Shown here: piece by piece, positions 1-64,000 of the stretch
Layout: every line of letters starts with the position of its first letter
Position numbering within the stretch: position 1 is the stretch's first letter
Assembly (NCBI GenBank): GCA_947179485.1
Contig: OX359249.1
Location: 6,944,001 to 7,008,000, forward strand
Direction of reading: 5' to 3'
From: Allacma fusca
Taxonomy: Eukaryota > Arthropoda > Collembola > Symphypleona > Sminthuridae
Length of the DNA stretch: 64,000 nt
The notes under the pieces: generated by a model
Told to the model about the DNA's origin: nothing
Database searches by the model: none
Seen by the model: the letters and a program-made list of their open reading frames with translations, nothing else
Made by a program: the position numbers and the translations under genes

Positions 1-1290
1 GGCACAATCCCCTCGCCAAAACGTTCGCAATGACGTCACAATTCCCAAAAATCTCCACTCGAAAACCCAACTGTATTAAATTATTCCTCCTACCCCAAAA
101 GTTGGCTGCAACTCTCTCTCAGATGAAGACCGTTCAGGTTCCTCGACGTATCACTCGTAACAAGACTTCGTTGACTCGTCAGTTTCTTGATTGAAATCCA
201 ACTCGTCAGCAACTCTTCCATGGTTTGTGGTCTCCCAACGACCTTCTACGACTCACTTGGGAGCCTCGGTCCGGGTTCTGGAATCCCCAAAAATGAAAAC
301 AATCCCAATCAATTTTAGCCCCAAACTCAAAAGATAACAATCCCAACACATCCATTCAAAATCCCTTTTAAAACTCCATTCCTCCTCACGTCCTCCACAT
401 TCATTAGTTCCACTTCCAATCCGACTAATCTCTACCCATGACAGTTCCCCCCCCCCTCAACACCATGTGTACATAAAATTGTTCTTCCTTCAAAGCATCA
501 TCACTTATCCCTGCAACTATTTCCAAAACCTCCAAAATCCTCAACTCCTATCCAACAAAACCCATTTGCCATTTGCCACCAAAGCAACGACTGAAATGAC
601 ATAAATTATTGGGAAGCATCAAAGTCAATTCCCATTTCACCCAGACACACACACACACACACCCGACGCTATATACAATTACTCCCCAGAATCCCAATTC
701 CCCCCTTAATTTACCTCCAAGTTGAACTGGCAATTTTGAAAGAGTTTCCACCCATGGACCGTAATTGCACGCATAAGTATCCCTATACAGTCCGTCCCAA
801 GTCAGACGCACCACATTCAAACACGACAAAGACTCACACTTTTCAAACACATTTGATTTCCTCTCAATCCCTAAAGTATATATCTAGACGAAGTCATACT
901 TCATAGACACTCCACACAGATGTGTACAGTAGGTCCGGAGCATTTTGAACAATGCTTCCTCCACTCTATACTTTTGAAATCACACACTCTGTCACTCCGT
1001 CCCTCACACTGTATTCCCTTTTTTTCTCTTTCCTATATATATATTTAAACACGCGCTGCTATTTTAACATTACACCTTCTCTCTTAACCACTACTACCGA
1101 AAAAAAACGCTCGCTCCTATTATAACACTGACTGTCTCAGAAATGACGACCCACTGTAAATGTGTACATGTTCCATCCAGATCCAAACTCCGGACACACT
1201 TTTGTCAGCACTGTATTAAGAGACGAACTGAGGCTGTAGGAGCGGAGCACTAAAAGAGTCGGAGCACAAGTCTCCTATTCCTTCGTCCCT
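1..1290. other. Gene-less C-rich flank
   Basis: I see no gene here. The + strand is strongly C over G: the row 301-360 has 19 C and 2 G by direct count. There is a C homopolymer near 449-458 and an AC microsatellite. Short open frames show no recognisable domain. The skew suits DNA transcribed leftward from a start zone near 1.3-2.1 kb, but that is inference. Confidence 0.6.
645..662. repeat. (AC)9 microsatellite
   Basis: Nine uninterrupted AC dinucleotides. It mirrors the TG runs at 2304 and 2830 on the other side of the strand-skew switch. Confidence 0.95.
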
Positions 1291-2150
1291 ACATATATGT
1301 ACGGAGAGAGAGCTCCATGCTATATAGACGTACCACATAGACAGACTACTACACACTACACAGTACAGAGACAGAGTACGAGTACCTACACAAGGTGTAT
1401 GGCTGGGTTTGAATTTGAAATCCTTGCGCTTCTCCTGGTAAAACTCAGTAATGGTTTTTGGGAGCTTCCATACAGAAGACTGCTGGTGCTTGGTCTTGGT
1501 CTTGTGCTTGTGCTTGCTTGGGCTATACACTATGCGTTAAAAGGCCGCTGCTCCTTCCTATCTATCGTATAGCATAGTAGTGGTGTGTGTGGAGTGGGTC
1601 CTTCTTGTGGTATGGGTTCGTATGACGACGGACGGGACGACGGATGATGATGAAATGCGAGTGCAGTTCTGCTCCGACACGAATCACGCGTCCCCAGTAA
1701 CGAGAGTCATGCTGGAATTGCGTCCACTCCCATGGAAATCATCGCTTGCCGCCAACTTTCAACCCATCACAAAGCATGGTCTTCCCTCCATTTTTCTTCC
1801 TCAGGATTTCTCTCTCCACAACATCACATTAAAAGAGTTAATAAGTGGTCCCAAAAAGTCCGGCCCCAAGGTCCTCTGCCCTCAACGTCACCTGCTCAAT
1901 CAAAAAATCCCACCTTTGTCACACAACGGGAATATAGACAGTGGAAAGGGATTTTTTTTCACCCAAGTATTATTATTTCCACTCTTATTATTTTTTATGT
2001 ATTTTATTTCAACTATATTTTTATATTTCTTAGACGGAGGAGCTTCCTTGGTCAATTTAGGGCTATGTTGTGCTCTGGTGGGTTCCTGTTATTGTTTCAG
2101 TAGTGTGTGGTGGTTACAGTGTAATCTCGGACTGTAGGACACCCTCTTTC
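1291..2150. other. Strand-skew switch zone, possible bidirectional promoter
   Basis: Base composition of the + strand changes here from C-rich (left) to G/T-rich (right). The BCL7-like gene on the right runs rightward, so a divergent promoter or CpG-poor start zone is plausible. An open frame of 185 codons at 1580-2137 has no recognisable domain and I do not call it a gene. No TATA box or initiator can be assigned with confidence. Confidence 0.3.
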
Positions 2151-2303
2151 GTCACAGCATTATTTATGGACAAAATATGACATTTCCGTTCAATGGGTTA
2201 ATTTCTGTAGAGCCATTACATATTAGTGTGAGTTGATGTGTTTTTTTTATGCTGTTGTAGAGAGGGACGCGTGTATAGTGTCGGTTTGAAATGTTGACAT
2301 GCA

Positions 2304-2334
<31 letters not shown>

Positions 2335-2339
2335 GTGTT
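2304..2339. repeat. (TG)n microsatellite
   Basis: TG dinucleotide run with one TTTG interruption. It lies in the G/T-rich stretch upstream of the BCL7-like gene. Confidence 0.95.
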
Positions 2340-2829
2340 GATAGTTGATAGTGTGATTTGGAGTGGGATGAATTTGAATGGAAGAGTGTAGGGAATAAAG
2401 AGGATTACATGGGGTGTGGGTTTTAAAATTTGAATGTAATTAGTTAAATTGGGGAGAGGGTGTTTTTAAAAAGTGGGGTGTACTTCACTAATAGTGTGTT
2501 TATGGATGTGTGTGAAGGATGTTATGGAATAATTTTTTGATTTGATACCTTTCCTTTGAATTGATTACAGGAACCTCGAGAGTGATAGTAAATAGTGAAT
2601 TGAGCTTCGTGTGTAATACTCCGTGGCCGTGGAAGTGGCAGTTGGCAGTGGCAGTGTCAGTTGGAAACCCACTGTGCATACGAAAGGGGGAACACTATAT
2701 AGATAGACTGGTATGGTGGAATATGTTATGTAGTGTGTTGATACATTGTGGAGGATTTTTGTTTTAGTTTGATGGAGTTACTTATTACTGGGTGAGTCGG
2801 TGTTTTTTGTTATTGTTAATGTGGTTGTA

Positions 2830-2849
2830 TGTGTGTGTGTGTGTGTGTC
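2830..2849. repeat. (TG)n microsatellite next to a possible splice acceptor
   Basis: Uninterrupted TG run followed directly by TCTGCAG. It therefore sits where the pyrimidine tract of an acceptor would be for the candidate exon at 2855. Confidence 0.9.
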
Positions 2850-2854
2850 TGCAG

Positions 2855-2994
2855 AGTTGGAGTCCAAGAGGAAAAAGGTACCTCATCTCTCCACAAGCTC
2901 CATACTATGAGTGACGAGTCTGGTTCGGGAAGCGTATGCAACTCTTGTTTGGCAATCTGACTAAAAAACTTGGGAGACTGCAGTTTATCCACAC
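2855..2994 (+). other. Candidate 5' untranslated exon of the BCL7-like gene
   Basis: The block is bounded on the left by CTGCAG (possible acceptor) and on the right by a strong donor, GTAAGTAT, starting at 2995. All three forward frames hit stops, so it would be non-coding. A 17-codon upstream ORF (ATGAGTGACGAG...) lies inside it. It is on the same strand as the BCL7-like gene and about 560 bp before its ATG. Only transcript data could confirm it; the donor is the strongest evidence. Confidence 0.3.
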
Positions 2995-3442
2995 GTAAGT
3001 ATGAGGTCCGGAGGTTACTCTTGATCATAATACTTTTGCAATATATCCTAAAGTTATTATCACCTTTTCCCTCCGTTTCGCGTGTGTGAACTTCATTTTT
3101 TAGAATGAACTTGACAATGGCTGAGGGAATGAGTGGGTTTCGGAGTTAAAGTGGGGCTTTGTTTGAGTCATGCGAGGTTATTTGATTTGTGAGTTGTGGC
3201 ATTTTTTGGATTTGAAATTAGACAGTTGGAGGATGTGGGGGTATTGATATTTTTGGATTAGCTGGGATTTTGTGGGGGAGGAGGAGGTTGTTTAATTAAT
3301 GTATCTTCGGGTGGGGGGCCGTGGGTTGGGGTTTTTAAAATTAGGTGTCGATCTGTAATAATTGTTATTCTTCGGGAGCAATATTGACTATTGATTGAAC
3401 TAAGAGGGATTGGTGAATGCTAATGTAGTTGTTGTTTTTCAG

Positions 3443-3558
3443 GTGTCGTGTCGTATTATTGATTTTTGGAGTTGAGTGAGGAGAGGATTCTGGCAGTTTT
3501 CTGTGTACGCTTGACCGAAGTTTTCTTACTTAAGAGGTTGTGTTTTCATTCGCGGATC
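3443..3558 (+). other. Probable 5' UTR part of the first BCL7-like coding exon
   Basis: A T-rich tract ending TTTTTCAG at 3435-3442 makes an acceptor just upstream of the ATG at 3559. The segment 3443-3558 would then be 5' UTR in the same exon as the start codon. Transcription could instead start inside it. Confidence 0.35.
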
Positions 3559-4515
3559 ATGTCGAGATCCGTGAGGGCTGAGACCCGGAGTAGGGCGAAA
3601 GATGATATTAAAAGGGTAATGCAAGTTGTGGACAAAGTTCGTCATTGGTACGTTGCAAATGATCGTGTTTTTTGTATGAAAGGTTTTTTATTGTAATTAA
3701 ATTTAAATAGGTTTGTTATTATGTAGGGAGAAGAAATGGGTTACACTTGGCGATACCTCTATGAGAATTTATAAGTGGGTTCCTGTAGTCACTGTGGATG
3801 TGAGTGGTTTCGTTTTGGTTCTTGCTTTGTCTTTGTTTTCAACAATGTTAATTAATACATTTAATTTTGTTTCAGATGAAAAAGAAAGAAGCAATGGGTT
3901 TGAAACGGCCAATGACCGAAAACCCTCCATCTAGTCTAGTACTTAATGAGGACTCCAATACAAGTAAGTCAACGATTTAGATTTAGTTAAATGCTTCTTT
4001 ATGTAATTTGTTTAACCAGGCGAATTAGCTTGAGAGATTTGACGATATTTCGCACGTATTGTTACAAAAGAATAAATGCTAGACAGGAATTAGCATACTC
4101 GCACAGTTCTTGTTTCTTTTGCGGTTTCTGAATGTTGTAGGAGAAGAAATTGTTGTTATGCTGTCATTTTCAAGGCTCTCCAACAGATTAGTTCGTACAT
4201 TTGATACTCAATATCAAAACTGCTAACATGTTACGATTAAGGACAGGCGCGCAAAGAATAACTCAGAATTGAATAGCTATTTGTGAACGTCATTCTTTCA
4301 GATGCATATTCTGAAAAATTCGTACTAATTTGTTATTCATTGCTACTGATACTTCATTGATCGATACGAAGTTGCTAATGATTTCTGCTTTTGACTGTTC
4401 AGGTTTTTCTGTCACAAGTGATTCGCAAGGTACTCTAGACTACGTCGGCACGTTTGCCAGTGAAGATTCGCAGAGTGGAGAAGCGTCTTTGACAAAGAAG
4501 TCCAAATTGGAGTGA
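3559..4515 (+). CDS. BCL7 family protein (SWI/SNF complex accessory subunit), four coding exons
   Basis: BCL7 proteins are small accessory subunits of the nuclear SWI/SNF (BAF) chromatin-remodelling complex. Coding exons are 3559-3647, 3727-3799, 3876-3963 and 4403-4515. Introns of 79, 76 and 439 bp all begin GT and end AG (donors GTACGT, GTGAGT, GTAAGT), and the phases join to an uninterrupted 120-codon protein. Residues 2-17 read [16 protein letters not shown], the BCL7 N-terminal signature. The exon 1-2 junction restores a Trp to give [13 protein letters not shown], and exon 2 ends with the conserved IYKWVPV. Exons 3-4 keep [10 protein letters not shown], like the acidic LNDENSNQSF motif of vertebrate BCL7, and the protein ends in a Lys-rich KKSKLE. 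At 120 residues it is shorter than vertebrate BCL7 (about 200), mainly in the variable C-terminal region. The ATG is chosen because it opens the conserved domain. The family call is firm; a further small exon inside intron 3 cannot be excluded. Confidence 0.93.
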
Positions 4516-4571
4516 TAGGAAGAATCTTGCTACAAACACAGCTTTGAACCAGTACCTTTGTTAAATTACAA

Positions 4572-4577
4572 ATTAAA
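4572..4577 (+). terminator. ATTAAA poly(A) signal candidate
   Basis: An ATTAAA hexamer lies 57 bp after the BCL7-like stop codon and is followed by a T-rich GTGTTTTTATTTTTATT stretch. It is the nearest plausible cleavage signal. Canonical AATAAA hexamers occur further on at 4980 and 5460. Confidence 0.4.
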
Positions 4578-4979
4578 ACCAAGTGTTTTTATTTTTATTT
4601 ATTTGTAAAATACGTTCAACTACTTGACAGTTTCATTACCACAGTATACGTGCAACTGTGCTCTATCGTACATAGAGTTACGCGTACTCTTATAATTAGG
4701 TCATCTCTGAACTAACATCGTATTGCCAAGTGATGGTTCTTTTCTTACCTTATTACGACTTAACCTTCTCTAATCCAATCTATCTCTTCAGATCTCTTGA
4801 AAAGAATGTGACTATCAATATGGACATGTTATGTAATTATAAGTTCCAGGATAACAATTGTGAGAACATCAGAAGTAATGATTTTTTACCAACAACACCA
4901 AGCGTATACCAACATTCAACATTTGGTTTTATCATGGAAATATCCCGGAACTATAGAAGCCCGACTTTACGCCATGCAA

Positions 4980-4985
4980 AATAAA
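4980..4985 (+). terminator. AATAAA, alternative poly(A) signal
   Basis: Canonical hexamer about 470 bp after the BCL7-like stop. It could define a longer 3' UTR. Confidence 0.25.
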
Positions 4986-5459
4986 TAATTAGGGCTTTTC
5001 AATATTTTGTACTCGAATAATGAAACTTTCTTACTGATGCATCTATAGATAATATAATTTTAGGAGAATGCCAACTGTAAGTTTAAGGAAGATACGCGAA
5101 CTGGAATAATTAGGTGGGTCTGTGAACAGCTGTACTAGAACTTTGAATTTCTTACATATTAATTGCAAATGTCTTTCTCAATTCGTACAGAATTAATTTG
5201 ATCTCCTAATTTGACTCAAATTCTCCAATTTTATAGGTAGAATATTTGAGTGGAAGGAAGAGTAGTTTCCTTTAAAGTGTATCGTTATTGTAAAAAATTA
5301 GATTGAACAGAATCAGGATCAGATGTAAATAGATTTATAGAAAGGCGTTATGCAAAGTATAGTAGCTGCATGGATGTGTACAAATGAATGAATGGTTGAA
5401 AAACATTTTAAGTGTACTTTATTTGTAACATTTCAGATTTCGTTGTATTTATTTGGTTG

Positions 5460-5465
5460 AATAAA
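5460..5465 (+). terminator. AATAAA, distal poly(A) signal
   Basis: Canonical hexamer about 950 bp after the BCL7-like stop, followed by a GT-containing stretch. It is usable only if the 3' UTR is long. Confidence 0.2.
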
Positions 5466-7623
5466 AACTCAGTCATCATGAGATTTGTATGGATTCAGGT
5501 TAATGTTAATAATAATCTGAAATTTATTCGAAATTCGTGAAACATTATTTTACCAAATTAATGGTAGTGTACCTTTACTACCAATCATTTCTCTATTCCT
5601 CATTAAGTTTACCCAAGGTTTTGAATCTTTTAAGGTTTTAAAGATTAATAAAACAGAGGATACCTCAACACAAGCTACTTGCTCAATTGGGAATATGTCC
5701 AAATATTCTTGCTCCTAAATCGTAGGTGAAGAGGCAAAATGGTTTACAAGATTTTTTACCTAAAAACAAAATGAATTACGAACAAGTCACCCCGAAATCA
5801 ATGAAATTTTCACTAACCAAAATGAGCTGTGTGATGAATGTGTATGTGTAGGGTGACCATCACCATTTGCCACCCCCTAGTCCACATTTTTCTTAGAAAT
5901 TAATAAAAAATTAACTCGGCGGGATTTACTAAGAAATGAATAACTTAGGCATGAAAAAATTCAAGAGGCACTTTTTGCATCACGTCGTTAACTTTTTAGC
6001 TATTTTAGATCCCTCTTTCTGGGCAAAAACTTATAGTTTCTTGCTCATAAGATACGTGATTCCCCAGTTTAAAGCAAATATATTTCCACATGCTCCAAAA
6101 ATTTATTTCTTTTTCCTGTGTCAATATTTGAGGTCGCAGAGCCAATAATATCAATATGAATCCCGTTTTTTTCAGAATGATATGATTATGACTTGATTAG
6201 CTTGTTCTAATGTTCTAAATTCTGGAATAGATATTGGTACGCTGAGACGCTGCTCAAGGGTGTTCTTATGAAGAATGCAGAGGGCGTTTCATATCTTTTG
6301 TCTTCCGAGTAGCCCATGTAAGGGACAATGGTAAAAATATGTAATCCTCCCATTTTCAAACATTCTTTTCCAGATTTAAAAAAAATATTTTATTCCTTTA
6401 ACTAAAAATCTCTGGATACAGCTGTCAATGAAGTGGACCAAAGTCAGAATTCTTTAAAGAAAAAATTTGAAAGTTTTAAATAGTTTCAATTTGTTTAGTA
6501 ATTTTTTTTTTCAAAATAATTTTGAATGGTAGTATGTAGGAAATTTATTACGCTTTCAGAGGAAACGCTTTCTTGTCCTTCCCTGTCTTGAACACAGTCC
6601 AAAACGTCTCTACGTTCCGAATTGTATGCATGACCAGTAAAAACATCAAGTTTGGGAAAATCGTCTAGGACAAAGATGCGGAAATAAGAGTTTCTGATCT
6701 TGCCATTTTCGGTATATTATTCAGAAAAATGTTATAAGATGCTGTATCTGTAATAAATTTAAGGGGATTCATTTGAGCGTGACATCATCTTCCTAAGTCA
6801 AAAATTTCGTCGCAGCAACCGAAAATGTGAGGCAAGATTGAAACAAAGAAACAATATTTTTTAAGGCACTTCATGAACCTTGCCTAACATTTTCCGTTCC
6901 TGACAAGGTAAGATTTTGGGATGGTACAAGCCGATTCAAACAAAGCATAGCACATGTTTTAGTACTCACCTAGTATGTTTCAAAACTCATGTAACTCGAG
7001 TGCATTTTGCCCCGTTCTCCTAGGACACGTCACCAAAGTTTCAAAATTTAAAACGACACCACAGGTGGGGGGACCTGTCTTTTCAAAAAAAGTTAATGTT
7101 AAATCCCATAAGGATTTTGAGTTTTTGAAAGTCGATGAAATTTTGATTTTCGCTATTTCAATGAAATTCAAGTTTTTACGTACACATTTATATATCCTTC
7201 AACAAAATTCCCCAAAAAGTAATCCCTCCATCATGGCGCATCTGTATGTATGTTGTCGATACATATATTCACTCCATATTTAATCACTTATACATACGCA
7301 TAAACTAGACTATTGAGAGTTGCCCTATGATGTACATAAGTACAACCAGGGTTACTTAAATGAAAATGTCATGGGTTTTATGAATACCTACCCACCTGAA
7401 AATGCACTGAAAATGCGCTAGTCTGATAGTGCCCGGTATATTATGCATTTTTAGCGTATTGGTGACGTTAGCAGAAACATATATTTACACTTTTGTTGGT
7501 CGATCAGCGTTTTTCCCGGAGCATTTTGATAAATTCAAACCCATAAAGTTTTAGAAAATTTTATTGTTAAGTTTATGAAAAATCAATAGGCATCCTATAT
7601 ACTAATTTGAAAGACGTCGTCTT

Positions 7624-7645
7624 GATGATGATGATGATGATGATG
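7624..7645. repeat. (GAT)7 microsatellite
   Basis: Seven GAT trinucleotides in a row. Confidence 0.95.
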
Positions 7646-8920
7646 GCAGTCGTCACTTATGTACGTGACATGTTGAAGCATGGCGGTTAATTTTTTTTCA
7701 TTCTTAAAAAAATGCTTTGGTTTTTATTTTAAAACATTAATTATTTTTGCTCGAATAAAAGAAATACGAACCGCTATTCTTTTTTAACATTTCTTTTTTG
7801 TTTACTTTAACGTGCTAAAGTTATAGTAACCAAGTGTTACTGCCACTTAATCCTGTTCAAGTCAACACAAAATATTACTATTTTAGATTACAAAGCAGTA
7901 AAAATTAAAACAGAGAGAAAAGAAGTACCGTAATGTTAAACAAGTAACTATCTTGCATATTGGAATGTGTGTCAAATCAACTACCACTTGCTTATTGTCG
8001 TACGCATTTGAATATTTGTACAGTTTAATCATCTTTTAACCACCACGATTAAATTTTAACTTTGGGTAGGAGAGTAAGTAGAATATAAGAGTAACTTTGG
8101 GGTCCACCAACGCATGTCAGACATACAAGTAATTAAAATGATGTAGCTATCATGCATTAACAGCGTTCTGGATTATTAAAAATAATTTGACCCTTTCCTG
8201 GTCCATGGGTAAATAATCAATTTTTGTAAGCCAAGATTGAATGTTTCACGTCTAATAATCAAACATTATTCAAAAGTTTGAGAACAATTCTAAAATATAA
8301 AAGGAGAGGCTTCAGTTTTTAAAAAACAGCTAATCCTATTTTGACCAAAGTCTGTGGAAATGTTGCTAACAAAGTATGATGCGTTTAGTTTTCTTAAGTG
8401 TTTTATATCTAGCTACGCCGCCAATTGCATGCGATGTTTATTTGTGACTACAGATACAACCAATACAACAATGAAGTTATTTCAAAAACCTACGAAATGT
8501 AGGTAAAACAGTGAATATTAAGCCATTGCATGTAGGTCAGTGACAGGGCACTTGAAATAAAATATAAAATAATATACAAATTGTCAAATAAATAGAAAGG
8601 CATTTCTGCATGGAATCTGAGGGCCTTTGTTTTTTGTTTTACCCTGACCAGTCCAGAGTGGACCCCCTTAAAGGAGGTTTTTTAAAAATAAAAATTAAAT
8701 TTTTGAATTTAGCTTTTTCCAAAGTATGTAATGAAAAGAATATATTAATAAGCGACGAAGTTGGTTTCTGTCACAGATTTTACCCAATCGAAACGGGTTG
8801 GAGGTTTAAAGGATCCGCTGCATTTATTTAAACGAAGAACAGCCTTTTATGTAAAAACGGCATAATTATATATTATTAAATGTTTTTTATGATTTACAAA
8901 TAATTGCAATCCCAGTTTTC

Positions 8921-8940
8921 CCATCCACCTTGGTGGATGG
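8921..8940. repeat. Short perfect inverted repeat
   Basis: CCATCCACC, TT, GGTGGATGG: two 9-bp arms with a 2-bp spacer. It would form a small hairpin. No role can be assigned. Confidence 0.7.
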
Positions 8941-9649
8941 CTTGCATGCTAGTAATTAATTACATGGTTAGTTGTTTAAAAAATTTAAAGTTTTTTAAGG
9001 ATTTGAAAAGAGTTGGGTTTTGAAATTGTAATTAGCGCAGTGCCTGTGTAAGTTCCAAATTTTAATGACAACTATATTTAAATATTTTTAACAGAAATGC
9101 ATAAATTTTATAAACCATTCAAGACTTGGAGCTTAGGTAGCAATTTTCGGGTCGACTTTGAAAATTGAATTTTAGCAGCCCAAGTAAATAAACCTAGGAC
9201 TCAAAAATGTTACAATGCAAAAATTAGTGCGTATAGATAACAGTTATTTAATCTTTGTTTGTTACATTTTTGCAAAAATGCATTTGCACGCTAAATGATT
9301 AGGTGCAAACGAATTCTTACACCAAAATAAATAAAAAATACTTATTATATTTTCCATAAAGTTGTCTATTTCAACCTGTAACATACTGCTTTGTGATTTA
9401 GTGTGCAAAGTTAGTATATACATAGCTAAAGCTACATATTGAAACAATTCTCGCGAACATAGCAAAAATGTCTGCCTTAGGCTGAATATACATACCCAAC
9501 TACCTAACGTACCATAGATGCCCAAAATACCATCAAATGAAAATGCCGAAAATGCCAAAACGATTTGGACAGGGATAAAGCCAAAAACGTCAAGGCATTT
9601 TTAATTTCTCTAGCGTGTATATGCACAACCTCCATAATTTGCCCCCAAG

Positions 9650-9849
9650 NNNNNNNNNNNNNNNNNNNNNNNNNNNNNNNNNNNNNNNNNNNNNNNNNNN
9701 NNNNNNNNNNNNNNNNNNNNNNNNNNNNNNNNNNNNNNNNNNNNNNNNNNNNNNNNNNNNNNNNNNNNNNNNNNNNNNNNNNNNNNNNNNNNNNNNNNNN
9801 NNNNNNNNNNNNNNNNNNNNNNNNNNNNNNNNNNNNNNNNNNNNNNNNN
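9650..9849. other. Assembly gap, 200 N
   Basis: Exactly 200 N, so probably a fixed-size scaffold gap of unknown true length. It truncates the LINE ORF2. Sequence on its left (9504-9649) stays in frame by chance but has no LINE similarity that I recognise. Confidence 0.99.
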
Positions 9850-10781
9850 TCCGCTAGGAGTTGAAAGTATTTGAGTTCCTTGGAGATTTGTTTGTGTAGT
9901 AGTTGTGATACTGACATTGCACTCGTACGTATGTCTCTTTTAAGGTTCTCATAATCATTCAAAGTCTTAGTATTGCTCTTAATAAAGGCTCTCAATAAGT
10001 GTTCAACCTGATGTACAAATATACTATTGTTAAGGAGGTCATTGTTTAGTCGCCATGAGACCGTGGCTTTATTTTTAGAGGGCTGCAGTTTAATTTCCAC
10101 TGAAGAGTGGTCACTGAAGGAAGGGTATGTGTTGCATGACAATAGGGAATGTTTAAGTTCACTGTTTACATAGAAACGATCCAATCTAGCTTTCGGTTTA
10201 TGTTTTAGAGTTCCAGTGTGTGTCATGGCTCTACCATCAGGGTAGAGGAACCTGTATACATCCGTCATGTTGTAGTTGTTGAGGAGTATATTCATGTTTT
10301 TTTGTAATTTTAACCTTGCCTCTTTTGAGTTAATCCTGTCTTTGTCTATGTCATCTACATAGTTCCAGTCTCCGCACAACACTATTTTATTTTTGGAATG
10401 TTTCTTGAGTTGAGCTTCCAAAATGTTAACAATTCTAAAAGCCTCCAGATCATTGTGAGGCATATGTAGGTTGATAATATATATTTTTTGATTCTCATAT
10501 ATTACTTCAGTAATTTGCATTTTACCTGGTACTAACTTTGTTTGCGTAGATTTATGTTTATTATGTACAAAAATCGCTGTCCCACTGAATGCTGTCGTTG
10601 AGTCATTGTAATGCTCTGTGTAGTCATTAAGGTTGCACGTATTGCTCACTTTCGTATTTATATTAGTCTCCTGAATGCACAAAACATCTGGTTTCCATAG
10701 GGATATTAGATTCTTCAAGTCTTTAATTTTGTTCACATTCTTTAAGCCCTGTGCGTTTAATGTTATTATTTTAAGTGTCAT
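9850..10781 (-). CDS. LINE ORF2, endonuclease domain, truncated at the assembly gap
   Basis: ORF2 nicks target DNA and reverse-transcribes the element RNA; only the endonuclease half is present here. About 310 residues are readable. Exonuclease-endonuclease-phosphatase motifs appear in order: LNAQG (Asn at residue 9), CIQETN (Glu38), INLHMPH near 103-109, GDWN (Asp138, Asn140), RLDRFYV (Asp201) and SDHSSV (Asp224-His225). The SDHS and LDR-Y forms suit the Tx1/L1 group. The ATG at 10781 overlaps the end of ORF1 by 11 bases in another frame, a common LINE arrangement implying reinitiation or coupled translation. No catalytic residue is visibly lost. The reverse transcriptase should follow but is hidden by or lost at the N run; the frame continuing past the gap to 9504 is not LINE-like. 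Confidence 0.9.
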
Positions 10782-11895
10782 TAGAGGGTTCTGTTTGTAA
10801 AGTTATTGTCAAGTGGTCAATAATTTTCTGTAGGTTTGTCTTGTCGTAGGTGTGCTTGGGAGAGAATGCTTGTTTTAATTCGTGTAGTTGAGTTTTCAGT
10901 TGCGTCAAATCTTTGTTCATAGATTTTGCTACAGTGCTGACATACATAGGCTCCCTATATCTGTCGGTCGGTATGCTTTGTAGAAATTCCTTTAACTCAC
11001 TGTTTTTGCATGGCTTTCCTTTATTTAATTCTAAATACTTCCATTCTTCATATTTCCAATCATAAAGGCTGCGTGTTTTAATGTTTCTTATCACATGCGG
11101 ACCGGCCTTCTTTCTACGTTTAGTTTGACTGGCTTCTGATAAGTTGCCATCATCAGTGCTTGCCGCTTCTGCCCTAAAGGTCTTTTTGGAAAGTAACGGT
11201 ATCATAACCGTGTCCTGGGGTAGATTTTGTGTGATGGAACTAAAATCTACATTTTCATGTGTGTCGCTCTGCGTATCGTATGCATTATCTTGTGTCTTCG
11301 TTGCATTAGCATATGAGATAGCCTTCCTCATCATGCAGTTACTTCCAATATGACTAAAGCTGCCACAGAAGAAGCACTTACGTCTACCCACTTGCGTCTT
11401 GATTGCATGTTTCTTGTCTTCAAACTGAATCAATAAGGAGTCAGGTAAAAGAACGTCCTTCTGGAAGGTCATGTACACTGTTCTAGTGAAGCTCTTGATA
11501 TGTTTGAACTTCTCTGGCACCCCATATATCGGTTCGGATTCTATTTCGGATTTGACCATCCCGTATTTATTCAATTCCAGTTTTAGTAGCTTGTTATCCA
11601 AGAAGGGAGGCACGCCCATTAATTTCACCTTTTTCAGAGGTTCCACATAAGGCCATATACTGACACTCTGGTTTCGAATGGTTAAGAACTCCAAGAGTTT
11701 TAGCTTCTGTGCGGCTTCGTCATTTTTGACCCAGATACCATAATTGCTTGTCACTCTACCTATGTCTACAATATTTTCAGCACCAACTACACTTTCAATT
11801 GCGTTCAAATAGTCTATCAGGGTGGCTTCGACCAGGTTTTTAATAACAAAACCATGGTCTTTTGTCACTTCCTGCGGAGACACCATTTCCCCCAC
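10771..11895 (-). CDS. LINE ORF1, zinc-knuckle RNA-binding protein
   Basis: A complete 374-residue ORF. LINE ORF1 proteins coat the element RNA. Residues 174-187 form a CCHC zinc knuckle (C174, C177, H182, C187; CX2CX4HX4C) inside a basic stretch starting RRK. Residues about 88-165 (KVKLMGVPPFLDN ... RTVYMTF) look like the degenerate RRM fold typical of Tx1-clade ORF1, with RNP2- and RNP1-like strands. The C-terminal third is polar, with a Lys/Arg-rich patch (TKRRKKAGPH), and the last 60 residues could form helices. It ends at TAA 10771-10773, after the ORF2 ATG has begun. The start is the first ATG after an upstream stop. Clade assignment is by motif style only. Confidence 0.85.
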   Translation of the reverse strand: MGEMVSPQEVTKDHGFVIKNLVEATLIDYLNAIESVVGAENIVDIGRVTSNYGIWVKNDEAAQKLKLLEFLTIRNQSVSIWPYVEPLKKVKLMGVPPFLDNKLLKLELNKYGMVKSEIESEPIYGVPEKFKHIKSFTRTVYMTFQKDVLLPDSLLIQFEDKKHAIKTQVGRRKCFFCGSFSHIGSNCMMRKAISYANATKTQDNAYDTQSDTHENVDFSSITQNLPQDTVMIPLLSKKTFRAEAASTDDGNLSEASQTKRRKKAGPHVIRNIKTRSLYDWKYEEWKYLELNKGKPCKNSELKEFLQSIPTDRYREPMYVSTVAKSMNKDLTQLKTQLHELKQAFSPKHTYDKTNLQKIIDHLTITLQTEPSNDT

Positions 11896-12179
11896 TGGGG
11901 GCGCCTAGTATTTGAAGAACTTTGCGTCGGAACAGCTTATCCCACGGTTGAAAATTTGCACTGTGATATGCAAACTATTAGATAACAGAGAGTTTGAAAC
12001 ACACGTCTGTTCTCTTCTAGAACCAGAGCTCAACCACGCCATTCCGTGAGTTCACGTCACCTTCTCCAAGCTATAGAGGTCACGCGGAAAATTAGAGGTG
12101 CTTTCTACAAGGAGAAAGTCACTCCCATCAACAAATCACCAACAAACTCAGTTTTTTATTAAACCCCTTTAATCTATTT

Positions 12180-13950
12180 CCCCAACCGAGTCCGTACTCA
12201 TTCAATACAGTCGCACAACATTAGGGTGAAAGTATAAGGGAAGAAATAAATTATAATAGTACCTGGAGACCGCAAAAATCAAAAGGGATGAAAAATACGA
12301 AAAATAAATGCAGGAGAAAGTGGTGAAAGTAGAGAAAGTAGTGAAAGCAATTGGAAATTGGCGTATAAGATTATATAATTTGAAATTCAAAAATTTCAAA
12401 TTTCAAAACCGGAAGAAAAAACACGCATTAGTAATTGCTGTGTAATGAGGGGGGTAACGGCAAATAAATCCGATAAAATTCAAAACACAAAAAAATTAAT
12501 TAAAACCATAGACTAAGATTTCTCTGAAAAGCTGAAAACAAGAAAATAGGAGAAAGCAGTGAAAGCAAACAACTGTGGAACATAAGTATTTAGTGATAAA
12601 AAAGAAAGTATAGAAAAATGAGAAATTAAAGCGTTGAATTTTATTCTCTTCCTGCCCAAGTGTCAATTGGGAGCTGGAAATTATACGAAAAGAACGGATT
12701 GAGACCAGTGTAAATATTCCCAAGAATTAATATCACATGCATGAGCATATCAATATAGCCAAATTGTCCCGTCCCCCGTCTTATTAGCCTTCCCTGAATC
12801 CCTGCATCTCGCTTTGACTGCAATCCTTCTGAACTTCCCAAAATAATGAAAAAATATTTCCCCCAGCAAATATAAAGTAATATGCAATCTCACCTGTCAG
12901 CCTCCAACACAAACCGTTAACAGAGATTTTTTAATATGAAATGACAGGGAGTAGAAAAGATATTTACAGTGGGCTGTCACTATAAGATACCCACCTAAAA
13001 TTGCACTTTCTCAATATACGCAAAACGAATTTGGGCAGGTTCCCAATCCCATAATGTAAAATCCTAATAAGAAAACTTTAGTTGTAATATTTGCTATTAT
13101 TTGGTGCCTTCTAAGAACAAAAAATTATCTATTGCTGTAACGGGTCTTCCAGAAAAATGATTTAAATTGAAAATCGCACCCAGAAGGGTGAATAAACGAT
13201 TCCGGAAAATTGCTCACGTCTCAATGCATTTTCTTCTTTGTGTATTAAAATTTAAGTCACAGTTTGCCATTGGGAAAATGTTCTTAGAAGGATAGATAGG
13301 TCCTTTGAAATCAGAATATTAGAAATCCTTGTAAAAGAGAAATGCCACTATTGGAACAAATATAAATATTTGAAAACTTTCCAACTTGGATTAATAGAAA
13401 TGTATCCGGGTTTAAAAACAGCAATTTTATTTCTTTTAAGGAGGCCTCTATGAAGAATGGGTACTGCAATGAATTTCATGGGATCGCAGGTTTATGAACT
13501 AAAATGCCCTCAGGTGAGGTTACGGACTGGTAGTTGAAGAGAGGCAATCAAAAGGCACTCACTCTCAGCTTCAATTTGCTTGCAAACCCATGGAGTGGAG
13601 CTCATCCTTAGAGCATATATGCAGGTAGTTAAGTCACTCCAAGTCCATTGGTTCCCCATTTGATTGTGGTTCTGGACCCCCTTCTATGATCAATTCTCTG
13701 CTTCACTCAAATACTCAAAAATAGACGGGGTCTGGGGAAAGTTGGGTAGGAACAATTGGCTGTTTGCTGAAATTCATTTACCAAGTGTATCTAATATGAT
13801 AGCTTGAGCTGGGGAGAAAATACTCAGAAGAAGCCCTCTGCAGTGTACTATTGCTCTTAAGACTGGGTTTATGAAATTATAGATGACTTCCAGCGATATG
13901 TTTGGAGAGCTTGCATCCAGGTTGCTCCGATCCGTTTCCTCTGCCGCACT
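12180..13950. other. Start of the GAGAAAGT/GTGAAAGT motif field; no gene
   Basis: I see no gene. The first GTGAAAGT lies at 12226-12233. A tight cluster follows with motif starts at 12314, 12323, 12332 and 12341, exactly 9 bp apart and alternating GAG, GTG, GAG, GTG. Another 9-bp pair is near 12552 (GAGAAAGCA then GTGAAAGCA). Confidence 0.6.
12967..12995 (+). repeat. TIR-like motif with preceding TA
   Basis: TA then CAGTGGGCTGTCACTATAAG and ATACCCACC. It is among the leftmost clear members of the dispersed CAGT...TATAA family; a more degenerate candidate begins at about 12208 (CAGTCGCACAAC). Confidence 0.5.
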
Positions 13951-13959
13951 TTCTCCCGA

Positions 13960-15020
13960 GTTAATAACTGGTCTTCATATGAAATGCTTCTTCAGAAATA
14001 CCTTTGAAACTTTGAGCAGGAATATTTAATTCAAACGTTATACAAAACGTTTCTCTAGATAGCACGATCGTCTTTGACTCTCTGTCCAGGACTTTCTCCG
14101 AAAGAGGTAATTCTTCCTTAATAAGGATCTGTTCCAACAAATGTACCGAAAGCCAGGAACAATCTCTAGACCTCAATTTAATGGACTGTGTCGAAGAACT
14201 TCCCTTTTTGGGAACATTCTGGAGGGTTCCGGAGGTTAGCACATGATTAGGAACTTTCCTACGATTTTTCTTTGCGCATGTTCTGGTACTCTGGTTAGTG
14301 CTTCCTGGAGTGTAGAATCATTAAGTTTCTCGGAAATTTCTCTATCCAGAGCTGACACCAGGTATTGTATGTCAGGACGCTCCAAGCATCTATTTTGAAA
14401 TGTCAGGGACTTTCTCCATTACATTTGCTTGAACACTAACCAGAACTTTCTCTTGAACTGCGCCCACGAATTTGTCCAGGACATTCTTGGGAACCATCTC
14501 CTGAACTTTCTCCACTTTTCCCGAAAAACTTTCTCCAGACTTTCTCCCAATGTTATTTTTGAACGATTTTGAAACCTTTTCTTGATCTTACTCAAAATGC
14601 GCTTCTGAAAATATTTCGGGAATTCCTCTGAAGGTTCTAAAGAACTGTTACATTTTTTACAGGAATTCCCTACGAGTTTGTGAAGGAACTATGATCTTCA
14701 GAATTCTCCAGAACTCTTTGCTCAGGTTTCCACAGAACTTTGTAGTATCTCTTGTGGAACAATCCAGAGAAATTTTTCATTGATCTAGACTTTTTCCAAA
14801 TCTTTGACAGTCTCAAATATTTGTCCGTGATTACTTTCACTAATCAAACATTCACTTTCACCGTTCTATCCTCCTCAAAAATAATTGAACTACTTATGGA
14901 TCAAACTTATCCCTGACGTTTTCCATGAGAATCAAGCTGGAGAGCTTACCCTACATAATTTACAAAAATTCTTAAACTTTTCCTATTAATCTCTTTTAAA
15001 TATTTTCCAAAACTTTCTCC
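13960..15020. repeat. Diffuse degenerate repeat of ACTTTCTCC / GGAACTTTC
   Basis: The segments GGAACTTTC, ACTTTCTCC and CCAGAACTTTCTC recur at irregular spacings of roughly 20-60 bp (for example near 14088, 14409, 14445, 14506-14547 and 15010). This is the complementary strand of GGAGAAAGT. No constant unit length is visible. A 93-codon minus-strand frame at 13961-14242 is a by-product. Confidence 0.5.
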
Positions 15021-17661
15021 AACACTGACTCCAAGGTTGAATCCCGACTCTCGTCTGCAGTTTCATCCTAAAAATCCTAAAATAAATTTACACTTTTGGT
15101 TGAGACTTTCACTCCCTGAATTTTTATTTTTTGTAATTTGATTTTAAATATTTTTTGTCTCTTCCTTTTCTGTCTGGGAAATTCCTCGGATGGGAAAAAC
15201 GCTGGGAATTTCGAAAGCCCTCCCAATTTCCTAAATGGGTATTTCAATTTAAATGTTTTAAAGGAGGTTCTCAGGTAGTAAAACTCTAAAAGCTCTCCCC
15301 CTCGTAGACATTAAAAAGCGTAAAGGGAATTGCAAAAAGGGCTGTCAGTTTTACTTTCTCTTTGCTTGTCTCCCCTAAATAAAGTGTCTCTTGAAAGAAA
15401 TTATTCCCGAGTAAGCCTACAGAGCACTCTAACTATGAGAGGATCTCTTTGAAGAGTACCTTCCCTGCAGGGAGGGGAAAATTGGAGCACATTTACAGCA
15501 ATGTTAATTCCTCTCCTTACAAGATCCGGAAGTTTTACTCCTTCAGGGGTCCTCTTCTCAGAGGTTCTCTTACATTGAGGATTTGCTCTCAAGAAACATT
15601 TTCTCACAAGGGATTCCTTACATCCCCACGTCTCTGATATCTTGCTGGGATGAGCCAAGAAAGTAATGATTTTGTAAAGGAGTCATTATACGTTTATTTA
15701 AAATTAATTTGTTCCTACGTAAACAGTGGTCTTAAATTAGCATTGCGGTACATGGGAATGTCTACAGGCAGTCGGTTCTGTGGACAAGGCTCCTTTACAG
15801 GGGATCGCTTCACAGGATCCTCTCACTACAGGAGCCTCCCTTGTAAGAACGTTGTATCCACAACATATTTAAAGACCCAGGGGTTAATCACAATGCTAGT
15901 AATAATATTGATGCTAATAGGAGCACTTGCTGACAGCAGTCAGAATTATGATCCTTGAAGAAGATACTGGTGTAATATTTGTGGATGCTTCAAAAACAAT
16001 GTCCTTATCCCTGAGTGCATTACAGGGGGAGTTGACTGTAGGGAAGAAATGTGTCATAACGTGTTTGATTACATGGAGCCCTGTCTTTTGGGAGGACGTA
16101 ATACATGCAGACATGGATTTCTCATTTGGGCTTACATCATCCCATCTCTGCCATACCGTACCTTCCTGGGCCTGTTTTCCCATTAGAATAACTTGTGGAG
16201 CGTCTGCTAATGGAATCGCAAGCTTGCATTCATCACTTACGGCCCTTCTCCTCCTCACCTTAATTACCTACAAGGTCTTGGCCCAACTCACTAAAAGCTT
16301 CTGTTTTCCCACAACTCCCCTCTCGCCAGGCTTTCCCTCCACTCTCTCATATGGGGGGGGGGGAGGAATCCCAAGGAAAATTGTGTTTTCTCAGGGATTA
16401 CTTTCCCACCTCTCCGCTCGTCTTCCCTGAAGAGATTTCCGGGACGCATCTTGGCAATCACCAACTTTTTCTTATTCACATTTTTCTCATATCGCCCGAT
16501 TTTTAATACTTTCACCTTGTTTTCTCCTTGGAATTTCCCCCTACATTTTGTTTCACACTCTGATGAATGCATGCCATTCCAAAGTCTCATTTCTCTCTTA
16601 TTTGGGCCTTCAAAATTTGAAATGGATTTTTCCGGAAAATGTGACAGCTTTATTGGAGGGGAGAAAATTGTCCCCGTTTCCGACACCTGTAAATAAATTC
16701 GATATGCAGGGTGAGAATCATAATGACATAGGATGCGGGTATGGAGAGAAAATTCTACAAGATTTCCCTGGATTTAGAAATCCTCCTGTTTGTCTCCCCT
16801 TCAACTCATACATTTCTTGAAATAGCAAAATTGTATTTTCTTTTTTTAAAATGGACGGGCGGTTCGAATCGATAATTTATTCTTATTCTACTTGACAGTA
16901 GCTTTCAAACGAGTACCTGGTTGCCTATGTTTAGCTCAAGTCTTAACTTGCCCCAATTATTTGTTGTAAATTCAGAATTTTCAAAATTCTTTTGCCTTTC
17001 CTAGCTTTTAGAAGAGTTGCTAATTACACATGCTTGATAAGATGTTTCCATCCCAAAAAAATCTCTTGCAATGTTTGGAAAAATAATTGAAATTACAATA
17101 AATTACTACAGACCATAAATGTGAGAATACACTTTTTGTACGCTCTCCGTCTGCTCCCACAGCGTAACTCCGACTGTCGAAAGTGTCCCTGGAAAAGCTG
17201 ACAAATTTTGTGATCCCGGAAATGTACGGAAAAGTCGTAATGGTTTTCCAGACACTGAGTAAGCACACGCCCACAATAACTGCAACCCCTTTGGCAAGTA
17301 AAATAATGAAATCCCCACACAGTGCACACTCGCTATGACAGGAGCCCTCAAAAAGATGCAAAGCCTAACTTTTGTAGTTGAATGATCTTTCTAACAGAGC
17401 ACATTAAACGCTCAGAGCAATTATTGACAACGGCTCCTAAAGTTATTGTGTTGACACCAAAAAGTCAAGAGAGCCTTTATAGCTACTGGAAACTCCACAT
17501 GCTCCGGCTGGTGAGTCAATGCTAACAAATGGGAACAGTTGAGAAAACCAGGAGCCCTAAATGTTACACGATACTGGGGCCAGATCAGAGCTAATTAAAT
17601 TCCGGTCCCGTAATTCATTTCATCTGGACTTGAGCTCTAGGACTTTCACAAATATAACCTA

Positions 17662-17690
17662 CAGTCCACTTTCTCCGTACAAGCATCCCT
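17662..17690 (+). repeat. TIR-like motif with preceding TA
   Basis: TA then CAGTCCACTTTCTCCGTACA and AGCATCC. It also contains ACTTTCTCC, so the two dispersed motifs overlap at this site. Confidence 0.45.
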
Positions 17691-18168
17691 GAACGTATCA
17701 AATTTTGACTCCAAAAATTCCAAGTTATTATAAATCCTGAAATAGCATTATGGTAAAGATGAATCCCTTCAAATTTTTTACCTCAGATGGAGAAAGCACT
17801 ATTGGGTTATATCATAACAGGATTTCTGCAAATATGCACTTTGGACACTTTTCCCGGAGAAAGTTTTTGGGATTGGGGGAATAGGGAAGAGCTCAGCATA
17901 GAATTGTCCGTGGACAGTCCATGGGATTAGAAGGAGTCTCATTATACTGAGAGTCCACTGCAGAGCGGCGCTGCGTAATAAACCTCCCGTAAAGCCACTT
18001 ACAAGAGATGAGAAAATTGTCCCTTGATACGAAAGTTAACTTCGGAGGAATTGGGCTGGGTTGCGAAAATCAGAGTAAATTTCTGAGCGGGCTTATCAAT
18101 TCCAAGCCTCAAGCAATTCACTCCTGCTTTATCCAATTAACATGGATGTCTCAGTAGTGCTTACAATA

Positions 18169-18197
18169 CAGTCCACTCTCCCTATGAAAATCCCCCT
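18169..18197 (+). repeat. TIR-like motif with preceding TA
   Basis: TA then CAGTCCACTCTCCCTATGAA followed by a C-rich run (AATCCCCCT). Same orientation as the copy at 17662, with which it shares CAGTCCACT. Confidence 0.5.
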
Positions 18198-19847
18198 CCA
18201 ACTTGCCCTTACAAACCATAAAATTAAAATTGTTCCTAGCAGAAAAACTCGTATTTTTTACCACGTTCCTTAGAACCATATTTCAGGTGCTCTAATAAGG
18301 AGCAAAAATATTAGAGTTAATGAAAGAGGCCCTAAAAAGAAATTCCACTAATCAAGGAATGTGTTTTAATGAAGATTTACTCTTTTCGCTATTAAAAGGA
18401 TGAGCATTGAATTTTGAGTGCTTTCTCCGAATACTTTTGCACCTGTAAAGAAAATTCGTTGATATTGACCCCTTCTATAAGGAGAGGTCAAGGAACATTA
18501 AAAGGGAAAGGATTAATTTATAGGAAAGGTCAGGGAATAAAATTAAAACTTGGGTGTGTGTCAATAGGATAAAAAATACTTGATTAGGGATTACTTTATA
18601 TTAACCGTTCGCACTTTGTGCATCCTAAACTTTCCGTATGTACAGTGTACTTTCGCTGAAGAAGTCTCTCTTTTGCAGTCTCTCAGTTTGCAAATAAGGA
18701 AAAAATATTGATAGAAATTTCCGATGGTAATTTTCCTTATGGTCTGCATAAATGGTAAAGGGTGTGGAGCTTAAAATTTTTGGGATGCTGCTCAGAGCAG
18801 ATGGGACTGTATTGTTAGAGGGAGTTGGGCAAGTTTTTATTGCATTAGGAAATAGTTACTCGGAGAAAGTAACAAGCGCTGGGGTGAAAGTTAGGCCTGG
18901 AACAAATTTCCTAAATCTGGTCTCTTGAGAGTAAATAAATAAATATACAGTGTACACCCCTGCTCCAGGACCAAACTTTATGCTTGAAAAATTCGGAACC
19001 TTGAAGTAAAGGATTTTATGGGTTTCAGTATTAACATTGGGGTGTCAATAAAGGTAATAGATTTTGGAGGTATTGACAAAATACTGTATTGAGGGGATGT
19101 CTCCTAGCTTCACTGTACTGTGCTATGTCAGAGATCCTTAGCTCTAATGATATACAAACATTCGGAAGGATTAGGCTATTTTGCAGGGGAAAAGTGCTAC
19201 AAATTACTTCAAATTGATCCTCCTTACTGGAATGGACTGGGTTCGAAGTGAGAGCGTGAAGAAAGTTCGAATATCTTCTGACAATAAAAGTAGCTCCTAA
19301 GGAACTTTAAATCGGGATTAGAGCCTCCCGGAAATACTTTCAAGGGTGTGAGTGTCTACTCCAAACTTTGGCCGGGGAAAGGAAAACATACTTTCTTCGT
19401 TGAGCAATTATAAGCACATGAAATTATGTTCCGGTGTTCGGACGGATACAATTATTACAAAGTTATGGTAATGGCCTGTGTCCCGTAGCAAGCCTCATAA
19501 ATTTAAATTGTGGGAATCATTTTTTCCGCACTGGCAATAAGTACATGTTAAACCTTCAGCTTTCAGATTCCAGCAAATGTAATCCGACTTGTATTTTCTG
19601 GATTTATTTTCCCAGAAAGTTTTCCTTTTGGGCTTTCCCATTGGGCAAAGTTCACCGGTGAATTTTCCCACTCTGTACCATGGGTATTTCTGCTCGTTCT
19701 AGCATTTGCTGAAAGCTTCTGAAAGAGTATGTATTTGAGGGAATATTTTTGATGGGGTTGTAAAAGTTGGCTTTCTAAAAAATTTGTGGGTCAAAGTTCT
19801 TACGTCCATAAAATTTTTACTGGTAAAATTGTTGACACTTGTTAGAA

Positions 19848-20190
19848 CCTCCTTTGAAAAATCTGTAACGCTGGTGACAATTCACTAAATTATTTGCAAC
19901 GTTGGTGATAATTCACTAAATTATTTGCAACGTTGGTGATAATTCACTAAATTATTTGCAACGTTGGTAATAATTCCTTGCGAAAAATTTACAACACTGG
20001 TGAAAACTCACAGTGAAAAATTTGCAACTCTGGTGAAAACTAACTGAATTTTTTTATGGCTGGTGACAATTCACGGTGGACAATTTATAACGCTGGTGAC
20101 AATTCACTTTGAAAAATGTGTGTAACTCTGGTGAGATTTGACTGCAAAAATGTTTTTAACGCTGATGAGAACTCACTGTACAAAATTTGA
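19848..20190. repeat. 31-bp tandem repeat, degenerating rightward
   Basis: Near-identical 31-bp units start at 19890, 19921 and 19952 (TTATTTGCAACGTTGGTGAT, AATTCACTAAA). To the right the units drift in length but keep the pattern (T)GCAACnCTGGTGA ... AACTCAC to about 20190. Confidence 0.85.
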
Positions 20191-20760
20191 ACAGTGAGTA
20201 GTAAACCGTTGTTGTAGTAAAAGGTCCGATAGTAGTTTTTTAACGCTAGTGAAAGTTGAGTTGGTAGCGTTTACTAACGCTTGCAATTTTCTATTGAGTA
20301 AAGTTCTAGCGTTGTGCTGGTAAATATTTTCTACGTAAAATTAAAATTATTTGGGTATTTTTGATGGTAACATTTTTGCACTGGTGAAAGCATTGAAGGT
20401 GAAAATTGTTGCCATTATTCCGGTTAAAGTTAACTTAAAGCTATTTTGCTTCTAAAATGCGACACCTAAAAAATTATCCTGGTAAAAGTTTAGCTGGTGA
20501 AATTTCTTCGGCATAAAGTTTTACTAGTGAAAATGTTCACATTAAATTATCTATTGATTAAAATTTATTAGTAAATGTCGGCACTCTGAATATTTACTGA
20601 TGAGAATTTCTTGAAAATTTTATAGTGAAAGTATTTTACCATGCAAGTATTTATCAAGAGTTTAGATGTTCAAAATAATCTCGCAAGTGAGGATTTTGTC
20701 TGTTGGTATAAATTATGTTGAATGGTGAAAGCATCTTATGGAATTTGAAATGAACATTAT
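20191..20760. repeat. Diffuse GGTGAAAGT-rich zone
   Basis: Repeated short strings such as CTGGTGAAAG, CTAGTGAAA, GTGAAAGTT and GTAAAAGTT at irregular spacing. It looks like a decayed continuation of the 31-bp array at 19848, whose units contain TGGTGA. Confidence 0.45.
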
Positions 20761-22277
20761 AAAGTTACTTTTAAAATTACCCCAAAGTGGAAGAATCCCT
20801 AAAAATCTCCCAAAAAGTAACTTCAAGTTAAGCTAAAGCACTGTACCACATACCTGCTGGGGAATAATAACTCCAAAAATGTGCAGTCGGGAGTTGAAGC
20901 TGTCAGTAGCAGAAACTCCATTGAATTCACGCCAGCTTTAAATCCCTTACAAGGGCTTGTTTTACTTTTAGACGCTCGGTCTTACGTACATCCCAGCAAG
21001 GAAGAATGAATTTAAAAAGAGCATTGGGATTGTGTGCATGTTCTCGCCGTTGAAGTGTTTTCCCTGACTTATCTCCGCATCCTTCACTAGGCGTAATCTC
21101 CGAATTTAGTTTACACCTGATCACTATGGTGGAGGGGCTTAGCGTGTTCTCCAGGAAGTTACTTTTGCATGTGTGTGCTATTTGTCCCTACGAGAGAGAA
21201 TACGATAAGGATAAATGTCTATGGCATGAAGGGGAAAGTTATTCTTTGAGTGAAAGCTACTCCCGAATCCTCTCACCTCCTCTCAATAGTAGCTCTTCAA
21301 ATGATAAACAAAATTCCGGCCAGATTTCAAGTATTGAAATCATTGAAAGTCTGGAAAGAGAAAGTATTCCAAGCGAGGAAGCATTTAATACATTGAAAGT
21401 AAAGATGACAGAAATGGCGTCGCACAAGGTGTCAACCCTACAAAAATTTAATCTCCAAAAGCAATCAAACAAGCGAAAACAAATTTTTTTAAACAGAGAA
21501 ACCAGTGAAAGCAACAACATCAAGGGACGTTAGTAATGTAGAAAAAATTATTAGCTACAAATAAAATCAAATAGAAACATGAACACCTAAAATTGTAAAG
21601 TTCGAGCAATCAATGGCAGAAGAGAAATATTGGGAATTGACTGAAATGGAAATTATATCAAAACAAGAGCCAAAGGCACCCCTCAAATAGCAGATTGTGA
21701 TTCATTTGGTTGAACTAGAACAAGCAAAATAATTATATAGCAGTCATTATCAAATTACAATTATTATTTTCAGTTTGATAAAATTGACGCGTTGAAAGTA
21801 TGGAAATCACAAAAAGTAGTGAAAAGATCAAAGCAGGGAAAATAATGGGATAAAATGTAGGTCAGCTTTAGAGAAGTCATGGGAAATAAAGAATACAGAG
21901 AAAATGGTAAATAATGCAACAAGGAGTAAGCACGGCTTTCACTTCGTGTAGATAATTTAAAGAACTTAAATTATAAATTAAGTAGAGGCAGTAAGGCTTT
22001 TAGAAACATGAAAAAGAAAACTAAGTCACATGTAAATTTTAGAAAAATGAGGAATTCATGTTTAGAAAATAAGAATGGAATTACCTGTTGTAAGTGAAAC
22101 GAGGTACTTTATGTTTGGTTGAGAGGATTGCAAATTCACTTTCGGGAATGGATGCTTGGATTTTATTTAACGTAGACAAACTAGGGACGGTGTAAGAAAT
22201 GCATTAGTTTGATTACGTCGAGAAATTAAATAACAACGAAAAGCAGTTATTCAAAAAGTGTGGAGAAAAGTGTAAGC
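20761..22277. other. No recognisable gene
   Basis: An open frame at 21126-21533 (135 codons) is serine- and lysine-rich with no domain I recognise. It contains several GAAAGT strings, which suggests it is a by-product of the motif field. No other structure is seen. Confidence 0.4.
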
Positions 22278-22405
22278 ATTGAAAGTCAAAAAAACATTGA
22301 ATAAAGTGAAAGTTAAAAAAGTATTAAATAAAGTGAAAGCAGTGAAAGTTGCTAATAAAGTGAAAGCAGAGAAAGTTCAAAGTAAAGTGAAAGTTAAAAA
22401 TGAAG
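22278..22405 (+). repeat. Cluster of GTGAAAGT/GAGAAAGT motifs
   Basis: Eight or so GAAAG-containing motifs lie within 130 bp, separated by AAATAAA or AAAAAAGTATT linkers. Two pairs keep the 9-bp spacing (GTGAAAGCA then GTGAAAGTT; GTGAAAGCA then GAGAAAGTT). All are on the + strand. Confidence 0.8.
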
Positions 22406-25400
22406 TAAACACAAAATGTGGAAGTAGGGATATCAAGTCTCAGTGAAAGTATACAATGAAGGGAAAACAAAAAAAAGTAGGAAAATCAGGGAATGGAGTG
22501 AAAGGAGGTCTGCAGCTCCGACATGATTGCAGATATGATCCCTCACATTGTCTTTATTACGACACACAAGGAAAATGTTATTCCAGGAGAAAGTTGTATC
22601 CCTGATTACGGTGTTCTATAGAAAGAGCCTATCAAATGATTTTCTTCGTGCAAAGCTCACTCAAACAAATCCGAACTTCCTCTCCACTTACATTACTCAT
22701 ACGGGCATGTACTTTATCTCCTCAACTTATTCTCGCATCTCTTCTCCCTTCCCAAGGATCTTCCTGCAAAGCCCCGTAAGCTCGCCGTTGGCTTCACCAC
22801 GTAGAAAACCATAAAGGGGACTTGAAATATGGACAAAGCATTCAGTGAGACAGACAACCATTGGGATTTTACCCCTACTCGAATTTAATGCCTCTTCTTA
22901 CGCCATTATGACCACACAAAAAAAGGTACGTCCCATCTCAAATGATGACGACGCTCTGGCCAGACCTAAATTCTTCCTAACTTCCCCGGAATAGAAATTA
23001 TGCACTATCGTATTTGTCCAGGCCTGTGAGACAATTTCAAGGCTGCCCTTTCTCCATTGATTCCATTCAAGTACACAAGTTTATTTTTCGCATTGCTTCA
23101 GAGCCATCCAAAAATTTGCATTTAAATCCTTCCCTGTCATGCGGATTCCCAAAAGAGTGCATTTTTCTCCCATTTTGTCACTGTCAGGGAAATTCGTGGG
23201 GAACAAATTCCATAGTATTTCATTTCGGGGGGAAGTCCTGGGGGAAAGTTGTACCTAAGTATGGTGTATAATTTCAGTATGTATGTTCGTTCCAAGGGAA
23301 TTATACACCCACACATTAGTATCTACATGCTTCACTTTCACCAAGAGAGTCGTCCCTCCGTGTCGAAATTCCAGCGTGAGAAAATACACATTTATGAATT
23401 TGTCTGCTCGTAAAGTAAATCACCCTTAAGTTTGTGTAATAAACCGGAGATAATATCCTTATATGTTCCCATGCAAATATACCTATACGTACATATTTTT
23501 ATGTAGATCAGAATTTAGAAGAAACTTTCTATACTAATGCCTGGGTAAAGGCATTTGTAAGTGTTCTTGAAACATTTTTCGTCCCCCATTTACGCATAGA
23601 AGCAAGCAGCTATGAAATATTTGATCCCCCCCCCCCAATTTGCAGAATTTTTCCCTACTGTATCTAAAATTGTTCCCCTAATTTCCCTCAATATTTGCGA
23701 CCCCACTGACCCAGAATGTAAGTCTAAGTTAGATATTTTCCTCCAAATATAAGTGGCTTGTTTCAAAAAAGATTTTTTGTTTCAACTTTCCGCCAGACAG
23801 GAAATAAATTTGTGGGCTCTTCAGTGAGAATTTTATGGGCTTTGTAATAGGGCATACATCAAGTTCCTTTATTAAGAATTGTGGGCACATCAATAAAAAA
23901 TATAGAGCAAGGTTGAAGGCAAGCCAACAAAAATAAACGTGAGTAAGTTCCACAGAAATGTGGGGAAAAGCTTTCAGTTGAGTAAAATCCGCTTGACGTA
24001 AGGAATTGTAGACACTGTTTCGCAAGAAATTAGAGACTGTTGTCTTCTTCAAATTTTCTCTCTTCATTTTTAGTAATGTCCGCATTAAAAAATCAAATAA
24101 AATATTTTATCATGGAAATGCTGTCCGTTTAATCCATTGGAGAAAGTTAATAAAATCCTGATTTTGAGGGTCAGCCTGGAAATCTAAAGTTTTGAAATGG
24201 GTGGCTAAATTTTAGAAATTGTGAAGAAAACGCCAGTAAAATGGGGGAATCAAATATTTCCCACGTCTGAGCTCTTAAGAGTAGAAGGGGGAAGGGAATT
24301 TGTACGGACCCTCTAAATACACAAACACTTCAATGGATCTATAGAAATGGGACGGAAATACCTATTTAAATTCCAGGAGTAATCTGGAATGCAAATTACC
24401 GTCGAATTGTCCGGGAAAATTCAAATCGTCCCGTTCCACGAGCCATCCAAGTCTACAAGATCTCAGACGTCGCTATCAGTTCCTGAGGGAATTGGGGATG
24501 CAAGACGCTGTTAGTATTTTATATGCAGCAAACTCCTCTTTAGAACCAGTCACGTCACAATTGTTACATAAATAGGGGAATGAATGTATGTGGGAATGGG
24601 CTGCAGTGCACTGTCGTTGTAGGAGTCTCGAGGAGGGAACAACATCTTTTTTGATTTTGTGAGAATATGCTTCTGTAAGGAGAAAAATTAACACTAGTAC
24701 CTACATAAATGAGCATGTGCAAAAATATTTCTCCCCTTATTTGAAATCTCCTCTTATAACTGAATCTCTTAGAGCCAGATATACTGTTTGGAGTAGACTT
24801 TCTCCTTTCAAGTGTCCGCGAAATGCAAGCAACCTGTCTGGAGTAATTTCAAGGACGAGTGACTCCAGCCCTGAGAAAGGGAATGGGAGAAAGTTACTTT
24901 CCTCTCTCTCTCTACACTACCTTAAGCTAAATTACTAATTCATGGAGTCAATAGAACAACATGAGTTTTGAATACTCTCAAGTTTGGATAGAACTGTGTT
25001 TAAGCCTTCTCAGATTATTTCTAGACTAGAGTTGTTAAGATGCCACTTTCACTCAGCTGGGCTTCGTATCCCAGGAAGTGAAAGTACAAGGATTCTTTAC
25101 TTTTCCTTTCTAAGTCTTAGAATCAGAATTGTTACTGTTGGAGTTTCACTTCTACAAAATCGTTTTCAAGTCTGAATGACACCATCAATACTTCTTAAAC
25201 ATAGGCAGCTTTCTCCTTTACTATAATTACGAATATTCACTCACGAATAAAAATGTGAGTGTCTCAGCATCAATGAGTATAATTTTTTTATAAATACTTT
25301 TATTCTTCACTCTTTAAAAAAATGAAGCCTTTGTGCTGTTGTGTAGAATAATTTTGTCTTCCGATTTAGTAACTTGACAATTGGATTCTTTTCTTAACCA

Positions 25401-28400
25401 AATTAATTGCAGCGGGATTATACGAATTTGCTAATTTCTTTCTCGGGGGATCATTTTCTATTTCCATGGATTTTCCTAATGTGTAGTTTCGCTCCTAAAC
25501 TATTTCCGGCGCGTTGAAGTGCATCTTAGCGTCTTTGTCAATTACCCCAGGAATTTGTGAAAATTGGAATTGATTGAAATTTTACAGTTGATCACTTTTG
25601 ATTGTAAAATCCTCAAGTAATATTTTCGGAGGATATGATTTAAAAGCGTATTTGAGGGTTCTAATCCGAATTTAACCGTTGAGTTGGCCAATTCTTGAAG
25701 ATGTGACTTTTGAGGGAAATCTGAGGAAATGTAGAGAAAGTCAAGATAAGCATTTCTCCTTGTGAACCTTTTTGAGCTCCTGGACATGTTCCAAAGAGAA
25801 CGTGAAAGCTTGAGATTGTTTCTCTTGAGGCTATCTATTCCAATATATATGGTCTAGCGTGGAAATTGCTATTTACATTTATTGCTCGGATCCAAAGTGA
25901 TCGCAGAAGGCTTGACTCAGCGTCAGAAACAAACATCAAAGTGGACGCAGTTGTAAATTTCCTAATGTTAAAACTGGGCTGGGAAAACTTCTGAATTCCT
26001 GGAAGCGAATTTACTCAAATCATTCACCTCAGATTTTGTATCTTATTTTCAAAAAACTGTATCACAGGCAATATTAATTAGCAAACAAATTTTAAACATT
26101 TGAGCAAAAATTATCAAAAAATTTCAAGCAACGACATTAGAAACATTCCAGAATTATTAGAACGCGGTTTGAAATTGTGGAATCTGTTCAAACATTTTTT
26201 TGTTTTTTTCGTAAAACATGAATGTGTAATAATTGTAGGAGATAGAGGCTTTTCATGAATTTTGGGCGACGTTCCAAAAATTTGCGAAATAAAAACTTAT
26301 GGGATTTGTTGAAAATTTGAAATCTAGAATTTTTCATAAATTTGGGGGAACGTTTTAGAAAGTGGCAAAAACACTCCGAAATTTTCAGAAAGATTGTGAA
26401 AATCATTCGGGAAAATTCTCGGAAAAAATCTCTCCCAAAATCAATTTTGTTAAATTCCCAACCCCGATTTAAATCGATGCTTCTACGTCCACTTCACTTG
26501 ATTGATTGGAAATATGTCTCAATGAGATATGAAGTTGCAGGATCACGTTTTGAGGGGAGAAAGTTGTGTAAGAGTAAAAGTTAAATGAAAAGGATACAGT
26601 TAATTTAATTGATCGAGAAGAAAGCAAAACTTTCTCCTTTCGGCTGTCAATACTTTTGCTAAGTGTTGTGTGTGAAGGAAGATATTTTGGAGAAAGTCAG
26701 AGAAAGCGAGTGATACAATAAAGGATTGGTAGGAAATTCCCAATGAGATTTGAGAACCTAGGGGAGAGGAGTAGCTCATTAGAAATTACATGGAGTAAGC
26801 GGAACTTGTGTGATTGATGCACTCCTGGGATTATGCCTCAGGTCCAGATCAGTTTCAATCTTATTGCAACTTGAGTACAAGCAACTAACAATACGGACGT
26901 ACATGTGCACTGCACAAGGTGCTCAATGTCTTCTCCCACCCTCTCCAGCTCAATCAGAGATTCAAAACATTTTCTCATTTTATTGAAAATTCCTTTTGAA
27001 TTTTTTTACGGATTTATATACACTAATAACATTCTCAAAGAGCCAAATAAGGCAAAATTCTAAAAAACACTAAAGCAAAATCATCCTTAAAAATATCCAT
27101 CTACAAAGGAATTTCACATCTGACTGAATTAAAAAATGATTTTGTTCTCCCGGTAAAACATCCTTGATTTTAGCTAACTTTCCCCAGACACGATAATTTT
27201 GACACTGACCGTTAAAGTTCTTCTTAAATTTTTACCCCAAAAATTAAGAAGATTTTTAGTATGAGGGGGTATGTATTTTTTGCTTACTCTGTAATTTGAA
27301 ATTGCTGAGAGGGCTTGGGATATATATTTTTTTATATTTCTTCTGTTTTTACTTTCAATCCCTCCCCATGCCCAAAACACACTTTTAATTCACACGGGAG
27401 CTTCGTTTGCGATTTGAAGACTTGGAATCCTTTGTGCCCCAAAATCTATTCCCAATTTCCCATCTGGAATTCGCAGTCATTTCAGAATTCCAAAGGGATT
27501 ATTTAGTATGGGGGAAAGTCACTGTACTTTCACATGCAAATGCATATTTGACAATTGTATCAAAAGAAATGCACCCAATACTGGATATTTTGCTCGCGTA
27601 ATGTGAATATCGTGGAATTGCAACTCTCTGCATTTTGGTTGACCCCAAAAATTTTCTCTTAAAAAAAATCAAGAGTAGAGACTTCAATGGAATTTTATTC
27701 CTCGCTTTTGCTTTGTCACAGTGTTTCAAAGATTTTTCTTTGAGTTCTACCAGTTTTCATAATCTGTTTGAATTTTATCCCCTGTCCAATTTACAATTCT
27801 TTTTTAACAACTTCCTGTGTTTCTTTGGAACAATTTTGGTTATGCTTCCTACACTTTTGCAAAAATTGCAATTTGACTTTTCACATGTGTTGTAACTTCC
27901 TTCTAGGGAGGTTTGCGCTGGGTTCATTTTGCCTGGAGGCAAAAAAATATCTTACAATTTTGAATATCCTCCAGAATTGTATCTAGACCATGTTACCTCT
28001 TCACTGATGCTATGCATCAATGTGAGGGATGGGTATGGGATTTCTCATGTTTCATTCCCTCCCTCTATCCACTTAAGGAAGGGCTTAAGAAACTCTTTGT
28101 AAGGGAGATTTTTCTAAAGGAGACAAAAGGAAGAAGATCCCTTGGAAATCCCTTATAAGGAGTTTTTACTACAAATAAATACAGATACGTAATTATGTGC
28201 ATCTGTGCCTGGGATGTGAGTACAGGGAGGGCATAAGTGGATGCATCCTTGGTGTAGGGGCGTTTCAAGTACATACATTAAAGATAAGGGCTCGGTATAA
28301 GTCTGTATGAGAGACACGTAGGAGTAGGTGGGAAATTGTGTACATGCCATAAAGGGAAAGTATCGATAAATCCTACATTGTCCCATAAGAACGTGTGCAA

Positions 28401-28660
28401 GTGCTCAGGACAATGTGCCTCAACGAGTTGCGGACATTGCTTTCTTTTTGTTACGTGGAGCACGTCTTCAGGAGGTCCTCTCCTCTCAATGGGAGGATTT
28501 TTTTCCACCAAACGGTTTCTTCAGCTCAGGAGGGATCCCACTTTCCGAACCACTCTCCCTATAAGGTACCCCCTTATACAAATATTTCCCCTATAAATCC
28601 AAAAATATTTCCGCACATTCCGCTCCTCTAGGATGCTAATTGCTTTCTCCTATGAAGAGC
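22406..28660. other. Gene-less stretch
   Basis: I see no gene, only isolated GAGAAAGT/GTGAAAGT motifs on both strands (near 22586, 23334, 24142, 24889, 25048, 25077, 26561, 26691) and a C homopolymer near 23623-23636. A weak two-copy repeat of about 82 bp may exist at 26250-26385 (TTTCATGAATTTTGGG versus TTTCATAAATTTGGGG). Confidence 0.5.
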
Positions 28661-28670
28661 TTCATAGAGT

Positions 28671-28694
28671 AGACTCTCGTTATAAGGGCCTCCC
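28671..28694 (+). repeat. TIR-like motif
   Basis: AGACTCTCGTTATAAGGGCC then TCCC. A strong member of the dispersed family. Reversed members follow near 28792 (TATAGAGACTTTG) and at 28911. Confidence 0.6.
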
Positions 28695-28910
28695 TGGGAA
28701 CAGAATTTGTTAAAAAATCCCGCCAGCTCAGGAACGAACTAGGAAATTGTAAATACAAATAATAGAGACCCAGCTTGTAGAACGGGGTGCGTTATATAGA
28801 GACTTTGCTACGTTCGTATAGTCTGAAAATTAACGTGGGGATAGGGAGGAATATTGAGAGGGATTTTTGTCCCTAGAGTGAAAATAGTGTTGGAAGGGTG
28901 ATGGTTATAA

Positions 28911-28934
28911 CGAGGGGTCGACGTATAAGTGAAA
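28911..28934 (-). repeat. TIR-like motif, reversed
   Basis: ATGGTTATAACGAGGGGTCG then ACG. It faces the forward copy at 28671 across about 240 bp. Confidence 0.5.
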
Positions 28935-29212
28935 TTGTCCTGTTTCGAGTGTTGTAGTTGCTAATGTTGCGGAACTTAAAAGGGGTCCTACCACAACTGG
29001 TTCTCGGTGCTCCTTCTGCTGCTTCTTTGCAGAACATTTTCGGATTCATTAAATCTCGATGTAGTATGAAAGGACCTAATTTATTACTGCAGGAAATACT
29101 AGTTGAGCAATTAATCAAAGTAATTTTGACGTTTAGCTTTAATAAGTCCAATAGCTTTGCTCCTAATAATGCCCCACGTAGAGAAAACACAGACAAATTA
29201 TTATCAAATTGA

Positions 29213-29450
29213 TCCTTATAACCAGGTTGTTCCGCCTAGTTTACACAGATCACGGGAGCGAGAAAATTTCTCCACTATAACGAGACTTGATGATACGAGG
29301 CTTGCATTATAAAGAGACTTTGATTGTAACGAGACTTCCCTTGTAACGAGACCTCCCTCATAACGAGACTTCTTTTATGAAGAAATCTCCTTATAACGAA
29401 CATCCCTTGTAATGGACGTCCCCTTGAACCAGATTGAACTTAAAAATTGT
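29213..29450. repeat. Tandem array of the TATAACGAGACT motif
   Basis: At least nine successive degenerate units of about 20-25 bp are built from ATAACGAGACTTCCCTTGTA: CTATAACGAGACTTG, TGATACGAGGCTTG, TATAAAGAGACTTTG, TGTAACGAGACTTCC, TGTAACGAGACCTCC, CATAACGAGACTTC, TTATAACGAACATCC, TGTAATGGACGTCC. A transposon-end motif appears to have been amplified into a satellite. Confidence 0.75.
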
Positions 29451-32400
29451 AACAGACTCATTTTTAAAGTATCCGACCCTAGCCCAGAGAAATGACTACA
29501 GGTAAGCAAGAATTCCCTTGCAAGAAGTAGTCCCTTGTAACGAGCTTCGACTGTAATGTTATCCCAGATATTTACCCACGCTCCGCTCTCCTGTTCGTGT
29601 TGATCCACCTCCTGCTTTTAGTATTCCAAAAGAACCAGCTCATGCCCGCACACTGGACACATAACATATTAACTGGGTCTGAACCCCAGCCTGAATCCTA
29701 AGACAGAACGAATCCGAGCCGAACAAACACTCGTCTAATATTTCCCTCTCCTGAATAACAAAACAGTCTTCTCCACATCCGAGCTCCACTTGATTTCCAA
29801 TATCCAGCAGTCAGTCCGAAAACTCACCCAACAGACTAATGTAAACAAGGAGGAAACAACCTCATTGCATTTCTCTATGTCAGCGCCCTAAATTAAGAGA
29901 CAACTCCTCTGTTTTGTAATACGAACCCATTCTCCAGGATTCGGTTCCTATTATTGACCCACAGTCCAAACCATATGGCAGGCCCAAAAAATCAAATCAG
30001 TAGCAAATATCCCTACAATAAACACCCAAACGAGCAAATATCCCCACAGTACATTCTCCCCAACAAAGACCACCCTAAATTTAGCATTGGTCCAACACTA
30101 CAAAAAAACTTTCTCTTCAGGACCTGAAACCAAAATATTCTGTCCCATTTGAATTTACCCCAGGATTAATATTTCTTATAAAAGCAGAAACTCTCTAAAT
30201 GACCGAGCCTCGGGTCTACACAAAAAATGTTCTCTCATTTGACCCATTATTAATTTTTCTGGTTTCAATAGCATTCACAATAAATTCTCGATATGACGGA
30301 GCCCCTTAAAAGAAAAATGTTTCATAAAATATTGAAAAGATTTCTGTTCACAATTTTATTTTTCTTACCTAAAAGTGTGTCCATTTTTGTCACTGTACAA
30401 ATAAAACATGTACTTACATCAAGGGGATTCCTTAAAGCAAGATTTGACTGGAAAAACTGGAAATTACCAGCAGAAATAATCCAAGGCTGGGCTTTCTCTT
30501 GAGACCTCAATTTTTCTTAACTTTCGAATGGGACTTTCTCCTTGAAGGTGAAAATCTTTGAATCGACTGCAAATATAAATTGACTATTGATTCTTTTCCC
30601 TCAAGACAGAATTTCTTTTATCCCACTCTCTCCCATCTCAATGATTGTAACACGCTCAAATTGAGAAAGAGCAGTGAACTGAGGAAAGAAATTTTTTACT
30701 TTCTCCAATTCAAAAAAATCTTTGTACTATTTCAAATTATTTGCCAAAAATGCTTTCTCCAGTTAGCCCCATTTCAGTTTCCATTATTTCCTGGAGGTGA
30801 CCACGGGGCAATTGACAACAGTCAGGGTCTGAGATGAAAGCAAAGAAAATTGGAGAAAGTCAACTTTTAAAATTATTAAAGATTGGATTTTTTCCAGACA
30901 ATTTAATTTTCCAGGTAATAGTGTCTAATGCAAGGAAACCGGTCCTTAGCATTTAATCACTGTGTTTAAGCAAAATATATTTGAGGAATCCAAACACAAA
31001 AAATTAACACCTGGCAATAACTGGAAATATAACAATTTTTTTCCTTAAGTCAAAATACGGTTGCACATGGAGTGAGTCACTTGTAAAAAAAATTGTCACT
31101 GTATTCTTCAATTGAGATTTCCTTTTTCCCTGAGTTGAGGCAGTAATGCTAAAAGCGTATATTTGAGCAGGACCTTCAATTACTGGGGAAACCACAGAAG
31201 GAGCGTGTTCAGTGAGTACAGTGTGATTCAAGTTACACAAGACGAGGATGGAATTTATACTCGGAAATGGAACTGGTCTCGAGATGGGGGAAAATTAAAT
31301 GTAACTCATGCGGAAAGGTTCACAACCACATGGAGAGATATTGCCTAGAACATTTCCTCTATTAGTGTGTACAAGGTGCTAGAAAACCTCTCAACCCTTC
31401 CTTTTCCCATTGTCACGAGAAATGATAAAATTCAAGTCTCAGTGGTTAAAAAAATATCCCTCCAGATTTTTTGACATTTATTTCATCCCACTACTCCAAA
31501 ACCCTCGAAGAAGCAGAATCAAGCAAAATTCATGGAACAAACTCCGGGTTTTTTGACAAACTATAAATTAGTAGCATTGTGAAAAATTCTAATTTTTCGA
31601 AGAAATTAGCAATTTCCGGAACAAGAATTTCTCACAAAATTGACTTAATTTTTCCCCAAAATTTTATTACAGGATTTAAATCTAAAAATCTCATTTTCAA
31701 AAAACCCCTCCAATTTTTTTGACTACTCCCAATTTCAGGGTTCATAACTACAGCATTGAAATAAATTTTGAAAAATCAAAATCAAAAATATGTTGTGGCA
31801 TTTTCATTTGCCAGAGTGTGAAAATCTCCGCTTGAGCGTATTTTGAGTTATAGGGACATTTAAAATGTTGTTCCTTGCTGGGGTGGCCCATTGGATAGAG
31901 TGACTGTGTCCCAGGATGTTGGAGTACAGAGTGAGGACGGATCAATTAAATTAGAAAAGTCAGGAGAGTCTAGTGACGTCAAGGTTGTCAGACCGGGAAA
32001 AAACTAGGGAACCTGATCATAATTGATTTTAAGGAAAGGATCGGACGATGGATGAGCAAAACACTGGAGAAAGTTGTATAAAAAATAGTGAGAAGATAGT
32101 CCGCCCTTTATACAGGAGGATTCGAAAGTGGGAAAAAATGTAATTCTAATAATTATTTATAGTTTGGATTCAATAATTTAAACCTGAGGCTAATGGAAAT
32201 ATGCCCTTATTTTTTTCCCAATAGAGAAAATTTCTGTGTGCTATTTCTCAAGGAGAAGAATTAATTTTGAGGTTAACCGGAGCCTCTTCCAATATTTCCG
32301 ATACATCAAAAAAGTACATAGCGCGTACTAAAGAGATTTCAAATGTAGAAGCCTGTCATAATGTAGCATGTCATTGTTTTGACCTTATATAGAAAAAAAG

Positions 32401-33240
32401 AAATGAGAATTGGAGAGTCCCGTGAAGTGAGATTACAGTGCAATGGGGAAGGTTTATGGAGTAACCTCTGGAAAATAGGATTCAGAGGGAATTTTTGGTC
32501 TGGATCAGTAAATGCATGTGTTTTGAGACGTATGAGAGGCTGCTGGTACTGTTTGCTTCCTGTATGTGTGCTGAGGGTGTGAAATGAGAGTGGACTAAGA
32601 AGCCAGTCTAAATGCATCCCACAAACATTTAATGGCAAATGGTTGAGGATCCGCTAAATATTTATGAGGTGAACAAAACAGGGTGTGTGAGGAGGATTCT
32701 GTTCCTATCTCAAGATTAATGGATTCTTACAACTGAACTGACTTGTGATTTTTTCCGCCTTCTTTTTCCTCCGCTCCTGAAGGATCCAAGCGGAGGCCAT
32801 CCTGGGATTGGGAAGACCGTCAAAGGGGGAAGAATTAATGCACTCACGTAGATTCTATAAATTACTCGATAATAGACTCGGCGTTTCTTCAGATTCCTCA
32901 ATAAACCATAGAGCTGTTGGGATGGGAAGGATAAACAAAGCACTTCTCTGAGGATGGCCCTACTCGAGAAAACTGTGAGGTTTTTCTCCTCCAAGGCGTT
33001 CCCTTTCACTTGGAACAACACTTTCCCTTTTTTTAATATCATTTTAAACCCCCGTCATCAATTATATCCAGGGGGCTCCTCATAAATTCCTTTACTAGCT
33101 CCTCTCCATTCTGAACTCTCAGTTTTCTGTTCCTCTCTCCTGAAATGTTTTTTCACCTGTGAAAGGTTTAACAAGGTGTGGGGGTTATTTGTGAGAAAGT
33201 TTTCATGTTTTAGAAAAAATTAGGGAGAAAGCATGAACCA
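29451..33240. other. Gene-less stretch, C/A-rich at its left end
   Basis: I see no gene. 29640-30180 is C/A-rich on the + strand. TIR-like motifs lie near 30187 and 30286 (CTCGATATGACGGAGCCCC), about 100 bp apart in the same orientation. ACTTTCTCC/GGAGAAAGT motifs lie near 30109, 30533, 30700, 30756, 30851, 32065 and 33192. Confidence 0.5.
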
Positions 33241-33244
33241 TTCG

Positions 33245-33813
33245 GATTCTATTTGGTGGTTTTACTCGGAACATTCTACTTGGTGCTTTTACCATAAAAA
33301 TATACTTCGGACTGTTACTATGTAAATTCTTCGTGGCACTTTCACCATAAAAATTCTCCTTCACACTTTCACTATGCAAATTCTCCAGCGCACTTTCACC
33401 ATGTAAATTCTCCATTGCACTTTCACCATATAAACTCTACATCGTACTTTCACCATTTAAATTCTCCTTCAAACTTTCACCATGCAAATTCTCCATTGCA
33501 CTTTCACCATATAAACTCTACATCGTGCTTTCACCATTTAAATTCTCCTTCAAACTTTCACCATGCAAATTCTCCATTGCACTTTCACCATATAAACTCT
33601 ACATCGTACTTTCACCATTTAAATTTTACTTCAAACTTTCACCATGCAAATTATCCGTCGCACTTTCACCACGCAAATTATCCGTCGTACTTTCACCATG
33701 CAAATTATCCGTCAGACTTTCACCATGTAAATTCTCCTACAAACTCTCACCGTGCAAATTTCCCTCCGCAATTTTATTAATCAAATCCTCCGCAGCACTT
33801 TCACCATTCAAAC
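33245..33813. repeat. 27-bp satellite with an 81-bp higher-order unit
   Basis: About 21 copies of a 27-bp unit, ACTTTCACCATGCAAATTCT then CCATTGC. In the centre, three 27-bp variants (ATATAAACTCTACATC, ATTTAAATTCTCCTTC, ATGCAAATTCTCCATT) form an 81-bp unit repeated three times, starting at 33419, 33500 and 33581. Every unit carries ACTTTCACC, the complement of GGTGAAAGT. Because 27 is a multiple of 3, several frames stay open (for example a His/Asn-rich frame at 33415-33780); I do not consider these proteins. Confidence 0.95.
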
Positions 33814-36186
33814 AACTACTATTGCCGAAGGGACTATTCATAAGGTTATCAATGTTTTACAAAATACACAACGAACTTCCAATTTGATTTTCTATTTCAT
33901 TAATTATGGTATAAATATCATTAGGTAGTGTGCAATCAACCGGAATGCTAAAACAATTCCGCGTGAGACAGAAGGTAGTAAAAGAAAGTTTACATAAAAA
34001 ATAAATTCACCAAGAACTAATAGGAAAACCCAACATATCTTTACCCAACGGGTTTACCAACCCATCTTGGAAATGCATTCTCCTCCTGTGGCTTCCTCAC
34101 TCAAGTAGTGTCAGTCAGAGTTTCGAAAACACCAGAGTAGGTTTATTTAAAGTACAGCAAGTAAATGGAAAGTGGTTCACATACTAATGACGTGGTTGAT
34201 GTAAGTCTTGGAATCAAATAGTGTCTCGTCAGTATTGTTCGCCAGCTCCATGGATAAACCTGTTATGCGTTTACGAGCTATTACGGAGAAGTGCTTATGT
34301 GAATTGTTGTAACGAACTCCGGACATTTCTCGCTCCACTACATGCTCCTAAATGTTAAATTCTCAGACCTGAGACAGGTAAGAGAGCCACATGAGGTAAC
34401 TGAATAATTATATCCAACCTGCTCAATTTCACGTTCCCAATGATTTCAACGAATGAGGAAAGATTGACCAAATCTATTGGAACGGATTGTTGCAACTTCA
34501 TTAAAATAATGTGACAGTCGTTAACCGAAACCCGGGAAATGTCTTCAGCCTACGATCACTATCCAAAATGTTCAAAATAATTAATTACTTTCTCCAAACT
34601 TTCACTCTCATTGTGACCCATGCCAGGAGGATTTTATGCCTTGATGCAAATCATCAATAAAAACGGAATCTACAAATTCAATTAAGCAGAGGAGGTTTTT
34701 ATGCAAATCAATAGCACCCCTTTGGAACAAACCCACTTTCTCCACTTTCACCATACTCAGTCTACGTTACTTCAGAAAATTTTGACAGGGAGGTTTCCAA
34801 TTGGATGCACGAAGGGAGTAAATTTTCCCCTCAGGACAAAATTCCCCCTCCCCTCTGGACATGAATGATAATAATGGTTGTTATTGTTACTAAGAATAAG
34901 ACAAGGCCCGGAATTTGTAGATATATTTGGGACATCAAAGAATAAAAAAGTCCCAGCCTCCCATCCCGGCCCTGTAATCCTGCCAGTGTGGGAATGGGGA
35001 AAATAGACCGAACGTGTTTCATTACCTTGTGTCACGCACGGCCCTCTCTTCCCATCTCCACAGAGGCTCCTGAGGATTTAAATAATAAGAGAACTCAAGC
35101 TATTTCCACCAGGCATCTAAATGAATAAAGAAAATTTCCTCCGCCAAGCCGGTAGTTGTTGGGGGAAATAAAAAGTTGAGAGATCTCTTTAAATACATTT
35201 TATGCTCCGGCACGACTTGTCAAACGAACCCACGTGTGGAGACTCCTCCCTTCAAATTACAATGCACAATTGCTGTAACAGACCCCCTTTTATAGAGGCA
35301 CAGACAATTGTCAATCCAAATGACACTTGTGCAGACAAAAAAATTGCTTCTGATCCATGAAAACTGTTGGGAATATTTTTCAACTCGTAAGGAGCTTAGT
35401 CTGAGTCTATTTTAGCAATTGGAGTGATTTGGAGGAAAAAATTATTTTATAAGTCTTTCTAAAATTAAAGTAAGACAGTAAAGTAAATATTCCCCAAATA
35501 TTTAGAACTATAGGGAAAATTGACCAGGGGGTTCGATCATAGTAAAATCCTACTGTAGTGTTTTCGTACGCCCTCCTCGTCTATTTTGATGGTAAGCCGA
35601 TGAGGGAAAGTTCCCAGGGAAATTTTTATTAAATGAGAGACGCGTAAATAATTTCTTAGAGGGGAAAAATGTATTGTATTTTTATTGGAAGCATCGGACG
35701 CTTTCCCAGGGCTCTTAAACTTTTCAGGAACAATCATTTTATTGATATTGCACAACTTCGAAATTACGGGGGAAATCTCAGTCACATTTCCCATACTAAA
35801 CGAGCATTTACAATACACTTTGAGCATAATGTCGGACGCCCTGAGTAAGTACCCCTGGAAGGTCCTGTCCAAGCAACACACGTTTAAAATGGACAGAGAT
35901 TTTTAAATGTATTAAAACGTCCGATTTTAAAGCAAGGGTTTTATTTTTACAATATTCCCTAAGTTCCGTTGACCACAGTGGAATTGTACCCCAGCATTAG
36001 TTTTATTTGTCTAATTCCTCACAACGAGTGTAAGCTCAGGTACATAATTGCTCCTAAGCAGATGACATTCATACAGCGCAGCCTCGCTATAGAGACTTAA
36101 AATAAATTGCTTGTAATTACACAAAATGTACCCAACGCATTCCAACTTACCGCAATGTTAATTACTCTCCTTTGAGACCACTCACC

Positions 36187-36214
36187 GACTACTCTCGCTA
36201 TAACGGCCCCCTTT
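36187..36214 (+). repeat. TIR-like motif
   Basis: GACTACTCTCGCTATAACGG then CCCCCTTT. It is close to the family consensus in the core and C-run but lacks a clean CAGT end. The reversed copy at 36329 gives an inward-facing pair of about 165 bp. Confidence 0.6.
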
Positions 36215-36328
36215 TGGGTACAAGAGCCTGGTCACTTAGAAAATATTTTACGAAATTTTGCCTGGGAATTTTAATTAAAGCTAAAGCTCCTGAGGTCATG
36301 ACCGGTCAATATCCCAGTGTACAGATTT

Positions 36329-36352
36329 GTTATGACGGAGTCTCCAGTCGAC
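36329..36352 (-). repeat. TIR-like motif, reversed
   Basis: TGTTATGACGGAGTCTCCAG then TCGA. Opposite orientation to 36187. Confidence 0.5.
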
Positions 36353-37204
36353 TTTAGGGAGATTTCGAATAATTATGTTGTGTTGGTAAACTTGGATTTT
36401 TTGTGATTGGGGAGGGAGTTGTAGGAGGGGTGGTTATAGGGAGAGGACACTGTATGGATAGGTAGCCTAGGGGTAGGGTGCCAAGGGCAGTGAACCTTGG
36501 GAGGAAATGTAATTGTGATTGTATTTAATGGTGAGGATGAGTGTGTATTGATTGTGTGGGGAAGTTGATGGTAATGTGTTTGAGCTGGCATTGTGTACTT
36601 TATTGATTCAAGCGAGAAATAATATTTGATGCTGGGCCATAAATTAGGGTTAATTAGAATACAAGGCTGGTCCTGGGTATATGCCCAGTGTTAATCCTCT
36701 ATACCTCTCCGTACTATTATATTTCCACTATTTATTCTATGCCCGCTCCTCTCCTGTAAATACACCAGGCGATTATCCCACAGTGTTTGGCACAGTCGAC
36801 GGGGAAAGCCGGGCTGAAATGTACGTGAGGAAAGGAGCACCAGACCTCACAAATAAATTTCAAAAATGGAACAATAGAGTCTGCTTTTAGGGATCACTTG
36901 AGAGTCTAAACGGGATCCGAAAAAACTTTCCTATTAGCCCAACACTGGGTGTTAGGTACTTTTCACACTCAAGCTTTCACCTGTGCACATCTCCGGGAGC
37001 TGTCTTGCACATGGTTTTATATGGGGTCCGTCAAATTATAATCTCAAGGATTCAGTAATTACAATTGCCTTGTGAGACAGTAGTTTATTGCTAGCGTTAA
37101 ATTAATGCTCTTTCTTTTTTTGAAAATACCAAATCCATAAGAAATTTCGCACAAAAATAGGGTTTTTGAATTCAATGCTTCCAAACACGACAGGGTGAAA
37201 GGAA

Positions 37205-37530
37205 ATGCAAGGAGGCCCGTAAAGAAAACATTGGCCTCAAATTTTTAACACTTGGTAGTACAAATATAAAGAGGCCGCTAAGAAATACATTGGCCTCAAT
37301 TGTTTTCAGGGTTTTTTACACTTGAGAGTAAAAATTAAGAGGCCCGTAAGAAATACATTGGCCTCAATTCCAGTCAGGTTTTTCATACATGACAGCAGAA
37401 ATTAGGAGGCCCGTATGAAAATATACATTGGGGTCAATTATTTTAAGGTTTTCTATACTTGACAGTAAAAATTAAGAGACCCGTAAGAAAACATAGATTG
37501 GCCTCAATATTTCCCAGATTTTTTTATGCT
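37205..37530. repeat. Tandem repeat of about 62-68 bp
   Basis: Five degenerate units share AGGAGGCCCGTAAGAAA ... ACATTGGCCTCAATT ... TTTTCATACTTGACAGTAAA. GAGGCCCGTAAG-type anchors recur near 37211, 37273, 37341, 37408 and 37475. A decayed sixth unit continues to about 37640 (AAGAGGCCTCTTAGGAATTC). Confidence 0.85.
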
Positions 37531-37639
37531 TGTTAGTAAAAATGAATTGTCCTTTGATAAATATAATGATCCCAAAGTAAATCAGGGGTTTTTCATATGT
37601 GTTAATACCAAGAGGCCTCTTAGGAATTCTGGGGCCTCA

Positions 37640-38809
37640 GATCGCTTCCTTGTGGGTATAAAATTCAAGGTTTTTATGCCCCAGATATTTTTTAACATTC
37701 TAAACATTTAAAATGTACCTCGATCCTCCACCTTGCAAGGTAGATGACATGATACACTTGTATATGCTAATATACACAATAAAATATTGTGTATTTTCCT
37801 TATAACATACTCCATAAAATGAGAATTTGCTCCAGGGTGGCAAAAATATCTGGACCCCTTACCTTTGACTGCAATAAAAAAATTCTACTTTCGAAGAAAC
37901 ACTGTAATGGAAGGTTCCATTTTGAGAATTTGGGGGGCCGTTCCAATGAGAGTGGACTGTGTCCTGGAATCCCGAGAGTACCTGAACTACGCTAACCTCC
38001 ATTTAATTCCCTTCCCATGTTTACTTTTACCATTACCTGCGATAATGGTTTTGAATTGGGCTTCGCCATCCCATGAATTTTTAAAGGTTCTAAATTGTCA
38101 AATATATTTCACTCATTGGGCACATGTGTCCTGACAGTAGGTTCTTATGGGCAGTCGTCAGGCACGGCCTGGATTACAAATTATGCTCGTACAAGACGGC
38201 CGTTATAGCGAGTTTCTCTTGTACATACTCGTATAAGATGGAAAATTTACATTGGATTCAACGGGTAGTATTCTCAATATTTTCAACGTATAACGACGTT
38301 CTCTCGTTGGTATGTATGGGGGCCGCTGTAATGAGACTTCAATAAATAAACTTCTGTAAAGAGAAAAATTTACAGAGTCGGGAAGAGAAATTTGCTGGAA
38401 ATATTATGGGGAATATTTTAAGGGTTTTTGCAATCTATTATAGGAAGAGTACACTGTATGGGAAAATTACAGGAGTAAATTTTCCCTGCAATCCACAACT
38501 GTCAAAAGTCAGTTAAATGATTCATTCCGAGCACCTTCTCATGTGGGCTGAGGTGAGCTCTAAAAGTAATTAATTTCCGAGGTTCATTTATTATCTTGAA
38601 CATCATCTCCTGCCCCAGAGGAACAACTTACTCCGAATTCCATCCTTAACTCTCCATCCCCTAAACAATGATACAATCAGCCCCTCCAATTTTCAAAGGC
38701 TCTAAATTATTTAAACTGTAATTAGTTGAAGAGCTCAATTTGGAGCGCTGAAAATACTAAAACTTTTCATGTTATTTCCTAATTCTATTTAGCTCACTCA
38801 AACATTCAG
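37640..38809. other. Gene-less stretch with one TIR-like motif
   Basis: I see no gene. A reversed TIR-like motif at 38198-38216 (GGCCGTTATAGCGAGTTTC) faces a degenerate forward one near 38136. A further one near 38318-38340 reads GGCCGCTGTAATGAGACTTC. Confidence 0.5.
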
Positions 38810-39625
38810 CAGGACAAACCAAAAAAATGAGGGGACCCCAAACATTTGAGGAAACCCCGCAAAATTTGAGTGGACCAAAAAGTTTGTGGAAATCCCCAAA
38901 TTTTGAGGGGATCCCAAAAACTTGAAGAAAGCCCCCAAAATTAGAGATACAATACCAAAATTAGAGAGATAACAACAGAATTTTAGAAGAACCCTAAATT
39001 TTGAGAGGAAAAACCACAGTTTGAGAAAACAATTCAAAATTTGAGGAGAAACCATAAAATACGAGAAAAAAACTACAAATTTGAGATACAACCCCAAAAT
39101 TTGAGGAGAAGCCCAAAATTATAAGCAAATTCCAAAATTTGAGAACACCCAAAATTATACGAAAACCCCAAAATTTGAGGAGAAACCCAAAATTGGAAGA
39201 AAACCCCAAAATTTGAGGGAAACAATCCATAATTTGAGGAAACTCAAAATTTGAGGGATAGCAAACAAATTCTAAATTTTAACAAATATCCCAAAATTTG
39301 AGAAGAAACGAAAAGTTTAGCAAACAAAAAATCTAAATTTTAGCAAAGATCCCAAAATTTGAAGGAAACAATGCATAATTTGCGAAAATTCAAAATTGAA
39401 GGAAACCTCGTATAATGTGAGAAAACTCAAAATTGAGGGAAACAATGCATAATTTGAGAAAACTCAAAATTTGAGAAAAATAAACAAAAGTTTTTACATT
39501 TTAGCAAAAATCCCAAAATTTGACTAAAACTTTGAAAAAATTTGAGGGGAAAAACCAGAGTTTGACGGAAATCCCAAATATCAAGAAAGAGAAACAAAAT
39601 TTGAAGATTAAAATTTCCAATAATT
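38810..39625. repeat. Degenerate short-period repeat, CCCAAAATTTGAGGAGAAA
   Basis: More than 30 imperfect copies of a unit of roughly 18-24 bp containing CAAAATTTGAGG or CAAAATTAGAG, with variable linkers such as GAAACC or AAAACAA. Unit length is not constant. Long minus-strand frames rich in Phe, Leu and Gly are by-products. Confidence 0.85.
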
Positions 39626-39671
39626 ACTCCCAATCCAATATTACAGTCATTGCAGAAGCATTGATTACCTG

Positions 39672-39700
39672 CAGACACACTCTCGTTATAACGAACCCTT
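39672..39700 (+). repeat. TIR-like motif
   Basis: CAGACACACTCTCGTTATAA then CGAACCCTT. The core CTCGTTATAACGAAC closely resembles known pogo-type element ends. Confidence 0.65.
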
Positions 39701-39993
39701 CACAAAATGACTTCTGTGTAAATAGTAAGCAAATGAATAAACACAAGTTAATTTGCATCCTGCAATTTTTCCTCCAAGGGATGCACTTACACCGAGAGTG
39801 CACTCTACAGAGTAAAAGTTATGTATGGGAGAAATTCAGACAATAGGAGAGGACTGCGTGTTGAATGAGTACGTTTGTTTACGCCGGGACGAGGCCATTA
39901 ATTAAATTGTCTTCTGGTAAAAGCACTTCCCAACCTATTCAAATCCCACATTGTGTTATCGCATAGGCCGATGTGCAAATACATATACACAGT

Positions 39994-40018
39994 ACAGTCT
40001 CTTTATGACAGCACCCCA
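39994..40018 (+). repeat. TIR-like motif
   Basis: ACAGTCTCTTTATGACAGCA then CCCCA, preceded by AGT, so that TA-CAGTCTC is formed. Same orientation as 39672. Confidence 0.55.
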
Positions 40019-40076
40019 AAACAGGACACACAATTTGACACCCACGAGTTTATAAACGTCTCAACTAATTACCATC

Positions 40077-40146
40077 GGTTAGCATCGTAACATATTAACA
40101 TTTAACATGGTAACTCGTAACATCGTAACTCCTAACATGATAAAAA
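40077..40146. repeat. Short repeat of TAACATCGTAAC
   Basis: Successive variants TTAGCATCGTAACATATTAA, CATTTAACATGGTAACTCG, TAACATCGTAACTCC and TAACATGATAA. About 14-16 bp per unit and very local. Confidence 0.6.
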
Positions 40147-40971
40147 TTGGTAGCCATGGTAGCTTGGCAGAACGTGCTCAAAAAATTTTGCCCCCCTAGA
40201 ATAGGTCCCTTACTCAGGGGTCCGTTTTAACAAAATTCCCTGTATACATACAACTTGAGCCAGGAGTGTTTTTCAATGTTGCCATCAGCTCTTGTGCTAT
40301 TGACAGGTTGCACACACACACATACATACAGATGCATTTGTGAGCATTGGTACACTGCCCTAGCACTATAAGAGACTCCCTTAAAAGAACACGCGATCTC
40401 TATAAAGACAAAAATATTTTCCAATTTTTTTTCTAACAAAGTGATTTTTTTTTATTTATTTAAGTAATTTACACTGTAAGAGTTGTCCAATACTTTCCTA
40501 GGGTATCCTCCATAGCGAGCGCGCATTGCATTTGTATGTGTGAGTGTCAACAGAAAAACTTGCTCCAAATTAAGTTACTCAAGCCCTGGGTCATTTGTGT
40601 GCGCCAGAAGTGTGTTGTGTGTTTGAGTGTATGTGTGTCTCTGTGTTTGTGTGTATGGGAAAGAGAAAGCTGGTGGGGCAGGTTGAAATTATGAGAGACC
40701 TGGAAATTCCATTAGATTAAATGCGGATCATGTTCCAACAAAACTTGCAACAACCTCTGGAAAATCCAGCTGCTCACAAAAACTTGTCACACACATCCCA
40801 CTCTTCTCAAAAGGGATTTTGCCAAAGTATTTATTTAAAGCTCAAATCCAAATTATAGTTTCCAATCAGACTGTCATTATACACATGGCACCCTCATCTC
40901 ACAGACTCCATATCTGAAACCCATTTTTTATCCAACCAAAAATATTCCAAAGAATTTGGGCTTATTGGGAA

Positions 40972-40997
40972 GTCCGCTATAACGAGAGTCCCTTGTA
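40972..40997 (-). repeat. TIR-like motif, reversed
   Basis: GTCCGCTATAACGAGAGTCC then CTTGTA. A further reversed relative (GTTACACGGAGAGTCCCCTG) lies at about 41089, roughly 115 bp on. Confidence 0.6.
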
Positions 40998-41434
40998 TAA
41001 AAAACTCTGAAAAAAAAACTCTGTATAAAAAATACTGAAACTAATACTGAATTATTTCAAGATAAATTTCCCTCCTTGAAGGAGGCTGTTACACGGAGAG
41101 TCCCCTGTAAAAAAAGGGAATTTCTCCAAAACCCGCCGCAGTCATTAAATCATCTGCAGGAGGATTTCCCCAAAATATTGTCTTTCCTTGCCCAAGACTT
41201 TCCCCTCATTTCCTTAGACACACGCATTCCCCTCATTTGTTGGGAGCGCTCTGGGACTGCGTTTCCTTGAACTTATGGTTCCCCACGAATGGCTAATAAA
41301 TTGGTATAAGGAGTGAGTAGCCACTGTAGCACAGGCTGTCACTGAATGAGACACGAGCCTGGGACCATCAAACGACTTACGGAGACATTCGCCTTTGCAT
41401 ACACAAATAATGACTCTTGGACAGAGACAGCTTA

Positions 41435-41609
41435 CAGTCAGACCTCCTTATAGCGTCCGTCCCCCCACAGGACATTCACACACCTCTCTACAAAAGCTCC
41501 CTCAAATTCCCTTGCCTCACCGACATAACCACTTTCTCCTGAGAGTATCTATGGCTACTGTATAGGGAAAGGGGGGAAGTTAATTGGCCGTTATAGAAAA
41601 GTTTCCCTG
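41435..41609. mobile_element. MITE-like element, 175 bp, TA flanks
   Basis: It starts CAGTCAGACCTCCTTATAGC directly after TA (41433-41434) and ends ...GGCCGTTATAGAAAAGTTTC CCTG directly before TA (41610-41611). The ends are imperfect inverted repeats (about 15 of the first 24 positions by eye). TA duplication and CAG...CTG ends fit pogo/Tc1-mariner-type non-autonomous elements. There is no coding capacity. Confidence 0.5.
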
Positions 41610-41611
41610 TA

Positions 41612-43786
41612 TTTACTTATATGGGGCGGACGGCCCGGGACAAATTCCTTCGACTGGAACATTACTCCGGTTATTACGGAAGGGAGAGGATTCTTATAGA
41701 GAGGAAAGGAAGAGTGAGGCCATTGTAAGGAGGGGACACATGGAGCTATATGTACATACGTATATACTTAAATTCACTAAGAAGCAAAATGGTCTAAAAA
41801 TCTTACAAATTCAGGAATAAAATTTGGGAAAGAAACCTGAAAAAATTAAATGGGGAAAGGGTAGATATGTGAGGCCATGGAGTATGTTTTTACGTTGAGT
41901 GGAGAAAGTGCGTTTGTAAGGGAGATAGTTTTTGGGAGTGTGGGATTCGCAGGGTATGGTGAGAGGCCTGGGTTGGCTTTTGGGAAGAAAGTACGAGGAC
42001 GGTTCCCACTCCACTCGACCGAGTAACCCCCAACTGGTATTTGACTGCGAGTGAGTCAATGGACGGGAAACCCACTACGAGTGTCCTTAACCTCCCGGAA
42101 AGGACACGGTGACTGTGGAGGTGTGCTTGGAACTGAGTCAACACTACAGAGTCAGGATCACACGGCCCACTTGACAATATTTCACGCCGGGGAAGTATCC
42201 CACATCTTCCAACTCGCTCTCAATCTATGTCCCTGCATCTTCCCATATTTTACCTGCGACTCTGTCCGAATAGGCTCATACACTATAATTTTATTCCGAG
42301 TGTAATATTATTCAGGCGGACACAGTGCACATTGGAAAATGCAGGATTGTACATAGACCATACAAAATGCACATGTCTCTAAAATACACACAACATACAC
42401 ATACATAAGATACCGCAGTACTAGTATTTACATATAAAATTTACAGCCCCTCCTCAAAAACAATCAAAGTAAAAAAAAAGGACAAGAAAATAATTTTGAA
42501 AAATCGATAGTATAGTTGGTGTGGAAGAGAGAGAGAACAAAAGCTCACTGCTTGATTGAAAAATCCGGGGGATAATAATTACAGCTTTGAATGTAAGCGG
42601 AGTTGTGGGATTCTATTGGAAAAATAGAAGATTTGAATGGATATTCCCGCCCCCTTGAAGAACATTGCCCTGGGAGAGTCCCAGCCCCGAAAAGCTATGA
42701 AGAGCCGGGTGGAGAAGCCTGGACACTTTGCATTAATTATTATTGGGACTTGCTGTAACATTTATGGGACTCGTGACTTCATGCAGTAAGGTCTGAACGA
42801 CCGAAGGCACAGTCGTTTCTCTTCATTTTCTCCGGCAATCACCAAATATTCTATAATTCTCCCCACCCAAGTACTTTCTCTCAGGGGGGAATTCCCTGTC
42901 GTTTCTAAATTGACCGACAAATTTTAATTTCCCTGGGTGGGTTTTTCAGGGGAAATTTGGTAAACTTACGATGCAAAAAGTCTTTTAGATATTTTACCCG
43001 GAAATTTTTTTTTCAACAAAAAATCATAGAAAATCTTGTATGGGACATTTCCAATGGGAAGTTACAATTTTTTGTTGGATTTTTGATGGAGAATTAATAG
43101 TGGGACTTTTGTGGCATGATTTTAAAATTAGACTTGGTTTAATCCTTGTCCCTTTTGGAAGGAGTGGAGTACTCACAATTGCCAGGGAATTCCTGGGGCT
43201 CGGAGATAGGGCTGACTGTGTGGAATGTGAAGGAATGTGGACTCGTGAGAAGGTAGTGCCAGTGTCTTGTTTTAAGATTGGAGTTACGGAGTACGTGGCG
43301 GTGGGACTGGTAGTGAGTTGTGGAAGGGAGAGAGAGAGAGAGAATCCGTGGAGAAGCTGCGCATCTCTCCGGCTCTCCGTCCAGGGCTAAAAGAGTACAC
43401 TGGGAATGGAGTGGGGCCAGTGTGTGGAAGCCCATCAAGTTCCAATCAAGAGAGTGTTCCTCTACTCGGTGTGGGTGCATAAGTGGGTGAGATTTTCTGG
43501 CAGAGCTGATTACTCCTCATGAGCTTGAGACCCATTGACAGGAGCCAGACAGGACGTAAGCAAAAGTTGGGGTCCCCAGACCCACTCATAAATTCATTTC
43601 TGTCTCGAAACAACATTCGAGAAGCCCTAAACAATTCCCTCGAACTTCCTCCTACCTTCCCAACGTGTAACAACTTTTACCGTCCTAGACTGTGTCACAT
43701 TAAAAAATCTGAGGGAAAACTAAGATTCCAAACAAAACCTTACCCTGGACGTATTTCTTTCTAAATAGCAAATTTCAATTCAAAAA
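41612..43786. other. Gene-less stretch
   Basis: I see no gene. 42950-43400 turns G/T-rich on the + strand. Open frames of about 80-116 codons have no recognisable domain. There is a GA microsatellite near 43328-43342. Confidence 0.5.
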
Positions 43787-43858
43787 AATTTCCCTCACAA
43801 AACAAATCTCCCTCACAAAAAGAATCTCCCTCACGAAAAGAATCTCTCGTTAGAAGAA
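43787..43858. repeat. 18-bp tandem repeat, about four copies
   Basis: TTCCCTCACAAAACAAATC and variants ATCTCCCTCACAAAAAGA, ATCTCCCTCACGAAAAGA, ATCTCTCGTTAGAAGA. Read on the minus strand it encodes a short CEGD-like periodic frame, which I take as a by-product. Confidence 0.8.
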
Positions 43859-44512
43859 ATCTCAAAGACATAAATGTAAACTGAAAAGCAGTCTCTCTCG
43901 AAAGAGTTAACAACATGTGATTTTCTAAAGTGCGGATTTCAACTCTGAGTATTTTCCAAGTGAAAAAAAAAATCCTAAGAGAAGAAACAAAAAGCATATG
44001 GGAAATACTACAATTTAAGGACAAAAAAAAAGAAACTTAAAAAGACTCTGAACCTCCCGCAGGTTTTACAGAGACATGAGAAAACAAATCTTTGAGGAGG
44101 TTCCGAATTGAGATATTTTGCAAGTGGAGGAAATTTCCCTCCAAAAAAAAATAATAATTTGTACGAACTGAAGAATTTCCCACCGAAGAAAAATTCCATT
44201 ACAGAAGGGGAAATAAATTTCCCATTGATATTAAAATGTGAAGCCGAAAGAGAAACCGAATTTCTTTTATTACTCTGCTCCTCCTCCGTTGCCGACACAG
44301 ATATGCGAAGTGCTTTCCAAAGAACCGAATCGCCCTGCTTGAGGTATTTTGCGAGTGAGGAAAATTTTCTAAAGGTCAATACAGCTTGAGAAAAAAAAGA
44401 GAAAGCAGACAATTCTTTAAATAATATCCCGCCTGGATGGGAGCACTTGTAAAAGTATTTTTGGAATGGCTGCTCATCATCCGTGAAAATAGGTGAAATT
44501 TCCCTGGACTAT

Positions 44513-44568
44513 TTGTTGTTGTTGTGGTTGTTGTTGTGGTTGTTGTTGTGGTTGTTGTTGTGGTTGTG
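44513..44568. repeat. 12-bp repeat GTTGTTGTTGTG
   Basis: Four to five copies of GTTGTTGTTGTG, a microsatellite-derived array. Confidence 0.9.
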
Positions 44569-45059
44569 GAGGGCTGAGTTGGAAGAATTGAGTTGGGACA
44601 ACTCTGACAATTTTCTGAGTGAGTCTTTCCTTCATGCCAGAACTCTCCGGCATTTCTATCCGGACTGAGGACGGGGCACACCAGTTATTTGATTTAGGAA
44701 TAGAGAAGTGTTGGAGGTCAGCTGGAAAATTGGCTTATGGAATTCTTTCTCCTTCCCCTTCAAACTCACGGTTCTCACAGAGTCCTCATCTCCGAGACCT
44801 TCTCCAGCTACTTTCTCCAAAAAAGAGAATTCCGGATTACTCCCAATACTTTTGACTCCATTCAGCCTCCAAATCCAATTGTGGGAGAGCCAGCCCTGGG
44901 TTGAGGAAATTTTTTGAGCAACTCGGTTATCTCATATTTCATGTGTGCCGGCCGTTGGGAGGCATCAAGGACTTTGGAGAAAGCATTGTGGCCGAGGGAG
45001 TTGGGGATTTTTCCAGTGGTGAGGAAACAATCCCTGTCAGATGCAAGTGAGCACTTGAG

Positions 45060-46085
45060 AGGGAGAAAGTTGAGAGTGAAAGTGTTGGGAGAAAGTTTTT
45101 GGTGAAAGTAACGGTCAGATCATTCTAAAAAGTCCGAGGAAAGGTAGGGCTGAAAGTAACAGTCGTTCTCGAAGAAATTATTGGAGAAAATGTGAAAAAT
45201 ATTCAATCCCAAAGTGTTGATAGGATCAATGTTCAAAGTAGAGAACATTTTGAGAACATTAAATACATAAAAAATCAGCCATGCGTTAAGACAAGTAATA
45301 GTGTGGAATCCAAATATATAAAAAATATCCAAGGAAAATTGCTTGAGAGAAGTACGTAAAAAACGTTGTTAGTACCGAAGAGATTTATTGCAACGTTTTG
45401 TACAAAACCTATGGAGAAAACATAAACAGTGCCAGAACCAGAATTGTTTTGAGAAACAGATAAAATTCCGGCAGAGAACTTTAAATGGTGTGAAAGGTCC
45501 ATGAGAATTAAAGGGGTAAACAATAATTCCTGGTCAAAGTACCCTCAAAACAAATAGATATTAACATCGCCAGAGAAAGCAAGAACAAATTTTATTCGGT
45601 TATTTAATTCAAAGCAGCGTGCAAAAATCCTGGTGAAAGTAACGATTCCGTTAATTCCCTGATACGGCTGAAAATTCGGTGCTAAAAAAACATTCAAATC
45701 TGCTATAAAATTCCCTGTGAAATTTTCACCTACTTCCACACAAATTTGGTAACGAAATTCCTTCCAGGTTTTCTGGTGAAAGCAATTTTAAAATAGCCGG
45801 TAAAATACCAAAAATTTTGTGAATAATCTGTTATTGCAAACAAAAATATCTTTGTAGGAATTGAGTGAATATTCTGACCAAATTTTGCTCTGAAAACCGT
45901 TTTTGATTTCTGGGTGAAAGTTCGTCCAAATTTTCTCCTCGATTTGAAGACTCTATAGTAAGTTTGTGACCGTTAGAATTTTCTACAAGCCGTGCAGTAA
46001 AATTGAGGGGTAAATTATTTTTTCTATTAAAATCAACACTAGAAATTTTGAAAATATCTAGTGGTGAAAGTTTTTCGGGAGTTTG
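45060..46085. repeat. GAGAAAGT/GTGAAAGT-rich zone with a 13-bp alternating core
   Basis: At the left end the motif starts are 45063 (GAGAAAGT), 45076 (GTGAAAGT), 45089 (GAGAAAGT) and 45102 (GTGAAAGT): exact 13-bp steps with strict alternation. Weaker copies follow near 45151, 45634, 45776, 45915 and 46062, mostly on the + strand and often as (C/T)TGGTGAAAGTAAC. Confidence 0.75.
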
Positions 46086-47384
46086 TGCCAAGACAAAACA
46101 GAAGGAGATAAATACGATGAGGAAGTATTGTCTTAATTGAACAATCAATTATCACTTGACTCTATCCCAGGAAGCTTCGCCGTCGTAATCCGTCATTGGT
46201 GTAGCGGTTGAGTGTTGGGGGATTGATGGGATCCTTTTTGCTACTCCTGTTGTGAAATATTTCCCCGTAACATGCAATCAGTGTCCAAGGCGACTCCGGC
46301 TCTCCATCAAAGTCTCTCTGAGTGATCACGAGATGTTTGCCCAATTTTGAGAAGACTTTTACCTCAATTATTGGTCCTGTGATCCCCGGGAAAATTAACA
46401 CTTGACCCGCTCTTCAATTTAGGGTGTCCTTGTGTCCAGGTCCGATCAAGGACTCCCAGGAAACTGCTCTCATTTCATTTGATCCTCAACTGTTATTTTC
46501 CAAGAGTCGGGAATTTTCTCCTTGCGGATCATCACCTCCCCAAAAACTCTATTTGGAAAGGACAAAGCGGGCTCGGCATAAATAAACATCGAGCCAATTA
46601 TTTATTTATCGCCCTCTACACACGCTCCTTTCACTCCGACAGCATTACGGACTACGTCAATGCTTTCACTCCTTATTTATTGATTTGTCTCATTTCCCAA
46701 TTCACCACTGTCCCGGAGCAAGAGCCGGTTCTCCATGTTTCCCAATACCCTGGAAAACTTCTACCTTGTAAGGGAAGGGAAAACTTGCTGTAAACAAAAA
46801 TACTTGTATGCTCAAAAAAAAAGAAGGGTAGGAAGGAAAATCAACAGTGGAAGAAAATAAGCCCCACAAAATACAAGTGAGAAATTAAATGGACGATGAT
46901 TCAAACCTCTTTATAAAGGACCACCCTAAAAGAATCCGTGTAACAACTCCTTGTAACTGTTTTACTGGGTATAATCTTGGGATAATAAAAACTGGATTTG
47001 GGACAGGAGGCAAATTTCAGGGGATTCAATTGACTTCGAATGCTATAGAGTGGGCCCGGTGAGATTTTTTCCAGTCGTTAAATAATATCAGGTGCTAGGC
47101 GTGAGAAAATGTTTATTGCCAAATTAAGGCCCGGCCATTAGGTCCCCGTCGTCTGAATTCTAGTCCGAGGATAGAAGGGGTAAACATAAAAGTTATAAAA
47201 ATTATGTACTGTCAGACGTGGATAAAATGGTCCTGTAGAGGAGGGATATTTGACTGGTGGTAGAGGAATTGGTTGTGACATTACAACGGGAATCATCGGA
47301 GGATTAATAATTATCGTGGGGACAATTGTAAATGGTATCATTTTGGAAGGCTACATTGAAAATTATATTATTAGATACAATAAA
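46086..47384. other. Gene-less stretch
   Basis: I see no gene. A degenerate TIR-like motif lies at 46908 (CCTCTTTATAAAGGACCACC). Confidence 0.5.
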
Positions 47385-48260
47385 AACATTTCACAGGCAC
47401 CATTGCAAAAATATAATTTTTTCAAGGAACCATTGCAAAATTACCATCTCATAGGTACCATTAAAAAGATACCATTTTGACAACCATTAAAAAAGATACC
47501 ATTTTGACAGGTACCATTAAAAAAGATACCATTTTGACAGGTACCATTAAAAAAGATACCATTTTGACAGAGTACCATTAAAAAAATACCATTTTGACAG
47601 GTACCATTAAAAAAATACCATTTTGACAGGTACCATTACAAAATACTATTTTGACAGAAACCAATACAAAATACTATTTTCACAGGTACAATATTTGCAA
47701 AAGCAAATGTTCACAGGTACCTTTAGAAAAAAATACAATTTTCGCAGTTCCCATTGAAAAACTATCATTTTCACATGTACCATTGCAAAAATATCATTTT
47801 GAGAGGTGCCATTGCAAAAATACCATTTTGAGAGGTACCATTGAAAAATATCATTTTTGTAAATATCATTCCAAAAATACCAGTTTCATAAGTACCATTA
47901 CAAAAAGGCAATGTTCACAGGTACCGCTGCAAAAACCAATGTTTACTGATACCATGAAAATAAAGACAATGTCTACAGGTACCATTAAAGAAAACAATTT
48001 TCGAAGGTACCATTACAAAATAGACAATGTTCACAGGTACCAATAGAAAAAAGATATTGTTCAGCGGTAACGTTAGAAAAATCCAATGTTCTTAGATACC
48101 ATTCCAATAAATAATTTTCACAGATACCATTACAAAAAAAAACAATGTTAACAGGTAGCGCTACAAATAATAACATATTCCTTAGGCAGCAAATCATCCT
48201 TCTTACAAGATATTCCAATTTTACCGGCCCCATTATCAAACTTACAATAATAATTGTACA
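47385..48260. repeat. 30-bp satellite, GGTACCATTAAAAAAGATAC-CATTTTGACA
   Basis: About 25 units of roughly 30 bp. Five or six near-identical ones run from 47460 to 47650; more divergent units extend to about 48260. Each unit contains CAGGTACCATT, so the 6-bp palindrome GGTACC recurs every unit. Two CCATT blocks per unit suggest an older 15-bp period. Confidence 0.95.
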
Positions 48261-49266
48261 TAACAAGAAATGAGCCCCGTATTTATATGTAGGTATAGCT
48301 ATAAAGATACTATTTTTGCATTAATGTAAAGTGTACCACTATTAAACAAGGTTTACACAATTGTTACCATTGCATTCCCCATTTTGAAGCGTACCACTAA
48401 AAAATGTCCCCTCCATAAATATAGACTCCACACTGAAAATCCAAAGTCCTATCCCAGGAACAGTGGATACATATAGGGTCGTCCAATGTAAAGGGGTTTG
48501 ACACCATACAAAATAACTGACTCACCCTCTATTTTCCTTCCAGCTCCATTGAAAATTTTGTTTACGGCCGAGTGTCTTCGGGAAGCCAGAGTTGTAATGT
48601 GCAGCTGGAGTTATTGCTGGGACCGTGCGAGCTGAAATAATGAGGAGGTAGTGAGTCCCTGTAGTAAAAACGTCCGGTAATTATTACCAAGTGCGAACGT
48701 TCATTCTGAAAACAGTCTCGGAATTGGGAAATATTTACGACTCCTGAAGCGGACCTCCTAGCACGATGCAAATAAGGGAGGAACGTCGCTCCGAAAAAAA
48801 TTGTTTGGTTTCATCGATGAGGAATAAATGAAAGGTGTCCACATTCTTGATGACTTGTCATATGCTTTTCGAGATTGAGCCATTGCCAGAGTTGGGCCGC
48901 CCATAAAATACTCAACGTACGTTTTGTGGGAAGGGGAGTCTCATCCCGTCAGTTGTTCTTCGAAGGAAGAAGAAGACGTCAGTTTCCTTCGTCTTTTATC
49001 TCTCCACTCATATTTTCTCTCGTTATTTTCTTCTCGAAGCTAAAAAAAAACCGGCATAAGATGTCCCTAGTGAATTTATCTCCTATATTTTATTCACAAG
49101 TGATTTCCCCCTAAAATCTTCTCCCAGTGACTTGGCATTCTCCCTGCGTCCATGAAGCGTCCGTGTCGCGTGCGATTCCGAATTGAAAACGTAAAAACCT
49201 TTTGTTTCATTCTATCAAGCGCCTTATCAGTTACCCTTCAATTATTTTAAATGTAGCAGACCTGTA
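48261..49266. other. Gene-less stretch
   Basis: I see no gene and no array. Short frames have no recognisable domain. Confidence 0.5.
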
Positions 49267-49375
49267 CAGTGAAAGCTCGTTATAAGGGACGTCCTTTCCT
49301 CCCAAATTTTTACCCCAGACTAATCCCACAGAAACATTTTTTTCTTTGGAACTTCCTTACAACGAGAGCTCACTG
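49267..49375. mobile_element. MITE-like inverted pair, about 109 bp
   Basis: The left end is CAGTGAAAGCTCGTTATAAG then GGACGTCC; the right end, reversed, is CAGTGAGCTCTCGTTGTAAG then GAAGTTCC. The 28-bp ends agree at 21 positions with no gap. TA precedes the left end. On the right, CACTG is followed by CTTACTGTA, so either the end was eroded or a second CTG-TA end 7 bp further out was used. There is no coding capacity. Confidence 0.6.
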
Positions 49376-49878
49376 CTTACTGTAACCCTAAATGTAGTAC
49401 GATGCGTCCGAGATATTTTTTTTTCCCCGAAGAATTTTATTCCTACATCGGAATTTTTTTAACATTTTCCCCGAAATGAAGCAAGCCTCCTTATAAATAC
49501 TTTTATTTTTGTACAAGTTCCCCATTAAAAAAATCTAGCATTGACTCTCATTGGGACATGCTTATATGGATAAAAAATTATTATAGTTAAAAATGATTTT
49601 AAAATGTGACGTGGGACGAAACTGTGCTCAAATATTTTTCTCTCATCGAATCCTTCGAGCCTTTGAGAGAAGAGTAAAGTTTGTTGTACAGACAGTCCAC
49701 TCAATTTTACTCTAAAATCCTGTAGCTCAAAGGGCACTCCTCAAATGATCTGTACACACATCCATATTTGATGTTATCGATGGGAATTTTGGGAAAAGTG
49801 AAAGGCATCATTCCGATGAGAATTGACAGTTGATCCGAAGTGACCGAGCTGATTTGGTTTCTTCCCAGAAGTTACATT

Positions 49879-50010
49879 CAGTCAAGTCTGGATATAACGG
49901 CCCCCTTAAAAGGCGTACTACAATGTACCCTGCAAATGTACCCTACAATGCATGTAAATAGTCCCCCTTGAACAAGATCATAGAAGAATCTCCCTATAAC
50001 GGACCCCCCT
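49879..50010 (+). repeat. Two TIR-like motifs in direct orientation
   Basis: CAGTCAAGTCTGGATATAAC then GGCCCCC at 49879, and TCTCCCTATAACGGACCCCC at about 49989, roughly 105 bp apart on the same strand. Confidence 0.6.
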
Positions 50011-50657
50011 GTAAAAATTTCCTCTGACCTGACAACAGGGCTGCAAACTGTTTAAATTTTCTGGGAATTTTTGTCCAGGGATGCTCTCCTAGGCAGAGTG
50101 CCCTGTAAGGCCAGACGCACAGAAAAAATTGTAAGGGCAAGGGAATTTAATGCTGGATGTTTGTCCAAATGAAAGGATATTTGATTTCCTCGGGGAGTGT
50201 AAACATGACTTCACTCCGGCCCTATGGTTCCTTCAAAGCAATCCCTTTTAAATCACTCGAATGCAATACAACCATAAATAAATATGTGCATGGAGCTTCT
50301 TCCCCATTAAACTCAAGTGCGGGTTATTGAGGCCCAGGCGGAGTGTAGACTCAATGAGACGCTTGTCCCTCGCGACTTTGTCTATGTAAAGGACATAAAT
50401 CCCCACATGAGAAAATTAACATTCCAGTTTATAAACGAGATTGTGTCGAAATTTTTTTCGGGGAAAAAAACCTCCAATTTAAAGGAGCTCCAAGACAGAC
50501 CCGTTCCCGATACACACCTATATGCATTTATGTGTATATGTATGTGTATATGTGTATATACGTGTGTAGGGTCTCTGGAGGAAGGAAGTTCAATATTTTT
50601 GTAGAGTAGACGGGAGTGCGTTTTTTCCTATTGAGTCACGACTCCTATTATTACAGA

Positions 50658-50800
50658 GGGGACCCTTATAGCGAGACTTGAGTGTGGGCGCTCTGACATG
50701 GGAAAATATGGGAATCGGGGTAGACGGGATTATGTTGATATTTACTTGGGCGAGTAAGACCATAAGGCTGTTAGAGGGGACCGTTATAGCGAGACTCAGC
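50658..50800 (-). repeat. Two reversed TIR-like motifs in direct orientation
   Basis: AGGGGACCCTTATAGCGAGA then CTTGAG at about 50656, and AGGGGACCGTTATAGCGAGA then CTCAG at about 50774. They are nearly identical and about 118 bp apart, which suggests a duplicated unit. Confidence 0.7.
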
Positions 50801-51016
50801 ATATTTTCCTAAAGTACTTCTCCTCGGACTTACAACCCGTGCTTTTGTATTTACGGGATTATTGTCAGTAATGAGCTTTCGATAATCAATACTTTACAAT
50901 AATCCTATTATAGTCTATTTCCAGCGTCAGTTCTCTTTATAGTGGACACCGTCTGAGGATATTTTCTCTCTTAGGGAAAATATTTGCCAATTTTTTGAGG
51001 ATATATTCAAAATTTC

Positions 51017-51195
51017 GAGCCTCCATATAACGGCTGTCTCAAACACAATAGTCTCTTTATAGCGGTTGTCTCCAGAAAAGTAGTCTCTTTACAACGGCTG
51101 TCTTGAAAACAGTAGTCTCTTTATAACGGCTGTTTCCAAAAGAGCAGTCTCGTTATAACGGCTCTCTCGAAAACATCCAATGACTAACCCCGTTA
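51017..51195. repeat. 32-bp tandem array of the TIR-like motif
   Basis: Units TAGTCTCTTTATAGCGGTTG, TAGTCTCTTTACAACGGCTG, TAGTCTCTTTATAACGGCTG and CAGTCTCGTTATAACGGCTC are each followed by about 12 bp (TCTCCAGAAAAG and variants), giving a 32-bp period. Flanking half-units lie at 51017 and 51188. This is the clearest case of a TIR-like sequence turned into a satellite. Confidence 0.85.
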
Positions 51196-51530
51196 TAAAG
51201 GCCGGCCTCAAAATATATCTTTAGTAATAATTGTGGTTTTTGTAGAAAGTAGCTTTTAGACGCTCACCCTGTCACATAATTGGTTTAAAATAATAAAGAG
51301 CCTCCCACACTGTATGACACAAGGTAATTTCCCATTAATATTCCCAGTAAATAGGAAAGTAAAGGAAAGGTAAGTAAAGGAGAAAGTAGAGAAAATGAAG
51401 CATCCCAGGAAGCACTGTCATCCATCGTCCCATAATAATTACTCGAGACGGAATTGCACAACTAATCCGAATTACCCGACAATGTTTCATTAAAGAGGCT
51501 CAATACATTAAGTCCAAGAACAAAAGCTAC

Positions 51531-51562
51531 CAGAGTGCACTCCGGCTATAAGGGCGCCCAAA
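51531..51562 (+). repeat. TIR-like motif
   Basis: CAGAGTGCACTCCGGCTATA then AGGGCGCCC. A reversed relative GACGTTATAATGGACACTCTG lies near 51800. Confidence 0.5.
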
Positions 51563-51664
51563 TTGACATTCCACTCAGTAGACGTTCGTAAATAATTTTG
51601 ACTCGGAGAGCACATCCGTCTTGTATGGGGTGCGTTATGCGGGAGAATTGACGGCCGTGCTACT

Positions 51665-51684
51665 TAATAATAATAATAATAATA
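51665..51684. repeat. (TAA)n microsatellite
   Basis: Six to seven TAA trinucleotides. Confidence 0.95.
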
Positions 51685-52096
51685 GAGACGGAGCCACTCA
51701 TTTCCCCAGACGTTGTGGCTTTTCCCCATCCGTCCAGAAGTGCAATCCAATTAGATGGGAAATATATGAGCTGATGATCACAAGTGTGTGGAGTGAGCCG
51801 ACGTTATAATGGACACTCTGCGCTCATACAAATTTCTCCCTGACAATGGAAGCCTCTTATGAGAAGGGAAGTAGCACTGCGTTAACTACAATTTTTGGAG
51901 TCAAATTTCCGAATGGGAAGAGAACACCTGTCTCTTGTAATAGGATTTACTGTACAGTGTTGTGCAGGTATCAGGGACCCCCTTCTAGTAGTAATAAGGG
52001 GATTTTGAGGGAAGGAATAAAAATCGAGCATTTACGTCCTTGAGATTTTTCTTCATATCAGTGTCAGAGTCAAAGTTGAGTATTTTTCCTGAGGAG

Positions 52097-52296
52097 TGTT
52101 ATAAGAGGACTTCACTGTAGCCTGGACTCGTTTGAGAGAAAATTTGGACGCTATAAGGAGGTTCTAGTGTATTAAATGCAAATGTTAAAAATATTGTCAG
52201 CTGTCCCATGTCTAGTGGCTGAGTAGAAAAAAGCGGGAATTTTAAAAGGAGAAGGCTGTTATATTGGGGCTGTCCGTTATAGGGAGACTTTACTGT
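52097..52296 (-). repeat. Three reversed TIR-like motifs
   Basis: GTTATAAGAGGACTTCACTG-TA at 52098, GACGCTATAAGGAGGTTCTAG at about 52148, and GTCCGTTATAGGGAGACTTT-ACTG at about 52272. The first ends CACTG-TA, a complete element-end signature. Confidence 0.6.
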
Positions 52297-52892
52297 GGTG
52301 GTAATTTTGAAAAGGGTTTCATTTCATGGGTGCACACTTTTCAATGGGATTCCTCCAACTGAATGGATAAAAAGGGGCAGGAGTGTTTTTAGTATGTACG
52401 TGCATGTTAAATGGTTTATGTGTTGGGGAGAAAGTGTACAGGGAGCGTTTGTTGTGAGAGGATCTCCAAGAGGAGCAGAACTTGAGGAGGGAGTTTGGGT
52501 GTTGGAAGGAGAAAAATAACATTGTGTCAAATGGGGATTTGTTGAAGTGTTTTTGGTAGTAGGGATAAAATTGGGTTGTCGGGGGGTTGGTCCTTAGACG
52601 AGGATATTGTACTGGGCAACGTTGAAACTCATTACTTCAAAAGTTTGCTACTTATCCATTGGAATTGGATGAGGAAAAAAAACAGGATGTTAATTCCGTG
52701 CCTCTCTGAATTGCTTGGAGGACTTTGCTTCTACAAACAAGTCCGGACCGCATATGATTACCAAATAGGAATGCCATTGTAAGGAGTTGTCTCCAACTTA
52801 AAAGTATCCCTCTTAAAGTCAACTTTCAGCACAAATGTTCCCACTCCATAATGCATATATGGAAGGACGTACTTTCCTTCTCCTGGTAGAGC

Positions 52893-53395
52893 TTTCATCA
52901 AGTTCAAGTCAGGTTTTCCAATGGTAAGAAATTTGTGACCCAGGTCAAGTCCCTGTCAAGGTTAGGTCAAGGGGATGTCAAGTTCAAGTGGAAACGAGTT
53001 TTGTTGTGGTCAGTACAAGTAGAATTGAATTTAGTAGGGGTCAAGTTCAAGTAGAATTGAATTTAGGAGGGGTCAGGTTCAAGTGGAAACTAGTCGAGTA
53101 AGGTCAAGCTCAAGTTGAACTCAGTCGGATGTGGGCAAGAGTAAGTAGAACTGAGTCGAGTGAGGATCAAGACTAAGTTGAGCCCAGTCGAGTGAGGGTC
53201 AAGTTTGAGTGAAGTACAAGTAGAACCGAGTCGAGTTGGGGTCAAGTTTAAGTAGAACCGATTCGAGTGAGGGTTAAGTTTCAGTAAAGTATAAGCTGAA
53301 CAGAGTCGAATGAGAGTCAAGTTCAAGTGAAGCCGAGTCAAGTGAGGGTCAAGTTTGAGTCAAGTTTAAGTGGAACGAAATTAAGTGCCTGTAGG
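52893..53395. repeat. Degenerate GTCAAGTTCAAGTAGAA repeat
   Basis: Ten or more units of about 30-45 bp carry GGGTCAAGTTCAAGTAGAAC and CGAGTCGAGTGAGG. CAAGTTCAAG-like strings continue in decayed form to about 53790. Minus-strand Leu/Thr-rich frames are by-products. Confidence 0.85.
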
Positions 53396-54613
53396 TCATG
53401 TTTACGACAAATTTCGTAAATCGAGACAAGATCGATTCGAAATCAGAAGCAAGTCGATCTTCAGAACGAATTGTACTCAAAGCTAAGCTTAGCTTCAGTT
53501 TGAAACTTGGACAATTTTAAGTTCAGATCATGATTTACTTCAACAATGTGAATTTTTGCTCAAGTACAATTCTTATTTTACAATAGGATTTAACTAAATT
53601 TTGGGTTTAGTTATTTCAAAAATTTTGAAGTACAAGTTTGGATTTTTAATTCCAAGTTTAAGGTCAAGACCTAGTTCAACTAAAATTTCCTGTAACAATT
53701 CAAGTGCAAGTGGGGTAAACTCAGACTCAAAGTAATTATATTTACTTTGAAATTCAAGTTCAGCCCCATAGGTTGCTAAATGTTGAAAATTGAAGTATAC
53801 TTGACTTGGAAATTCAGCTCCGAATAAGGTTTCCAAAATTAGATGTTGGGGTGAAGTTTGAATGAGCGATTTTAAAATGGTTACTTGACTGGAGCGGAAT
53901 GTTGGTGATTGGAGTTGAATACTTGGAAACGTCGGAGCTGGGTGAGTACGTGCGTATGTACATGCGTTTAAAATAAGAGAGCCTACTTATGCAATTGTAT
54001 GTTGACATGGAGTTAAGTTTGTGCTCGTAAAACTGTCCAGTATTCGGAAACGTCGGACGGAATCCAACAAGTTAAGGAAGGTCTTGTGGACGTAAAAAGG
54101 TCCTTGGAATGAATGACCCGCTGGAGATAGAATTGAGTGCTGGTGCTTAAGAGGAGCTCCGATACTTTGGCAATATAAAAGTAACTACGGCGGCAGTAAG
54201 TTTGTGTAGAAGAAAAAACTTTCCCCCATTTCCTCCCGCGACCAACAGAAAACTCACCAGAACTCACCATCAACACAGGAATCTAATGGCTTTATAGTCC
54301 AAGCTTACCCCTCCTCACAAAGTCAATACAATTCTTCACTTTTACTCTTTCAGGCCCGCACTTCACCTTTTCTCATCTTCCAAAACATGAACGCACAGTG
54401 GGGTAATCACAAATCCTTTACTCCCTCCTCACCCTTTACAATGTCTTTCCAAATAATCCAAGAAGTAGTATTGGGAAATATTTTCCAAATTGTCTTAATT
54501 ATTAATAATTCAAATTATAGTTAACTGTTTGTGAAATTTTTATTTTATTAAGTTTTATTCTCAAATCATAAAACTATACCCTCACATTTTCTTAAAATGC
54601 TTTCAAATAATTA
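53396..54613. other. No gene; tail of the CAAGTTCAAG repeat
   Basis: Decayed CAAGTTCAAG-like strings run to about 53790, then there is no structure I can name. I see no reliable gene. Confidence 0.45.
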
Positions 54614-54979
54614 TATATCGTCGCTGAAGAGACAAAATGGACTAAGTGCAATTTCGACTAGAAGCAAAATGGTCTACATGCCTTTTTCCTTAAAGGTAAA
54701 ACGGAATAGTTGCAAGTTTTCCTGAAAGCAAAATGAACTACATGCAGTTTTCACTAAAAGCAAAATGGTCTACAATGTATACTTTCATTATGGCCATTGT
54801 GCTTTAAAGCGAAGTTGTATGTAGACCATTTTGCTTTTAGACGAAATTGTAAGTAGACCATATTGCTTTTAAAACTTGATGCATCTGTTCCATTTTGCAT
54901 TTAGTAAAACTGCATGGAGACCATTTTGATTTTAATCGAAAATGCATGTATTCCATTTTGCCTCTTCAGCGACGATATA
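54614..54979. mobile_element. 366-bp hairpin element (MITE-like) with internal sub-repeats
   Basis: The left end is TATATCGTCGCTGAAGAG. The right end is its exact complement (CTCTTCAGCGACGATATA), so the whole unit is a long inverted repeat. Both arms continue as complementary degenerate copies of a unit of about 37 bp: AAAGCAAAATGGTCTACATG followed by CANTTTTCACTA. The left half carries AAAATGGTCTACATGC and the right half GCATGTAGACCATTTT-like strings, meeting near 54780-54800. There is no coding capacity. TA or TATA could be the target duplication. Confidence 0.85.
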
Positions 54980-54984
54980 GAATT

Positions 54985-56040
54985 AAATTTTGGTAAGATA
55001 TTTTTTGCAATTTTGGATATTCTCCTGCTAAGTTAGGGCGATATTTTCTATGAAATTTAGAGTGCAATTGTCTTGCAAATTTAGGGTAAATTTATACTGC
55101 AAATACATTTTCTTGCTAATTTATATATCTTGCTAGTTTAAAATATTCTGGCAAACTCGGGGTGAAATTATCCTGCAAATTTAGGGCAATTTTTTTTTAA
55201 AACAAGATGAAATTTGCTCGGAAATTTACACTGGAAATGTTACTCAAATTTAGGGTACAATTGTCTTGCAAATATAATTCAAATAGTTTGACACGTTTTG
55301 GGGGACATTTTCATGGTAATATAGGGTTAAATTTTCTTGCGAATTTAGAGTTAAACAGTTTTCGAAGTTTAGTGTAAAATTGTCTTCCAAATTTGAGTAA
55401 CCTCTGTTTTACAAAGTTCTAGCAAATATTTTAACAAATTTAGAGTAAAATTATTTTGCTAAATTTGGAAAAATGTTTCTGTTAATTTAATGTTAAATAT
55501 TTTTCCAAATTTAGCGCAACATTGTCTAAAGAAATTAGACCAATTTTTGTTTTGTGAAATTTGGGCAACAATTTGTGCAAATTTAGAGTTCATTGGCTTT
55601 GCAAACTTATTGTAAAATTGTTTTACAAAACTTTTACAAATTTATTTGCGAATTAGTTATAAAGTTTGTAACTTTTAGAGTTATTTTTTTTTCAAATTTA
55701 ATGTAAAAATTTCTTGACAATTGAGGGTAAAAATGTCTTGTAAATTCTTTAAAACATTTTCTTGCAAATCCTGGATGAAATTTTCTAGCAAATGTATGGT
55801 AAAAGTTACATGGAAGTTTGGGTTGAAATTTTCTAATAAATTTACTGTAAAACTGTCTTGCAAGTTTTGGATGAAATGTTTTCCCAAATCTAGTAAATTT
55901 ACTGCAAAATTGCTTGCAAATTGTGGGTGACATTTTCTTGGAAATTTATTATCAAATACTCTTTTAAAATCTGGGTAAAATTATCCTCCAAATTTATGGT
56001 AAAATCGTCTTGCAAATTCTGAGTACAATTTTCCTAATAA
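54985..56040. repeat. Degenerate GCAAATTTAGGGTAAAATTGTCTT repeat
   Basis: Roughly 25-28 imperfect units of about 37-38 bp, each with two halves of the type TTGCAAATTTAGGGT and AAAATTTTCTTG. Divergence is high and unit length drifts. Minus-strand Lys/Phe-rich frames (55634-55933) are by-products. Confidence 0.8.
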
Positions 56041-57412
56041 GTGAAACTTCAAATGAAGTTTCCTTCTAGCGTTTCTATAACGCTTCTGCCTGAAAATGAT
56101 GCATATTTTTAAAAAGTGTGAATAAAAATATTTCAAATTAATTTTTTGAAAAGCTGAAAGTAAAGTATTGCAAAACTTCTCATTAAATTTTCCAACCTTC
56201 TGTAGTAAATTTGTACACCAGTACGGATGTATTTTTTTAAATTTCCATGTAAATTCATGTAAAACTAGAAACTATAAATATTCCTTAATATGAGGATTGA
56301 GTTTTCTTTGATCTCTCCTGTCTATCAAATATTTCCTCTGTCTTGATGGAAATGTTTCGAGGGCCCCAGTACATTGTGTAATAAGACCAAAACGTCTCTG
56401 ACATTTTTGACTCTCTGAGAGAAAAGTAACAGACGCTGAAGATCTTTTCCCTCTCTTTTCTCATTTGTGACAGAAGACAAAGAATTGGTGGAAATTCCTT
56501 ATGAAATTGCAATCAATTTGGATTTGATTCCTGGCAGATTCCATAATATACTCGAGTAGTTCACAAGACCAGCTGTGAAGGGGAACCTTGAGGCACGGAA
56601 TTAATTAAAACATGTCAGGCCTCCTTTTTCAACCTGTCTCTCAATTTTTATGATTGATGGCATCCATTCTGTTTCCCTCCTCTTCTCATCCCCATCTTCT
56701 CACTTCCTTCTTCCGAACTCCCACCATCCAAATTTTATTATTATACAGTCCCCTCTCCTCACAACATCCACCCCCTCAAATTCACAAACTTTTCACATCA
56801 ACTTATCCCAAAAATTGAGAATCGTTCAGACCCTACAACCTCCAAATACTTTGGTCCCATTTAGCACCCCCTCATACAACGTGTGACCGTTATAACGAGA
56901 GCTGACTTCATATCTAATACACTTAGCACAAGATCCTACTCTAACAATAAGAGTCACCTGAATCAATATACAGAATGTCATTCATGACTTCCAAAGGAGA
57001 AAATTTCATTTTCCCAACGTCTTCTTCCCAGAACTTCGTCATTGCACTTTTCGCAAGTTCAGCTTCAAAAGGAGCAATATTTTACTTGGAATTTAATTTC
57101 TGTTCAAAAATTTTTCCTAGCAAAATATTTTTATTCAATTTATTAATCCACTAAGTAGGAATTTGTTCGAATATTTCTGAACCCGTATATGTGATGCAGG
57201 TTCAAGGTGGGAGGGCCGCTGTAACGAGGCCTGGTACGAGATCTGTTACGAGACCTGTATACCTTTTATATCTGCAATTTATGAAATTTAGGTTTGGGGT
57301 AAATTAGGGAAGTTTGAATTTTTTTTTTAGTGAGATTTTTTTCGCGGGACTGTTATAACGATACTTTTTATGGTGGCCCAATAAATGTATAACGGGATTT
57401 AAAAATGTGATT
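56041..57412. other. No gene; several TIR-like motifs
   Basis: I see no reliable gene. 56650-56880 is C/A-rich. A forward motif lies at 56746 (TA-CAGTCCCCTCTCCTCACA), and reversed ones at 56885 (GACCGTTATAACGAGAGCTG), 57213 (GGGCCGCTGTAACGAGGCCT) and 57347 (GGGACTGTTATAACGATACT). The pair 56746/56885 is inward-facing over about 160 bp. Confidence 0.5.
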
Positions 57413-58105
57413 CTCCTAAAATTTACAATTTTCCTGAAATTTGCAATTATCCTGAAATTTGCAATTATCCTGAAATTTGCAATTCTCCTGAAATTTTCAA
57501 TTCTCCTGAAATTTTCAATTCTCCTGAAATTTGCAATTCTCCTGAAATTTTCAATTCTCCTGAAATTTGCAATTCTCCTGAAATTTGCAATTCTACTGAA
57601 ATTTGCAATTCTCCTGAAATTTGCAATTTTCCTGAAATTTGCAATTTTCCTGAAATTTGCAATTTTCCTGAAATTTGCAATTTTCCTGAAATTTGCAATT
57701 TTCCTGAAATTTGCAATTTTCCTGAAATTTGCAATTCTCCTGAAATTTGCAATTTTCCTGAAATTTGCAGTTTTCCTGAAATTTGCAATTTTCCTGAAAT
57801 TTGCAATTTTCCTGAAATTTGCAATTCTCCTGAAATTTGCAATTCTCCTGAAATTTGCAATTCTCCTGAAATTTGCAATTTTCCTGAAATTTGCAATTTT
57901 CCTGAAATTTGCAATTTTCCTGAAATTTGCAATTTTCCTGAAATTTGCAATTCTCCTGAAATTTGCAATTCTCCTGAAATTTGCAATTTTCCTGAAATTT
58001 GCATTTCTCCTGGAATGTTAATTCTCGTTAAAATTTTGATTTTTCTAAAATTTATAATTCTCCTAAAAATCCCAGTTCTCCTGGAATCTGCAATTTCCCT
58101 GAAAA
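57413..58105. repeat. 18-bp satellite AAATTTGCAATTYTCCTG
   Basis: About 34 units keep an 18-bp register without any indel from 57413 to about 58015; four or so decayed units follow. The main variation is one C/T position (TTCTCC versus TTTTCC), arranged in runs, plus early units with TTTTCAATT. Five of the six frames are open, including 204 codons forward and 216 reverse, as expected for a stop-free unit divisible by 3. Confidence 0.97.
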
Positions 58106-59844
58106 TACTCTCCAAAAGAAACGTATGTATCCTACATAAGTTAGCGTATGGTCTGGGTTATGAAGGGTGACTGTACCGGAAGCCTTGAACTAGTGCAGTG
58201 CTAAAAGCAGCCAGTAATTATTTACACTTTTGGGAAAATAATAGAAAAAAATCCCAGGAACAAGACCCACTTATTGGAGTTGGGTTTGGGAAGGGAAATT
58301 AGGCCCAGACTGTTTACATTCAAGAAAGGACTTCCCATAAAAGTCATAATCAATTCTTCGTTTACGTAAATATATTCCCAAACTGCTCCTCACTTACAGT
58401 ACAAGCGACCATCCGGTGAGCCAGACAACTTTCGCCATTACAAAATAAATCAATACAGTGCTCCGGACGGAACTTCTCATGCCGTGTCTTGTCCCGGCTA
58501 AAAATACAGTAAATCCTGCATATAACAGCGCCCTTGACAAAAATATTGGAAATACCTCGAAATATCTCTCTTATGAAAAACTTCAACATTGGGATAATCA
58601 AGGGTAAAAAAAATTCAAAATTTTCCAAAAGAGCAGCCGCTATAAAGAGACTTCGTATATTGGGAGATTTGTAGGTAATTAGCTGACATTTATTCATTTT
58701 GTGAGGAATGCTTGAAGAAGAAGGTGGGATGTGGGTGTTGTGTGAATGGTTGAAAAGGAGTTTGCCTTTTGGGAACTGATTGAATATGAGATTGAGATGC
58801 GGTGGGAATGACGTGGTTGATGTGGTGGTGATGAGATTGGCGATTACCTGTTGGGGCACATTTAAGGAACAAAGGCCAAGGGCTATGGAAAATGAAAATC
58901 AGAAACAGCTGCTCTCTTCAAAGTTTCACTTTGACATCAAAAGCTCACTTGAAAAAAGTTGATGGTGTGGAATCACTCTGGCATTTATTTCGGTTTGAAG
59001 TGAATGGAAGGCGGAAAGTACGGAAGATCATTTTAGGATGCTCAACCTCAGGGCTCTTTTACATTCTCTTAATTTGGAACATCAAATTATTGCTATTTTC
59101 TTTAAGGATCCTAATTCCCCGAATTTCCCGGGGTTCAAGAGTCTCAGTACAAAGGCCGAGGAAAAAGTATTATGAGTCTTGTTGGCAGCCTGTCTCTTCA
59201 GGGCTTAAAGTTAGGGGTTGTAAATCCCTTCAATTTACTTCCGTCCCCATTGGGCTTCCTGGGCAGGATTATTTTTATTTGTATAAGATCCTCCTATTAA
59301 CTAGATTTCTCAATTATGTTTTATGTACATGCAATTTCCTTGAAATATTTGATTGAAAGTGTCTGCGGAAATTTAGGGGCAATAGGGGTTTACTAAAAAG
59401 ACTGGGAAAATATTTAGACAAAGTTTCCAAAATATTTGGTAAATTATTTTCAACAAAGTTTTTAACAAAGTGGGAAGGAAATTATTTCAACGGAATTTTT
59501 AAGAACTTTGCAAGCTATACTTTTGGGGGAAATGTCCTGAGTGTAGAAATCTTTCGAGAGCAATTGCCATGAAATTTCCAACAAACTGATGAGCAAATAT
59601 TTGGAACAAAATTCGCAGAAATATAGGTGCCAAATTGGACTCATGGGTAGAATCGTTACTCTAGAATTTACAGTTTAAATTGAAAATAAATAGGCTTTAA
59701 ATCTGCCTCAGAAATTTACACTAAATTGAGCGCTAAAGTCGTGCCAACGGTTTGCATTCATTCAAATATACATAAGTTGGTCAAACACTTGGCACAAAAA
59801 TATTGAAATATCTACTGCAAACATACCTCAGAATCTACTAAAAC
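58106..59844. other. No convincing gene; one inverted pair of TIR-like motifs
   Basis: A forward motif follows TA at 58507 (CAGTAAATCCTGCATATAAC then AGCGCCC). A reversed one lies at 58633 (GCAGCCGCTATAAAGAGACT then TCG), giving a degenerate pair of about 150 bp. Open frames at 58362-58859 (minus) and 58892-59356 (plus) have no recognisable domain. A G/T-rich + strand run starts at about 58690. Confidence 0.5.
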
Positions 59845-59900
59845 GTATTGCAAAAGTCATCACAAAATTTATTGCAAAATTTATTACACAAACTGTTCCC

Positions 59901-60044
59901 TGAAATTTGTTGGAAAATGTTGTCTGAAATTTGTTACAAAATTTGCCCTGAAATTTGTTGGAAAATGTTGTCTGAAATTTGTTACAAAATTTGCCCTGAA
60001 ATTTGTTGGAAAATGTTGTCTGACATTTGTTACAAAATTTGCCC
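59901..60044. repeat. 48-bp tandem repeat, three copies
   Basis: Units start at 59901, 59949 and 59997: TGAAATTTGTTGGAAAATGT, TGTCTGAAATTTGTTACAAA, ATTTGCCC. Copies are nearly identical. Each 48-bp unit is itself two related halves (TGAAATTTGTT...). Confidence 0.95.
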
Positions 60045-60260
60045 TGAAATTTATTACAGAATTTTACAAATTTTACCCTAAAATTTATTACAGAATTTTA
60101 CAAATTTTACCCTAAAATTTAGTACAGAATTTTACAAATTTTACCCTAAAATTTATTACAGAATTTTACAAATTTTACCCTAAAATTTATTACAGAATTT
60201 TACAAATTTTATTCTAAAATTTATTACAGAATTTTACAAATTTTACCCTAAAATTCATTA
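60045..60260. repeat. 34-bp tandem repeat A, about six copies
   Basis: Unit AAAATTTATTACAGAATTTT, ACAAATTTTACCCT. It directly abuts the 48-bp array and shares TGCCCT/TACCCT-AAATTT-GTTACA/ATTACA with it. Confidence 0.95.
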
Positions 60261-60410
60261 CGAAATTTGTCGTGAAATTACTACAAAATTTGGTCAAATT
60301 TATTTCAAAATTTGTTATGAAACTTGCCCTAAATTATATTCAAAAAATTTTACTGAAATTTATTATAAAATTGACTCTAAAATTGATCACAAACCTTTAC
60401 AAAATTCCAC

Positions 60411-60522
60411 AAAATTAGCCCTAACATTTACTACTCAATTTCACAAAATTAGCCCTAACATTTACTACTCAATTTCACAAAATTAGCCCTAACATTTACT
60501 ACTCAATTTCACAACATTTGTC
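60411..60522. repeat. 34-bp tandem repeat B, about three copies
   Basis: Unit AACATTTACTACTCAATTTC, ACAAAATTAGCCCT. Same length and layout as array A but a different variant, so it was amplified separately. Confidence 0.95.
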
Positions 60523-60672
60523 CTAATATTTATAAAAAATTTGCCCTAATATTTATTAAAAATTTGCCCTAATATTTATTAAAAATTTGCCCTAATATTT
60601 ATTAAAAATTTGCCCTAATATTTATTAAAAATTTGCCCTAATATTTATTAAAAATTTGCCCTAATATTTATT
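60521..60672. repeat. 23-bp tandem repeat, six to seven copies
   Basis: Unit AATATTTATTAAAAATTTGC, CCT. It equals the 34-bp layout with about 11 bp (the CAATTTCACAA segment) removed. It directly abuts array B. Confidence 0.95.
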
Positions 60673-62175
60673 ACAAGATTTCATAAATTTTGTCCTAGAA
60701 TTGATTACAGATTTTCACAAAATTTGCCCTAGTCTTTATTACAAATTTGCAGAAAAACGTTTGCTCCAAAATTTTATACAGCATTTAAGGTCATGTTAGT
60801 TTCAAATATACCACAAACCCATATAAAAATACATGACAAATCTTACAAAATGATTTCCCCAATAGAATATTCCAGAACCATTTCCTAATAAACCTACGGG
60901 AAATATTTGTTCTAGAAATGTTCCCTAACTTCTGCGTATGATGAGCGTCTCGTAAACAAAAACGCATCCAAAAATCTGAGCCACTTGGAATCTTATCGCA
61001 AATGGATTTCCAGTGTTTACATCGTAAAATTTGTAAAAAAAAATCCTCCACCTCCAAACTAAAGCAAGTTTCCAAACACAAATACCAACATCCAACTTTT
61101 ACCTTGCGAGATTCCGAAAAAATGAATATTTGGTCCCAAAAAATTATACCTCCAGTAAAAATTCCCAACATGAGGCCAACTTTTGTTGCGCAAGGTTCAA
61201 TTTGAAACTCGCAAGAGCCAGACGTTACGAAAGTTGTATATCTTGGAAGGAGCGGAAAAAGAATAATTAAATGAAACTTTTTTTCTACGGAAGCAGACCT
61301 TAATGTATTTCTAAAGTTAACTTATCTCTCCGTCCTCAACAGCTTTCTCATTTCATGAAACATACCAACCCACAGAAAAAGCCCAGTTCCAGTCCGCTCC
61401 CCCTATTACAGCTCCCCTAAAAATCAAGAAAATTCCCAGTCAATTTCCAACCCAATTTATAACAACCAAAATTAAAATAATTACTCTAAACGACCCAACC
61501 CCCAAAATAACTTTGTCCCTCCTAAAATTTCCCCCTATTAGGACCACTGTAACTTTAACATGTAAATTTAACATACCTCAAAAAAATACTCCCAAAAATT
61601 GTAACCCGAGAATTGTAACCCAAGCTGTTCCCTTAAATAGCAAAAACGCATACCCCCGCAACCATGTAAATCCATAAAAACGAAGACACATTGTCCAGCA
61701 ATACGGGAATAAATTTTCCTTATTTTTCCTCACGAAAAATTTTGAAGCCCTCATAAATAATGGAGGAGTTTTGTGATACATTTTTTTGTAAAGTGAAGGT
61801 ACGAACGCCTCTCCTATCTCCACATGAATTCTCCGTTGACATCAAATCAAGGCCCATTTTTCACATAACGTCAAAGCCCGTCCCCAAATAAGAACGTGCT
61901 CTGTGGGTGTTTCACAAGGCCTAAAACTCCCAGACACAGCCCTGGTTAAGATGCTAAAAAGGAAACATCCTCAATAATAATTAATGGCCATACATCTCCA
62001 AAAACACAAAAAATCCCTAGAATTTCTAATGCCTCAGGCCCCCATCAAAATCAAACCTCTCTATAGTGGTCCAATTTACTTGCCCCATTTCCTCTGGATT
62101 ATTTTCCTATCAGAAAATAATTGGAAGCATCCTTATCTTCTCAAAATTTAATTTCCCTCCTTGGAGACGCTCCTA

Positions 62176-62200
62176 CAGTCGAGTCTCCTTATAGCGGCCA
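62176..62200 (+). repeat. TIR-like motif with preceding TA
   Basis: TA then CAGTCGAGTCTCCTTATAGC and GGCCA. A textbook member of the family. Confidence 0.65.
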
Positions 62201-62310
62201 CTCATATTTTATTACTATCCCTTATTTGTTTAACTACAGGGGCGGAAATTTGATACCCAATTTCCGCTTCATTTCTAAAATTAATATTCGTCTGGTAAAA
62301 GAAATTTTTT

Positions 62311-62333
62311 CAGTCTCGCTATTACGGCCTCCC
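62311..62333 (+). repeat. TIR-like motif
   Basis: CAGTCTCGCTATTACGGCCT then CCC. Same strand as 62176, about 135 bp on. Confidence 0.6.
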
Positions 62334-62813
62334 AATATGCCCGTGGCAGGGACAGTCCCTCCAATTTCCGTTTTGAGGAGAATATAATCATTTTTCAGTG
62401 TGAGGGAAAATTTGATTTTTTTTTTAAATTTTTAAAATTTCTGGTGTGATAGGGAAAATGTGAGAAATTCTTTTGACTTTCCTTCTCGCTTTGACACCTT
62501 AACCCGGACTGTGTGTGGGATATGAGGGAAAGGAGAGGGAAGTAAATGGGGGATTGTGACGGGTGTGAATGCTTAATGTGATTTTGTGAGCAGGGCCATG
62601 TTTCTTATTTCCATATGTCTTTTTCGTATTTGGGTGTCAAAAATAAATGGTTTCATTTTTCCTGAAATTCCTCCTCCTCTCCAGTCCCCTCCCATCTCCC
62701 TCTCCTTTATTTCCCAAGAATTGTTTAGTGGGCTGACAAGGCATCCCTGAGAGCTCTTATGGTTGTTATTCGGGCGTGATTTTAATTTTCTCACCAAAAG
62801 ATGTCTGAAGTCC

Positions 62814-62844
62814 CAATCGAGTCTCGCTATAACGGTCGCCCTCC
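62814..62844 (+). repeat. TIR-like motif
   Basis: CAATCGAGTCTCGCTATAAC then GGTCGCCCTCC. It differs from the 62176 copy mainly by A for G at the third base. Confidence 0.65.
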
Positions 62845-62932
62845 TAGAAATTTTTTTATAATCGAAAATATTTTAATTGGGTCCTATATGTACACTAATG
62901 ATACATTTCTGAAGGAGGGAGACAATGATGTA

Positions 62933-62954
62933 GTGCAGTCTCGATATAACGGTC
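62933..62954 (+). repeat. TIR-like motif
   Basis: GTGCAGTCTCGATATAACGG then TC. It lies 119 bp after the 62814 copy in the same orientation. A reversed relative (GGCCGTTGTAAAGAGACTGA) follows at 63068. Confidence 0.6.
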
Positions 62955-63663
62955 ATATTTTGGGCTGAGCTTATATTTTTTGTAAAAATATTTTTAAAAT
63001 TCTAGAATTTTTAAATTTTAGTTGAAGGAATTGGGTGGGAAAAACTGGAGGGAAATTTAATTTAAGAAGGCCGTTGTAAAGAGACTGAGTTTGAGAAATG
63101 AGGATGCTTTCCCCAGTGGATCTTGTTAGTATTTTTTATTATTATTGGGGTTTTTATTTTGATGCCGAGACTGTGTGCGTGTGTATAGGAGATGGGTATG
63201 TATGGATGAAATACGATATGCTAATGTGTGTAAGGTCATTATTATTGCGGGGAAAGGGATGGGAGAAAATACGGGTCCTTGCAACCTCAGCTCTTTCTCA
63301 ATGACTGTTTTAATTTTCTGGGATTTTTTTTCCCCCTTGGTTTTTTCTCCCGGGCTGTCTCAAAATTGTGCTGACTTTTCAGCATGAGGAGATAAGATGG
63401 TTGCGGTCCTTTTAATGGAGGGAATAAATTTGTTCTTGTGTGCTTTCCTGAGGGCTCTTGAGCAAGATCCGCTGGAAAGTAGGAGGAAAGTGGGTCTGTC
63501 TTTTACGGAGGACATTTGGACATTGAATAGCGGGAAGTGGCTCGTGTCTATAAAATTTGGGGAGCAAATATAAAATACATGGAGATACGGAACTTGTCTC
63601 TGACGTCATGTGCTCAACCTATCTTTGGATTTTTATCTTCTTTGTCTGACAGGCCGACGGAGG

Positions 63664-63690
63664 ACAGTCTCGATATAACGGACTGAGCTG
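63664..63690 (+). repeat. TIR-like motif
   Basis: ACAGTCTCGATATAACGGAC then TGAGCTG. It shares CAGTCTCGATATAACGG exactly with the copy at 62936. Confidence 0.65.
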
Positions 63691-63799
63691 TAATCAGTTT
63701 TTATTTGTTGGGGTAAAGGATGCACTTGGCTGTCAAAGGAGCAGCATGCATTCAAATTCCCTAATGCGGGCTTTTTACATAGAAAATAAATCAATTTCA

Positions 63800-64000
63800 A
63801 TTTATTTCTACAACTGACAGGTTTTCTAAATTTGACCCAATTTACTTCTACGTTTGAGATGATTCACTCCTAAGTATGGCCCAGTTTGTTTACATTTTTG
63901 ACCCGAATCAATTCTAAATTTTACCCAATTCATAACTAAATTTGACTCGATTAATTTCTAAATTTTACCCAATTCATAACTAAATTTGACTCGATTAATT
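63800..64000. repeat. 22/44-bp tandem repeat running off the window end
   Basis: The last copies are 44 bp apart (TTCTAAATTTTACCC at 63912 and 63956). Each is two related 22-bp halves, TCTAAATTTTACCCAATTCA-TA and ACTAAATTTGACTCGATTAA-TT. Decayed 22-bp units extend left to about 63800. Confidence 0.9.

Follow-up and report, generated by a model that had tools for sequence, protein, structure and literature searches.

The motif that recurs in the analysed stretch of Allacma fusca DNA (the window, 64,000 nucleotides) is very probably a putative transposase-binding site of the pogo superfamily (Tigger/pogoR-like), and the block that carries it a graveyard of non-autonomous copies mobilised in trans. 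We propose a model in which the full form of the motif (TACAGT + CTC + nnTATAACGG) would be the TIR, where the enzyme would cut and which would border the TA target site, and in which the shorter form (CTCnnTATAACGG without TACAGT) would be an iteron inside the element, recognised by the DNA-binding domain that also reads the TIR. The block would hold many non-autonomous copies of 150-190 bp and longer ones with internal iterons, moved in the past by transposases encoded elsewhere in the genome; these copies would have inserted near, perhaps into, one another and then decayed, and the iterons within them would have given rise, by expansion, to ~118-bp units and short minisatellites. The copies may have piled up here under weak selection or low recombination. 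The model draws on features read from the DNA, namely ends common to the copies and the elements, TA at the borders, transposase domains in the full-length elements, a short form that lies inward of the ends, and a TIR core that changes in step with the iterons from family to family; binding by the protein, mobilisation in trans and nesting are presumed. Pogo-type ends with putative internal binding sites can in this way explain a densely packed swarm of repeats that might be mistaken for regulatory or centromeric DNA.

A 28-bp profile (TACAGTGnACTCTCGYTATAACGGnCCCC) was derived from the window's own sites and iterated, with a threshold of about one match per shuffled window (10 shuffles). It gave 76 matches in the window, on both strands and starting at 12965, confirming the dense dispersed motif of the preliminary description. 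Two counts are independent of the profile: AGTCTCGCTATAAC with up to two mismatches occurs 16 times versus 0.2 expected from dinucleotide shuffles, the enrichment that had been set as a check, and CTCNNTATAACGG occurs 12 times versus once in the reversed sequence. The exact 14-base core has only two matches in the window, and the motif is a degenerate family, not dozens of near-exact copies. Among the 13 positions first named, 12 reach 17.9-33.1 bits under the iterated profile, a scoring that is partly circular because the profile was built from the window, and 17662 reaches only 9.9 bits, below the threshold. At 13 bits, the density is 0/kb in positions 1-12 kb, 1.48/kb in 12-64 kb of the window, 2.75/kb in the 60 kb after it and 0.06/kb in 20 control stretches. 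The absence of copies from the first 12 kb holds at 13 bits (top score in 1-12000, 12.9), apart from one marginal match with the last matrix (2248, 12.78 bits) and two weak core-only sites (1688 and 2248). To call the block saturated is somewhat too strong, since motif-free gaps of 3.5-7.5 kb lie inside it (e.g., 18.6-24.6 and 41.7-49.3 kb). A scan of IMG/VR with ASTCTCGYTATAACGGNCCCCC gave no matches.

Pogo-type TIRs start with CAG, and the suggested affinity to pogo/Tigger transposons is supported by elements of the same genome that encode a transposase and have matching ends bordered by TA. A DDE_1 search of the genome returned at least 160 matches, several per element, and 31 loci were examined as DNA; among the matches listed none lies in the window, and full-length elements occur elsewhere in the genome, in line with the parent having been placed outside the window. 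The motif stands at both ends of p1 (3361 bp), p2 (3384 bp), p3 (3169 bp) and L085 (2381 bp), an L085 end having the highest motif score among all sequences scored (34.0 bits). Over 3388 bp, p1 and p2 show 98.8% identity but lie in unrelated flanks; p4 (2137 bp), a shorter derivative that also has the motif at both ends, has its 5' iterons and 3' half in common with p1. TA is found at both borders of p1-p4, L035 and L085, as read from the elements themselves, and an ungapped comparison of the outermost 24 bases at either end finds identity at 24 (p1), 21 (p3), 24 (L035) and 17 (L085) positions.

The transposase of L014, a part of p1, matches CENP-B_N (9.8e-6), HTH_Tnp_Tc5 (1.3e-7) and DDE_1 (2.7e-27), all above cut-off, and its HTH/DDE ORF alone matched no solved structure. 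L085 matches HTH_Tnp_Tc5 (1.3e-15) and DDE_1 (3e-16) above cut-off and CENP-B_N at 15.9 bits, under the 21.2 cut-off; its N-terminal part matches the solved DNA-binding domain of CENP-B (1hlv, E 1.8e-9). In p3 (L024), DDE_1, the sole domain examined there, is matched. The p1/p2/p3/L085 group has a DD30D catalytic spacing, with the residues placed by motif. Altogether, the sequences support the assignment of these putative full-length elements to the pogo superfamily, Tigger/pogoR-like. As far as described in excerpts of PMC9219625, PMC7386202 and PMC7325037, that superfamily likewise has a TA target site, a short TIR and a transposase with CENP-B_N, HTH_Tnp_Tc5 and DDE_1, with element lengths of 1018-4525 bp (2.4-3.4 kb here); the DD29-36D spacing given in the excerpts of PMC9219625 includes DD30D.

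Within the window, neighbouring sites less than 200 bp apart comprise 12 convergent, 2 divergent and 24 same-strand pairs, which bears out the expectation of paired copies. Start-to-start distances of convergent pairs peak at 120-160 bp, and the spacing of same-strand pairs peaks at 100-140 bp; divergent neighbours, too, are slightly concentrated at 140-180 bp, which separate insertions do not explain. For 50 strong window sites, a convergent partner (>=13 bits, 100-235 bp) is found for 18 and a divergent one for 5, same-strand partners are also frequent (12/50 and 15/50), and 29 have no convergent partner of at least 10 bits. Among strict TACAGT ends alone, convergent pairs are barely in excess (7/26 pairs within 400 bp), and they make up 17/43 pairs when ends with 4 of the 6 letters are added. 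Many end pairings are uncertain, since only 13-21 of the 28 letters match between left and right ends of the candidate copies in the window (19 pairs, partly overlapping one another); across the whole 124 kb, the range is 9-21 of 28 (58 pairs).

The frequent solitary and same-strand copies, singled out as unusual in the preliminary description, are indeed present, but many resemble internal iterons and not ends. Among 224 core sites in 124 kb, TACAGT is present at 5-6 of its six letters in 63 (1.1 expected) and at three or fewer in 132. The latter lie inward of the 5-6/6 ends in 51 cases versus 10 outward, within 300 bp, and none of 2000 strand flips was as extreme. Core sites without TACAGT look like iterons inside elements, where the transposase would bind; this would explain many of the same-strand copies. 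In places the iterons are amplified into arrays of 17, 31, 32 or 34 bp or into ~118-bp units (Table 1).

Table 1. Motif block, candidate decayed elements and iteron-like arrays (positions in the window)
Positions	Strand	Feature	Remark
12965..63690	.	Block dense in TIR/iteron motif	76 profile matches; runs on to about C5:7.2 Mb
15811..16040	.	Candidate decayed non-autonomous element, 230 bp	Inward-facing ends
28544..28925	.	Four sites -> -> <- <-, spacing 121/120/113 bp	With ~118-bp repeat units
29271..29412	-	Short tandem core array	17/34-bp period
29376..29555	.	Candidate decayed MITE-like element, 180 bp	
30276..30452	.	Candidate decayed MITE-like element, 177 bp	
37785..37961	.	Candidate decayed MITE-like element, 177 bp	
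38196..38458	-	Three same-strand sites, 123 + 112 bp apart	~118-bp repeat units
40351..40530	.	Candidate decayed MITE-like element, 180 bp	
41433..41611	.	Candidate decayed MITE-like element, 179 bp	TACAGT..CTGTA ends
49265..49377	.	Short element	First 56 bp align with the 5'-most 57 bp of L085 (75%, E 1.2e-4), mostly TIR
49877..50107	.	-> -> <-, same-strand pair pointing towards an inverted third site, 231 bp	
50659..50804	-	Same-strand pair, spacing 118 bp	
51026..51175	+	Tandem core array (AGTCTCTTTATAACGGCTG...)	32-bp period, 4.7 copies
51953..52119	.	Candidate decayed MITE-like element, 167 bp	
56744..56910	.	Candidate decayed MITE-like element, 167 bp	
58505..58660	.	Candidate decayed MITE-like element, 156 bp	
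62046..62331	+	Three same-strand sites, spacing 128 + 130 bp	
62812..62956	+	Same-strand pair, spacing 117 bp	Second site = left end of 62929-63094
62929..63094	.	Candidate decayed MITE-like element, 166 bp	

The window copies are short, have inward-facing ends and carry no coding sequence, as MITEs do, and only eight ORFs of at least 150 aa occur in the window, none with a transposase domain. They resemble MITEs of pogo/Tigger origin in size (~150-190 bp), inward ends, TA, noncoding content and presumable dependence on distant transposases, but differ in their great age and divergence, their frequent internal iterons, their occurrence in runs and their unlike interiors. A self-blastn for interior homology among them gave nearly only minisatellites (70/79 among the pairs listed). 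The short element at 49265 has 25 of its first 27 letters in common with L085; the other copies share only the end motif with the identified autonomous elements. Of the single non-autonomous family first proposed, the pogo-type ends stand, but the copies belong to several diverged relatives with a common end design.

The block could instead be primarily an old ~118-bp satellite, a tandem repeat that happens to hold the core, with transposon ends being secondary. The 100-140 bp peak of same-strand spacing fits this reading, as does homology among held-out spacers of same-strand pairs (>=4 bits in 4/11 window spacers versus 0/110 shuffles; 4/29 versus 1/290 in the reciprocal test), and profiles of spacers alone, each trained on one half and run on the other, found 26 and 9 matches versus 0 and 1 in reversed sequence. 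It is nevertheless unlikely, given the TACAGT terminus of 63/224 sites, the inward position of sites without it, the near absence of unit homology from the interiors of convergent copies (1/24 at >=4 bits) and the end sequence, which also borders transposase genes elsewhere. Nematode satellite DNAs, in excerpts of PMC3694981, similarly keep a short CENP-B-box-like motif across otherwise divergent units, and that motif has been linked to pogo-like transposition; those satellites are arrays, whereas the motif here also ends identified transposase-bearing elements. Tandem arrays dispersed within non-autonomous mobile elements are likewise described for the oyster, where the carriers are Helentrons (excerpts of PMC7492417) and not elements with pogo ends as here.

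Another explanation is that the host has co-opted the sites as binding boxes of a CENP-B-like protein, arrayed to organise heterochromatin or a centromere, and that selection maintains the core. Dense patches on 5/6 large contigs (C1, C5, C9, C10 and C12; a biased survey, since patches were picked from match lists), a quasi-regular spacing of 100-165 bp irrespective of orientation, the match of the transposase DNA-binding part to the solved CENP-B domain and a good core in 7/9 spacer-only matches in the 60 kb beside the window would agree with it. However, C8 shows no dense patch in a scan that gave 9 matches there, two of them 9 kb apart, and the C5 patches are several, spread over 4.2-7.2 Mb instead of forming one compact block. 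The canonical CENP-B box (TTCGNNNNANNCGGG) was rejected as the identity of the motif, with 3 matches in the window (<=1 mismatch) versus 5.9 expected, and selection on the core is unsupported because 16/26 spacer relics in the window lack a good core, as expected of neutral decay, although 7/9 outside keep it. We consider this explanation highly improbable. It is very unlikely, too, that a CENP-B-like host protein derived from pogo now uses the block's surviving sites as its platform to mark heterochromatin or centromeres; the likeness to the CENP-B/CENP-B box system lies in the homologous DNA-binding domain and the many sites in one chromosomal block, and a centromere-like role is possible but unsupported. 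Lastly, chance or compositional likeness among unrelated sequences, for which we found no supporting point, can practically be dismissed in view of the enrichment over shuffles, the contrast in density between 1-12 kb, 12-64 kb and the controls, and the refuting control counts (484 versus 64 reversed at <=1 mismatch; 7 versus 0 and 93 versus 0 in further comparisons).

The full-length elements of the pogo lineage extend the transposon reading beyond the ends. The p1, p3 and L085 families have six or seven direct 5' iterons (TIR core counted) and inverted 3' iterons ~48 and ~64 bp from the end, and iteron positions are similar, partly identical, across diverged full-length elements. L035 and p1 coincide in iteron position only at 5' sites one to three and at the inverted 3' pair, and 14 of 37 iteron letters agree. 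The variable letters of the iterons vary between families jointly with the core of the end: in the first 260 plus last 120 bp of four families, a family's own core is counted 7+3, 6+3, 4+6 and 7+5 times, versus 0 to 3 for each of the other twelve family/core combinations (7 in total; shuffle mean 0.1-0.2). It is well supported by these comparisons that a putative pogo transposase reads coordinated sites (TIR, 5' iterons and at least two inverted 3' iterons) at conserved positions, with a joint switch of specificity as a new family arises. Within the block, ends resemble their closest inner iterons no better than shuffled pairs do at the variable letters (P 0.27; whole core, P 0.04). Nor does the spacing of the block's sites reproduce the iteron positions fixed in full-length elements; its only clear peaks are at 30-39 bp (9 sites, short arrays included) and 110-139 bp.

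Coordinated iterons set these elements apart from the pogo superfamily as described in the excerpts of PMC9219625, PMC7386202 and PMC7325037, which do not mention such iterons; the word "subterminal" is absent from PMC9219625. None is mentioned in the top-ranked titles and abstract starts of our search, outside which the older pogo literature largely falls, and among the matches listed for a word search with TATAACGG only a bamboo mariner TIR study seemed comparable by its title. A CENP-B-type transposase and about ten of its likely sites that changed together form a natural series, through which the evolution of transposase specificity, and a possible origin of a CENP-B box from transposon ends, become directly testable. 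In the better-preserved relatives, the series of cores comprises TATAAGAGC, TATAACGTC, TATAACGGA and TATAGTGGY.

The motif is strongly over-represented in the window, both as the core AGTCTCGCTATAAC (16 observed with up to two mismatches versus 0.2 expected) and as an iterated 28-bp profile. The preliminary description had proposed a comparison with shuffled sequence, and at a threshold set for ~1 match per shuffled window (10 shuffles), the profile gave 76 window matches. At 13 bits, 77 matches (1.48 per kb) fell in positions 12001-64000, where the profile was trained, 165 (2.75 per kb) in the 60 kb after the window, outside the training region, and 3 (0.06 per kb) in 20 evenly placed control stretches totaling 50 kb, bearing out the density claimed for this block. 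As also described, positions 1-12000 stand apart, with no profile match at 13 bits and a top score of 12.9. Genome-wide (assembly of 392,743,791 bp in 91 contigs; window at C5:6944001-7008000), AGTCTCGCTATAAC with at most one mismatch gave 484 matches versus 64 for the reversed control, and TCTCGTTATAACGGNC gave 93 versus 0. The interval C5:6.957-7.240 Mb takes 20 of these 93 (uniform expectation, 0.07), with other patches at 4.2, 5.0, and 5.7-5.95 Mb on C5 and at 44.8-45.0 and 53.6 Mb on C12. Profile matches in 2-kb samples on C5 numbered 2, 1, and 1 left of the block (5.0, 6.5, and 6.88 Mb), 17 at 7.11 Mb, 3 at 7.19 Mb, and 0 at 7.26 and 7.40 Mb, and the 8.0-Mb sample had 3, all weak; stretches on C1, C9, C10, and C12, biased because chosen for holding a match, carried 1.7-2.8 per kb. 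On C1, at ~63.05-63.47 Mb, several motif matches recur at one 370,247-bp offset (e.g., 63050707 and 63420954), which suggests a large duplication.

The full-length parent probably lies outside the window, as had been proposed: a whole-genome DDE_1 search (160 matches, most of them listed; scoring restricted to the best candidates) placed none there among the matches listed, and none of the eight window ORFs of at least 150 aa carries a transposase domain. The first 12 kb hold a LINE-like ORF pair (Exo_endo_phos, E 9.7e-15), broken by a 200-N gap at 9650-9849. Among the 30 DDE_1 loci first fetched (~3.4 kb apiece, often too short to include both ends), 13 had a profile match of at least 16 bits, located at the expected element end in nine (L012, L013, L014, L017, L020, L023, L024, L026, and L034); the strong matches of L025, L028, and L035 lie in adjoining sequence or are of unclear placement, and L010 has one match of 17.4 bits. 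Four of these loci were extended, giving elements p1 to p4. In L014, part of p1, CENP-B_N, HTH_Tnp_Tc5, and DDE_1 are encoded in separate ORFs. A further element, L085, was found through a TCTCGTTATAACGGNC match ~1 kb ahead of its DDE_1 match, and its 5' start, TACAGTGAAATCTCGTTATAACGGACGCC, has the highest motif score among all sequences examined (34.0 bits). Its transposase contains HTH_Tnp_Tc5 and DDE_1, with CENP-B_N under the cut-off. It also aligns with the structure 1hlv, the DNA-binding domain of CENP-B (E 1.8e-9). The first 57 bp of L085 align with window positions 49265-49320 at 75% identity (E 1.2e-4), chiefly over the terminal inverted repeat (TIR), since 25 of the 27 first letters agree and the remainder only partly. 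Transposase-bearing elements with matching ends and TA borders, which the preliminary description had suggested seeking, are thus present in this genome, and the resemblance to pogo/Tigger-type transposons is upheld by these ends and domains. In PMC9219625, Tigger elements are described as ~2.8 kb long with TIRs of ~20 bp, TA duplications, and DD29-36D; our full-length elements, which may be Tigger or pogoR, fit these features. Close to a DDE_1 element of another family, L028:113-294 is a 182-bp element in a good state of preservation, and its TACAGTCAACTCTCGCTATAAGGGAT ends are almost the same (27/28).

Features, element lengths, and iteron positions (at most one mismatch to each family's core)
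Feature	Position or length	Strand	Iteron core	5' iteron positions	Inverted iterons	Remarks
LINE-like pair	9504-11895	-				Endonuclease ORF (Exo_endo_phos) and ORF with zinc-knuckle-like CxxC..HxxxxC stretch (by eye)
p1	3361 bp		TATAAGAGC-like	17, 32, 49, 103, 118, 135, 179	48, 64 from 3' end	Motif at both ends, TA at both borders
p2	3384 bp					Motif at both ends, TA at both borders
p3	3169 bp		TATAACGTC-like	17, 49, 103, 118, 135, 179	49, 65 from 3' end	Motif at both ends, TA at both borders
p4	2137 bp					Shorter derivative; motif at both ends, TA at both borders
L085	2381 bp		TATAACGGA-like	17, 32, 48, 112, 127, 144, 200	49, 65 (and 23)	
L035			TATAGTGGY	17, 32, 49, 129	48, 64 among others	

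Inside these elements, the core recurs as iterons that switch together with the end. Between p1 and p3, identity is 33/37 for shared iteron letters, 0/18 for the variable triplet, and 36/103 for spacers; in the L035 comparison, only 14/37 iteron letters are identical. Counted over the first 260 and last 120 bp of each element, the four families hold their own core 7+3, 6+3, 4+6, and 7+5 times, and the other twelve family/core combinations yield a total of seven sites (0 to 3 per combination), six of which come from combinations among the GAGC, CGTC, and CGGA cores, which resemble one another. From these sequence patterns, we would naturally infer that a single DNA-binding domain recognizes both the TIR and every iteron, and that a new specificity would demand a change of the TIR and all iterons together. 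In the passages and top-ranked listings searched, with older papers outside them, pogo elements were not described as having iterons that keep their positions and switch together, and we do not claim that no such description exists.

Two kinds of site are found in the window and the following 60 kb. Sites were picked by core alone (224 in 124 kb) and their six preceding letters compared with TACAGT; agreement was 5-6/6 in 63 (1.1 expected), 4/6 in 29, and at most 3/6 in 132. Within 300 bp of the 5-6/6 sites, those of at most 3/6 lie inward in 51 cases and outward in 10, a bias reached in 0 of 2,000 strand flips; the exact TA start of 48/63 strong-end sites is weak evidence, this class being partly defined by those letters. 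Start-to-start distances of convergent pairs peak sharply at 120-160 bp, implying elements ~150-190 bp long. Of the 50 strong window sites, same-strand partners accompany 12 on the inner and 15 on the outer side. With strict ends only, the convergent excess is slight (7/26 pairs within 400 bp), and within any candidate copy in the window, one end agrees with the other at just 13-21 of 28 letters; hence, individual pairings are candidates, and the argument rests on overall statistics. The claim that the motif marks ends of non-autonomous elements is supported by convergent partners (at least 13 bits, 100-235 bp) at 18/50 strong window sites versus divergent ones at 5/50; the 132 core sites lacking a good TACAGT end do not look like such ends.

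Altogether, the copies in the window are consistent with short non-autonomous elements that bear such ends, are often closely spaced, and in some cases contain internal iterons. Same-strand sites ~118 bp apart form a common repeat unit, weak but real in held-out tests, and short arrays repeat the core with periods of 17, 31, 32, and 34 bp; iteron spacings in full-length elements likewise include 15-17 and 32 bp. Inside the block, coupling of end and iteron letters was not detectable and the fixed iteron positions of full-length elements are not preserved, which would not be surprising for relics that are old and mixed. A platform for a CENP-B-like host role is a possible but unsupported reading of the block, against which the canonical CENP-B box is not enriched in the window and spacer relics without the core occur. 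A better-preserved run on C1 near 63.05 Mb, in which ends alternate (-> <- -> <-) and long self-palindromes extend across 480 bp (77.5%) and 776 bp (69%), shows how inverted neighbors may arise.

Several local repeats were also observed. At L004:2647-3011 (C5, ~4.88 Mb), the last unit of a 31-bp core array bears a TACACT end, which looks like inward amplification of that end. The unit of the 27-bp minisatellite at 33320-33812 (CACTTTCACCATGCAAATTCTCC) is 71% like a stretch at 18174 that carries the motif, and this minisatellite may represent a further, older round of amplification of the motif core. The 18-bp minisatellite at 57410-58104 (38.7 copies, 91% match) is open on both strands, and the Pfam matches of its translation (e.g., Bactofilin, 1.4e-18) probably result from its repetitive sequence. 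Finally, an imperfect palindrome at 54608-54985, with 93-nt arms (82% complementary), is made of ~32-bp repeats, and one arm resembles 5715-5773, inverted.
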